In this document: one piece after another, positions 1 through 64,000 of the stretch
How the letters are laid out: every line of letters begins with the position of its first letter
How positions within the stretch are numbered: position 1 is the first letter of the stretch
Assembly: GCA_014871385.1 (NCBI GenBank)
Contig: CM026426.1
Span: 28,293,037 to 28,357,036 of the forward strand
From: Ceratodon purpureus
Lineage: Eukaryota > Streptophyta > Bryopsida > Pseudoditrichales > Ditrichaceae
Length of the DNA: 64,000 bases
Direction: 5' to 3'
The notes under the pieces: model-generated
The model's database searches: none
The model's input: the letters and a program-made list of their open reading frames with translations, nothing else
Told to the model about the DNA's origin: nothing
Made by a program: the position numbers and the translations under genes

Positions 1-436
1 TAGGGTGTCTCTACGAACATTGTATATAAACTAATCCATATTTATATATATGTATAAATGCGATTGTAGGGTCCTCGGCTTTAGGTCCGTCTACTCGTGT
101 ATGTATCAATACAACGACACCGTAATTGTGTATAATACATTTTATATATTCATCGACGCGGATGAAAAGGTTATTTATACGATTGATGTTTCTTTTCTTC
201 GACACTTGCCAAATGCGAGAGTCTTCAGTATACGTATTGATTTTGGATGCACATAGGTATCTGCTAGTTTTATTTCATCAATGACGAGATTTTCGTGTCT
301 GACATTCTCAAGGTTCAGGTGTACCTGAAGGTCTATTTTCCGACCTGTTCTGCCTATATACATACTTTAGCACCTTACAGCGCGCATTGCAAAAAGCCGT
401 CCTCCACTATCGTCATTGCCATTGCACCCCCGACCC
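1..436. other. Left flank, no gene recognised
   Basis: This stretch is moderately AT-rich and holds only short overlapping reading frames on both strands without recognisable motifs. It is the DNA next to the Harbinger insertion; the matching right flank resumes at 4893. Nothing else is visible in it. Confidence 0.5.
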
Positions 437-439
437 TTA

Positions 440-464
440 AGGCTGGTTCGCACCTGGCCTTATG
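440..464 (+). repeat. Harbinger left terminal inverted repeat
   Basis: About 25 bp that match the reverse complement of 4865-4889 with a few mismatches near the tip. The shared core is GTTCGCACCTGGCCTT. TTA duplication lies immediately outside at 437-439. Confidence 0.85.
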
Positions 465-1232
465 AAATGGAATAACGAAAGGGATAAGACCTAGTTATTA
501 AGCAAAAGGTGGTTCTGTTCACACGGAGGCCTTTTCCTGTAGTGGTTCTCGTATATATTTGGTGGTCGTACGTATTTGGTGTTCAGTGTTTGTCGACGTT
601 ATGTAATGATGACTGCCACGTTGGCTAGTGGAGGTGAGTTTTTAGATGAGGGGTCACACCTGGTTGGCGATGATACGTAGTGCTCAGGTTGTCTTCTCCG
701 TGTTCTGCCTGTCAATCCACACAGGTCGTCTTCTTCTCTCACAGTTTAATTTTCCCCCTCGAACATCTTGCATACCAGAACGTCCTCTGCATTTGTCTTT
801 GTCTCTCGGTGTTTTTGCTGTGGTTGGGAGCGTGGAATTTCGAGGTTAAGAGTACAGTTTTTTGAGGGCGTTTATACTTGAGCATAATCGATTCAGATGA
901 CTTTGTAGTGGGAGATTTTTGTGGGTGTCTGTGTTCTCGCCGAAGAATGACCGGCGACTCCGGCGACAGCCCACACATTTTCATCTGCTCAAAGGTTTGC
1001 CACTCCATATAATTCTGCGTCAACCACCGGGGATTGTGCCGAGGTGTGTCTTCCAACCCCTCTCTTCTATTTGCGTGCGGTGTGATTTATTGGTGCTTTA
1101 CAAAGGTGTTCTGGTTGAGGAATTGAGTGTGGAGTTGACGGTTAACCTAATCGCAGTTACAGCTTCCATGTTATTAAAGAATTCTGACTGTGTGTCGCGT
1201 TATTTTCCTTCAGAAACAGACCTTGATTTGCA

Positions 1233-2585
1233 ATGGATCCCAACACGCAACCCGAGTCCCTGTATGCTTTCACGGCCTAGTTATTGCTACAGCTGCTACA
1301 AGATCCCCATTACAATTACGTGCACCCCAGAGGAGAGGATATCGAGAATGGATTGAACGACCCAATGGCGGATGTTTTGAGCAATTTCAGCAGTCCAATA
1401 GACGATCCAAATGCATTGTTGAGTACGAGTCTGCGTACTTACAGGTTCTGTACCTCCTTCACAATGTTTGATGACGATGTAGGGTTCTGGGTTAGGCCAC
1501 GCTCAACGACGTGGTGCAGTAGGTTTTTGTTAGATCAATATGACGACCAGCGCTGGGTCCAAATGTTTCGGATGTCCAAGAGATCTGTAATCGCCTTGTC
1601 TGAGTTGTTGACGCCTGCAATCCAACGTCAAGACACGAAATACCGATTAGCTATTCCTGTGTTGATACGCGTAGCATGCACATTGTTCAAGCTGACACAC
1701 GGTGCCAGTATGTTAATCTGTAGCGAAATGTTCGCAGTAGGGAAGAGTACGGTTTCTATAATAGTTCGTGATGCGGTCCACGCTATCAACGATTGCCTGC
1801 GGCATGGAATAAGTTGGCCCACGGGCAATCGGTTGCGAGATAATCAGACTGATTTCAAGCGCTTCTGCGGTCCACTTGCTGTAGTGGGTGCCATAGACGG
1901 TACACATATTGCTATCTCCAAACCGCAATATGTACCAGCAGATTATTACTACTTTAAATCAGGTGGATACTCATTGAATTGTCAGGCAGTGGTAGATAGT
2001 GAGAAGCGTTTTTTGGATTTGTATCTCGGTATGCCTGGCTCTACAAATGACGCAAGGATGCTGCGGAGGTTGTCATTGCATCACCTGGCCACACACAACA
2101 ATCTATTTGACGGGCAACAAGTTGTGGACGGCTTCTCACCGTATCTTCTAGGGGACTCTGGGTATCCCCTATTGCCTTGGTTGATGGTCCCTCATCGAGG
2201 ACCCGGGCACCTGAGCGTTGCTGAAGAGCTTTTCAATCGGCGGTTATGGAGGGGGAGGTGTGTAGTTGAAAATGCTTTCGGAATCTTAAAGCAAACCTCT
2301 CGGAAGCTGCTAATTAAGTCCTCCTTACATGTTACGTTTCTCCTCGATGTGATTCTCTATTGTGGGATATTACACAATGTCCTACTCGGACAAAGTCACG
2401 AAGAGGTGGAACAGTTTTTACAAGTGCTCCGTGACGAAGGTCTCAACGGAGAAGTTGACGACGAGGAGGAGGGATCGGAAGACGATGGTGTCGCACCTGC
2501 AAATGGTGCAGTAATTTCCGAGGGAAATGACGTCCGTCAAGATCTCGGCCTCTACTTCTCAATGCAGAGGAACCACAACCCTTAA
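1233..2585 (+). CDS. PIF/Harbinger transposase (DDE_Tnp_4), early stop
   Basis: DDE-type nuclease that would cut and rejoin Harbinger ends. An intron acceptor (TTTTCCTTCAG) ends at 1213 and the best start is the ATG at 1233. The same frame meets a TAG at 1278 and then stays open for about 430 codons to TAA at 2585. Numbering from codon 1284, a helix-turn-helix-like stretch around GKSTVS is at residues 153-158. The probable catalytic triad is D205 (AIDGTHI), D291 (GDSGYPL) and E329 (VENAFG), spacings typical of the family; STNDARM at about 253-259 is another family motif. The C-terminus is acidic. The TAG most simply derives from CAG within a leucine/glutamine stretch. The partner is the Myb-like gene at 2983-4286. 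Family assignment is very secure; activity of this copy is doubtful. Confidence 0.93.
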
Positions 2586-2642
2586 GAACATCACCCGAAC
2601 GGTACGCAGTGCACACTCTCTTAAACTCAGTTTCATTCTGTT

Positions 2643-2646
<4 letters not shown>

Positions 2647-2678
<32 letters not shown>
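2647..2678. repeat. Poly-T tract, 32 bases
   Basis: Uninterrupted run of T just downstream of the transposase stop, between the two converging Harbinger genes. It may be slippage-prone; its exact length depends on sequencing. Confidence 0.9.
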
Positions 2679-2982
2679 CAATTGGGATATCTATTACAAT
2701 ATTGCTCTGCTATCACTGCAGTAGAGGTTCTAATCCCTACCATTGTTTTCCTACGGCAGGTGCAAGGTACACTTACAACAGAGGATGACCACCGTCAACA
2801 TCCACTAGTACGTACCTAGTCCATAGCAGTTCCATAGAAATAGAGAACTACAGCATACAGTTCGTAGTTTCTTTTGTTGAATTCACCTGAGTAGCGTTGA
2901 TTGTATCTTCAATGTCCGTAGAAGTTCCTTCGGGTGCTTGATTCTGTTCGTCTCCCCTGCTCCCTTCTCTGGTACCAAAGAG

Positions 2983-4286
2983 CTAGCCGATGCCGGTGGC
3001 GTCCCTTCCGCTTGCTCCATGTGCAAGTATTGCTGCCGGCATGCCAAAATCGCCACCGTGGAGGCAGTTGATGCCACTGAGATTGGCCGCATGTGGTCGT
3101 TGAGAATCGGAGCTTTCAGTGTGCCGACCCATCGTCCCTTTTGGCAGACCACCTATTGTACCGTGATGCCCTGTCTCAGTAAACACTCCATGGAATGCAG
3201 TAGCACCTTTGGAGTAGCCTCGAGGTGCCGCTTGTGGCATGCTGGGATATCCTCCCTTTGTACTCACTTTGAACGAATTGCTAAGAACTGTGGAAAGAGT
3301 GGACAAGCATGAAACCATCTCGCCTTGTTTCAGTATACTCACTCGGGCATTGTCGTTGGCCACAGTCGCATTTTCATACAAACGTCTATCCTTCTCACGT
3401 TGGTATGCCATCTGCTCGCTAAAAAATTTTAATTGAACTTCTATTTTAGAACGCTCCAATTCTCTGGATGCTTCCGCTATGTCTTGCATCTGCTAGCCAT
3501 AACAGCACCCGTAGCCTTGGTCGCTTCGGCCACAATCGAATGTCCTGAAACATTCTTGCGCCTCACACCAGTATTCCCGAGCCTACGTTGTGCGGCAGAG
3601 TTTGATGTCTCCGAGGAACTGATCACATGTGGTGTGATCCCTGCAGGAACTCCACCGAAGAGTCCTGACCGTGGAGTAACTGTAGCCTCGCATGGAGCAG
3701 TAGTACGAGATGGGGACGATGAAGCCATGCGGGCCGAACGCGGTGGAGTACTGTCTTCAGTGCAGTGTGTACTGTCAGGTGGGAAGTCGGAAGGGTCGTC
3801 TCTCTCAGGTTTGCTCTCTCTGTCATAGTCATTTTGTGCCGTTGATAGAGGAGCTCTGTAATTGGCGTCTTGCGGGGCTAACAAGTCCCTTACATGAGGG
3901 GGCTGAATCATGGGCCGGTTCCCATACCATTCGTGGATGGAATCGTAAACTTCTTGAGCGAAAACCCGAGGAAGTCCCTCTGCCTTTCTCTCGGCTGGAT
4001 TCATATCCCAATAGTCCGGTACATTGCGTCCAATTCTACTTAAATAGTCTGCAATTTGTTCGTAATCTGGCACGATCTGGTTCCACTTCGTTTTACAAGC
4101 GGGGCCGTCACGGAAAATCGGAGAAAATCCTGCAGAGTTCACCGCATGCGAAACCGGAAGCCATTTGCTTGTTTCGGGGGTCATAAGGTCACGACCGTCG
4201 ACTGTGTCGAGTTCCTGCAAATACATATCGCGTTTGGCCGCAATCAGTGCTGCGATCTCTTGAGGAGTCCAGTTGGGCCCTCGATC
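2983..4286 (-). pseudogene. Harbinger Myb/SANT-like DNA-binding protein, frameshifted
   Basis: Second PIF/Harbinger protein, which in characterised members binds DNA and helps import the transposase to the nucleus. The exon seems to begin at 4286, after an AG acceptor, with the trihelix/SANT-like stretch PNWTPQEIAALIAAKRD, then TSKW and CKTKWNQIVPDYEQIADY. A Ser/Pro-rich linker follows. The frame ends at 3477, while a second frame opening at about 3489 continues with IAEASRELERSKIEVQLKF and a coiled-coil-like QMAYQREKDRRLYEN. The two are adjacent parts of one protein separated by a frame change near 3480-3490. A 5' exon upstream of 4286 is likely but not resolved. Confidence 0.8.
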
Positions 4287-4864
4287 CTACCACTATTGAC
4301 GGTGAACCAAGAATTCTCCAAGCCGAGAAGGGAAAAAAAAGTTTATATAAAAAAAAGCATTTACACAACCAGAAAAGAAAACACAATACTGAATCGACAA
4401 TGCAGTTACAGCAGTGAAGGTGAAGTGTCGAACCTGAAGAGGGTGAAGATACAAGTGTATACGTACACAATCATCCCACTCTTTTGTATTTTGCGTGAGT
4501 TCAATTGATATCAAACCCCATCCTCATGGTCATGATCTCTGTGCATGCAATTCTGAGGGGACGTACTATTAATTTGCCTACATACAAGGGCTCAGGATGG
4601 GCACGATCTTTTGTAATGTGCCCTGGTACTGACAAGTATGTAGCACCGCAAATTTCCTCTCAGAATCTATGGAAATCGAGGATTTGCAATTATGTAAAAG
4701 CTGAACATAGTCGCGGAATTTTCTAAAAGCTGAAAACTGCTTTTCGGCTATCCCGTTCTTATCCTGCTCCCACCTCGTCTGCCACATAGGTTCGGCGTTT
4801 ACTTACTCACGCTGGTGTGAACATGCTCCCATTTATACTCCTAACACCGGATGTCCTATCTCCG

Positions 4865-4889
4865 CACAAGGCCAGGTGCGAACGGAGCT
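4865..4889 (-). repeat. Harbinger right terminal inverted repeat
   Basis: Inverse partner of 440-464, with core AAGGCCAGGTGCGAAC, followed directly by TTA at 4890-4892. Confidence 0.85.
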
Positions 4890-5249
4890 TTACTGTGTGT
4901 GGAAATTACCGCCCCTACCTAAAACTTCGGGGTAACAGTGAGGACTTCTTAGTTTCTATTAGTGTTTGGTTTTGTGACCATTGCAGTGGCAAGTCCGTCG
5001 TCGGTATTGCTAAATGCGGGTTTGGAAGTGATATCCAGAGTGATATCCTTTGTGCGCTCGCGAAGCTTGAAAACAACATCGTTGAGACTGCCCAAAAACG
5101 CAAGGATTTGCTCGGCGTTGAAGCAGCACAGTGCATGCACGATCATCGAGTCGCATCATACAAGTTAGACAATCAAAGAATAATCTCGACTCACTTCAGC
5201 CCAAGCTGACATCGTGGGTGGGGAAACTCGCTGATCGTGAGAGATAATA

Positions 5250-5824
5250 GTGTCGGGCTTTTGCATTCCGCAACGACGCCATGGCCCGGAAATCAAAGGC
5301 GACGGTGGCAGAATCCAAGAGCCGGATGCAACGTTAGTGTGCATGGAGGCTTATCTCTGCGAGGATGTAATGCACATCGTAATGAATAACACAGAGTTTG
5401 TAATGTCTTGTGTGGAAAGACTAAGGGAATCCACATCAACGCAGCAGGGGATCGTGGACTCCATGAAGGATAAATTCGATGGTACACACCGGCGCACCAT
5501 AGAGAGGCCACTCGCTATATACAAAGACATGTGGGAGTTGGAGGCGTTACTGCGTTTCCTTCGTAACCGGAGGAGATGATACACGATTAAAAAGACTTTC
5601 AGTATGATCCCTTCAAAACGGAGAGGGCGTTCGTATATGGCAGAAAACGTGCAGGGTGTGGAGATCGTATTGGTCATTTGGAAGTCGTAGCTTATGGTGA
5701 AATGACGTTCATGCCCATTGATGAAAGGATGTTGGCTGCATTTGCTCAATTTTTTTCCCTAACAGATATTTGTAGATTAGCGGAGACTAAATTTAGGACA
5801 TATCTGTCGATGACTAAGTGTTAG
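5250..5824 (+). CDS. Unrecognised small gene, probably two exons
   Basis: A frame of about 109 codons at 5250-5579 is rich in Met, Glu and Arg and may form helices (MNNTEFVMSCVERLRES). After an acceptor-like TTTCAG, a second open stretch from 5603 (YDPFKTERAFVYGRKRAG) runs for 73 codons to TAG at 5822-5824. No donor links the two in the right phase with certainty, so they may be separate exons of one gene or unrelated. No family recognised. The location just right of the Harbinger element gives no functional hint. Confidence 0.35.
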
Positions 5825-7096
5825 TTCAAGTTTTGCTTCGTACGTGATACCTGTAGAAACTAGTAATGCAGACTTTGTAACAGGATCTGCAGTGACATTA
5901 TTGAATTGTGCTAACTAAATGATAGCTTTAGCATTACTGTATCCGTGATTTGAAAGAATGGTAATCAAAATTACACGTGAAGTTGACATTTACGAATTCA
6001 TGCCGTCTCTTAACAGGAACAGAGCGTTTCCTCCCCACCCTCCTTGATGAGTTTCTAGTGCCTTATTTCTAGCGTCCACTCTCATCTTGCCAAATCATTT
6101 AAATTCAAGTGAGTTTGGGGCCCTCATGTGGGGTCCTCTAAGTATGGTGGTCCCGGCGATGAGATCTAGTGGTCTTTCAAGTGGTCCTCAAATGTGCTCT
6201 GAACACCCCTACTAACCTGGCCAATCAGCAAGGAGATCGCTATATGACATGTAAGGAAGGATAAGGCGGAAACCGCACGCGTTGGCGTCCGCCGTGGCCC
6301 GCCATGCTGGCGCCTCTGGTTTCCCATTGTCGCGTCCAGCTCGGTAAATCGCGTAGCGTGTAATTTCGCATCGCAAGTGACACTACCACGTCCAAGACAC
6401 TCTGCCTCCCAAGACGTGTGACATTGAACACTGTTGATGCCCGAGACACTCGATCCCCACATGACCGTGTCTCAAAAAAAAATGACGTCACCATAACGGA
6501 GGAAAGTTCGTATGTGAGCGGAGAGCGGAGAGCAGAGAGCAGAGAGGAGAGAATGGAGAGCAGAGAATTGACATTTGGCCAAATTTTCAGATGTGAAGTA
6601 GACCTATAACCGTGGAAAACTACTAAAAAAATGCATGATTATCTTACTTTTTTTAGTAAAGGAGTATAAATCCGTGGAGATCTAGGTTGTCACTGATAAA
6701 CACTTTTTACGTTTGTTTACTGAGGTACAAATTAGGGTTGATGTCATGATGACGTCATGCATACAATCCTTTAGTTTTGGTCCCTTCTTGGATCTAAATA
6801 TGAGTGTTCCTGCATCATGTTTTTAGATCACAACACTAAGTATTGCAAAGAATTATATGGATAATTGTAGGAAAAACAAATTACACAGAAGCTAAAGTTA
6901 ATGGTCTGAAAACTTCGTGGAATATTTCAAAGTCTGTGTACAATAATGGAGCTGCTGAAACGAAGATGTATACCATGTCAGGGTGCTTGTCTTCGTCGAA
7001 GATGTCTCGGTCTTTCAATAAGTCTATAGCTACCTTTAGAGTCAACGAACGATCTATGTAAACCTTAGCAGACGTCCTTGATGTTGTATTAGCTGA
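5825..7096. other. Mostly noncoding stretch
   Basis: No convincing gene. A short plus-strand frame at 6843-7061 could be an exon leading into the gene at 7097 but has no recognisable motif. At 6515-6565 there is a purine-rich AGAGAGC/GGAGAGC simple repeat. The rest is AT-rich. Confidence 0.5.
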
Positions 7097-7660
7097 ATGA
7101 TTTCTGTAGAGCTGAACCTTGTACTTGAAGGGCAGTTATTTGAAGGTATGGGCGAGTCAATTGAGGTCGTTGCTTGTGAAACGATTTTACAGGATTTGCT
7201 TAAGCTGATGGCGGATGGGCCTAACCTCTGGGATCATATAGGTAGTAGTGCAACGCAGGGTTGGACTCCTCCGACAGTAATCACGTTTGAAGACGTCGAA
7301 AACGCTCGTGCTGTGTCGAAGAGGTGGAAGCTTGAGATTGAGACCAGTCTTGAATACGCATGCCTTCGGCTAACGAGGTGAGATTACGTTTCGCACAGTG
7401 GTCACCATTGGATTCCAAAGGACGAACATGAAGTTAATCGATTCAACATCAATTAGAATGTTTTTAGGAGTTCTTGGTCACTTGCAAATCCAATTAACAA
7501 CGACAGGTTAGAGAGAACGTCCCTTGGAGAACTTACTTGCCTTGAGTTAGATCTGTTGAGGTCATTGCTAAGGGCCAATGGGAATCAGATCTTGGATGTG
7601 CCGGAAGGAGAGAAAATATCTCCAAGAGATGGTATCCTGATCTCTCCAAAGAGTAGATAA
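7097..7660 (+). CDS. Unrecognised gene, two exons with in-phase intron
   Basis: Exon 1 (7097-7377, ATG start) ends ACGAG|GTGAGA. Exon 2 (7468-7660) follows a TTTTTAG acceptor and ends in TAA. Joining them keeps the frame (ACG AG/G AGT TCT), giving about 157 residues. The 90-bp intron has canonical GT/AG ends, which makes this a better-supported gene than its length suggests. The sequence is acidic and leucine-rich (LELDLLRSLLRANGNQIL) and has no family I recognise. It lies just beyond the 3' end of the convergent minus-strand methyltransferase-like gene (stop at 8025), so it may be outside element E or belong to its edge. An upstream exon is possible. Confidence 0.5.
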
Positions 7661-8024
7661 CATGGCTATGGTAATGAGAAATGTTGTTGATTGATAAAGA
7701 AAGTAATTAGAGTATTCTATATATTTTGAGCATTTCATTTGTAACAATTCATTGTTCATGTTAGTGTTTTCTAGTGTTGTGGTTAAAATAATAGAAAAGA
7801 ATCAACTTAGGAACTGAAGTGGTTTTTCCTTCAAACACATGAGAAATGAGAGCCAAAAGGTCTTTCAGCTGTAGTCCTTTACATACATGAATATAAAATG
7901 GAATTGAGAATCAGAAAAACTGTAAGTGGTTTGCAATAGAATAGACGAAGGATTATGTAATCAACTCCAACGAAATCAAATCAAATTAGATGAAAACAAT
8001 GATAGACCGAAGCCTCCTTCAAAC

Positions 8025-9132
8025 TCACGACATGCTACGATCGCTACTTCTACTCTCAGAACTCGATGACTCTGAATCGCCTTCTACATCTTCTGCATCG
8101 ACGAATACAAGGGCCCTCGGATGAAAACTAGTGGGCTGACTAGGAATATATCTAAGGGCACCACATTGAAGCGCTGGTGCTAAGTCCTCTCCAAAGTCCG
8201 GAAGTATAAAAGGCTGAATCGGGCTGAAATTCATACGCCACGATGGAGTGGACACGGCTCTTGGCCCACGTGGCGGTGTTGCCGCAACTACTCTGCAATA
8301 GAAAATCGAGTAGTGGTTAGATCGAGTAGGTAAAGTTGCAAACAGAAGCAATGCTAAGATAAATTGCACAAAAGATAGAAAATCTAGAGTCAGACTTAGA
8401 CGACTTAGAGACTCTTGCTTTCTTTGGTGGTGCTTTCTCTGCTGCTGCCGGTCTAGGATGTTTAGGAGGGCCCATGGCGGATGGCGTAGCCATATACAGT
8501 TTGAGAATGGCGTTGAATATGGCTTCGTCATCCTCAAAAGCAATAATGTGAGGACCAATAGCCTGGCAAGCCTTGATGGAGGCCCGTGAAACCTTGAGAG
8601 TAACGCAGAAGTGAGAAACTGTGGACTAAATGAGAGGAATAATTAAGCAGACACATGTAATGAATGGTTATCTATTCCGGCATTCCAGTCAAGGACTATG
8701 TTGCCGGGCTTCGAAAGCTCTCTAATTATGCTCTGCATCATCTCATGGGTTTTCTCCCTTGGCCCTCTCCACAGAATGTCTCCATTCATTTGTTGTGAGT
8801 CTGCATCGGTCCAGTTGAAAATGGCATCACTCTCCGTAATGTTGACAACCCCATGTATCATCTGGAATTTCTTCGTTTGGAAGGAGAAATTAGATGGCGG
8901 GTGGCCACTACGAACAAAGACGCGAATACAGAACCGATTAGTCTGAGGTCAAGTAAAACTAGTGAGTGTAAATAAGCAGAAGGGTTATCACTAAGTCAAG
9001 AAAAGGAATGGTTTAGATGAAATTACAAGTTGTCGCGGTTCGTAGAAGAAGTCAAGCCGAGTACATTGAAGCCCCACGAGTTCTTGTAAAGGACGAAGTC
9101 ACTAGCCTTAGCTTCTTCGAGAATCTCCGTAG
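8025..9132 (-). CDS. Methyltransferase-like gene of element E, 3' half
   Basis: C-terminal half of a gene whose 5' half lies at 44903-45912 and 63.05-63.29 kb; element A separates them. Apparent exons: 9132-9027 (ILEEAKASDFVLYKNSWGF), 8942-about 8655, 8618-about 8403, and 8292-8025 ending in TGA. The second exon has FNWTDADSQQ, then REKTHEMMQSIIRELSKPGN leading into IVLDWNAG, which lines up with motif I of N4/N6 DNA methyltransferases (PGDxVLDPFxGSGTT). The next exon, with ACQAIGPHIIAFEDDEAIFN, fits the strand and acidic residue (GRxxIGIExDxEYF) that bind S-adenosylmethionine. The tail is Pro/Ser-rich and acidic. The Asp-Pro-Phe and Gly-Ser-Gly-Thr residues are replaced, so catalysis is doubtful. 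One exon junction is a base out of phase, suggesting decay. Confidence 0.65.
9129..9132. repeat. GTAG target-site duplication, left of element A
   Basis: GTAG directly precedes the left TIR of element A and is repeated at 44903-44906 directly after the right TIR. On the minus strand it is CTAC inside a codon run of the interrupted E gene. Removing A plus one copy gives CTGGCTACGGAGATT, which reads LATEI in frame. Confidence 0.85.
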
Positions 9133-9157
9133 AAGGGTGTATTCGTTACATTGAGAC
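9133..9157 (+). repeat. Element A left terminal inverted repeat
   Basis: AAGGGTGTATTCGTTA followed by CATTGAGAC; matches the right end inverted over about 25 bp with one mismatch, then becomes patchy. Confidence 0.88.
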
Positions 9158-9708
9158 AAAATGCACATTTTGAGATTCTCAAAAACGTAATATTGTACTA
9201 AATTAAAGTAGAAGTTGTTGAAAAGTTCTATGATTAAGACTTGCATATCCTCTACCATATTCCAATTGAGGGTTTGAGATTTCAAATACACGAAGCGAGG
9301 GACAGGAAAACCAACACGTAAATACAACTATAAATAGAAGAAGGTAAAATATAAATTATCCTTGTATCATTACTAAAATTAGTAAATAGGGTATACAAAA
9401 TAAAGTACATATGTATGGACTGAACTAAACAAAGTAGAACATCCGAAAACCCAAATACATTCTTAATTTACAAAGTCATTCATTAAGGACGGTAAACCTT
9501 GCATTTCAATATCAAAAGGTACATATAATTGTACACTAATACATAGTGTATGCCTACAAGTAGGAAGAACCAATAGACGACCTATATACTAAGTATATGC
9601 ATGAAGTTTTTTATACCAAAGGAAAAACGTAGAAATACCCTCCTATTTACTTTTTATTTACGATATTACAAATGGAGATGTAATATATTACTGCAACTTC
9701 TCCTTAGA
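9158..9708. other. AT-rich subterminal region of A, no gene
   Basis: Between the left TIR and the stop of the first A gene. AT-rich with short frames only; nothing recognisable. Confidence 0.5.
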
Positions 9709-10539
9709 CTAAGTGGAGTCATTCCGTTTGAATGATTTCTCCAACAACCTAGCATTGGCCTCCTGTTGCTTCATAAGTCCGCGAATAAGATCATTGCGAC
9801 GAGAGTCGGTCATGTAACTAGTAGTACCCATGCTTTCACTTCGACGTGCAAGCCAAGTGTCAAAACCTTCTCCCTCACGCCTACAGAGGGAATCAAGAGA
9901 ACGCGAGGGACGAGAAGGTAGAGGTGAGGCGAACACGTCGGGTGCAGGATATGGACGTGGGGTGCATGATGCTCGCTTTGAGGGAGGTAGGCGCGTTCTA
10001 ACTGACTTTGATTGAGACAACGGGATTCCTCTGGCTATAGGCTGACGTGGCACACCACCAAGAGAACGTGTGGTTCTGGTGCCACAATTGTTAAGGGCTT
10101 CATTCCGAGGTTGAGCGGGAATTATCACTCCACCTCGATTCATCACTAACGGTGACGTTGTTGTAACTAGCTCAGGAGAATCAGGACTGTGCAGCATAGG
10201 ATATAGCGGCCTTTGAGGCGTCTTGCAAGATGGAAGGGTAGGCGACATAGATCGCCTACGAGATGGAAATGTATAGAGGCGCTTTAGAGGAGAAGGAGAG
10301 CAGACACGGGTCCTTATTGGACCTTTACTTGGAGGGCTATCAACAACACCGTCATCCACACTATCTTTCGTAAAATCCATTGTCGCTGACGCCGCATCAG
10401 TAGCCGTGAACATATCAAAATGCTTTGACGCAAGAGAAAAGGCCAGACTTGCTGAAAGCGGCACAGAACAATCGATTGAAGTTCGATATGACGATTCACT
10501 GTCATCCCCGGACTCCAGGGTAGGCAAGCTTGAAGTGAC
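9709..10539 (-). CDS. Ser/Pro/Arg-rich protein of element A
   Basis: The last exon starts after a TTGTTCAG acceptor (exon edge near 10539) and runs about 275 codons to TAG at 9709. It is basic and dominated by Ser, Pro and Arg (CSPSPLKRLYTFPSRRRSMSP, then PLPSRPSRSLDSL), suggesting a disordered nucleic-acid-binding or linker protein. The C-terminus (NDLIRGLMKQQEANARLLEK) could form a short coiled coil. Upstream exons are not resolved. It is the gene closest to A's left end and has no counterpart in B, so it may be element-specific cargo. No family recognised. Confidence 0.55.
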   Translation of the reverse strand, partial: VTSSLPTLESGDDSESSYRTSIDCSVPLSASLAFSLASKHFDMFTATDAASATMDFTKDSVDDGVVDSPPSKGPIRTRVCSPSPLKRLYTFPSRRRSMSPTLPSCKTPQRPLYPMLHSPDSPELVTTTSPLVMNRGGVIIPAQPRNEALNNCGTRTTRSLGGVPRQPIARGIPLSQSKSVRTRLPPSKRASCTPRPYPAPDVFASPLPSRPSRSLDSLCRREGEGFDTWLARRSESMGTTSYMTDSRRNDLIRGLMKQQEANARLLEKSFKRNDST

Positions 10540-11163
10540 CTGAACAACAAATCTCATACAACGACAAAGTATCAATCGGCAGGAGACATCAAAAATATAA
10601 CACGATTTAAAAGGTCCGCGGTCCAACGATAAAAAGGTCAAAAACACATTGGTAGATGAAGCCAGAAGGAAACCGAAGCATACATGGGCCGGGTACTATT
10701 TGAGTGATAGGAAAAACATACGACTTCTTCTTAACAAATACCAACAAGAAAAAAATGTACAAACACCATAAAATCGAGAACTACAAAACTTATAATAGGA
10801 ACATTCATTTCCCTTCGAATGCCCAATGTATCGGGAACCATTTTCAATATCTGCCAAGGTTGGTTTACAAAGTGATATAATATTACATATGATGCCTTTT
10901 TAAATATAACAATCTAAATTGTATAGCAAGATTCTATGTACACGTTGTTCTACTGCCTCCAAAAAGTAAAACAAAGAAAGCCTAAGACGTCATCTGGAGA
11001 AGGAAGGAAAATTCGGCGTCTTGTAATTTAATCCTAAGTTCCTAGTAGACCTGTTCATCCCATCTGTTATGAATCTTCATAGATTGCTATGTATGTTAAG
11101 GGGCGGGACACCTATCCTATGGGCGTCCACATAACCCCGAAGATAGCCCGGACTGCTATTGGT
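10540..11163. other. No recognised gene
   Basis: AT-rich spacer between the Ser/Pro-rich gene and the HAD-like gene. It probably contains introns or upstream exons of the former; no motif stands out. Confidence 0.4.
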
Positions 11164-12010
11164 CTAGAGAGTAAGGAACCAAGGCGTGAGCACCGCTGAC
11201 AGTACGTTGTCATTCTTGTTCGACTTCAACCAAGGCTCAAGGAAGATGTCGTTCCCAGTGTAGTTGCAAATACTCTTCTCTGGACTGGCCTCTATGAGGA
11301 GAGTGTTATCCACGTCAAATATAGCCGCGCCGTCACTAAGCGGAAAGATCGCAGAAGACAGAGTTTTTAAAAATATCTTCTTGTAATTGTTGGAGGGGGA
11401 TGTCAAGAAGACGCCACTATTGGTCTTGATCAAGCCACAAGACTCTTGGCCGAGGATTTCAAAGGGCTTCGGAAGTCCATCGAAGAGGAAGTCAACGACA
11501 CCCTCTACGGTGGACTTCTTCATGGAGCTCTATATAACAACCTTGGCAACATGGGCGGACAGGGACTCCAAGGAGCCCCTCACTCCGGGTCTGCAGTACA
11601 CTGCCTTCGGAGGAATCCTGGTTGGGATGTCTGGCACGTACGACCATTCCCTAGGTTTGCAAATGGGGGAATACTTAGAAAGTGTTGGCAGATGCACACA
11701 CTGACAAAGGATTCCGTTGATGTCGATGACGACATTCAGCCACCTAATTGGCGCCGGCTACTGGACGGCAGCCCTAGGCCGTGGAATACACTCGAACTGC
11801 GGCACTGATTCTACCTGGCAATCAAAGAAAACAGTAAATTGAGGATACCTGATTGAACGCAGAGACACTGGGATCTACGCTAATCCTCAATGACGGCATG
11901 CATTGCATCCAAGCCATTAGGGGCACTGCGTTCGAATTGATTGGCGATCTCACGCCCGTGGGCGCAGAACATTTTCTACAAGAGTGGGCTGACAAACACA
12001 TAAAGGAAAA
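11164..12010 (-). pseudogene. FCP1/NIF-like HAD phosphatase-like gene of A, interrupted
   Basis: Minus-strand frame resembling FCP1/NLI-interacting-factor HAD phosphatases. Visible in order: VVIDINGILC (motif I region; the family has DxDxT or the plant DxNGxLC variant), YCRPGVRGSLESLSAH, SSMKKSTVEGVVDFLF (motif II region, normally I-W-S-S), and FDVDNTLLIEASPEKSICNY (motif III/IV region) with PWLKSNKNDNVLSAVL near the end. In-frame TAGs fall upstream of motif I and at the expected Trp before SSM. A 34-base GT...AG segment (11815-11848) may be a very short intron, since joining across it keeps both sides open. B has a homologous gene at 21663-22268, so a HAD gene is shared cargo at the left end of both elements. 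Confidence 0.62.
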
Positions 12011-12286
12011 TCAAATGACAATGGAAAATGCCACGGAAAAACTGTGTATATTATACATCAAAAATGATATATATCATGTACATGTGTGGTTTGCGAGGAC
12101 ATAAAACTATCCCTATCGATTGCCTCTATAACAATACATAATCTACAACATTTGACGCGCCACGAAGGATGGTGAACAACTCCAGATATATCAAAATTCC
12201 CAAGGATCGTCCATCTCCTGCAAGAGATAATTGACGTATTAGCAAGATTCAAACATTCAGATTGAAGGCTTAATGAGAGAAATCAA

Positions 12287-14733
12287 TCATATTCGTGTAA
12301 TCCTTGAGAATGGTTTATCATGTATGGAAGTACGTACTGCGTTTGTCATATGGTCACGCCGAAATCTTTCCGTTGGGCTCTCCAAGTAATCAACGTGCTC
12401 CTCATCATCGCCGGCAATATCATTTTTTTTCGGAGGACTGGAGCACTTCTCTGCTTGAGGTAATGCGCCAGTATTACAGGTTGTCTTGTCACCAGGCTCC
12501 TCGTATGGGACCGCAATGTCTTGTTGGAAGTTGGCTTCTAACATGGTCGTGTCCAAATCATCCGTAGGTCAGGAATGATCCATCACGACATCGTACTGAG
12601 ATAGCTCAAGCCCAGTTCCAACATGAGAAACAGGTACGACGTCGGAACCATCCTCTTCCTGCAACTTAGAATGTGGTGCCACAGGTTCCGGAACTTCACT
12701 AGTATTTGAAGGTGAGGACGAAGGTAGATTATCGCCGGGCCTAGGATAATCCTCACCAACAGTGGCCAACGCATTTGCTGATTTATTCAAATGACTGGGA
12801 CACTCCTCGCGTGAATCCCGTGATTCAGAAATATTTTGCTTTGATGAGAGCTCTTTCTCCGAAACACATATCACTGATGGCTGTAATGAGGCAGGATTTG
12901 ATATAGCAGTTCCGGAATCATCCCCGGGTCGGGCATGATTCAGACCAGCCTCGAAATGAGAGGCATCAGAGTCGGGATTCTCTACTGAAGGAATGGAGAA
13001 GGCAGGACAGCCGGAGTTATCTCCGGGTCGTGGATAATCCTTGGAAGCCTCAATAGTGACAACACCTGGGACGGGAGGATCAAGGGAGGCCCGACGCTCC
13101 AAATCCTCTTAGGGTTCGAACAAATGTTGTGCAAACTCGACAAGGGATGTGGGACGGCCGGAGTTGTCTCCGAGTCGTGGATAATCCTTCGCAGCTTCAG
13201 CAGGGACAACACCTCGGACGGGAGGATCAAGGGAGGCCCGATGCTCCAAATCCTCTTCGGGTCTGTACAAATGTTGTGCAGACTCGACAAGGGAGATGGG
13301 ACGGACTAGATCCTCGACCGGGGGATCGGAGGAGGCAGCAGGCTCGACAGTCTGAGCCTCCGGGATGGACTCCTTAGCAATAGTCTCATCAACCGGACTA
13401 TCTGGCTCTGGCTGCCTTGACTTCAGGACGATTTGAGCGACCTCCTCGGGCAGCTGAAGATTGTGTTGTGCAAGATATTGCATCACAATGTCTTGTTCCT
13501 GGAGCTTTCGTTCCACTATCTTCTCCTTCTTTGACCTCGCATCTTTGAGCTTCTGCATCTCCTGGTAACGCTCCTCTGCCTTCACCCCCGGTTTGGATGG
13601 GGAAGGGGCTTCTCCAGCCGCATTCTCGAGTGGATCTGCCTCTTCGCAGACGAGTCGCACCCTCTCTTGCTTCACTGCCTTCGTCTGTAAGGGGTTCAAG
13701 TTTGCGACGAGTGTGTCGATAACGTAAACATCCTCATCTTGATCCTCTGAGTCACTAAGGTCAATGAAGACACCACTCGGTCCAACAATTGCAAAAAGGG
13801 GCTTCCCTCGTTTGTTGAGCGCCCTGCTCTGAGGTGTGGTGACAACCTCAGCTGCCACTGATGAGAAAAGCATTGCACATGACGCCCCATCGGTTGGCAA
13901 ATCCACTGCTTGTCCACATGGACTGAGCTCCAGCCGCCGCTTCAATGGCATCCGAGGCTCAAAGGCGTCCCCGGCCCCACGAGAAGAACCTATCCCAACA
14001 ACTGGAGACTCGTTGCTTTGGAGAACCTCATTTGTGGTCTCTTCCCTGCTCTCAGTCAATATCACAGGGATCACTGGAGTTATCCCCGACCCGGGGATAA
14101 CTTTATCCAACTCAAACGCACTGGGAAGGGATGGGGATGAGACTCAAGCCTATGACGCGTCTATGGGCTCCTTCCCTTTCCTGGTCGAAACCGAAGGGAT
14201 CGTAGGGGCCGGCGGCATGAGCTCCTCATCTTCACGCCTCCAGGACTCGGATGCTTGAGAAGCATCCACGATCTCTGGAGCTTGCAGATCAGCATAATTG
14301 TCGTTGTCGGGATTAACAAGCTGATATTGGTTATTGTCATCGTCCTCCTCATCCTCCTCGTCCTCTTCCTCATCAACATCATTTTCAGCATCGTCGTTCT
14401 CATCTCCGTGGTCGAATTCTTCACCAACCCGTGTACTGGCCAGGTTGGATGTCGTCTCTGTTGCAGGTGATTGAGGGGCAGCCTCGCAGTCATCATGTGC
14501 CGCGGCAGCCCTAGTTGAAGGGTGGTTGTCCTCTGAGCTCGACGTAGTTAGCAAACTAGTCCCAGCATCCTGGTCACTTGAGATAGTCGTCGTCTTGTCA
14601 TACGGGCATTGTTGATGCATGAAATCACGCCAATCAACCCTCTTCGCTTTCTTCATTGATGCGGCATGCCTCTTGGCGTAAGGCGCATCAACCAACCCGT
14701 AAGGACGATGACCCTGGATATGGGATTCAATGT
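12287..14733 (-). CDS. Acidic, repeat-bearing C-terminal part of A ParB/MTase-like gene
   Basis: One minus-strand frame runs from an acceptor at 14733 to 12287, broken by several stops. It starts with ESHIQGHRPYGLVDAPYAKRH, continues into a highly acidic stretch of Glu/Asp (about 14300-14400), a coiled-coil-like KLKDARSKKEKIVERKLQEQ, and then two or three copies of a repeat of about 50 residues with the core ASLDPPVxG...KDYPRxGDNSG. The DYPRPGDN part is encoded by copies of the A palindrome itself (for example near 12725-12750, 13017-13037 and 13165-13190; another copy at 14080-14102 codes for VIPGSGIT). The segment follows the methyltransferase-like exon across a 232-bp intron (14734-14965) that also holds a palindrome copy. 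Function unknown; it looks like a disordered tail. Confidence 0.6.
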
Positions 14734-14965
14734 CTAACAATCACAACCAGAATGCTTGATACTTATCTGTGGATCAAGATTATTGTAAATGAAGCAACAA
14801 AAAGTTCAGCAAAACCTAAAGCAACATTGAATCGACACGATGTATCCACGGTCCGGGGATAATTGAATGAAGACCAAATCAGATCTTAGAACTTAGATCA
14901 TCGAGAACCAGAAGAAGGTCAAAGAATTAACCTCAATCAAAGGATAAGCGTATAGTTGAACTTAC

Positions 14966-17964
14966 AACGGATGCGACCATGAACTTGGATCCTGCGAAGA
15001 TTCCCATGGTCGAATCCCCTAGCTGGCAGTACTTCTCGACAAGTTCGATGTAGAACTCCATCCGAAGTTCTGATTCCTTTGAACTCCACTTCGTCTTGCT
15101 GTAAAGGCCAGGCCAACTGTAGTAATGCAATAACGCGGGCTTGTATTCGGCTTTGGCCGAATACTTGAATAGGTCGCCCTAGGGATCTCCCTTCTTGAAA
15201 AGAAAGATGAGACAGACGTCGTTGGCTGCCTTTTCACGAGCTGAGATATTGAACAGCTTCTCGTTGTTCGCTTTTTTGTATTGCGCCAACTCCATATGGT
15301 AGTTCGGGAAATATGTCCGAAGGTTTATTTTCAGTTTTCCGAGCGTTTTAAAAGGCCCTGCAACAATGAAGATTCATACAGGTGGCGCCATGTACACTAG
15401 CTTCTTCAGAGCTTTGGCCACCTTTATGACGTAGTCCAGGGCGTCCTTCTTGGAGTCATCCCCCTTGGAGAAGGCGTATGGCGAGTCTTGCAGATCAAAA
15501 TCACCAAGTGCACAGCGTCCAGTTCGCAATGGGACAAACCATTGGGGGCTCAGTGCTGTGTCTTTTGAGATCTTCATCGTGCGAAACAAACAAGCTGCAT
15601 TGTCCAACACCTCTTGAGCTTTCAAGGCAATGAACGTTTTGAAAAAACTCTCTACGCCGGGGAACTTGTCCTCGAGATCCTTCGCTGTCTTCAGCTTCCG
15701 TTGGTTTTGCAACCTGGTCGAGAAGAATCCTTTGTCGATGTGTCCGAGCAGCATGTTCCATGAAGCTGACGAGAATCTTCGAGCTTTCTTCCACAGCTTC
15801 CACTTCTCTATGTTGAGCTTGTCAGAGTTTGGCAAGAAGAAGGGCAACCCGCTCTTGACAGCCTTCATTTCATGAAGGGCTATGCGCTTGTTCTTCCGAC
15901 GAATGCACCACTCAGCGCAAGAACGTTGATCCCGGTGGTAGTGCTTCGCCTTGCTATTAGACAGCCTGGGGTACGAAGGTTGTCCAGGCTCGTCGGATAC
16001 ATCAACGAGCAGGCAAGACATCTCTTAAATGTCGCTCTCCGTCAGCCTCCCGAGCTTGCAAAAGAATTCACGGTTGATATGGTGCTTGCCGGCCAAGAAT
16101 CAAGCCTTGTTGTTGTAGAAGTAATCGCCCGTGTCGGGGTCGACTAGATTCTCCACATCATGCCTATCAAGAAACTCCTTGAACTTCTTGAAAATCTTAT
16201 TAGGCAACGTTATGATTTGAATCTCATGCTTGAGATCGGTTGCGCTGTTGATACCTTTGCCGTCTTTCATGGGGTCGATGTTATTGAACCTGATGATCAA
16301 GAGATCAACAAATTCCAGAAAATTCCAGGACTATGGGCCTCAATGAATTAGAATGGATGAATGCTACACTAATACAAATCCCTGGGCTGTGATTAAAATT
16401 TGTAATTGAAATAAACCATAACGCACTGTAATGTGAAATTATTGCAAGGTCGGGAATAATTACCATTATAATGGACAAAACACATCAAGAAACGGACAAA
16501 GAAGCAAACTATCCCTGACCCGGGGATAATAGTAGGATGTATGATCAACTTACCTTGTACTTCTTACTGTTGTAGACACTTTTGTTCGATCGAAGGGAGG
16601 CCTCGTTCGCAGAATTTGTCGGACGGCCACAGTTGATCCAGATGGAGCGTCCGAGCTGTATCTGATTCCCCCATGTTGGCTGGGCGTGCGTCAGGGGATT
16701 TGTCGTGTTGTAATGGGCTGATATGGCGGTGAGACGAGACGGGTCCTTGTCATACACGATATATGCATTCCAAGATTGCAGAGACAGCCTTTGGTCGTCG
16801 GTGATCTTCTCTTTCATCAGCTTGCATGCTGCTTCGATGGAGTGCTGGCCGTCAATGATCGCGAACTTCCCGTCTTTGATTTCTTCCCAAGTCGTTGGCC
16901 TTTTTGCGAGAATTTCACCGGTACTCTGGACTGGTGTGACTACAAGAGTCTGTCGCTGACGGATGTCACCTAACCTAGCGAGGTACATTTTAAGACTATC
17001 TTTAATATCATCCTCCAACGCACGAATTGTCCATTGGTGTTTACCGCGCTAGAGCATACTAGTTTGAACCGTCATGGGCTCCTTGTTAAAGAAGAAGGAG
17101 GATCCGTATTCAGCATCGAACGTAGTCTGGGCCTTCGCATACTTCTCCTAGTCAATGCCATCATCCTTCATATTCCTTTTCTTCTCCTTCCTCTTCTCTG
17201 AAGGGCCTATCTCCGCTTCGGGCTGCCTTGCAACGGCCTTCGGTGCCTCTGTTGCTTTCCTCCTATTTTTTTTCTGGCATTGATTGTCCTTCAAGATTGG
17301 CACTTGCTACCCTCTTCTTTTGTGCTGTCGATTGGGCTGGTTGATCTGCACTTGATACTACATGCGATGACCCTGGATTCTCTGTTTGTACACTATATTT
17401 CGGTGCTGACATGCTAGATTTTGCAGGTGTAGCCTTCTTCTTGCTAGACGCTAATTGTTTTGACAAGTTTATTATCAAACGGTTTAATATCCGTGTCAAG
17501 TCCCCTGCATCTGGCTCGCCCCACGCAGCGAGGAGGGCCTTCCATGACTCCAAGAATCCATGCTGAACCTTTCGTAGGTGCTCGACAAACCCTTCCAGTT
17601 CAAACTGTGCACCGCAGATAGATCCCACCTCCACGGCTATGCCAAATTCGTATGTCTCTTTGCTTAATTCTAGAAACTGCTGATGACATTGAATGACGAC
17701 ATACTTTGAACGGTGTTGCTCGAATGCAACCACTCGTACGTTCTGGTGCAGAGGAATGTAGACATCGTTGATTTCCTCACGGTGCATCATGAGCAAGTAA
17801 TTCCTAACAATCCTCAAGGACCAGCTGACGACGGCATCCTTGAATTTCCAGAGATGGAGGTTCTCGATGTCATCTTCTTTCAGGAAGGGAGTGTCACTGA
17901 ATGGATTTTCAAATTGATCCATGACCAAGAACAGTGGGCTTGTATCACTCTCTCTGTCCGCCAT
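14966..17964 (-). CDS. Element A ParB-like plus methyltransferase-like protein
   Basis: The gene starts at ATG 17964 just after a TATTGCAG acceptor, implying a 5' leader intron. The N-terminal region (to about 17263) has no known family and ends in a Lys-rich linker with a frame slip in an A-run. Next comes a ParB-like segment: LVVTPVQS, then FAIIDGQHSIEAACKLM, the DGQH/DGNHR signature of ParB/Srx-type domains. An intron from 16553 contains an A palindrome. Two further exon blocks (about 16340-16100 and 16021-15374) lead to SAREKAANDVCLIFLFKKGD, LRMEFYIELVEKYCQLGDST and MGIFAGSKFM, which match the helix and glycine loop of N4/N6 methyltransferases but lack Asp-Pro-Phe/Tyr. Several in-frame stops occur. 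ParB-domain/methyltransferase fusions are common in phages and bacteria; finding the order here in an intron-bearing transposon is notable. Confidence 0.6.
16505..16531. promoter_or_regulatory. A-type palindrome in coding intron
   Basis: ACTATCCCTGACCCGGGGAT followed by AAT sits inside the intron after the ParB-like exon. The corresponding intron of element B (24345-24500) holds two B-type palindromes. Confidence 0.7.
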
Positions 17965-18002
17965 CTGGAATCTGCAATACGAGTTGCGTTCTAACGTTAA
18001 TT

Positions 18003-18690
18003 CATAAATTTATCCCCGACTCGGGGTTAATTATATGCGCACCAAAACAATAATTAATAATCACTCTATAACTCTAGTGCAGGATACAGCAGTTTTCAAC
18101 GTACTGTGAATCTCGGTGATCCGCACACTTTGTTTGGGACAAATTTTTTGGTCTATTTGCTGTCGACGTTGCTAAAACACCGCTTAAATTTTGTCAGGAC
18201 TTGACCTTGTGATCCGAGCGGTTCTTTTTGTTCGCGCCAGCGTGAAAGGTATGAGTCTCCAAGGGCACAAGCGATAGAACGTAAGTTTATTGCAATAAAT
18301 TACTGAAGGGCATAAGTCAAGTTATCTCCGATTCGTGGGCTAATGACATGTAATTTTTAGATATCTATACGATTTCTCAAATAGTTCAGACTCAACTCTC
18401 TCGGGATCTTTTATCATTGAATCAAGGATAATTGTCTCTCGAAGAAGGCAAATTATCCCCTGGCCGAAAATAATCTGCCTTCATTGAGAGACAGTTATCT
18501 TTAAGTCGAGGATAAATTATCCTCGAGTCAGGGATAACTGTCTCTCTCTGAAGGCAAATTATACCCGGGCCAAGGATAATCTGACTTCATAGAGACAATT
18601 ATCCTTGAGTCAAGGATACATTATCGCCGAGTCGGGGATAAAGTATCCCCGGTCGGGGATAAAGTATCCCTGGTCGAGGATAACCACCCT
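18003..18690. repeat. Cluster of A-type palindromes, leader/intron zone
   Basis: Roughly nine copies or half-copies of the TATCCCCGACCCGGGGATA-type palindrome, dense at 18440-18690 and with single copies at about 18008-18032 and 18318-18345. Variation is mostly C/T and G/A. The cluster lies upstream of the ParB-like gene's ATG (17964), in what appears to be its leader intron. The mirror cluster lies at 39770-40875 upstream of the transposase. Confidence 0.85.
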
Positions 18691-19601
18691 AAAATCTATA
18701 TGTGTGATAGATATGGCTGAAGAACACTAACGGCAACAATATCATAAAACTGAACTAACAGTCAAGCAATATTAATGGAATTGCAACGAGGTAGCAATAA
18801 ACTACTACTTGAAGATTACAAAAATAATCGAAGTTGGAGCACTGAAAACAAGAACTCCTCAGAAGACGGAATGAGCTTAGAAGCTGCCACTGTGAATCTG
18901 AACAAAACAGATGGATAGAATAAAATTAGTTCTCTCCTTAGTCGAAGCAAAAAACCAGATGATGAGCTTAAACCCTACATCCAATTCTACTGACTCTGCC
19001 GTCAACGTATAACAAACAGCTTGTACCCCGAAGACGCATTTGAGCACAAAAGTGGAACCTCTTCGAGCACATACGCAAGCCTACGAACTAAAGGAAGACC
19101 CTAATGTTCAAGAATGAAGCTACATTTCAGAAAACTACCAAAGAGTGGAAATCACAAAGGGCCGCAAATACCTGATGACCCTGGACACAGCTCCGCCGGA
19201 GGTGAAGAGATTTGTCCTCCTCACTCCCAACCAACGGCTTACATGAGTAATTGGAATCTAAGACTTCCCAAATTCTGCAGTGCTATGCTGTTGAACTAAG
19301 AAGAACTTTGAAACCCCAAACTATACAGAAGCACGACCAACAAACACACACAGAAACACCCAAAAGAGAAGCTCGAACACTTTCACTCCAAAGCGCAAGA
19401 AGGAAGTGCAAGAACAACTTGTACAGAGCATGAACTAGCGCGCGGAAAGTGCGACCAGAGAATTGCAACAACGAACAGCGCTGGGAGACAGATGCGAGAA
19501 CGAAGGAGAGAGGAAGACCAAGAGTGTATCGAAAATGGCGGCCGGGGAATGAGTCTAATCCGAAGCTGGGGCAAATGATGGCGGAGGGGCATCATGATCT
19601 G
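18691..19601. other. Probable leader region of A leftward gene
   Basis: Not AT-rich like its surroundings and holds only short open frames; probably the 5' untranslated exon and promoter of the minus-strand gene. No motif certain. Confidence 0.35.
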
Positions 19602-19701
19602 CATGCCCATGGTGATGTACGTGGGCAGGCTCATATACCTGTCCATATGTACATGCATGGGCATGTATATGTGCCTACCCATGTACATCAGCATGGGCAT
19701 G
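19602..19701. repeat. 100-bp imperfect hairpin
   Basis: The left arm starts CATGCCCATGGTGATGTACG and the right arm, inverted, starts CATGCCCATGCTGATGTACA. They pair over about 45 bp per arm with few mismatches around a loop containing ATGTACATGCATGG. It sits at the edge of the AT-rich middle of A. Confidence 0.8.
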
Positions 19702-21000
19702 ATTGTAATTTATTTTATTTTTTATTAAATGTCTTCGTGTACTTATTTATGAAGTTCTTGTAATAAATTTTGTTTAAAAAATATTTATGCTCTACTTTGT
19801 TTATGTTCGAACTCATGTGTATTCTAAATTTTAATGCAATTTTAAAAGTGAAGCCGTAAATTCTTGTTTGATGATTTAGCCAAATTAGATGAAGAATCAA
19901 TTTTGGTATTTTATGGTGTAATATACTTTGAGTGTAATAGTACATGCATAGAGTATATGCTCTATTTGGAAAGTCAAAATCCAATATTTTGCAACGAGTC
20001 GGGGAAAATAAAACCAATTTGCATATATAAAAGAATTTAGATACTCCAATTCTCTAGTATAGCATTCTCAAAGCTCCAAATGTCCTAAATTGTTTTTTGA
20101 ATTTACCTTATTAACTTTGAGGTAAGAGAAATTGTTTTACAAATCTTTAAACTTTAATCTATATCTTCATATACATGTATTTAAATTTGTAACTATTTCA
20201 ATTTCATGTTGCTTAGCCTCTAATCGTTCCAATATGTAGTCTCTCAATAATCAACTCATTGAAATCCTTTTAACGTATTTCTCGTAGAGTGGATGATACT
20301 CACCCTGATATTTGGAGATTATTCATAACAAATCAAGTTCTACCTAACAATTAGATTTGATCCTCGAGCTAAAATGAGATTTGACTTCAAGTACATAAGA
20401 ATAAGTATTTAAAGTATGATTAATAGTATAATCAAAAATATTATTTGAAGTATAATTAGAAGTACATCTAAACATAATTTCAAGAAGGACAAAAATAAAA
20501 TACGGATATCCTCCTCGGAGGGCTTGGATGACTTCTATTCTTCTCAAAGGTTTTTTTAGGACGCAACATAAATTAAAAATAAAATATATTTATTTTGGAA
20601 AAAACAAAACAAGAAACACACCTTCCTTGAAGAGGTTGGAAAATTATGTATCTTTTCGTTCATTGGTTTAATTAAGCTTTATAAAGTAGAGGATAAAAAT
20701 AAAATATAAAAATATAAAACAATCAAAAAAGAAAACCGAGAGCATCCTTGAAGGGGTACAAGAACTAACAATATTTAGAAGAAAACTCTTTAAATTTAGT
20801 TATTTTTTAAACATATTTACAAGATGCCCATTTAAATGGAGAAATATAAAAATAAGATTTGAGATTTACTTTGTAATTTCACTAAATAATAGCTTTGATA
20901 CCATGGAAATTTATTCTTAAGTTTCCTTAAATTATGAGTATGCTCTTAGTTAATTCATTCTTAAACTCACATAATATTGTTGATAGTACCAAATGTTTCT
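19702..21000. other. AT-rich middle of element A, left part
   Basis: Very AT-rich, no gene. Its counterpart across element B is 38.3-39.1 kb. Probably the intergenic centre between A's two divergent genes. Confidence 0.6.
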
Positions 21001-21059
21001 ATTGGAATTCTTATTTACTTTATTACATGAAATATATAAATGTTCTATATAAATATTAT

Positions 21060-21090
21060 ATATATGCCATATTTAACTAATTCTGGACTA
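21060..21090 (+). repeat. Element B left inverted repeat
   Basis: About 30 bp with the core GCCATATTTAACTA, inverted at 38155-38185 with about one mismatch. Probably part of a longer AT-rich TIR. Confidence 0.65.
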
Positions 21091-21194
21091 TTCATTGAAT
21101 TATGGACTATGGATTGTCCAGAAAAAGCAAAGGAAAATGAAAGGGGCTTAGTAAAACCATGCCCCACTGTTATGAATAGTGTATTATTTGAATG

Positions 21195-21475
21195 ATTGGA
21201 TCAGGAGATCTTCCGATATAGAGTTGTTCCAAGACAAGGGAAATGTGTGGACTAAGTAATGTATAGAACATTGTATGATTTGCAAGTCCATGGATCAAGA
21301 GATCTTCCGATATAGTGCCGTTCCAGAAGAACAAATGTATGGACAAAGTAATGTAATGAATAATGTGTGTTTTGCAAAACCATGGATCAGGAGATTTCCC
21401 ATTATAGGTGTCTTCCGGAAGAACAACAGCCATCTCACAATTGCACGAGTGAAATGGTATGGACAAACTAAGTAA
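21195..21475. repeat. Three tandem units near left end of B
   Basis: Three imperfect units of about 95 bp, each beginning GGATCAGGAGATCTTCCGAT (a degenerate B palindrome) and ending near GCAAAACCAT. They are subterminal, as in elements whose transposase binds repeated sites near the ends. Confidence 0.75.
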
Positions 21476-21662
21476 TATAACATTACAAATAATACACATA
21501 GACCGATGATGGTGAAATAGTCATTTACATCACAAAAACGGGTTACATAAATATGAGGTATTGTCTTGAAAGTCATTCGAATGAACAGTGCCATATTATT
21601 ACCACTAATACATTGTGGTACATAGGGACACGGGATTGTAAGCAACTCATTGTATGTACTGT

Positions 21663-22268
21663 CTACTGTTCTACTCTACTGGTGTACCATTGCCTAAGTG
21701 ATCTCCTACATAATTCCCCATCCATGGGAGTTTTCTGAAGGAACTCAGTAACGGAGTCATAATGAACCAAATCCATAATGAATGGAAGTAAGGCTGTGCC
21801 GACATCTGGTATGACGTTTCGCGGATTGGGTAGGTGCATTTCACCCTTCCAAGGAGTCGGGAAATAGCAGGAATGATTTCCATTCATTACATTCTTCCAT
21901 TCACAGTCATCTACCATGAGAACCTTACCCGGTTTGCAAAACCTGCGAGTTTTTTTATCCATACGAAGTTGTTGCAGGAACTTCTGGAAGAATGGATAAG
22001 GCTTCGGTCGAACACACTTGTCTTGACCATACACAAAAATTAACTGCGATCTAAGCTCCAGTGGAAGTAGATGCGCTAAGACAAGGTCCAAGCGGGATGG
22101 GGGCATACATGACCATATTCCGACATGGAAATCTTGAAGAAGCTTTCGAACGAACGGTCGATTTCTAGGACGGCAAATGACATTCCCTAAGTCCAGCAAC
22201 GGCGGGCTGAATCCTTTATAATCCTCGAAGCACAGGACGCCATTAACCGAGAGAACTATCGCCTTCTG
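21663..22268 (-). CDS. FCP1/NIF-like HAD protein of element B
   Basis: The exon begins after an AACTGTGCAG acceptor at 22268 and reads about 200 codons to TAG. Motifs in order: AIVLSVNGVLCFEDY (motif I, with the first Asp of DxDxT/DxNG replaced by Ser), CRPRNRPFVRKLLQDFHVGI followed by WSCM (motif II, close to the IWSS of NIF-like proteins), KPYPFFQKFLQQL, then GKVLMVDDCEWKNVMNGNHS (motif III Lys plus motif IV Asp-Asp). This is a complete HAD core without an internal stop. Loss of the nucleophile Asp suggests a non-catalytic protein. It pairs with the A gene at 11164-12010 at the same relative place. A 5' exon is probably missing from this call. Confidence 0.75.
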   Translation of the reverse strand, partial: QKAIVLSVNGVLCFEDYKGFSPPLLDLGNVICRPRNRPFVRKLLQDFHVGIWSCMPPSRLDLVLAHLLPLELRSQLIFVYGQDKCVRPKPYPFFQKFLQQLRMDKKTRRFCKPGKVLMVDDCEWKNVMNGNHSCYFPTPWKGEMHLPNPRNVIPDVGTALLPFIMDLVHYDSVTEFLQKTPMDGELCRRSLRQWYTSRVEQ

Positions 22269-22980
22269 CACAGTTGAAATAAAAATATCAGGACATTTCT
22301 ACATCTGAGACTAAACATCGGGGGATCTTCCGATGTTTGTAAATGACGAATTCGCTAACATAGTTCATCGGGGGATATCTCGATGGCGCCTTCCAACGTC
22401 ATGGCACACAGAGGTGGTCAGACCATGTCTTGAAAGATTATTACCACAGCAAAGCGATTTTAAAACAAAACAAATTCAAAGTTCCAGAACTCCATTGCAT
22501 TCAAGAAGACAAATGCAAATTTTCAAGAACTTGGTTAGTTTCATTTTGCTATCAAACATGAGGAAGCTACAGCTTCATTACATGCTCATGTGAGAGAATG
22601 TATGTGTTGACAATGAAGAACTCTGAATAAAATGAGTGTTCCATAATCCAAAGTCATTTGCACTAAACTACAATCTTTGCTTCATTAAATGGTCATTAAA
22701 CCGTCCATCGAGGGATCCCCCGATAAATCTTGCATCCGTGAAGACATATCAGGAAACACTGAGGCTGAGAACAGAGAAGGACCTTTGACTTAGATTCTAT
22801 ATACGTGAGTGAACAAGTGCATATATCGCGAGTACTATAAATGGAGAAGATTTGCACAATAAGCCTCAAGAAAAACAGCCTATTCGCACAAGTATGAAAT
22901 AAAGTGGAAGCATTCGAGTCACTGAAAGAGAAATTTCTAATATGACTTCAGCATTCAAAGGGTGCAAACAGAGTACTTAC
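22269..22980. other. Spacer with B-type palindromes
   Basis: No confident exon. Three B palindromes lie at about 22317-22336, 22366-22386 and 22706-22726. The region separates the HAD-like gene from the last recognisable methyltransferase-like exon and likely holds introns or lost tail exons. Confidence 0.55.
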
Positions 22981-25803
22981 AAGTCCAAGGATGGTGAAGT
23001 GAGCCCCGCCGTTGACGTTTACGAGTACCATGTTATCTTTGATGTGCTGCTGAAAGAGAGTAGAAAGTGCGGCCAGCTTAATCGTTGGTCGACCAGGTCC
23101 ATTGCTGGATGGTTTCCGTAATGTCCTTGGCCAGGTACACTGCGTCGAATGGCCTCTTCCCCGCAAAGAAATCCCCGAAGCATTCCTTCGGAGACTGCGT
23201 TGGCGAATAAGCGAAGCAGAAAATCATGTACACAACATACGAAGAACCCAGCTCCGGCTCGGGAAATCCATCCTCGCGGGAAGGGACGTAGTGGATCACA
23301 TGCCAGTTCCACAACCTCCTCTTTGCTGTCCTCCTGCGCCTTTCAATGTGCAATAGTGTCGCATGGAATCCCGCCGCATCTGTGAAGAGAACTGCTCCTG
23401 AGCGTGCAAAGACCTACGTGCTGTTTAGTTCCTGGCCTTCTAGAGGATCGAATATCCGATTCAGCGTGTTCTCGGCCAGCACCTGAGCTTTCACTGGCAT
23501 GTCAGCAATCGCATCAAACAGGAAGTACATGAATATGTGTGCTTTTCTCCCTCCTCTCCAACTATACACTTCTTCACTTCCTAGAATAACAGAAATCTCG
23601 GGCCTACTCCGGTCCGTAAGCACGCACTTGTACTTCTGATTGAACCCCCTCTGGATGTGCAATAAGTGACTTGCTTGCTCTTGTACCATGTTGTGTGCGT
23701 CCCACATCACCTTAACAAAGTCAGGAACGTCCGCAGGATCAGACGTCTTGTTGGGGTTCCTGTTTCGGTCGTCCAACCACTTCTTCCCCGCAGCCGTTGC
23801 ATACGCCTTATCCAGCCTGGTCTCCAGCTCCGCGCGACCGATGGCCTTCGAATCAGCAAACTCGTCCGAGTCATGTGCAGGATACATTACGTATGTGCTC
23901 TTACGGCTTAGAAGCTCCCAACCACAATAGTTGTTCCTCAACTCATTGTTCATACATCTGATCAGTCTTTCCCTATTCCCTGCTGTTTGAAGGGACGGTA
24001 ATCTCGTCACTTTATCACCTTTGGTGGCCTTCAATTCCTTCACAGATATTTCTTTCCTCTCCACAAGCTCAGCAAGGTAGTGGATATCCTCTGAGCGCAG
24101 GCCGTATAGCGGTTTTAAATCATTCTGGACGAAGGGCTTACGCTTGAGGTCATAGTTCATCTGCACATTCCCTTGCGCATCTGGCAGCTTCCCCTTCATG
24201 TACTGTTTCTCAATCTCCACCCATCGGTCAACAGCCGTGTTGTCTTCAATATACAGTAGCGATATCTTGCGGTCCCTTAGCTCTGATTCCTTCACGTTTG
24301 TGAAGATCGATGCGAGAGCTCGAGTAAATTGCTGCATACTACACGTCGGTAGAGGGGTTAGTAGCGCTCTCCAATAAGGAAGTTGCCATCGGGGGATCCC
24401 CCGATGATGGGAAGTATGAGGAATACTCTAAGAGGCCATATACATTTCTACAACTCGGATCATCGGGGGATCTCTCGATGAAGGGGGGAATACAGACTTA
24501 CCAGAAACTCTATAGGGTACTGCCGTCCCTGTAAAGTTGGCATCGGGCACTTCAACTCTTTCCACTTGATTCTGGCATGGAGCACCTGCATCATGAATGT
24601 GTGCTCCTTCTGTGGGCCGGCCATATCCTGGTTTAGGACACGTGAGAGGAGCATGAGCTTGATGTGCTCAGGCTTGGGCGCCCACACTGGGATGATAGAG
24701 AACTTCGACGCCTTGTCTTTGTTAGCCCCAGCAATTTCTCCACTCTCGACGAGATCTCGGTAACACAGAACCGTATGCTGGCCCCCAATGATGAAGAAGT
24801 TCGTGGAGCTCTTGATCTCATTCTTCCCCGAAGAATTTTTGAAGAACCCTACGCTTTTATCTGGTCCATACGGTCCCTTCTTTAGTGGAAGTACAGTGAT
24901 TTCTCTATCTGTTCTACTGTACCTCGGAGCGATGCGCGCCTGGTTTGTCAAGGCTTTTAACCTGTTCGGAACAAGTCCTCGGTAGACGATTGAACCTGGA
25001 GGGGCCATGGGCAGCTTTGAGAAATGCACAGTTATTGGCGCATCGTTCTCATCCTTCACCCTCTCGTGGCCCCACTTGTACAAGGGTTCAAACGCCTCGC
25101 TCTACAAGTTCTTCATCTCTTTCTCCTTGGTCTTGTCCAGCTTCTCAATATCCAAAGCTGACATTGTCACACACTGCTGAAGAGTGAGCTTGTCATCACC
25201 CTTTCCCTTCTTGCCCTTCCCTGTGTCCAGCACCGCAGTTTCCCTGTCATTGATCAAGGATGATTTACGTTTTGTGCCCCGCGTCTTGGTAGGAGTAGAC
25301 GCAGTCGGAGCCTGCGATGGAATAGGAGCAGCAGCTGCAGCCTCACTTCGCGCCTTGTCAATTAGGTTCCACTGATTGTCAATTTGTGCCGGAGTCCACT
25401 TCGCCTTATCCTCCGGCAGGTACATGAACCCCTTGGCAGTGAGGGATGCACACTGAATCAGGCTAAGCTTGCAGAGGTCGAGGATCAGTCCATAAGTTAC
25501 AGTCCAATCGGACTTCGGCATCTTCTCCTCCACCACCATGATAGCTGTCTCCGCGTCAAGGCCTTTCAGTTCGAGAATGTTCAATCCGATCGGGGAATGG
25601 ATCCTCCCTTCAAAGGTGAGGTGGGGGACAATGACGGCCAAGCCTCCTGCCGTATCTTTCGACGACATGGCCCATGCAGTGACATTCTTATCGCAGCGGT
25701 AGATTGCGCAGGGATTTGATTTACCCTCGAAATTGTAGCCATCGATCCAGTAATCGACAAAGGGGAACAGCTTCACGGGCTTGTGGTCACTTGGTGGTTC
25801 CAT
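22981..25803 (-). CDS. Element B ParB-like plus methyltransferase-like protein
   Basis: The candidate start is ATG 25803 (MEPPSDHKPVKLFPF). The first block (to 25102) has no known family and ends in a Lys/Glu-rich linker. The same frame continues after a TAG into LYKWGHERVKDEND and a ParB-like segment: REITVLPLKKGP, then NFFIIGGQHTVLCYRDL (DGQH signature with Asp to Gly). A GTAAGT donor near 24500 starts an intron of about 155 bp with two B palindromes; the next block (24337-23414) is helical and charged. After another stop the frame continues to GSSYVVYMIFCFAYS, and a shifted frame gives TLFQQHIKDNMVLVNVNGGA, matching the helix and glycine loop of methyltransferases but lacking all catalytic residues. 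The last donor is at 22980. Several breaks suggest a dead copy. Confidence 0.6.
24386..24482. promoter_or_regulatory. Two B-type palindromes in coding intron
   Basis: CATCGGGGGATCCCCCGATG at 24387-24406 is a perfect 20-bp palindrome. CATCGGGGGATCTCTCGATG at about 24462-24481 is a near copy. Both lie in the intron downstream of the ParB-like exon. Confidence 0.85.
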
Positions 25804-25885
25804 TATTTGTTCATTCGTGCACAACAGACATACACCACTGTTGGTCAAATTCCTTCTCCAAATCAGTTTACAGTTATACAAATCG

Positions 25886-26420
25886 GATCATCGGGGGATC
25901 TCTTGATGACTTTAATTCATACACACGCATGAGGGGCTATGCGCATTACTTACAGGACAACAACTATCTTGGAGGACGATAGAAAAAAGCAGAGGGACGA
26001 AAGGGGCACTGAGGTCATCGAGAGATCCCCTGATGTTCTGCCATACCCACAGGATGGGAAGGGGATACTAACACATCGAGAGATCCCCCGATGGACCAAG
26101 GATATGATACCTAAGCATTAAGGGATCCCAAATGCAATTAGCACAGTCCATACAGTGTATTGTCCAGGGTGAGGTTACCTGGTTATAAGTTTATGTTTTA
26201 TAAATATGGTTTCTAGTGAGTGGGTCATCGAGAGATCCTCCGATGTTCTGCCATACCCACAGGATGGGAATGGGATACCAATACATCAAGGGATCCCCCG
26301 ATGGATCAAGGACATGTGCAGAGTGGTCATCGGGAGATCCCCCGATGGCTTGCCGTTCCCACAGAATGGGAAGGGGATACTGACGCATCGAGAGATCCCT
26401 CGATGGACCAAGGACATTTT
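25886..26420. repeat. B-type palindrome cluster with repeated units
   Basis: Seven or more palindromes (about 25887, 26016, 26074, 26225, 26283, 26328, 26385). Three imperfect 70-75 bp units (about 26031-26105, 26238-26316, 26344-26415) each hold CTGCCATACCCACAGGATGG between two palindromes. The cluster lies upstream of the ParB-like gene, apparently in its leader or first intron. Confidence 0.85.
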
Positions 26421-26759
26421 ATTCATGCATCAACGGATCACTGAAGTTTGTTACACTGTTTGTACAGTGTATTGTGTTGGGAGAGGTTCTCTAGTCCATA
26501 CAGTTTATGTTTAAAGCTTAGGGTTTCAAGTGAATAAGATCAGGAATTGGGTTTATATGGATGTGGATAGTCCTACTCTATTACACTACAAGGTCACGTC
26601 GCACTACGGAAACTAATTACAATACCAAGAGAATGCTCCTCACAGCACCTTTATTAATGTTGCTCTTCATTATAAGACGGACTGGGACTATTGCATTTCC
26701 AAATGTGATAAAGGAAAAATGTCACTAAGCATAGAATTTGAGATTAATAAAAAAAACTT

Positions 26760-26850
26760 ACGGGTCCTCCCAGATTCTTGCGGTCCCTGGCCCTCTGGAT
26801 GAACTGCCTGCCATAGCTGCGTGCAAACTCTGCACGGTGATGGCACGATG
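26760..26850 (-). CDS. Possible first exon of B leftward gene
   Basis: On the minus strand, an ATG-led stretch MAGSSSRGPGTARIWEDP ends at a GTAAGT donor (about 26756-26761). It could supply the true N-terminus of the ParB-like protein, or a short upstream reading frame. Support is only the start codon and the donor. Confidence 0.3.
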
Positions 26851-27249
26851 CACGGGAAATTGCAAACAAAAAATGAGAATGAGAAATAAAAGAACAATTT
26901 AGAGGAGCAAACACTGTGACGAATTTTAAGTTCACCTCCCTCTACTCGTTCCGACAATGCAAGTAACCATATCAACGCATACGAAAATATCAATTATGCA
27001 AGAGATTGGCAACTGCAAACACAAAAGAGGAGACACAGACCCAATTGACCAAAGAATGTGCGCAAGAAGTACCTGCGAATGCAGTCGCAGATGGAAAACC
27101 CCCAATCCATTGCTTCGTCTTCCTTCTCAAAGCCCGCTCCGACGATCCGATTTCCTTGTCCGCCCCTCAATCCAAAAGCTCCGCCACGATCGAGAGAGAA
27201 TGCCACTCCCAAACACCTCCCAAATGCTGAAAAAAACACCTCTCACTCG

Positions 27250-27350
27250 CCTCCCAAACACCTCTCAATCGCCCTAAACCGAGAGGAAAAGAATTACTCG
27301 CCCTAAACCTGCCAACCAACTCTGAATCACCCTAAACCTCCCTTGCAAAT
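27250..27350. repeat. Telobox-like CCCTAAACC motifs
   Basis: Four CCCTAAAC(C) motifs occur within about 80 bp, in the promoter/leader region of the leftward B gene. Teloboxes are common in plant gene leaders. A longer telomere-like tract lies on the other side of the centre at 29309-29395. Confidence 0.7.
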
Positions 27351-27599
27351 CGACACAGGGAAGCGAATTCCCACGACGACCTAAGCCCCTTGATAGAGAA
27401 GGGTCACGCAAAGCGGACAGTCGCGGGAGAGGAGCGACCTACAGCAAGGTGGCGCGAAAGCGAGGTATAGCGCAAAATCACTCGAGCGACGTCGTCTTTG
27501 CACTGTACAGTGGAAACTTAGTACCATAATAAAAAAGAAAATGGGTTAGCACGTTCTTGGAGGAGAACGACGTACATTAAGGGGCACCAATCTCTGGCT

Positions 27600-29300
27600 C
27601 ATGGATGCATGCAGTTAATTGAAGTGACCCCTTGATATTAATTGGAAATTAATGAACGATGGAAACTGAACAAAGAAAATAGAAAATTAAAGTGGATATT
27701 CAGAATAACGAAAAAAACTATATAAAATAGAATGAAGTGAATAAAAAGAGTTTAATGGGATTACTTTTAAAAGTAAATGAGAACTAAAAATTAAAAAATA
27801 CTAAAAATAAAAAATTAGAAATCAAGTATAAAAGAGAGCCGAATGAAATATAAAAGAGAAGGGAATTACATTGAATAAGAATTAAAACAAAACTCATAAT
27901 AGGAAATAATAATATCACGGGCATAAAAGAAAACGCACATTTAAAAATAAAAGATAAATAAATGATAGATAAAAGAGAAGGGAATGAAAAATTAAAGAGA
28001 AGGGAATGCAATATGGTGGAAAAGAGAATGGCATGTTAAAAGACACGGCAATTAACTTAAAAAAGAAAAATGAAATTAAAAACAACTAATATGGAGTACG
28101 CCTTTCGAGATTTCATGAATTAGATAGATCCTCAAGAGATTTATGTCACATACTAGAAGATGCAATAATAGATACTCCCAGATAAATAAACGCGGAGCTC
28201 GAAGAACTAATATGGAGTTCCCCTTATAGGTTGTCCTACCGTCATCCACCCTAAACCGCGCATGGATTATAACTCTAACATTCTCAAAAAACCACCATTA
28301 ACTTTTTATATATATATAATTTTCATTTGAATACCTAAAATAGTGGCAACCACTATTGATTTATTGCAAGATATAAATCATCCTCACGTTTTCATACTTG
28401 ATAAATCAGACTCATAGTAGATCCAACAACATTCATTATGAAATCATTATTTTTAAAAAGAAAATGGTGCAAGTCATTTTTCTTTGAAATTAGTTTCACG
28501 CGAACTGTTAAGTCATTCGTTTTACCTTTATATTATCTTCTTAAAATTTCCCGTTATACATTAGAGTACCATGTTATCAGAAAATTTCCCGTTATAAATT
28601 AAAATCATTGATAACAAAGGACAGGTGATATAAAATACCTTAATTAAAATTTAGCATTTTTATACAACGTTACTTCGACGCTTTTTAAAGAAATTACTTA
28701 CATGTGTGACTTAAACACATAAACCATTCATATCATAATACAGATTGAATTCAATTTTCACTTTGTGATGCACCATATTTTAAATGGAAGTACATTAAAT
28801 CCCTAGAAAATTACAAAGAGGCACGATTAAAAATTCACGTTTTGAGGAGTCACGGCTGAGTTTGAAAAGTTGCACCGAACTTTCATAACGTATTACTCAT
28901 TTTTCAAAACGTGAAAGGTCACATGAATGAATATAAAAAAGTAACAATGCAATGTACTACCATCATCCAAAAAAAATATAAAAGGTGTTTTAGATTTGAT
29001 ACTGCCGTACAAATACATCTGTTAACGAACAACTATGTAGCACGTTAAATTCGGGACACCATAAATTAAATTGACCCTTACGAGATTTATGTGACTTCTA
29101 TAAAAATAAAAAAAACATTCGAATGGTGTGTAAATGCAAAATGGGGGCATTTGGTGTTGCTTGTCATTTTCTTCAAGACACCATAAATTAAATTGACCCC
29201 CACGAGATTTATGTGACTTAAAAAAAAAAAAAAAAAAACATTTGAATGGTGTGTAAATTAGATAGTCCCTCCAAAGATTTATGTGACCTCGAAAATTCTA
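27600..29300. other. AT-rich centre of element B
   Basis: Very AT-rich with many A-runs and no gene. It separates the leftward and rightward gene sets of B. Confidence 0.7.
29062..29290. repeat. Tandem units in B centre
   Basis: Two clear units and a partial third with ACCATAAATTAAATTGACCC, then ACGAGATTTATGTGACTT and GAATGGTGTGTAAAT, spaced about 115 bp. Confidence 0.75.
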
Positions 29301-29308
29301 AAATAGAT

Positions 29309-29396
29309 AAACCCTATACCCTAAACCCTAACCCTTAAACCCTCAACCCTAAAACCCAGAACCCTGAACCCTAAAACCCTGAACCCTGAACCTTCA
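29309..29396. repeat. Interstitial telomere-like tract
   Basis: About eleven CCCTAAA/CCCTGAA/CCCTCAA variants in a row on the plus strand, a degenerate form of the plant telomere repeat TTTAGGG. It lies between B's AT-rich centre and the rightward genes. Confidence 0.8.
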
Positions 29397-29679
29397 AGCT
29401 TGAACTCAGAAATGCACCTATTACGCCAGCACTCCCATGAAAAGTGTAAGAACAGAATCGTGTACCCATTGGAAGCATATATGGTACAACTGAACGGTAT
29501 TCTATACAAATTTAGTGTTCCTATGGACATTACTGTATGTAAATATTGTATATGTTGCTTAAAGGACGTGGTACATGACTCTAATAAATCATGCCCTGGT
29601 GTGGCTATTTACGTTACAGATTTTGACATATAAATACATCTTGGTCCTTCGTAGAGAGCGACTATCGTACAATAGTGGA

Positions 29680-30189
29680 CCAGGTGATGATATGGACACT
29701 CCTACTGAAGTAGGGGGGACAGATCGAGTGGCGCTGCATCGTGAAATAGAAACCACCTTCACGAAAGTACTGCTAGATGCGTTATGCATCATGATATGTA
29801 TGTTCCCTTCGAATTCAAACCTGAAGGGTTTGATCTTGTTTCCCCTTTCTGAATTGGCGGGGATTCTCCGTTTGAATTCTCTGCTGGACCGCCATCTCCT
29901 GATTCATTCACATGAATTCAGAGCAGTCTCCTCAGAGTTGTTTCATTAGCGCGTTTCAGAAGTAAGAGTTTCCTGCAACATTGCATGTCGTAGACGGGTG
30001 GTAGAACCTGAGATTGAAGGGTTGCGGGGGACCGAGGATGGGATTGAGGTGCCGGAGAATCATTCGAGGAGGCGGAGGGAACACCTGCTCGGGTGTTTAG
30101 AGCGGCCGATTACATTCGCAGGGAGCGCAAGTATCTCGGTCTTTCCTTGGAAGATCTTTTGTAAATCGGGTTTATTTTATTGCTCTTGA
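29680..30189 (+). CDS. Unrecognised exons upstream of B transposase
   Basis: Two plus-strand frames look coding. One, to TAG at 29949, has MDTPTEVGGTDRVALHREIE and a hydrophobic helix-like stretch (LLDALCIMICMF). The other, 29998-30189, has RRRREHLLGCLERPI. They may be exons of a leader or a separate small gene. No family recognised. Confidence 0.35.
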
Positions 30190-30477
30190 ATGGTATGTTC
30201 TATCTCTTGTACACGTTACATGTGGTGATCATGTGATCCATCGCGGGATCCCCTATTGTAAGTAGAATTGTTCATGTAGTTCTCCGCAAATTATGTAGAA
30301 TTTGCAAAGTTATCGGGGAATTTTTAGTTAAGATTAACCCTTGCATGTTGCATATTAATGGAATGAACTGCACTTATGTGATTTCCGTGTTGTTGTAGAA
30401 ATTTTTCTGTACGGACAGTAATCTTACTGTACGGTCAGGGGGTGGCGAGGTGGAGGCTGCTTCTTAGTGGACCCAAC

Positions 30478-30800
30478 TACACTCATCAAGAGATCCCTCG
30501 ATGCTGCTTTGGAAGTCCTCATCCAGAAACCCTCATCGGGAGATCCCCCGATCCTATAGAATTTAGACCCTCATCGAGAGATCCCCCCATACTTCTTTGG
30601 AGACCCTAATCGAGAGACCCCCATCGGGAGATCCCCCGATCCTAAAGGATTTAGACCATAATCAAGAGATCCGTCGATACTTCTTTGGAGATCCTTATCG
30701 GGAGATCCCCCGATCCTATAGAATTTAGACCCTCATCGAGAGATCCCTCCATCCAATAGAATTTAGACCCGCATCGAGAGATCCCCCGATACTTCTTTGG
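30478..30800. repeat. Dense B-type palindrome array upstream of transposase
   Basis: Eight palindromes or near-palindromes (about 30485, 30534, 30575, 30620, 30662, 30699, 30737, 30773) about 40 bp apart, separated by alternating CTATAGAATTTAGACC and ATACTTCTTTGGAG spacers. The array ends just before the transposase start at 30844. Confidence 0.9.
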
Positions 30801-30843
30801 CTCTTGTGAGAATGGACTCTGACAGTGACGTGACGGTCCCCAG

Positions 30844-33800
30844 ATGCCGTCTGTGGGACCTTCCCGTTACGACTTCTCTCAGGAATCAACTGCTCATAGT
30901 GATGAGCTTCAACCCGGGCAGTGTGTGAAGCTTGTCGTCCCCTGTTTCGGAGATGTTGGAATCGGATCTGTTGTCGACGTTAATCCTTCTGGGCAGTGGC
31001 TTGGAGTTAGCATTCCACCTGGCTCGTCGAAATTTATTCTTGTGCGACCATCAAGCATCATGTCGGACGCAAAGGACCTCTTCCTCGAACCACGCCACAG
31101 AGGCTGCATCGTTTTGAGGGATGCTATGAATCGAACAGTCTTCTGGAGAGCTGGTGATGCGATTGCATTGTTGCAGGATCCTCCCATGAATGATGTTGAG
31201 TACGTTCGTTAACAATCCTGGATTGGTCTGGAAGTTCAGAAACTAGACCTTGCGGGTGCGGTTATAGCCTCCGGTAGAGTGTTCTGCTAAGAACCAGAGG
31301 AGTATTTCCGAGACAAAAGATTGGGCGAGGGATACATTGGAGTGACAATCCTCGAGGTCTTTGTCGAGGACACTGATGCCATAATGAGTAATGAGCGTTG
31401 GTTGATATTTGAATGCAAATATCCAAACGGCCCTTCTCTTCGGTCGATAGTCGGGCATTTCTCCCGAATCCCAATGGAGGTAGATCCACAAGATCACCTT
31501 GGAGGCAGACGGAAGGCACCTTACCGGTTTATAGTGCGGAAACCTAAAACGCATGAAAAACGTTTGCTGTACAATACGAAGACAGCGGATGCTGAAGTGA
31601 GGAAGGTTAGCTCCGAACGATGCTGCTCGAAGCATTGTTGTTAGACATTTCTCCGGGAGCTCACACTAATAGTGCGTAAGAAATTCTATTCGAAATCCTT
31701 TCAGGGAAGACGGGAATACAGGATTGCGGCGGGTGGACAGATGCATTCAGTCGACGGTGACCGTAGGAGGAAGTACTTGACGCTGCATGGTTTGGAAGTT
31801 TGCGCAACTGCGTGGTATCTTATTCACGGAGTTCCCAAGTCAACTTTTCATAGCTATGTCCAAAGATACAACAAATGGGTTCTCTCAACAGCGCATGGAA
31901 ACAAGGGCTACAAGCGACCGAGGATCGGAACAGTTCAAGTCATGGGTACTATTGCTGCTATTGTAGACGAGAATGCAGATCAGATGCCCGATCAAATGCG
32001 AGGAATCGGAAATGGACGAGTGGACACTCTGAAATATCTTCCAGCAGGCAACATCTGGAAGCGAGTGATGGCTGACGCCAATGAGGTACGAGTCTTTGCT
32101 TCGCGTGTCTTCTAGTGTCATTGCATCGAGAGATCTCCCGATAGAGGTTACTTTCGTATTGAGAGTCCGTTCTCTGTCTTATAGGATTGTTGCACTCTAC
32201 CTACGTCATGCAATATAGAACTCTTTTTCCCGTCTTCGGTGATTTGTCTCCATTTGTCGTGTGATACTTCGAGCTTGTTCGCTTGCGTGCGTCTCTTTCT
32301 TTGCCTCACCAGCCATTTGGACGTTCTGGTGCTTTGCAGAAAAATGTTTCATTAGGTCTGCCTACAGTGAGCCAGTCTACAATTAGTAGAATTAGAAGTT
32401 TACTCTTCAACAATATCGCAATCAAACCGATTGGAAGTTCTTTTGCGAAATGCTCGACATGTGACCAACTTCAAGAATTCATTCTGAAGTCAGCCAACGG
32501 AAGTCCAAAATATGTTGACTTCGTGAAGCAACGGGAGGAGCATCTTGCTCACCAAGCCTCTTGTCGTCGTCTGTATGGTGCATGGCGCGAAGAATCAAAG
32601 CGCAATCCCAGTGAGATTCTGTGCATCATTCATGACAAGATGGATACTGCAAAAACCGCCCTTCCCCGGATGCGGGTTACAACAAAGGCTACTCAAGGTT
32701 TGGGCCAGCTTCCTATGAATGTCACTGGTATGGTTTCACATAGGCACGGGGATGGCGCCTATGCACATTACTGTCCTCAGTGTTGGCCAAGAGATTCTAA
32801 CGCCACAATATCGTCGTTGGCGAGGATGTTACGTCGATTGGAAGGCCCCTCATTTCGGGAGTCTGGGAAACTATTTGAGTACCCCCCGCAAAACTCACTG
32901 TTTGAGACATTGTTGAGGGGGAAGTCTAGGTGCCTCGACATTTTACCGCGTATAGAGGGATCCCCCGATGTCCAAGGGTCGAAACCTTTACCGAGGAAGT
33001 TATACCTTCAGCTGGATAACTCCGCCAAAGATAACAAGAACCAATATCTCATGGTGTTTCTCTCCCTGCTGACTGCACGGGGTGTTTTCAAGGAAATTCA
33101 GGCTGGATTTCTACTAGTGGGTCATACGCACGAAGATATTGATGCTTATTTTAGCCATTTGTCGAAGGCATTAAAAAGCAAGAATACGTTTGTTCTAGCG
33201 GATCTAATGAAGGCCTTCATGCAGTCCCAGGAGTTGTCATTCATGCCAGAGTTCATTCAAGAGGTTGCAGACTTCAAGTCTTTCATCAAAGGCTATCAAA
33301 GTAGTGGTGCTTCACGCCTTATTGGACTTGAAGAGATGCACCTTTTCAAGTTCTATGTGGACGATGATGGTTGGCCGATTATGAGGTACAAGAAATCAGC
33401 CGTCAACGCACAATGGCTACCCCTCAATAGACCCCCTATTCTATTGTGGAATGAAAACATGGATGGCGGCCCAAAACTTCCTCACGGCTCACCAAAGCCG
33501 GTTCCGTTCAAACCTATGTGGGGAAGTGAGGTTCCTAAATCTACTGGGAATCAAGTGAAGGCCAGAGAGACCGCAGCCAAAGCTACTGAGAACAAGAAAT
33601 TCATGAAGTGCGGACTCCAAAAGTACATTGAGTGCTAGAAAAATGGAATGGCAAAATGCGAGGGATTTGCAGCAGCTTTTGGGCCTTATGTTGACTACTG
33701 GACTCGTTTGTTGTCTGAGCTTGATAAGCCTCTGCCAGTGACAAATCCTGAATTGTTAGAGGGTTTCTGGCCAAGCCATGACTGGAGGGCCGTATCCAAC

Positions 33801-34260
33801 GGAGTACCACGCTCAAGATTTTTACCCTTTTTACTTGAGGATGTGACTCCTGAGGATGAGCCGAGCAAACGAAGCTTCGGAGAGTCCTTTCAATCCATGC
33901 CGTGATATCCGGCCTGGCAGCTGGGTTCTTTTGAGACCTGAAGATCCACTCATTTGTCGTGTATGGTAGGGAAGAGCAGCGACTGCTGTATGCAGAGAGG
34001 AAGGCCATGTAAACCATGGGAAATTTTGAATTCACTTTTGGGAACCTCGTAGCGTGGAAAGAGACCTTGCATTGAAATACCGTAACTGTTGGTCTGCTAA
34101 GTGGGTAGTAGAGACGCGTGCTCCAGAGTGGGTCTCTGTTGGTGGAGCTTTGTTTAAAAATTGGTCTAAAATCAAAGACCCGTCTACTAGAACCATTCCT
34201 AAGAAAGCTATGGAGGCTGCTTTAGCAAACTTAGAGAGAGCTAACGTAGTTGATCCATGA
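30844..34260 (+). CDS. Element B transposase-like protein (DUF7869-type), interrupted
   Basis: The start is ATG 30844 after a CAG acceptor. Order: a novel N-terminal region; a Cys-rich motif (RCCSKHCC); LHGLEVCATAWYLIHGVPKS, an HTH-like segment; an intron at about 32090-32340 with a B palindrome at 32122; then the core. In the frame opened at 32283 the core has C57/C60, IHDKMD (D118, D121), YLQLDNSAKDNKN (D245) and GHTHEDID (H281-D287), resembling the D...D...GHTxxxxD pattern of DUF7869-type proteins, probably RNase H-fold transposases. The C-terminus (34054-34260) resembles A's. Stops and a late frame break interrupt it. A palindrome at about 32955-32975 is translated (IEGSPDV). Role as the transposase is inferred from conservation in A and B. 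Confidence 0.72.
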
Positions 34261-34799
34261 TCCTCTATGCCACTTAGGAATGACAGAGGCTCATCCCTCG
34301 ATGATTACATTTGAGTCACCTGTCTTCCTCATTCTCTATTAAAGAAATAAGAGTCATCACTGCTTGACCGTTTCTCATCCCCGTGTAATATCATCCGTCC
34401 TCGTGTCAATGATGTTTGTTTCTGAGATTTGTGACACTTTAAGAACCAACACAATCATGAATTCGCAACGTGGAGACTGATTGTGGAAGCAGATGGAGTA
34501 GTGGGAAACTGAAGGAAGCAAGTAGAAGCTTTCAGAACAAGGGGGGAAGGAGAAAAACTTCAGATTCATACGCCCAGTTCATTTGGTGTCGAAAAACTTG
34601 AACTTGGGTGTTGTGTTCAGCAGCGACTTTGGCAGCGGCATTGCCAGCAACGCAAGTTACGGAGCAGGTGAGAGCAATGCACACATACATGGGCCATGGC
34701 CAATCGACTTGAGTTTTTAGTTGAAATTTTGTTCATGCGTTTTTAGGTGTATTGGTATGTCAATAGCTATTAAACACCGTGTCCGCATGCTTTTTCAGT

Positions 34800-35625
34800 T
34801 TGAGTCATTCAGAAGTTCCGTATCAGGTGAGACTACTTGATATATTAGAGTTGAGCAGCTATGGTTTGCATGTGATTCATGACAACATAGACAAAGGAGA
34901 TCAAGCTTTTGTCGCTAGTTTTTGGAGCTGATCAACTAGGCTGGGCTGGTTCTGTCTAGCACCGAGACTGTTGGGTTCTTGAGCAATTAGCAACACGAGT
35001 CATTGAGACGTTGTGTATCAGGTGAGATTAGCTGGTGTATTAGTTTGAGCAGATATGGTTGGCATGTAATTAGGTTTTGGTCCACTGGAGTCGTCGTTTT
35101 CCTAATACATATGGATATACAATGTCGACAGCCTGATCCCACTGTATGTTGTTGCATTTTTGTCTATTTTTTATCACTGTTATCGTGACGAGTTGAGCAA
35201 GTTTCATTAGTTGAAATAAAGACGTAGTTGATTGATGTGTACTCGAGACATTTGTTGGGCTACTTGTTAACGAATTGGTTGTTTGTTTGAGGGGTAATAC
35301 TGATAACACATGTCGATCAAATACTTTTGTTGAGGTGGAAAGTTGGCTAAGTGCTGCGATGAACTTGTAGTTGAAGAAACCATTAATACCGCATCCGAAG
35401 CTTTGATAGAAATTGTTTGATCGCATGACCCATTTTTACTTACTAGATTTAGACATTTCTGCTTGATGATTTGCGTGTTACTTGCCCATTACAATTAGAT
35501 AACATAAAGGTTTCTGTTTTTATTTATTATGTACTATTTGAGCAAGTCATTGAGAAGTTCTGTATCAGGTGAGACTACTTGCTGTACTAGAGTTGAGCAG
35601 GTATGGTTTGCATGTGAGTCGTTGT
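34800..35625. repeat. Three dispersed 75-bp copies in B
   Basis: Imperfect copies at about 34803-34882, 35000-35065 and 35547-35622, each with GTCATT, then GTATCAGGTGAGACTACTTG and a shared TTGAGCAG...TATGGTT end. They lie upstream of the gene at 35914, probably in its leader. Confidence 0.75.
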
Positions 35626-35913
35626 TTCTTGATAGATATGGGTACACATTGTCGATAGTCTAAAAGGTTGGATTTTTTTTTGAGTTTAGCTCTAATGTTG
35701 TGTGAGTCATGGGCTGTGGAGGTGGATTTACATTCATATACATCATGTGTTTCAGTTGAAGGATTTGAGATAACATATCTTGTCATCAGTTTTTTAGTTT
35801 CTTTGAAGTGTGTTGTGGTTATTGGTTCTTTCGGATCTGGTTTTATGAACTTCATGTGGGTCTAGAATTTTCTAATATTTTTTTTTTGAATTTTTTTTCT
35901 ACAGGTTATAGGT

Positions 35914-36540
35914 ATGGAATAGGATCCGATTATCAAGAAGGGGAAGATGAAGATTGAGGATGGTTCAACCTCCCAGAAGGAACCCGAGTTGGTCTTCAAT
36001 GGAGATTGCGAGCAACCAGAGGTTCCAGTCTGGAAAGATTCAGCAGCAAGGAGGAGAAATGAGTTTCAATTCATGAAAGATGCACCTGTGAAGCTGCCTT
36101 GCCTACGACATTGGCTGAAGGATGTGGCGAAGTTTCAGGAGACAACAAAGTATGAAGTACCTGAATTCGACAAAGTTTCGGGGATGGTTTCTGAAGGATG
36201 GGATGGAACTTGGAACTCCATAGCTTTGAGGCAATTTGTGGCCGTTGCAAATGCAACTAGGGTGATGCACCCTCCAAGGAACAAGAAGAACCAACTCACT
36301 TACATCAAGAATCAGGTCATTTCTATCAAGAACCACCTCATGGAGACAATGGAGACAGAGTCAGCTCCAGCTCCAACAGTGCGAGCTCCGACAGTGGCAA
36401 CTCTGAAAGTGACTGGATATTCTTTCACCAAATATCAAGCAGCCATCAACAAAATGGAAGAAAACCGCAAGGAAAAAACAGCTTACATCGACTTGAAGGA
36501 TGAAGAGACAGAGGGTGAAGAGACTGAAGAGATGATTTAG
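35914..36540 (+). CDS. Unrecognised charged protein specific to element B
   Basis: After a TTTTCTACAG acceptor, the ATG at 35914 is followed by a TAG as third codon. The frame then runs about 205 codons from DPIIKKGKMKIEDG to TAG at 36540. It begins acidic/basic, has a compact middle (FQFMKDAPVKLPCLRHWLKD; TWNSIALRQFVAVANATRVM) and ends with an Ala/Pro/Thr linker and a Lys/Glu tail. If the ATG at 35947 is used, the protein is intact at 197 residues. An ACAG|GTATGT donor at about 36573 implies a 3' UTR intron. No family recognised and no counterpart in A. Confidence 0.6.
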
Positions 36541-37289
36541 CTGAGTTTGGCAAAGAAGTAGAAACACTAAACAGGTATGTTGAATCATTCTTATCAAGTT
36601 CATTGAAATGTAGATTTTCGGTTTCTTGCTCGGATTTTAGTTCCTCCTTGTTAACAGGATTGCTGGATTGACCTAATTTAACTCAACTCAACTTAATTTG
36701 GGTTCCCACTTCGGTTTCCTTTCTGTTAATCAAGTTAGTAGGCTTCTGTTACCTAACAGTGTCAATCAATTTCTTTCAGTAGTCACTAATTTCACACTAG
36801 TGATTCTCATTTTTGAGCGTTTAGTTGCAGGAGTTTCAGGATTTGTAAGTGTGGTGGATTTTACGAGGAGGATTTTACTTCTGATGTAGCGGATATGTTG
36901 TAGTTTGAGACTTCAGGTGCCATTGAGGCAGCTTTTGTAGTTCTATGTTTCAGCGGTCATGTAGTAGATTTTTTGTAAAAACATTCCTACTGTTCTCGTT
37001 CTCTGGACAATTCTGTTTAAGTACTTTCATAGACTTCAGTTGCCATTGAGGTCGGTTTTGAATTTTGAATAGGAGACATGAAGTTCTCGTAATTGTAAAT
37101 TCTCAATCTGTAATGGTGGTTGTATGAGTAGGGTTACTTGAATTTGTTGAATAGGTTTGAATGTGTGAATACCGTAATGCACTCGATCGGCAGGACTTAA
37201 TAGACCGAGTGCAAAATCAAAATAAATTAATTCCTCAAAAAACAGAAACTAACATTGCACACAAAATAACGTCGCACACTAAAACTGTT

Positions 37290-38060
37290 TAAAGTTTTTT
37301 GATCAGAGATCCTATGTGCTGTTTAGGTACGACATCGGGAGATCCCACGACGGGTCCGTCTGAGTTTATTCTCTTCCTGAGTTAATTCTCTTCCTTCTGA
37401 TCGGAGATAAGTTTTTTGATCGGAGATCCTATATGCTGTTTAGGTACGACATCGAGAGATCCCACGACGAGTCCATCTGAGTTAATTTTCTTCCTGATCT
37501 TCTGTTAATGACATCGAATTCATCCATGCCTGAAGGATTGTCAGGCTTCCGTGTAATACCTGCCTTCCTCCTGTCAATGATATTTCATTTCTGTAGATGT
37601 GTTTCGAATCTGCTTCCCATTTCTAATATGTTGGTCATGTTTGATATTGGAGGCATCCTGTGACAAAACAATGCTCAACCGACATGCATTCTACTGTTCT
37701 CTATCTCGCTTGCCATGTGCTGATATCTCGTTCAAGTTTGATATCGCGGGATCCCCCGATGAATACTTCCAAGCCCCCATCTCTTCTATTCTTTTGTATT
37801 ACCCCAAACCCAATGTACGTATATCTCAGTCAAGTTGGCTGCTGGGGATCCCGTGATGAATATTGTAGAGCCGAAATCTCTTTTGTTTTCCGTTCCTTGC
37901 TCGCAATGTACGTATAATTATCTGGGTCAGATTTGCTATCGGGGGATCTCGTGACACATACTCTAATGCCCAAATGTCCTCCGTTCTTTTATATCTCGCT
38001 CGCAATTTAGTTATATCTTGGTCAAGTTTGGTGTCGAGAGATCCCGTGATGAATACTTCT
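37290..38060. repeat. B-type palindromes near right end of B
   Basis: Copies at about 37333, 37449, 37742, 37840, 37935 and 38034, several with CG to CA/TG changes. A duplicated unit of about 80 bp (37296-37375 and 37406-37485) carries the first two, with GATCCTATGTGCTGTTTAGG between. Confidence 0.8.
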
Positions 38061-38154
38061 GAGCCCGTCCACGACGGTTCTTCCCATACATTGTTACGCT
38101 AATGCTCTAAATTTATCAGATCTCTGATAGGTGATTACTTAATTCTGGACTCTG

Positions 38155-38185
38155 GACAGTCCAGAAATAGTTAAATATGGCATAT
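38155..38185 (-). repeat. Element B right inverted repeat
   Basis: Inverse partner of 21060-21090. Just inside both copies are short TTCTGGAC...GTCCAGAA hairpin arms. Confidence 0.65.
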
Positions 38186-38250
38186 ATAATTGTTCCATGT
38201 AAAAATTATATAAAATTTGTTGTATACAAATGATATATGTTCATGTTATA

Positions 38251-38330
38251 AATAAATGTTATAGATAAATGTTATAGATAAATGTTATAGATAAATGTTA
38301 TAGATAAATGTTATAGATAAATATTTTAGA
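38251..38330. repeat. 13-bp AT-rich tandem repeat
   Basis: About six copies of ATGTTATAGATAA at or just outside the right end of B, followed by degenerate ATAAATGT(C/T)ATAT copies to about 38400. Confidence 0.85.
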
Positions 38331-39110
38331 CCAATGTTATATATAAATGTCATATAGAAGTGTTTCATATAAATTTCTATATAAATAATACATATAAATA
38401 TTACATGTTATATATTAAAGGTATCTATACAACTTATACACTTGATAGTGAAAAATAAAATTATTCTCATAGTACTTATTGCATTTAGCCATATAGTAGG
38501 TAAGTTTGTTATATGAAACATAGAGTTCCATTGGATGTGTAAAACCAATATTTTGTGTAAAACCAATATTTGTACAACCAATATGTAAATAAAGAGAATA
38601 ATCTCAATCAATACCATCAACCAAAACGTTACTTAAATTTTTTCTATTCTTATTCAAATATAAGCAATATAATATTTATATAATTAAACTACTTATTGAA
38701 GTTTTATAATATAAATAACTATATAATTTAAGTAATTAGAATTATTTTAATACTTGTATTTCAAATAATTAAATGTCTCTAAACATTTGATTTGATTTAA
38801 ATAATAAAATTAAGGAAGTACTAATTTCTTAGTGAAAAGCATTTGAATAAATGTTATTTAAGTATAGTTTATCGAGTTTAAATATTAAAAAAATTATAAC
38901 TTATTGAAGATTTTATTTTATGTCTACCTCTTTATTCAGAAATTTTATAGTCAATATTATGTATTTTTTATTTACAATGGGAACAAGTTTACAATTAAAT
39001 TTGAACTATTTCATACTATGGAAATTATTATTATCATTCATAATGATTATTAGATTTCCAAGTATTTAGATGATCGTAGTGGTGTACTACTATAAAGCAA
39101 TAAAAATTCT
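38331..39110. other. AT-rich middle of element A, right part
   Basis: Continuation of A's AT-rich centre on the right side of B. No gene. Confidence 0.55.
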
Positions 39111-39769
39111 AATTTCCAAAATTATACATGGGTTTCGAGCCAAAACGGCTTTCCCGCCAAAAGGGTTTCCCGCCATCCATTTGAAATTCCTTAGACATAG
39201 AGTAGAATCCTTTTTTTGTCCAATAACGGCAAGGCCATGTAGCGACAAGGCATATCTACTCTTTTCCAGATTTCATGCGTCGAAGATGCCAACGACGATG
39301 TAGTCGTTCAGCTGGCACCTTGGTTGAAGACTCACTCTTCACGTCCTGAGAGCTCTTTCTTTCTGTTACTCTCACCCAACTGAGGTGCGGCGTCTCTTTG
39401 TAGAGTGATTGTTTATGTTCATGGTGGATTGTGTACTATGTTTTTGCTTGTTGTCGTTCGCTTGTCCATGGTGTTTGAGTAGCACGCGTGCGTGCACATT
39501 GTTCATTCAAGTGGACAATGTTGGGTTTTACGAGATCTACGAGGATTTTAATGGTAGAGTCGTTTTGCTACGTTCTTAGGTCTCGCCACATTTGTGTGAC
39601 AGAAATTGTTCTAACTCCCATTTCTATTGTTTTTGTTATTTCTTCAACTATCGACCAAAAATTTCTTCCTCTTTGAATCTGCACAGCTAAGGTATGCATT
39701 GTTTCTCTATTCTGTATTCAACCTTATTTTTTTGAATCTTTCCTGCTTGTCTTACTATTAATTGTAAAT

Positions 39770-40875
39770 CAATTATCCCCGGGTCAGGGATAACCTCTAA
39801 AGTATACGGACATATTTATTCTTGACCCGGGGATAAATTATTTTTGGGTCAGGGATAAATTATCCCTCGGTTGGGGATATATACATCTTTAATAATATAC
39901 GGTTTATACCCGGCCTGAAGATAAGATTTCAAATGTTATAATTCTAGGTTGGGGAAATTTGCTCTCCTGCGACACATAATTCTATCGAGATCTGTTTATC
40001 TGTTGGCCAGGACAAAGCATCCCTGGGTTAGAATTAAATACATACTTTCTTCTAGTCCACGAATTTATCCCCCACCAGGGATAAATATTTATGTCTGTAT
40101 TTATCCCTGGCTCGGGGATAAAATATACCCGAGTCGGAGATAAATACAGCCGGGTATATATATTGCCAGAGATTTGATACGTTATCCCCGGGTCGGGGAT
40201 AACTTTAGATTGAATAGAGCTTAGTCTATCCCTTGTTCGGGGTTATCGCGGGGATAACAATTGATGATTACGTGGGTTACCTGGGTTTACTTATCCCCAG
40301 TCCTAGGATTATTCTATTTGTAAGAGAGACCTTTATGAAAATAAAAGTAAATATATAGTTTATTTTTAAATGGCTATGAGAGAATTAGTAGTATCTCCAA
40401 TCCGGAGATAATTTAATAGTACAAATTCTTCGTAATAGATATAAATAGTTTGCATTGGTATGTTTTGTACAAATGGAACAATAGTCTATGATGTGAAACC
40501 GATATGATATCACCTGAACATATAATTCCTTGACACAGAATCATTCCGGGTTGAGTATAATTTTTAGTTCATAGTTACAATTGAGAGTTGAAATGTAAGA
40601 GCGTCAACTGCATTAAATAATTCGTTTGGTGTATGACTTAAAATAATAAACTTATCCCCTGGTTGGTGGTAATTTGTCCGAACGTCCTGATATGGCGTTG
40701 AACTTTTTGTTCAATATCTAAGGTTACTGAATATGGGCCTCTATGACCCTAAACCCGAGCGAGGGATAATAATGGTCGGCTTAAATATATATTGTCGTGT
40801 TGGTCCTTGGGCTAGAGATAATCCGTTTTAGTTGATCTGCTTCACGCCTTGTATCATCCCCAACCCGAGGATAAT
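39770..40875. repeat. Cluster of A-type palindromes before A transposase
   Basis: About twelve copies or half-copies, including TATCCCCGGGTCGGGGATA near 40182-40202 (a near-perfect palindrome) and others at about 39772, 39822, 39842, 39862, 40066, 40102, 40235, 40655, 40750 and 40856. They lie in the leader/intron upstream of the ATG at 41027, mirroring 18003-18690. Confidence 0.85.
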
Positions 40876-41026
40876 TCATTGCGGATGTCGTCGCTTGAAA
40901 TGGAGTATTTTGCCAACTGCTTGGGGTCATATCTCAATGGTATTGAATTTTAAGGACTGTCAGTTGAACATATTCTTCGCATTCTGTGATGAAACTTTGT
41001 TACTTATTTTTGTAAATGTTTGCAGA

Positions 41027-43834
41027 ATGAGTGATTTTATCATCGATGGTGTGGACTTCCGGCCTCCAGTGCTTCCCAATGATGTTGCCCAATGCAAAGG
41101 TTTCGAGAGATATTCATGGGTGTCCAAACCAGTCACACTCTTGAATGAAGCTGGAGACGATGTTGCGAAGGCTGTGTGTCAGTCTGTGGACTCCTCACTT
41201 GTTCCAGCGACTAATGGTAGACCACTAGGCACAAACTTTGTCTGTGTTCAAATTGCCGAGTCTTTGTTAGAATCTGATGTTCCATTTGGATGGATTTACT
41301 CCCTGCGTGCGTGGCCGATCAAACGTATCATTCTCAATGGTGCCAGCCTTTACGACCACGACCAACGAGCCATCTTCAATGATGTAATGAAGACATTTGG
41401 AAGACTTCCTCAGAATGGCGTTCGTAAGTACGAGAGTACCCGCTAAAGGCGACCTTGTGAGTCACCAGCGAAAAAACAATTTTTCTTGACAACCGAGTCA
41501 ATCAACTATGTTTCGACCAACACCTGTTGTTCTAGAAATTGTGTTCAGCCTTTCCCAAGAGGGAAAATTAAAGATCTTAGGACTCAGTTCTATGTGACCG
41601 ACGGTGTGTTTTTTAGAAAACATCGTCTTCTCGATGTTCATGGGCAAATCCATGAAGATGCTCATGGAAACGATATGATAACGTTGGAGGGTATTGAGGT
41701 GTGTTGCACCGCATAGGGCTTGATTATGGGTGTGTCAAGGGCCACGTTCTTTCGTTACACGTCTTTCTACCGAGACGGAGCTCAAGCAGATCATCATGGA
41801 AATTGTGGTTCCAAGAAGCTTCATATCCACACTGTACAAGCAACTATGTCAATTGTGGAAAATTCCGCTGACCTCATGCCGCATCGCACTAGGACGGCTC
41901 CTACTGGCAAGAAGGTAGTCTCAAAGTGCTTGCCCTCCTCTTATCGTTGGAGAGATAGCTTACCACAAGTGAATGCCGTCAACGCCATGAATGACCTCTC
42001 TCCCATTTCGCCTTCGACCTTGAGCAGGATAAGGCAAGAATCTTTCTTAGAGTATTATGCAAAGCCAAAGGGTGACACTTTTTCTCGTTGTGGTGAATGT
42101 GATAAAATTAAGCAGCTTCGAGCATCTAGTACACCTGGTAGTCGTGCATGGGCTCTCCACGATGCGAGATTCAGAAAACACAACACATCTCAAATGTTGT
42201 ACATGCTACTGTATTACGCCAACCGTGAGGAGTCAAAGACAAACCCTGACAAGGAGTTATGTGTTATCCATGACAAAATGGATCATTCTAAGACTGCCTC
42301 TCCGCAGTTCTCCCACAAGAGCAAATCCACAGATTCCTTTATGAAATTGCCGGTTTCGATCACAGGCATGATTGCGCAGGGGCATGGTGATGTTCGATAT
42401 GCACACTACGGCCTTGACATTTATCTGACAGATTCCAATAATACAATTGGGTCATTTGCCCAACTACTAAGAGATTTGGAATCTCCACCGAAATCCTCCA
42501 CCAGGGAGTTGTTTGCGGGTGGTAGAAGTAGCCTGCTCTCTGAAGCAGTTTTGAATGGTGCTGATATTTGCTTGGATTCGCTTGGTCTTCAACCGGAGGC
42601 ACCAATCCCTGCTAAACCACTACCTCCGGTGTTGCACATGCAGCTCAATAATGCATGCGAAGAAAATAAGAACGGGTTCGTATTTGCTTTCTTTTCTCTT
42701 CTGGTTTATAAACGCATTTTTAGGGAAATTTATTTAAATTTCCTTATTGTTGGGCACACTCATGAAGACATTGACGCTCTATTCCGGCGATGGAGCAATA
42801 ATCTCAAGAGCAACAGTTACCCAACTGTACCCCTTCTCATGAAATCATTTATGGATACTGAGGAAATGCTAGTGATTCCTCACATTATTGAGGAAGTACC
42901 CAATTTCAAGAACTTCCATGAAGCCTTCCTCTGTGATGGGGACGAAACATTAACAGGGCATGCGAGTGCTCAACAATTCAGGTTCTTCAAAGATGCGTCT
43001 GGGTGGCCTCTTATGCAATACAAAGTTCTTTGTACGGATAGTGAGTGGCTCCCAAGAGAGAGTGCTAGAATTAGGTTGTGGAAAGCATTACCTAGTGGAG
43101 ATCCAAAGGTTCCTTCAGGAGATCCAACAATACTTGTTCCAAGGGAGATGAGGAATATTGACGACATTTGCAAGGAAATTAGTGGATTTGTGAACATGTA
43201 GGAGTCATTGGCAGATGCTGATCCAACAGGGGATTACCGTAGGCAACATGAGCATATCATTTACTATTGGAAAGTTGTTCACGAGGCTCTAGACTTCGAT
43301 ATTCCTACGCCCTCTGCGTTTAGGAACGGATTCTGGCCTACTTCTAGGTTTTCTCCAGGTAAGGAAGATATATATGAAGAGAATGGCGAATTACGTGAGG
43401 AATATGATGATGATCCTCCATTTGTAGGTCCAAGGCGAGACCGTCCTAACGCATCATTTAGAGTTATGCGCGATTGTTATGAAGGATATCTACTTGCGGT
43501 TCGTCCTGCAGATGAAGATGCCAAGAAGATTTGGATCGCCCGAGCTTTGAGCAACCCACATGATAGTGTGGAGCATCCTGACTCTATTCAGCTAGAGTAT
43601 TGGAAGCCAGCATCCTTTAAACATGTCAACCCTGAAACCTACGAAGGATGGGACACAAAGAAAGGTAACTCTTGGTTGAGGGACACAAAGTATGGACCAT
43701 CTTGGGTGGCTACTTCTTCCATCATTACAGCCTGGAAACCAAGATTCCGCGCCGACACAATCAGTCCAAAGATGTCCATACCGGAGGCACAAATCCATGT
43801 GATCAAAGATTCTCTCTTGGAATTTGTCGACTAA
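41027..43834 (+). CDS. Element A transposase-like protein (DUF7869-type), interrupted
   Basis: The start is ATG 41027 right after a TTTGCAG acceptor. A single frame of 935 codons runs to TAA at 43834, crossed by a TAA near 41446 and TAGs near 41716 and 43201. Order: N-terminal region; CCSRNCVQPFPRGKIKDLR; TLEGIEVCCTA then GVSRATFFRY (HTH-like); PSTLSRIRQES; CGECDKIKQL; core with IHDKMD, MQLNNACEENKN and GHTHEDID; and a C-terminal domain (YLLAVRPADEDAKKIWIARA) reminiscent of BAH-like folds. The residue equivalent to Asp in B's LQLDN is Asn here, so catalysis is doubtful even apart from the stops. No intron interrupts the core, unlike B. Homology with B is clear along most of the length. Confidence 0.75.
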
Positions 43835-44289
43835 TTTGTTGCCGTATATATTTTAATAGTTTACTGGAATCTTTACTTGTTTTTACTTAGAGACATGTAC
43901 TCCTAGCTTAAAGAAGAGTAGCATTTATTATGTTATTGTTTGAATTTTATAGTGCTGACATGGTGTTTGAATATTTACTTAAATATTCTCATCTTCACCT
44001 TCAATTGGTTATTCAAATATTTGTATTTGCAAAATGTTTTAGTTATGTAATCTTTTTTATTGGAATTTTGTCATTGTTTTTATTATGTTCTCTATGGAGT
44101 CCAATATAGTTATGTTATTCGTGGCCTTTGTTGACACCAAGTCATCAGCTCGAGTGGTTGGTTGGACAGAGCGGTCTCATATTGGTGGTCCGGGTTTGAT
44201 TCTCTACAGAGCCTGTCTGAGCGACATTTGTGGCCGGATGGCTTGGTACTGCTGGTGTATAGGCAGGAAGTAAGAGTTGTGCCAACCAC

Positions 44290-44877
44290 CCTAACCCCAT
44301 ACCCTCTAAACAGTGACAAGTGCTTATACTAGTGCTAACAACAGTGGTTCAACCACTAACCCCCCCATCCTTTTATATTATACTTGGTCGTAGTGCGTCT
44401 ATTCTACATAGGAGTGGTTGGTTACGAGTTTAGGTAGATGGAATTTTTATATACGAGTGGGATGTTGTGTAGCAATCTCATTTTAATTGACGTGCCAAAA
44501 TACTTGGTTCTAATTGGACATGTATATATTTATAGTATATTTGCATATCAAAGGCGCATCAAGATACTTGGTTCTAATTGGACATGTGTATATTTATAGT
44601 ATGTTTGCATATCAAAGGCACAAACCTATGATTTATTTTCAAAGATTTTGATTTGTATTCGGGAATGCCATAATGCTAAGTAGTCTCAATTTACTTGGTG
44701 TCTCAAAATAATTGGTTATAAAAGACATAATTTATATTTATAGTATGTTTTGATATTGAAGGTGCAACTTAGATTTTACTTTGGTAAGTTTTTTGTCCAA
44801 ATATAATAATTGTCTCATTTTATTTGACATTCATTTCAAATGATTATGGCCGTGACTTTAATTTGAGATTGCAAATC
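44290..44877. repeat. AT-rich right subterminal region of A with tandem units
   Basis: Two good units and a weaker third of about 75 bp (from about 44490, 44562 and 44690) with AATACTTGGTTCTAATTGGA, ATTTATAGTATATTTGCATA and TCAAAGGC. They lie just inside the right TIR. Confidence 0.75.
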
Positions 44878-44902
44878 GTCTCAATTTAACGAATACACCC
44901 TT
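44878..44902 (-). repeat. Element A right terminal inverted repeat
   Basis: Read on the minus strand it is AAGGGTGTATTCGTTA followed by AATTGAGAC, the partner of 9133-9157. GTAG follows at 44903. Confidence 0.88.
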
Positions 44903-44906
44903 GTAG
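44903..44906. repeat. GTAG target-site duplication, right of element A
   Basis: Second copy of the 4-bp duplication seen at 9129-9132. Confidence 0.85.
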
Positions 44907-45912
44907 CCAGCTTTTGATCATTGTTGTAGATGATGCAGAGGGCACCAACATTCTGCAAGTAACGATCTGCAAAATGGAAGATGTCGTACACATAATCCTT
45001 CTCACGAGAGTTCCAAGGTGAAATACTAGTGGGGGGATCGGAAATAGAAGGGAAGGGAAGATTTTCGGGGATGTCGACAATGATCAAGTCGACTCCCAAA
45101 TGGTTCTTTTCTTTGCATCGGTCCAGAACTTCATTTTGGCGGCCTGTTCAAAACTTGAGGAAACAAAAAAGCAGAGTTAGACAATATAAAATTAATAGAA
45201 GTGTATGTATCCAAGAAATGTCTAAAGAACGGACCATACCTTGTGAATGAAGTCTTGAATCTTGTTCCATTCTAGGTTGCCACCCTTGTCAGAGAGCTTC
45301 TTATTTTGCCGCAATAACAAATCCAGAGATGAGTTGATGATGGAAACATGTGTGGAAAGCGAAGTTCCAGCGGAAGAGGTGGTTTGAGGAAACTAATTGG
45401 CCTTCCTCTGCTCAATGAGACTTCTGGTGATTTCAGAAGCACTAATCAACGAAGGAGCATTTGCTGTGGTCGAAGATGGCTTGGGGACGTTTGTAGTTGG
45501 AGAAGCATGGGGTGTCTCCTTCCGAGGTGCGGAAGACTCCGCACCCGTTTCTTGTGAGACCTGGGACTTCGAACCCAGAGATCAAAGTCGCCGCCTTCTC
45601 CCTCTCTTTGGAGGAGGTGCAGATGATTGATTGTGCAGGCCTTCGGCCTCATCTGAACCGTCTCCAGAATCCTCGACAATCGCCGATCCACCATCAAGTT
45701 GAGATTTGAGCTCCACTTCTGACTCAATAACGAAACCTCGAATGCAATCGAGATACCAACAACCAGCTTCTAGGTGCTGGGGTTTGTACCTCTTCAACTG
45801 CTGAGGAGCATAGATACACTGATTAGAGCCTTTTTGAATCCACGCAGTGAAGTACTTGGGGAGCTTCTCAAGGGTAATTGCACCTTTTGGAACCAGCTCT
45901 CTATTGAAATAC
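44903..45912 (-). CDS. Methyltransferase-like gene of element E, middle part
   Basis: Continues from 63.29 kb and is cut at 44903 by element A. Exon 45912-45240 begins RYFNRELVPKGAITLEKLPK, then a Ser/Pro/Glu-rich linker; two stops cross it. Exon 45143-44903 reads QNEVLDRCKEKNHLGVDLII, VDIPENLPFP and, after PPTSISPWNSREKDY, VYDIFHFADRYLQNVGALCI. This matches the motif IV segment of N4/N6 methyltransferases (VDLIxxDPPY followed by a helix and strand), with the catalytic D-P-P-Y replaced by D-I-P-E. Joined to 9132 after removal of A, the sequence reads QKLATEILEEAKASDF without a break. It encodes the first half of the domain whose second half lies at 8025-9132. Confidence 0.7.
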
Positions 45913-46012
45913 CTAATCAAGTTCAATTGTCATTGATCAGAATTATACACGTTAAATTGAATGGAAAATGTAACCGGAATGCAAAGGCGCACATAATAAT
46001 TATCATACCGGT

Positions 46013-46632
46013 TGTTAAAGGGTGATTTAGCTTCACCCTTAAAAAGCTAGTCTGCTGTCCAGATCTAAAGAGAAACCCACAAAATTTTTATACCCACCTA
46101 GCTAGTTCTACTTAACACCATTCTGCTCCTTTACTGCACTAGATTTCTAATCCTCCTGCCCCTTTCTACTGCTCCATCAATGCAAGAACCCACAATGCAA
46201 ATCTACCTAAAAGCCATAGCATTCAATGTACACAAACTCCAATGATCCAAGGATCGCTTTTCTCATCATTACTCTCCTTCATGTACAATCAGATCTGCTC
46301 CTAACAGTCCTGCTTCTCAGTCAATCACTAATCCTCTATTCTAACTACCATCCTAACCTCCATAGCTGCAAATCTGCAAGGAGAGAGAGAGAGAGAGAGT
46401 GCGAGCCGCCACGGCCTCACTCCTCACTACCCCCCCCCCCCAAACCCTAGCCGCCACCGTCAATCTGTCCGTTTTTCATCCAAGTCGATTTTTCATCCGA
46501 TTGTCAAAACTTCATCCAAAATGCAGTAACTAAGAAATCCGCAGTAACTAACTGTTTTAATGCTCCTGGCAGTTTATTGTTCCTGCTCCTGTTTTACTGC
46601 TCCTAGGTAAAAGGCAAAAAATCCCTTTAACA
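46013..46632 (-). repeat. Gypsy 3' LTR
   Basis: 620 bp, TG...CA ends, CCGGT outside. Contains a (GA)n run near 46381-46400, a C-run and a telobox AAACCCTAG at 46441. The polypurine tract is immediately inside on the minus strand (AAAAGGGGAATAA, about 46633-46645). Confidence 0.95.
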
Positions 46633-46769
46633 TTATTCCCCTTTTAGTCTGCATCTGCCCTTAGATGCTCCGGCTTCTAGTTTTATGTAGTTAGCCAAAA
46701 ATAAAAAAGGGAAATAAAAATTAAAAAGAGTGTACTATTGGTCCTACCAGTATACCCCGTAATCCTACT

Positions 46770-49700
46770 TTAGCCACTAGTCGATGCAGTCTCTATGGTC
46801 GTCACCTTTGGCGATCTTGGTGTCGTAGCTACTCCTGGTCTGGTCCGTGTGGCTACTGGTCCGGAGACTACTGGTGCTGGTCCAAGTCCTGGTGTTACCT
46901 GTTCCCGGGTAACTGGCAGCACTAGTCCCCCCTGGTTCTCCGGACAGACCGGAGCATAGTCAACTGACTGTAGTGGCATAGATGCCACCACTTCCGGCCC
47001 AGTTGAAATCTGCTCCCCTGTCTCCTCCGGTACCTCCTGCTCGTCGTCAGACCAGTATATAAAAGCAAGAAAGGCTTCGGAAAAACGAACCAAATATTTG
47101 TTGAGGCGAAGCTGGTCTTCTGCATAGGCCTTTAACTCCTCGCAGACCTGCTTTTTGATTGTCGCCAAGAGATGTCTAGCAAGTCCCTTACTGGATGGAG
47201 TAGCAATGGTCCCGGTCACCTCCAATTGTCGTCGTAGCTGCTAGTTTTCTTGGGCTAGGCGGTCGTAATCTCTAAGCCGAGCATTCATCTCCAGCTCCTT
47301 CTCCAATCGTTGCCTTCGCCTGCCTTCAAGTTCTCCTCCTTCTGATGCCCATCTGGCCTTCTCCTTGCTCTGTTCTTCGGTGAAGACCGAGAGCTTCTTT
47401 CTGGTTTCCGCCCAGGTTGCTTTCAGCTCCGTTAACTCCCAACTAGCAGCCTGAAGCTAAACTGCCTGCTGATTGACCTGTTCCTCCAGTGCCTTGTTCC
47501 TAGTAATTAGCTCCTGGTAGGTTGGCGTCCTGCTGTCCCTCCTAGACTGTAAGTCCTGGTGTCCTCCCCGTAAGAAAACACGGGGGCTCAAGTGTCCGCC
47601 CAAGTTAGTCCAAACATCGTGATATACCTCGGGTCCATGTCAAATCTGCTCTTCGGAACAGCAGATATCCTGGTCCCCTCAATCCCCAAGGCCTGCTGGA
47701 TAGTCCAAGCAGTGACCTCCACCGGTATCCCTCTCACTGTTGCCATGATTCGCGTACTGCTCTCAATCTTCTCCCCCTTGACATACTGGAATCCTTCAAC
47801 AAAATCCGAGAGTCCGAGACCAACTCCACTCGCGGTTTCGGCCAGGTGTATTCGTAGAAGGAACCTAGGCTTACCTTCTCTGCCCACACATCGTCCTTCA
47901 AATCTCTCCACGCCTTCCAGTACTCCAAAGGGAGAAAGGTAAGCTTTATCCTCCTCCTCTTGTTTCGGGTGACGGTGACCTGCTTAGGGGCTCTGGCCTG
48001 TACCTGCGTTTGCTTCCTTTTGGCCCTTGTCCATGCCTTCTGCAACTCTATCCTTACTGCTGGTTCTTACACCTGGTCCCCTTCTGAAACTCCTTGTGTC
48101 TGCTGCGGTGGTGCTCCCTCCCCTTCCTGCAGCTGTGTTTTCTCCATCTGCCCTGTTGTTGATGGTCTCGTTATGTATTCGTGTAGTGTTCCCTTCTCTC
48201 CTCTTCTCCTCTGCTGTTCTGATTGTCTGGTCCTTGCTTTGACAGCGCCTTCGTTTCTTCTCCTTTCACTTGGTCTTCGCCTATTATCTATTCTATCTCT
48301 GGTTGTTTCGTCTCTGCCCCAGTCCCTAAAAGTGAGCAGAGGTTCTGGAACTTCCAGCCCACTCCCAATCTCCTCTATCTTTGCCTTCCTTGTTGTTACT
48401 TCTCTATCTACAATTCTGGTGTCTCTACCCTGTTCTATCCTATTCTGACCCGAATAACACCCCTCCTGATCTCCTTCATATCCAAGTTAAAAGACTTTCC
48501 CAAAGTTTTCAGTTGTTGATTTTACCTGACCAGGTTGTTGCTGCTGTTGTCCCTGCTTATGGCTCGGTTCTCCGTCTTCTTCGCTTGTTTGTGACGCTCT
48601 TCTCCCGGGATGGTGAGGGCTCCCACTCCTTCTTCCAATTGCCTTCCCTGTGTTTCTCTTGCTGCCGCAACCAGCCTCCTGATTGCTACTCCGCTTCTCT
48701 GAGTTACCTCCTGGTTGTCTGTCTCCTTCTAGAGTTTCGCCTTCTTGGTGATCTTCCCTCCTTCGGTGGAGCTGCTGCCTCTGCTCCTTATCTAGTCGTC
48801 GCCAGTGTTCGTCTTGTAGCCACCGTCTATGATCTTCCTCTACCCGATGTCGCTGCTGCTCCTCAAATCGCCGGCGCTCTTCTATGTGCCTCTTGTCCTT
48901 GGTCCGCTGCTGCTCTCCAGCTCGCCGTTGCTCCTCTACAGTTTGCTGGTCTTCAGGCCGCCTCCATTCTTCAAGCCGCTGCTGCTCCTCGACTCTTTGT
49001 TGCTGGGCCAGTTGCCACTATCCCTCAGGTTGATGACGCTCTTCTTCACCTGGTTGCTGCCGGGTGAGTTGCTGCTGCCCCCTGAGTCGGTGTCTCTCCT
49101 CAAACCCTTGCTTCTCTTAACTAGGTTGCTGTTAGATGAGCTGCTGCTGCTTCTCAAGTCGATGCCGCTCCTCAAGCCGCCCCTGTTCTTCTTGTCCTTG
49201 CGGATGCCAAATGAGCTGCTACTGCTCCTTGGGTCGGTGCCGCTCCTTACGCCGCTGTCGCTCCTTCTCTGGCTCTGCTTGCTGCTGCTCTTGGAGTAGC
49301 CGTCTTCGTTCCTCCTCCTGCTGCTGCAGTCTCTGCCACTCCTCCTCGAGCTCCTGCAGTTGTCGCCGTTCCTCTTGGAGTCGCTGCTGCCCTCCTTCTT
49401 GCTGAAGCCGTTGCTCCTTTTGGAGCAGTCGCCGCCGCCCTTCTTCCAATTGCCGAGACTCCACTCCCTCGCCCTTATGTCCTCTTCCCCCCCTTCTTCA
49501 CTGCTCACTCTATTTCCTCGGCTGCTGCAAAGAATGAGGTTTGAGTTCTCCTTTCGGTGGTGTAGGCAAACCCTGGCTGTCCATTCTAAGTCGCCATTTC
49601 TCTTCCCTAGACTATTGTCTTCATCCATCCTTCTGCCCTCTTGAGCCTGGATGGATGAAATCTGCAGGATGGATAAATCCAGTCCCTCCTCCAACTTAAT

Positions 49701-49858
49701 GGGCTGCAGCCTTGACTGTCCAATCACCTTGACTTCTTCCCCCATTATGACTTCTAAAATCCCACACCCTATTATCTCCAATCCTTCCTTTTCTTTTTCT
49801 CTTTTCTCTTTACTTTTTTCTTTTTCTTGATTTTTCTCCTTTCCATTATATTTTTCAC
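46770..49858 (-). other. Gypsy extra 3' ORF region (fossil)
   Basis: About 3 kb between integrase and 3' LTR. A Gln/Glu/Arg-rich coiled-coil stretch (49219-49464, RRQLQELEEEWQRLQQQ) overlaps a Ser/Arg/Gly-rich frame. A globular part at 47588-48045 has YWKAWRDLKDDVWAEKV and GIPVEVTAWTIQQALGIEGT. A coiled-coil tail ends at about 46770 (QLRLNKYLVRFSEAFLAFIY). The arrangement resembles the additional ORF of some large plant gypsy elements; no envelope-like signal peptide or membrane anchor is seen. The globular/coiled-coil layout is shared with the ORF at 56907-58532. Confidence 0.55.
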
Positions 49859-51130
49859 TCACCTCCTCCATGTTTCCTTCCTTTGACTGCTGCCCTTCTT
49901 CTTGCTCATTTTCATTTTTCTTTTGATTTTTAGTTTTCTCTCACTGTTTTCTTTACCCCTCAGCTGGTTTACTGCTTCACTGCCACCTTTTTCACAGCTT
50001 TTTTCACCCTCTAACCCTGTATTTTCTAACCTTGATTGGACACTATCCCCCTTTTGTTCGTTGACCAGTCCTCTGGTCAAATGTCCTGGTGTCCTGGTTT
50101 CCACTACTTCCTTCTCATAAAATCTATATGGTTTTAATTTATTAATGTTAACCAAAACTGGATCTGGTTCGAAATTTTTTACTTGGACCAACAGAGCTGT
50201 ATTGTTGGGGAGTCTGTACTGGACCCTATAAGGTCCAAACCACCGACTTTTGAATTTCCCCACATGTTCCTTGTCGCCCTTGGGATACCAGAGCACATAA
50301 TCGCCCACTTGAAAATCTTTTCGCTTGTTGTGTTGCTGGCTCCAAAGTGCCCTGTTCCACTCCTTGGGTCCTACTGCTTCCTGGGCCTCTACTCTTGAAG
50401 TGTCCATCTGCTGCAGGTCTACAATCCTGGCTGCCAACACCCTTGTTGGTGTATAATCAATTTCGCTGTTGGTCTTCCTGGTCGGTACTATGTACTCTGT
50501 TGGCATTAACGGATGTAAGCCATAGACTAGTTGAAATGGTGTGTGACCTGTAGTAACCTTGTAGGCAGTCCTGTAGGAGAGCAGTACAGTATGAAGATGC
50601 TCATCTCAATTTGTTCTCCTATCATTGACCAGCTTGCTCAGTAGGTGACCAATCACCTTGTTTGTTGATTCTGCCTGGCCATTACCCTGGAGGTAATAGG
50701 TTGTTGATGTACGATGCTGGAGCAAAAAATGCTCCACCAGGTGTTCTATAGCTTCATTAACAAAATGAGAACCCTGGTCGCTTACAAGTGTCAAAGGACA
50801 CCCGTATCTTGAAAGGATCTGCTCATACAAAAACTTAGCAGTAACTGCTGCTGAATTGGTTTTCAACGCCCTTGCCTCCACCCACTTGGTAGCACAATCT
50901 GTAGCCACCAGTATGTATCTGTTCCCTGTTCTGGATGCTGTTGGTTTAATGGGCCCAATAAAGTCCAATCCCTATTCCATAAATGGTTCTGCTGGCATAC
51001 TGGCCACTAAGGTAGCTAAACCAGTAATCGCAATGCTTCCCACTCTCTGGCATCTGTCACACGCCTTGCAGTAATCTGAAACATCCCGATGTATCGCTGG
51101 CCACCAGTACCCGGCGTCCAGTATCTTCTT
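49859..51130 (-). other. Gypsy integrase region (fossil)
   Basis: Minus strand. The HHCC zinc region (YWWPAIHRDVSDYCKACDRC) is followed by the DDE core (MDFIGPIKP; LVSDQGSHFVNE; QGNGQAESTNKVIGHLLSKL) and a GPY/F-like C-terminal region (FGPYRVQYRLPNNTALLVQV). A highly charged Lys/Glu tail follows. Confidence 0.93.
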
Positions 51131-51858
51131 GGGGGGAAGCACAATAAAGTGGACCACCAAGTGCAATATGTGATCACTAGGAAGTGAATATGAAGTGTGC
51201 TGTTTTTTACAGCTCAAAGCTGATTTTGAGCATTTTGGTGTAGTTTTTGAGCATTTTAGTCACTTTTTAAGGTGTCATAAGGTATCTTACACATCTCCAT
51301 GAAAAAAACATCTTCAATTGAAACTAAATTTGACCACTAGTTCTAAATCATGAAAATGAACTTTTCCAAAATCTTAATTTCTTCATTTAGGGCCCTCTAC
51401 TATCTTTGGAGGATGTTTTTTCTAATTTAAAAAACAATGTTTCGTGAAAAAAACCTCACAGAAAGTTTCTTGAGAAACAGTGTTTTAAAAACGTCCGTGC
51501 GGTACTTCTCGCCAATCTAGGATTGCAAACACGGCCACCCGGATCATTTCTACAAGCGTATTGTACAAACGAAGGGCCCCGTAAAGTGATTTCTGTCAAA
51601 ACTACAATGTAATACGGTCACTTTTCCAAATGACTGCATTCGCTTTGTTCAACTTTGTCGTGTTCATAGAGGTGTCTCAACTCAACAACTACGAACGCAA
51701 ATTTCGGAAGGTGTAGTACATCGAGTCTGCTTTCCGTATTCTAAACTTAATTTCCCATCAAGAAGTTTTAGATGCCACTTTCTCGCGTGTTTACACAACA
51801 GGCTGAAATTGACAATGAGCTAAGCACTTTTGTGGTCCACTTTATTGAGCTTCCCCCC
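51131..51858. mobile_element. Short non-autonomous TIR element, copy 1
   Basis: 728 bp with inverted ends GGGGGGAAGCACAATAAAGT / GGGGGGAAGCTCAATAAAGT continuing GGACCACCAA-GTG / GGACCACAAAAGTG, about 33 bp in all. It sits in the gypsy integrase region, splitting codons of the zinc-binding domain. A target duplication cannot be recognised (one or two T at most). No ORF of note inside. A second copy begins at 63375. Confidence 0.85.
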
Positions 51859-51991
51859 TCCTGGTGGTGATATCTTGCGAAAAATGACCACCTGCTACTC
51901 CATTTTGCATCTCCTTTATCAACACCTGAGCCTACAATGGGTCGAGTACCCTCCTGACCACCAGATCATGTCCTCGCTTGTGCAGAATTCC

Positions 51992-52732
51992 CTAGACCAG
52001 TGTATAGGGCAGTGACTTCAGAATCAGCTTTCTCTGCTCCTTTTTCGACAAGTCCTGTCGTACAACACCAGATTTCAGGTAAGAACATACATCCTCTAAC
52101 CATTCTGGTTTAACATAAAACAAACTTGCATCCTTGGTCTGGTCTTCAACACCAGTTGCTGGTTCTCCATTGGGCAGTCTTGACATCGCATCTGCCACAC
52201 CATGATTTTTTCCTGGCTTATACACCACTGTAAAATCGTATTCTTGAAACAGCAGTAGCCACCGTGCTATCCTTCCTGACACCTGCGGCTTATTGACCAA
52301 ATACACTAGTGCCATACGGTCAACATAGAAAACAAATTTATTGCCCAGCAGATAATGCCTATACTTGTTCAGAGCATAAACCTTTGCCAAGGCCTCCCTT
52401 TCAGCAGTACTGTAGTTCCTCTTAGCAGAATTCAGCAGTCTACTGGCATAAGAAATGGGCTGGTCACACTTCCCTGTTGGAATCTGGGCCAGCATTACTC
52501 CTACTGCTATATTCAAAGCAGCTGTATGCACATGGAACTCCAGGTCCCATCTAGGTGCAATTAAAATTGGCCCATTCTGATACTGCTCCTTGATCTTCTT
52601 CCACGCTTGTTCACACTGCTCGGTCCAGATGAACTCCTTGGTCTTCCTCATAATTGGCTCCGTGATATGGGCATACGACTTAATGTAGCACCTGTTAAAC
52701 TGGGCAAAACCGTTAAAAAACCTGAACATCAC
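51992..52732 (-). other. Gypsy RNase H region (fossil)
   Basis: Minus strand. HTAALNIAVGVMLAQ, PISYASRLLNSAKRNYSTAE, EREALAKVYALNKYRHYLLG, FVFYVDRMALVYLVN and VADAMSRLP match the gypsy RNase H segment. Confidence 0.93.
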
Positions 52733-53615
52733 CTGGCTTTTCGGGTCTAGGCATATTTTCCACTACTTCAATTTTCTTAGGATCACGAAATTTCCCTTCC
52801 TTAGACACTATGTGGCCCAGTATAATACAAGAGAAGACCAGTAATAAGCATTTTTGAGGGTTTAAACTTATACCATACTCACGGCATTTTTCGAAACATT
52901 TTCTCAACTACACCAGGTGACTTACAATGTCACTGTACACACTGAAATCATCTAAAAACAATTTCATAAAATCACCAATGAAATCACGAAAGGCTTTGCT
53001 TACTGCCCTCTGGTATGTGGGGGGTGCGCTTTTCAGCCCAAAGGGCATGACTATCCACACAAATGCTCCCCAGTCCGTTACAAACGCAGTCTTGTGCCGG
53101 TCCTCTGGTGCTATCTGAGTCTGGTGGTACCCAGAGTACCCATCCAGAAACGAATACATCTCATGTCCTGCCAGAGAATCCAACACCTCCTCAATAAATG
53201 GCAATGGATACGGGTCCTTTTTAGTGGCAGCATTCAATTTACGAAAGTCAACACAAATTCTCAACTTCCCATTCTTCTTAGGAACAATAACAATAGGGGA
53301 TAACCAAGTAGCATCCTCTACAGGTGTAATGAATCCGACCTGAAGCAGTTTATCCAAGTCCAGCTTCACAATACTGGCATAATTTGGATTCATGCGATAT
53401 CAGGCCTGATGGGATGGTGGGACATCCTTCTCCAACTCAATCCTGTACTGTGCAATTGAGGGTGGGATACCCTTCAGGTCCTTATAGGTCCAGGCAAATA
53501 CATCCTTGAACTCCTTGAAAAGAGCCTCTGCTTCCATGGCCTGTTCTGGACTAATGGCTGCATTAATCTTCAGATACTGGGGCTCCTCCTCTGTTCCCAA
53601 GTTAATTTTTCTCAA
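52713..53615 (-). other. Gypsy reverse transcriptase region (fossil)
   Basis: Minus strand. WLSPIVIVPKKNGKLRICVD, YPLPFIEEVLDSLAG, FLDGYSGYHQ, TAFVTDWGAFVW, MPFGLKSAPPTYQR and the FLDDFSVYS box (F/YxDD) followed by GISLNPQKC and ILGHIVSKEG are the standard gypsy RT motifs in order. Confidence 0.95.
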
Positions 53616-53955
53616 CTGCTCCGACTCTGGTAAGGTCTAGGATGCAATCGTCAGTTTCTTCACTTTCTCTCGTGCTGGTGTCTCATCCACCTCGATGTCA
53701 CCCTCCTCAAAGTTGTAAAAATGGTCTGGGTAGGCCCCCCTCTGATCCCCCCTCTTGTCCCTGGATCTGGTCCTTGTTCTTTGCTTGGCTCTTGATGTCG
53801 TCCTGGTCTTGGTTGTGGTCCTGGTTCCTATTCTGCTCCATTCGCGGCAGTGTGACTATTCAAACTGCCAGAACATTTCTATTCCATTGGCAGTGAACTA
53901 TTCTATTCCAGTGTGTACTGGTGACTTGCATATGGATATTGGTTTTGGATCCTTG

Positions 53956-54462
53956 TTAGTTACAATGTCTTAAACTTAAATAATCCTGCTCACTAGCTAA
54001 CCACAAGGCTTCCTCCTCATCTGTCAGTCCTTCAATAAAATTATAGCAGACTAGGACTTCAGGTAACTTAGGCCTGGGCCCCTTCCTCTGACTGACTGAA
54101 ATTGTTTTTACAGTACCATTACCTGTGATGGTAACCTGGTTGTTACCCCATTCGTGATTTACCTTAGCATCAATCAACCATGGTCTGCCTTGCAGCATAC
54201 TATAGGCTTCATTAACCTCTTTATTTTTAATAACAGCCAAGGTAATAAGGTAAGGAATACCATGGATGTGAATTTTCACATTACAAATCATCCCCACCGG
54301 GTCAACCACTGTCTGGTCCGCCATTCTTAGTCTGAAAGGAGCAGGTTGTGGGTCCTTGAGGCCCAGTCTTTTACGCTCCTCCTCGGTTATCAGGTTCACA
54401 CCTGATCCTCCATCCAGTAGGACATTCTCCAGAGTCCCATTGCCTATCTGCATAGTTAACAC
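53956..54462 (-). other. Gypsy aspartic protease region (fossil)
   Basis: Minus-strand frame with VLLDGGSGVNLITEEE, corresponding to the D-S/T-G active-site region of retropepsins, and later ILGRPW-like AYSMLQGRPWLIDA, typical of gypsy proteases. Confidence 0.8.
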
Positions 54463-54840
54463 CGGCAGTTCTATGTCAAGATCAATAGCTAGACTTCCTA
54501 TTAAATCAGTCTTACCTGGTTGACTGGTTGTTGGCTTCTTGCTTGATGCTGGCTCTGGTTTAGTGGCCTAGTCTGCTACCATTTCTGGGAATAGGTGGGC
54601 CTTCACAAATTCTTTCAAATTAGGGGCCATCTTCAATAGATGTCCTGATGAGATTGTGATGGGACTGTCCAGTATTTTTCTTCCAACTACAGTTGTATTA
54701 TGCTGCTCCTGGTTGTTCTCTGTACTGGTCTCCCCTTCTGCGCCCAATTCCTGCTCTATGGTCATCAAGGTGTAAGCTAGTGTATCCGAGTCAAGGAATC
54801 CTGCCCACTCATTATCCGGTACTTCACCATCTCCTTCCTT

Positions 54841-56365
54841 CTATGCTGTTTTTAAAGTCGCCTTGAGTCTCCCTGCTTCTGCCTTCTTCTGCTCCTCCTG
54901 AAGCTGAATTTCCTTCAAGGTTTCCAGCATAGACTTCCTGATTTTTTCTTCCTCCTGCCAGTCCTCCTTCATTCTCGCCTTTCTTGGTTCAGGTTTCCTT
55001 GATTCATCCTGGATAGGTAACACTCCTGCCTTCAGCCTCTGGGCTCTGGTCATGGTAGCTACCCCCACTGACTCTTCAGGTTCCTCTATGAGCTCAATCT
55101 CCACATTGCTTACATGGTGATCCTGTTTCTTGTTGGTCTTCTCCTGGTCGGCCAAAAATTGATCCCATTGTACCTTCTTGTGGCAGTTCTAGCTTTTGTG
55201 GTCTGCTCCTCCACACAAGAAGCAACATGGTGGTTGATCACCATAACTCCTCTATTGACTACTGCCTGCCCTGGGGTTCGCTGGTCGCTGGTATCCTTGG
55301 TTGTAATTGTAAGTTCCTGTAGGTTTAGAAGCAGATACTTCATTGACACAAACACGTTCTTCTCCTTCCTTCTTTGCACCTGACCCCCTCTGGTTGGCTG
55401 GGTTGTACCAACAGTTGGCATCGTCATGGCCCAGTTTCTTACAGATACCAAAAGCCTTCCAGGGAACCTCCTGGTCTGGTTCTTTTCTGGTCACTATGGT
55501 TGCCTTACTGCTGGTCTCCACTTTCTTCACCTCAATTTTAGTGGGTTTACCACTAGAGTCAGTGCAATTCTCATCGCATCTCAAGGCTGCATCTACCAAC
55601 TCTCTCAAACTCCTGACTGGTGCCACACTGGTAGTAATCTTGATATACTCCAGCAGTCCTCCTCGAAAATTAGTGATTCTGAACCCTTCTCCTGGATCAG
55701 ATTGTAGACATTTAATAAATGTAATAAACCGATTATAATAATCTTGTACCTTCTCTCTGTCCCCCTATTTGAAGGACTTCAATTCCCTGTATACTGCCTC
55801 ATCAGTAGTCTGGTCTCTGTACCTCCTTCTGAAAGCAACTTTAACATCCTCCCATGAGCAGTAGACATGGTTCTCCAGGAAATTCTCATACCATGCACCT
55901 ACTTTGTCCAACAAAGTGGTACCCATCAGGTTGATTATCACCTGCTCATCTGTTTCTCCGTTGTGCCATAGGGTCCTCTCAAATTGGCGTATATGAGCAT
56001 CTAGATTCGTCCCCTCTTTGTACTTGGAGTATGTCAGCGGTTTCCTCTGTGCCACAAGCACTGGTCCTGTCACTAGAGGTACTCTAAGTCTAGGAGCTCG
56101 TGGGTAGGCTCGTGGACCATGCCTCACTAGATAACTGCTATCCACTGTATCCCCTGGTACTCCTATTCCTGCAGATGGCCTAGTATCATACAACATCCCT
56201 CTCATTATCTTCGCTGGTCTTCTCTATCATGTTCCTGTATTAGGAACTCCTGCTCCGGCTTTCGCTCCTCTACTAGGCGAGTATGCAGTTCTGTTGACTT
56301 CTGGTCTGTAGTCATTATGTGGAAAGTTATTTCCACGATTGGCACGCTGGAAGACTAATTCCGGT
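54841..56365 (-). other. Gypsy gag: capsid-like region and zinc knuckle (fossil)
   Basis: Minus strand. LDAHIRQFERTLWHNGETDE, GAWYENFLENH and FRRRYRDQTTDEAVYRELKS are typical of the retrotransposon Gag capsid domain. A CX2CX4HX4C zinc knuckle (CFLCGGADHKS region) is visible near 55185-55235. Downstream lies an acidic linker with a Lys/Glu coiled coil. Confidence 0.8.
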
Positions 56366-56697
56366 TGAAAAAAATGATAAAAATTAATAATTATGTGTTA
56401 GGAACACGGAAGTACTACGTAGATAGATGTAACAACCGGTTAAGACGGTTGGCTGAAGAAATAAGAGAATCGGAAGGCCAGTCGGGTGAGATCCGGTCGT
56501 ACAAAGTCGGATGAGATAAAGCACCGTCTATGTGACGGAACCCTCACCCAGCGGACTCAAGGTAGCAGCCGGAGGGTACGATTCACGCGGGAAAGGTGGC
56601 TGCAACCATTAAAGCGCCGCCGGCCGCGACCGTCCAATGATGAAAGGCTACGACCATCCGTCATGATGAGCTACGAACGGGTTGGAGTGAGTGCAAG

Positions 56698-56704
56698 TAT
56701 AAAA
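56698..56704 (+). promoter_or_regulatory. TATA box of inserted gene
   Basis: TATAAAA in AGTATAAAAGGAGGAAGAG, about 200 bp before the ATG at 56907, with a plausible start of transcription near 56730. Confidence 0.6.
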
Positions 56705-56906
56705 GGAGGAAGAGCAACCGTGTTCCTCCTTTCTTTTGTCGTTTTGTGGAGCGCTGGACCCTTGTGTTCCTCGGCGGAGTTTGCAGTTAGGGTTATGACG
56801 GTAGGAGAGAGACGGTGAGACGGATGTGTTTCCGTTAGTCAAGGGATTGTGGTGAGAATCGTGCGTGCAGGTGTTACCGGAGTGACAGTGAGGAGGATTT
56901 AGCAGG

Positions 56907-58532
56907 ATGGTTAGGAAAGGGAAAGAGCCTGTCGAAGAGGGACCGTTGTTGAAGGTACAACGGGTCATGCCGTTGATGCCGGTAGACGACAAAGAGTGGG
57001 AGCTCCTCCGGACTTCCTTAGAGGTCATGGGCTGTGAGTTACTATTGGACAAGGCGTGGGGGTGGAAGCTGTCCCTTCCGGCACAGGAGATCATCGTCAA
57101 GAACCCTGACAATCGAGGAACCATCCGTGGAGAGCCGGAACAGTGGACGGCACAAGACTGGAGAGATACGTACGGCTTCAACAATGGTGGGGAAGTTTCA
57201 GTTCCGGAGGCCCAGGACTTCGTCTACAACTACATCAAGACGTCCGGAGACAGGAAGGAGGGGTGGGATGACATCAAGGACGCGAGAGCCAGGAGGGTGA
57301 TAGGGTTTATGAACCCAATTTTCCATCCGGAAAAGCCCAAACGGATCACCATCAAATGGGCGTCCATCTTCGTTGGGGCCATGGACGGTGATATTTCTGT
57401 GGACTGGGGTCTTATGATTAAGACAATAGTCGACCGGCAGGTAGCCAATCTACGGAAGACCAAGAAGCAAGCCACCTGCCTTCCGTCTTTTCTTGTTCAC
57501 CTCTACCGTCACAAGGGACTGTTGAACCCTAAGGAGGTCTTAGAGTATGACGAACTGAAGAGCCTCCAACAGTACGCGGAACGGGAGGAGGTGTCCGATC
57601 ACGAGGATGATGACAATTGTATGGAGGTCTCGCCTACTCCGGTTAAGAAACCCCGTCCTAGCCCGGAGAAGGGACAGCCGTCCGGATCACCTCGGACTCC
57701 CACACCGACTAGGCAAAACCTGAACACGGAAGTCCTCAAACCCACTAGACCACCGGTCCACACCGGGGACCCGTGCCAAGACCTAGTCAACCTGTCGGAA
57801 CAGATGTCAGCGTATGCCCAGTACCTACAGGCAACTAGGCAGCTCGAGAGACGGTTGGTGAAGGAGGTAGTTCAACTTACGGGCACTAACCGGTTGGAAG
57901 AATGTCTGGTCATCCTTCACAAACACAGGGACGTGGCCAGTCTACAGGCCAAGCACATCGACCAGATGGATCGGTACCGGGAGAGGATCAACAAGCTCCA
58001 GCGGGAGGTGCATGATGTCCAAAAGGACTTCCGGGACGCCCGTGACCGGGCAGCTCATGCCATTCAGTCGGTTGTAGAGGTCAAGGCCACCTTAGCCCTT
58101 CCGGTGGATGTGGCAAATCAGTGCGCCGTCTACCAGGAGTTCCTGACCTGTCAACCGGATCCGGCTCGGAAAATGATCGTGCACTTCATGCACGAACGGA
58201 CGCAGGTGATGAGGGACACTTGGTTGCAAATGAGACACCTAGTGGACACCCTCCGCGCCGGACAGGATGGTCCGTCAAGACCACCAGAGCCACCGGCAGA
58301 TCGAGAGGAGCCCATACCATCGGCACCAACCGTGCGACCGGCACAGGTACCACCCTCAACCTCTCCGGTACAGTCAACCATCCGGCCACTTCAACCGGAG
58401 CCTGGACAACCGTTGGAGGATCCTCTTCCGGACACCTTGGATAGCTTGCACAGCCTGCCCAATCCGGAAGGAGTTGAGGCTGTTGATCCAGAGAACATCC
58501 CTTTGGAGGGGGACCAAGACCCACCGCCGTGA
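56907..58532 (+). CDS. Intact 541-residue protein, globular plus coiled coil
   Basis: The longest uninterrupted ORF in the window, ATG to TGA. Residues about 25-225 are globular (WELLRTSLEVMGCELLLDKA; VDWGLMIKTIVDRQVANLRK; LPSFLVHLYRHKGLL) and recall the 'putative plant transposon protein' type domain often found next to gypsy elements; this match is tentative. An acidic then Pro/Ser/Lys-rich linker (230-280) follows, then a coiled coil (about 295-395, QLERRLVKEVVQL; RYRERINKLQREVHDVQKDF) and a Pro-rich acidic tail. The layout matches the extra 3' ORF of the host gypsy element. The frame being open suggests recent insertion or selection. Function unknown. Confidence 0.7.
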   Translation: MVRKGKEPVEEGPLLKVQRVMPLMPVDDKEWELLRTSLEVMGCELLLDKAWGWKLSLPAQEIIVKNPDNRGTIRGEPEQWTAQDWRDTYGFNNGGEVSVPEAQDFVYNYIKTSGDRKEGWDDIKDARARRVIGFMNPIFHPEKPKRITIKWASIFVGAMDGDISVDWGLMIKTIVDRQVANLRKTKKQATCLPSFLVHLYRHKGLLNPKEVLEYDELKSLQQYAEREEVSDHEDDDNCMEVSPTPVKKPRPSPEKGQPSGSPRTPTPTRQNLNTEVLKPTRPPVHTGDPCQDLVNLSEQMSAYAQYLQATRQLERRLVKEVVQLTGTNRLEECLVILHKHRDVASLQAKHIDQMDRYRERINKLQREVHDVQKDFRDARDRAAHAIQSVVEVKATLALPVDVANQCAVYQEFLTCQPDPARKMIVHFMHERTQVMRDTWLQMRHLVDTLRAGQDGPSRPPEPPADREEPIPSAPTVRPAQVPPSTSPVQSTIRPLQPEPGQPLEDPLPDTLDSLHSLPNPEGVEAVDPENIPLEGDQDPPP

Positions 58533-59885
58533 GACTTTGTTCCGATAGAGGGATCTCCGGAACGAATACGGGTGGATCCCGGCGTAACCCCAGTGGCCGC
58601 ACGATCTCCCTCCCCGGTGGCCCAAGCAGGACGAGCCCGGAAGGCGACTGACCATCTGGTACTAGATACACCGGGAGCCGGCCCCTCACTGAAGAAGCTG
58701 AAGAAGGGAGTACAGAAGAAGGAACGGCCGGATGGAACCCGGCAGAGCCCAAGGTTCGATAAGAACAAGGAGTAGGAGTTAGAATAAGGACCGGATAAAC
58801 TGGCAGCGACTAAGGATGGGGCTCAATTGCACCCGGCTGTCGATCCGGATAGATAGCGGCAGTAACTAGGAATAGAAGGCGGCCACCAGTCCGGGATACC
58901 CGGGATCCAAGATTCGGAAATTTGGGATCTCGGTTGGCCAATTGTTTGCTATAGGCCCGTTAGGTTTAGTACTTAAGCTTGACGTTTTTCCAAGACCGGG
59001 GCCTTGTTTTCTACGCCGTTTTGTTGTTGCAATTGAGAATATACTTTTGGATTTGTAGTGTCGACCGGCTGACTGACGGGTCCGTTACCGTAATCGTTTG
59101 TTGGTACTATTGTCTTCAGTAGTGATCCGGAGGAGTGTTGAATAGTGGGGTAGTTTGGAGAGCGCCCGGAGAGATTGGGAAGGTGTCAAGCGTCGAGTGT
59201 TGACGGTTTCCAGTACCGGAAGGAGCCTGGAGGGGAGGGGAGACGTACTGCAGCAGGGCTGGTAGTCTTAAGGACACGGAGGGCCGTGTGTACACCGGAA
59301 TCCGGAAACGGACCGGTCGCTTCCTGTAGATGGGATAAAAGCCGGATTCCCTACTGCGAACCAATCCGGAAGGGAGATGATAGAGTTAGGATACCGTACA
59401 ACCGTAAGGTGATGTCGTTGTAGTACGATTTCCGTAACCATAACCGGCACTGAGTAGCTATCCGGACCGGTCTCTAGCCATACGGAAGGATTATTACTCC
59501 ACTCTCCAGGTGGTAGATAGGAACAGTGGGGTGTCCAACCACTTTAAATCACGGGACGGTGGAGAATCCAGCCACTTGTAAGGATAGACGGATCAGTGGG
59601 AACCGGCCACTAGTCTAAAAAGCCGGAAAATAGGAACGAGGCAAAAACTACCGGATCAGGCCAACCGGTCGAAAGACGGAATACGTTTGGATTCGGGTGG
59701 TGATTTCTGTTATGATCTAAAAGGAAGAAAACTATAGGTCTTCGTGGGAACGAACACGCAGTGGTTTACTTTGGAGGGTAATTAGAGTGGCTTAAGTGCC
59801 TTCCGGAGGAATACGGATACCACGTCGTGCTACACATCACCTGTGAGGTGATCCACGTATGTAGAATGTACTCTTCGTCCTCCTG
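58533..59885. other. 3' part of inserted block, no clear gene
   Basis: A second plus frame (58572-58775) continues in Pro/Lys-rich style and ends KKGVQKKERPDGTRQSPRFD; it may be a lost extension of the main ORF in another frame. The rest is noncoding with dense CCGG motifs. Confidence 0.4.
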
Positions 59886-59895
59886 TTGGGCTCAC

Positions 59896-62395
59896 TTAAG
59901 TCCTCGAGGTGGGGAAATGGTCTGTCCCTGGCCTTCCTACTGCAGCCAATGTAGTATAGGGTGCTCCCATCAATTCTGCTTCGTTCAGTTGACCTCGTCT
60001 GTCCCCCTGGACCACTGAATGGTCATATGCTGCCCACGTATCCGCCCTTGGTTTGGCTTGGAGTTTCTGGCTCTCTTCCCTCAGTATCTCCTGCCATTTG
60101 TAAAGGGTCGCCTGCCGGGTAGCTTCTTTCATCTCTTCCTCCTTCTTCTTCTGGTCCTCCAATCTCTGTGCCTCTTGTAATAAACACAGAGCCTCCTGTC
60201 TTAGCAAGTCCTGTTGCATTGCTTCTTTTCTCTCAGCTGCTTGCTTCATTTCCTCCCTTCTTTGAGCCTCATGTCAGGTTCTAAGAGCCTCTTGTCTCTA
60301 TTTCTCCTGGTCCTGCTCTTCAAGTCTCTTTGTTTCCTGCCATAGCTTCATGGCTTCCTTAAGTTTAATCTCCTCCCGATTCTTTTCTTCTCAAGCCTCC
60401 ATTGTTTCTTTGATCCTGGCTGCCTGGCCTAGCTCTTCCATCTGTCTCCTGTACAGGTCCTCCGTTGCCTGTTGGTTTCTTCGTTCTCTCTCTGCTTGCC
60501 TTCTAGCCTGTTGTCGAGCCTTTAGCTCCTCCAGCTGTCTTCTGTCCTCCTCATCCTCCACCAGCTCCATTCCTTGGAATTGCTCTTGTGCAAAATGTAC
60601 CACTGGTCTCCTGGGATTCATCTGTGTTGGCTTACCGATTTTGTACATCTCTGACAGTGCTGCTGCTCTTGTCTGGACTCTGTGTGAACCTCTTCCAACT
60701 TTTCCTTTAGCGTTTCCAATGTCTCCACCAAATCACCTGGTGTTTTCTCCCCTGGTTTCGGTGTGTATGGTCTGCTGCCTCCTTTCTTTGCCTCCTCCTC
60801 GTAATGGTCATATGCTGATGCCATTCTGGTCTGGGGGTTCCAGCAATGTTGTGTGTCTCCTTCACCTGGCCTTGGGAATTCCCTCCTGCTCGTCCTCGGT
60901 GATAGTGGATGTCCCTCATACTTCCGAATTTCTTCCTCATCCTCCTGCCAATTCGTGAAGCTTGGGCCAGGTTCTCCTCTTGCTGACCATGTCCTCCTGC
61001 TTACTCCAAGTAATGTATCCTGGCTCGAATTCTCTCCTACCAAGTCCATGTCAATCAGGTCCCTAATTCTCCCTTTAGCTATGCTTTCTTCTGAACTCAA
61101 TTGTCCTCCCATTGGTTTTCCTACTTCTGCTGCTGCTCTTTGCTCTCTGAGTTCGTACCTTGCCAACCGTTCTGTTGCTTGTCTCCTGGCTATCTCCTCC
61201 TTGTCCCACCCTGGGTATTCACTATCCATTGCAATACAGTTTGTTGCTCTTCCCTTGGTACTCTCTGGTCAGGTGCTCTTCTGGTTTGGCTGGTGCTGCC
61301 ACTAACTGAGTCTGCTCCTTCAAAACTCCTGGGTAGGTGCTGTCGGCTCCTTGTCCTCAGCCCTCCTCTGGTTTGTCGAAATCTAGTCCTTTTGTTCCCT
61401 GGTTCTTGTCCAGTCCATCCCTTTGCCACCCTTCGACTTTGGTTCCTTTGGGACCTGTCTGTCTTTACTGTCCTACTGTAGATAGTTTTCTGCCCTTAGT
61501 TTCGCAAGTTCTAGCATAGTCTCAGTTTTTCCAAGCTTCCATACATTTACAGTTTGGAAGCTTCTCCCACAGGTTTTTTCCTGGTTCTTTTACTGTCCAT
61601 TCAATTCTGTTTTTAACTTTTCAATTTTCTCATTTCTCAATTTTCTTCTTAAGCCACTTACTGTTTTTCGTATCTCATTTTTACTGTTCGCATTTTTACC
61701 CTCAGTTTCCATTATTACCTTTTACTGCTCAACTGTTTTTTACTGACTGGTAATTTTTTAACTTTTTACTGCTACTTTTTGTTGATCAAGTATTTTTTAC
61801 TGACTACTATCTTTTCCACTTTTTACTGCTACTTTTTTTTTTTATAATTTTTTCTTTAGTGCTCGAATGGTTTTTACCGCCTGGTAACTTTTTGATTTTT
61901 ACTGCTACTTTTTACTGGTCGTTTTTCACGCAACCTACTATTCCTTTCCGGACTGTCTGAATTCAACAATGGTTTGGAACATACCTGATACCCGTGACCA
62001 TCCTCCCTCTGCATTGGAGCTGTCTTCTGCTCCTGTGCCCTTGACTGCTTAGGCATTGGCTCCTCTCTCAGGAGATTCTAGAACTTGGTACCCTCAGTTT
62101 CAAAATGCGCTCCAACTGCAGTATTTGTGGTCCTCCTGTAACGTTGACTGCTTGGACATTGGCTCCTCCTCACTGGATTCTGGAACCTGATCCCCATTGC
62201 CTCGAACTGTCCTCCTGCTGCAGCATCTATGGTACTTCTGCTGCTGTAATCCTGAGACTGTATCCCTGTGGCTGTAAACATGTGACTATAATCCTGTGAC
62301 TGTGAAACTGTGACTGTATTCCTCTGACTTGGCCACTGTGCCTGTCTACCTGTTTCAGAATTGTTCTGGAGTGTACAGATTTCAGCAAGTGCCAC
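59896..62395 (-). other. Gypsy 5' region: gag-like and coiled-coil ORFs (fossil)
   Basis: Several minus-strand frames rich in Glu, Gln, Arg and Lys. One covers 60618-61229 (EEIARRQATERLARYELREQ); others, 60391-60648 and 59896-60249, are long coiled coils (REEMKEAT-, RRQAERERRNQQ-like). Such Glu/Arg-rich N-terminal Gag regions occur in large algal and plant gypsy elements. The region is separated from the capsid-like part by the insert at about 56.37-59.88 kb. Confidence 0.6.
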
Positions 62396-62424
62396 CTGAT
62401 TCGTATTTAATGCATGGTCGCCAA

Positions 62425-63044
62425 TGTTAAAGGGTGATTTAGCTTTACCCTTAAAAAGCTAGTCTACTGTCCAGATCTAAAGAGAAACCCACAAAATTTT
62501 TATACCCACCTAGCTAGTTTTACTTAACACCATTCTGCTCCTTTACTGCACCAGATTTCTAATCCTCTTGCCCCTTTCTACTGCTCCATCAATGCAAGAA
62601 CCCACAATGCAAATCTACCTAAAAGCCATAGCATTCAATGTACACAAACTCCAATGATCCAAGGATCGCTTTTCTCATCATTACTCTCCTTCATGTACAA
62701 TCAGATCTGCTCCTAACAGTCCTGCTTCTCAGTCAATCACTAATCCTCTATTCTAACTACCATCCTAACCTCCATAGCTGCAAATCTGCAAGGAGAGAGA
62801 GAGAGAGAGAGTGAGAGCCGCCACGGCCTCACTCCTCACTACCCCCCCCCCCCAAACCCTAGCCGCCACCGTCAATCTGTCCGTTTTTCATCCAAGTCGA
62901 TTTTTCATCCGATTGTCAAAACTTCATCCAAAATGCAGTAACTAAGAAATCCGCAGTAACTAACTGTTTTACTGCTCCTGGCAGTTTATTGTTCCTGCTC
63001 CTGTTTTACTACTCCTAGGTAAAAGGCAAAAAATCCCTTTAACA
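62425..63044 (-). repeat. Gypsy 5' LTR
   Basis: 620 bp, nearly identical to 46013-46632. On the minus strand the primer-binding site follows directly inside (TGGCGACCATGCATT, about 62409-62423); the cognate tRNA was not determined. Confidence 0.95.
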
Positions 63045-63049
63045 CCGGT

Positions 63050-63286
63050 ATGTCACACGCTTCACAGCGTGTGCAGCTCCCGGGAATTTGGAAAATCCGA
63101 GTTGTTCTCGAAAGCCTTCGCCGCGCAGGTACCAAGACATGTGAGGAATGCCTTCTCCCATAAGAGAATACGCCAATTTTCTACATATGCCTCGGGCCGC
63201 AAGACACCCGGGATAGACTTCCACTTGATGACAAGGTTCTCAGCCTTACAGATGTCTTCAAACTCACGAGTGACGGATTCCTCCAG
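63050..63286 (-). CDS. Methyltransferase-like gene of element E, 5' exon
   Basis: An acceptor (GATGTTGCAG) precedes the exon at 63286, which reads LEESVTREFEDICKAENLVI, KWKSIPGVLRPEAYVENWRI and LLWEKAFLTCLGTCAAKAFE. The open frame ends around 63062; the donor is not certain. The gypsy element is inserted immediately downstream (63044), and without it GGTATGAT would be re-formed, a plausible donor context. The exon has no recognised family of its own; I assign it to the E gene by position, strand and splice signals. Confidence 0.45.
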
Positions 63287-63374
63287 CTGCAACATCAAAG
63301 TGAAGTAGTAATGGTTCAGAAAAATATGCAACAAAGATAGAAAATATACATAATTTAGTATAATGTTTGAAGGT

Positions 63375-64000
63375 GGGAGGAAGCACAATAAAGTGGACCA
63401 CCAAGTGCAATATGTGATCACTAGGAAGTGAATATGAAGTGTGCTGTTTTTTATATTTCAAAGCTGATTTTGAGCATTTTGGTGTAGTTTTTGAGCATTT
63501 TAGTCACTTTCTAAGGTGTCATAAGGTATCTTACACACATCTCAATGAAAAAAACATCTTCAATTGAAACTTTATTTGACCCCTAGTTCTAAATCATGAA
63601 AATGAACTTTTCCAAAGTCTTGATTTCTTCATTTGGGGCCCTCTATTGTCTTTAGAGGATGTTTTTTCCAATTTAGAAAACAATGTTTCGTGAAAAAAAC
63701 CTCACAAAAAGTTTCACCAAAAACAGTGTTTTAAAAACGTCCCGGGGATATTTTGCGCCAATCTAGGATTGCAAACACGGCCACCCGGATCATTTCTACA
63801 AGCGTAATGTACAAACGAAGGGCCCCACAAAGTCAAAAGTGATTTCTGTCAAAACTACAATGTAATACGGTCACTTTTCCAAATGACTGCATTCGCTTTG
63901 TTCAACTTTGTCGTGTTCATAGAGGTGTCTCAACTCAACAACTACGAACGCAAATTTCGGAAGGTGTAGTACATCGAGTCTGCTTTCCGTATTCTAAACT
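63375..64000. mobile_element. Short TIR element, copy 2, cut by window end
   Basis: Begins GGGAGGAAGCACAATAAAGT and follows copy 1 (51131-51747) closely to the last base of the window; about 110 bp including the far TIR lie outside. It sits upstream of the E gene exon, probably in an intron. Confidence 0.88.

Follow-up and report, generated by a model that had tools for sequence, protein, structure and literature searches.

Elements A and B, nested within the 64,000-nucleotide stretch of Ceratodon purpureus DNA analyzed here (the window), probably belong, as decayed copies, to a group of giant cut-and-paste transposons, in which a DUF7869 protein would be the transposase and a ParB-like protein would mark palindromes peculiar to its own family. 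We put the probability of this explanation as a whole at about 0.6: the 4-bp duplications and the linkage of the genes are directly observed, while DNA binding, function, and enzymology are what we infer. The window corresponds to positions 28293037-28357036 of C6, a 110.5-Mb sequence in a host genome of 362.5 Mb and 151 contigs. The genome of this moss has been described as 360 Mb in size, with U and V chromosomes of more than 100 Mb each, ~30% of the genome (PMC8000587), and the window presumably comes from one or other of these two chromosomes.

Element A (9133..44902) is 35,770 bp long including B, or ~18.6 kb without it, and is bounded by the TIR AAGGGTGTATTCGTTA. Its termini, at 9129-44906, read GTAG|AAGGGTGTATTCGTTA...TAACGAATACACCCTT|GTAG, with a GTAG TSD on the left (9129..9132) and on the right (44903..44906). 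When A is excised in silico and a single GTAG is left, the methyltransferase gene that it interrupts is open again, while leaving both copies produces a frameshift. The limits originally proposed for A are thus correct to the base, as judged from the TSD and the frame of the empty site. At four further A-type ends in the genome (L001, L004, L005, and L006), homology to the ends of A starts at AAGGGTG and the flanks are different. The leftward genes of A, all on the minus strand, are a HAD/FCP1-like gene (11167..11757), whose frame is broken between 11529 and 11533; a half in methyltransferase (MTase) position, placed by position at approximate limits of 14602..16330 and containing in-frame stops; a ParB-like exon (16548..17048) containing FAIIDGQHSIEA; and, upstream of the latter, an N-terminal exon (17266..18009). 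On the plus strand, A carries a DUF7869 gene (41063..43732; PF25273, E 1.3e-38) with a TAG at 43199-43201 and QLNN in place of QLDN.

Element B (21064..38183) is 17,120 bp long and sits in the AT-rich centre of A. It has the TIR ATGCCATATTTAAC, and its termini at 21060-38187 read ATAT|ATGCCATATTTAAC...GTTAAATATGGCAT|ATAT, the ATAT TSDs occupying 21060..21063 and 38184..38187. Its genes follow the order HAD2, MTase-position half, and ParB-like half on the minus strand and, on the plus strand, both DUF7869 exons followed by ORF5, and their main matches to another copy in the genome, B5, are 74-97% identical at the amino acid level. HAD2 (21666..22298) is 97% identical to HAD2 of B5 and matches PF03031 at E 0.0058, below the cut-off. 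In B5 and in a further copy, B2, HAD1 adjoins HAD2; at the match level seen in these two copies, HAD1 was not found in B of the window (21064-22951). The MTase-position half (22951..24427) has a broken frame and aligns to B5 in two pieces (87% and 92%), and the ParB-like half (24463..25866) contains one in-frame TAG; the N-terminus of the latter is possibly PH-like and is followed by the ParB/Srx-like part. DUF7869 exon 1 (30767..32088) is 92% identical to B5 over 419 aa; exon 2 (32265..34257), which matches PF25273 at E 8.2e-45, has a TAG at 33636-33638 and a frameshift near 33.87 kb; and ORF5 (35902..36471) is 74% identical to its B5 counterpart. The B copies L017-L024 contain a central tandem array with a period of ~128 bp, which varies in length from copy to copy.

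A third family, X, and further copies of the A and B types occur in the same genome, the members of the group being ~17-22 kb each. A perfect 4-bp TSD is present in all six copies in which both ends are visible: GTAG in A and ATAT in B of the window and, as read by eye in the other copies, GATT in B5, ATAT in X1, AATT in X2, and CCTT in X3. With their TIRs, their TSDs, and the empty-site frame of A, these elements are class II DNA transposons of the TIR type. The TIRs of B and X are alike (ATGCCAYATTTAA). In B5 and X2, one strand encodes, leftward and in this order, HAD2, HAD1, acidic ORFs, the MTase-position half, and the ParB-like half, and the opposite strand encodes the two DUF7869 exons, followed by a small ORF6. 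Identity between B and X is 62% for DUF7869 exon 2 and 46% for exon 1, 53% for HAD2 and 40% for HAD1, and 25-30% for the MTase-position half; the ParB-like protein (28%) has thus diverged far more than the transposase (62%). ORF6 (B5, L024:7087-7641; X2, L030:8293-8823) is 76% identical over 119 aa, above the conservation of the transposase. Between A and B, the DUF7869 proteins are 33% identical over exon 2 (E 1.8e-92) and 28.5% over exon 1, and the ParB-like exon of A aligns with B and X, with 21% identity to B and I-I-x-G-Q-H in common. The shared gene content and order first noted for A and B hold for the ParB-like, HAD-like, and DUF7869 genes; the MTase-position half of A has no significant similarity to those of B and X.

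The DUF7869 and ParB-like genes are linked in the genome. We took nine loci for their open ParB-like frames, blind to their other genes, and DUF7869 was present in six of these stretches. Among the remaining stretches, a DUF7869 place lies ~22 kb from one, another is cut off by a contig end, and for the last there is no DUF7869 place among the matches listed. Genome searches returned at least 95 DUF7869 matches at 93 places (93 of 1191 candidates scored) and at least 152 ParB-exon matches (150 of 416 candidates scored), which bears out the predicted abundance; since the scored candidates are a subset, all of these genome counts are lower bounds. When 138 ParB-like places were compared with the 93 DUF7869 places, a ParB-like place lay within 30 kb of DUF7869 in 79/93 cases, divergently oriented in 79/79, and within 10 kb in 68/93, leaving 14/93 with none within 30 kb. 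In 200 rotations, for which some contig sizes were assumed, the mean was 4.4 and the maximum 14. Independent occurrence of the two genes, named in the original prediction as the outcome that would speak against a family, is therefore rejected. Linkage of the HAD genes was seen in the copies that were retrieved, and its scope is those copies. C6 holds 72 of the 93 DUF7869 places, and many copies are 98-99% alike with open frames.

As for the putative transposase, DUF7869 resembles DDE transposases, and acidic residues D101/D104, D227, and E266 (P0003 numbering) are kept in at least 90% of 20 sequences. Judging from these sequences, DUF7869 is likely to be an RNase-H-like DDE transposase, which would give PF25273 a function; a literature search on the name DUF7869 returned nothing. 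Many copies have DUF7869 frames of 671 aa without stops, and likewise ParB-like frames of 468 aa. Recoding of TAG/TGA was considered and rejected, because the stops are scattered among copies and many copies have stop-free frames; for the same reasons, we read the stops as decay. By eye against P0001 and P0071, the TAGs of A (43199-43201) and B (33636-33638) break the DUF7869 frame at one and the same tryptophan. B of the window departs from the agreement of three other copies at 289 of 5240 sites, the changes being C>T or G>A at 125 sites, T>C or A>G at 38, and transversions at 126.

The 4-bp TSDs also bear on classification. KDZ elements have 8-bp TSDs, unlike the elements described here. 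The termini AAGGGTG and ATGCCA, like the length of the TSD, depart from EnSpm/CACTA elements, which have CACTA-type termini and 2-3-bp TSDs, and the candidate transposase PF25273 and the TSD depart from MULE/VANDAL elements, which have TSDs of ~9 bp and a MuDR transposase. The Sola superfamily has a 4-bp TSD, which is what we found in 6/6 copies. A viral origin was rejected after one scan of viral contigs, in which none of 30 pattern matches was confirmed as a relative.

Among the leftward genes, the HAD-like proteins of A, X2, and B5 belong to the FCP1/NIF HAD family. PF03031 is matched by A at E 6.5e-9 when its two pieces are joined with X, by the two X2 proteins at E 1.7e-9 and 6.4e-13, and by HAD2 of B5 at E 1.5e-4 (21.9 bits, against a cut-off of 21.8); the A protein is also 24.5% identical to B-type HAD1 (E 8.9e-4). 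Phosphatases of this family have a catalytic DxDx(T/V) motif, which by eye is absent at the motif position, where A has DINGIL, X2 DLNGFL/SVNGLL, and B5 DLNGVL/SVNGVL. Modeling weakly suggests a ParB/Srx-like fold for the ParB-like half; in a PDB sequence search, queries A3 and A4 gave no match and A1 a single one at E 0.67. No ParA was found among the genes examined. The MTase-position halves of A, B, and X, which had been labeled methyltransferase-like, have no usable match in Pfam, NCBIfam, or PHROGs, and the label is tentative; by analogy with Ectocarpus, discussed below, it may be right.

The gene interrupted by A belongs to the surrounding fragment, E. It is encoded on the minus strand in two parts, one before the A insertion (44907..45147) and one after it (8320..9128, exon limits by eye). 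With these pieces joined by eye, E is a DNA methyltransferase homologue (phrog_6952, E 2.2e-6), and it matches PF01555 at E 1.5e-4 with 22.2 bits, under the Pfam cut-off of 26.7. E had been described as having the same methyltransferase-like gene as A and B. In hhalign, its methyltransferase shows no significant similarity to the A, B, and X halves, and comparisons among A, E, and the B/X profile gave nonsignificant E-values of 0.3 to 0.72. Within the 64-kb window, we also saw neither a TIR nor a transposase belonging to E, nor a palindrome family particular to it. E is therefore not supported as a third family member; out of the three nested members first proposed, A and B stand on their TIRs and TSDs. 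Other elements are found nearby. To the right of A lies an LTR retrotransposon (46013-63044) with 620-bp LTRs that are 98.7% identical and leftward gag-pol-like frames. A second LTR-like pair (51130-51747 and 63374-64000) is 94% identical, one copy lying within the first retrotransposon and the other running off the window edge. On the left are a Harbinger-like DDE_Tnp_4 transposase (1281-2582, plus strand, E 2.1e-24) and a Myb/SANT protein (3480-4286, minus strand, E 4e-7), which together are probably a single Harbinger element.

The most unusual feature of these elements, absent from the original prediction and new here, is that each family has its own palindrome, in ~17-42 copies per element. 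The B-type palindrome CATCGRGRGATCYCYCGATG occurs at 24 sites with up to three mismatches, all within 22316-37761 (0.03 expected), and the A-type TTATCCCCGRSYCGGGGATAA at 17 sites, each of them in A and none in B (0.00 expected). With up to two mismatches, the X-type ATCGTAGGATCCTACGAT has 37, 36, and 37 sites in X1, X2, and X3 and none in their flanks; it was also absent from B5, the examined part of B2, and the window. The 18-bp B-type occurs, with up to two mismatches, 39 times in B5, 41 times in the examined part of B2, and once per X; raising the limit to three gives 30 sites in the window, including a site at 58545 that lies outside B. The flank of X2 contains one A-type match. X2 contains 26 perfect 18-bp palindromes, compared with 0-1 in 20 controls. 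The B and X palindromes share a common frame, ATCG-N3-GATC-N3-CGAT. In our searches on ParB with transposons, the portions of the literature retrieved contained no published report of such palindromes.

The palindromes are mostly noncoding in B and X and lie partly within a gene in A. None of 36 fall in the coding cores of X2 (7.2 of 18.6 kb), and only two of 42, with up to three mismatches, fall in those of B5 (9.2 of 21.5 kb). In A, six of 17 lie in the leftward-gene stretch 12729..14862, five of these in long open frames. This distribution bears on the idea that the elements are ordinary Sola1 transposons with a known ParB-MTase accessory gene and that the palindromes are neutral, satellite-like repeats. 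The 4-bp TSD and the opposite-strand ParB-MTase gene reported for Sola1-1_Ec32 (PMC12477816) fit it, but neutral repeats are not expected to avoid coding cores, as in X2, nor to be near-perfect palindromes with a frame common to B and X, and we consider it unlikely.

The palindromes also cluster upstream of the divergent genes. A-type clusters lie upstream of the leftward gene (18010..18660) and of the rightward gene (39773..40874), as do B-type clusters of six (26016..26405) and seven copies (30484..30791). Since these main clusters of A and B flank the AT-rich centre, and the spacing in X2 is often 57-60 bp, the palindromes could be replication or transcription elements, either origin iterons at that centre or regulators of divergent promoters. 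Many copies, however, lie in introns and among the leftward genes, away from the promoters, and the Pfam scans made revealed no replication protein, which renders this explanation rather improbable. Least credible is that they are binding sites for the transposase, the ParB-like protein having a different role: CACTA and MULE elements do have subterminal repeats bound by transposase, and here clusters lie upstream of both genes with some sites near the termini, but the palindromes occur throughout the element, introns included, rather than just at the ends, and they differ between B and X, where exon 2 is 62% identical and the TIRs are alike, while the ParB-like protein is only 28% identical.

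We therefore return to giant transposons that would recognize their own DNA. DUF7869 would act on the TIRs as an RNase-H-like DDE enzyme and leave the 4-bp duplications. The leftward genes travel within the TIRs. They encode a pair of FCP1/HAD-like proteins that lack the usual catalytic motif, and one long protein whose N-terminus is possibly PH-like and is followed by a ParB/Srx-like part and then by the half in MTase position. ParB proteins bind palindromes; because this is combined here with a fast-diverging protein and a family-specific, dispersed motif, as in the VANC pattern, we propose that the ParB-like protein of each family would bind that family's palindromes. It would coat its own element, as VANC does on VANDAL elements (which are MULEs, VANC not being ParB-like) or ParB on parS DNA, and the coat might mark the element's own copies for anti-silencing or derepression, anti-silencing being, by analogy, the likeliest purpose proposed. 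More tentatively, and with less than even confidence, the matched palindrome and ParB-like protein might form a ParB/parS-like system that covers the element from end to end and determines its epigenetic fate. In that case B and X would represent two specificities of one code, and families of one lineage with similar TIRs would be kept apart by the palindrome alone. How a transposon tells its own long DNA from that of near-relatives is an open question in anti-silencing, and family-specific palindromes hint at a way in which a transposon could distinguish itself from the remainder of the genome. As several protein/site families and many open copies coexist in one genome, specificity and co-evolution are directly testable.

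Among the closest known systems is Sola1-1_Ec32 of Ectocarpus, a 21.5-kb giant transposon with an opposite-strand gene for a ParB-like and DNA MTase protein (PMC12477816), in view of which the claim that the family is undescribed is not upheld. The moss elements resemble it in their size, in the ParB-like domain of an accessory gene opposite the transposase, and, if it is a Sola, in the 4-bp TSD; unlike it, with its DNA methyltransferase domain, A, B, and X have no usable MTase match. The Ectocarpus paper already puts in print the idea that a ParB-MTase protein may bind the transposon that carries it and modify it; the main text of its account does not contain the word "phosphatase," and the passages on this element mention neither palindromes nor moss elements (PMC12477816). 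In Arabidopsis VANDAL elements, the fast-diverging VANC recognizes and co-evolves with a family-specific, dispersed, mostly noncoding motif (PMC5735166), and the moss palindromes are similarly short motifs repeated in the introns and gaps of their own family. VANC motifs are 8-9 bp long and, in the text of that paper, never termed palindromic (PMC5735166), unlike those of the moss, for which anti-silencing would be an extension by analogy. With ParB-parS partition and Noc systems, the moss elements share palindromic sites and perhaps, as weakly suggested by modeling, a ParB/Srx-like fold. Unlike in those systems, the sites are many and dispersed through a nuclear transposon, no ParA accompanies them in the genes examined, and nothing here implies a role in partition. 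In transposons of green and red algae, ParB-MTase accessory proteins have reportedly been described by Iyer in 2011 and Petroll in 2025; there as here, a ParB-like protein is borne by a transposon, and self-recognition, if true, could explain the recurrence of ParB-like proteins in giant algal transposons.
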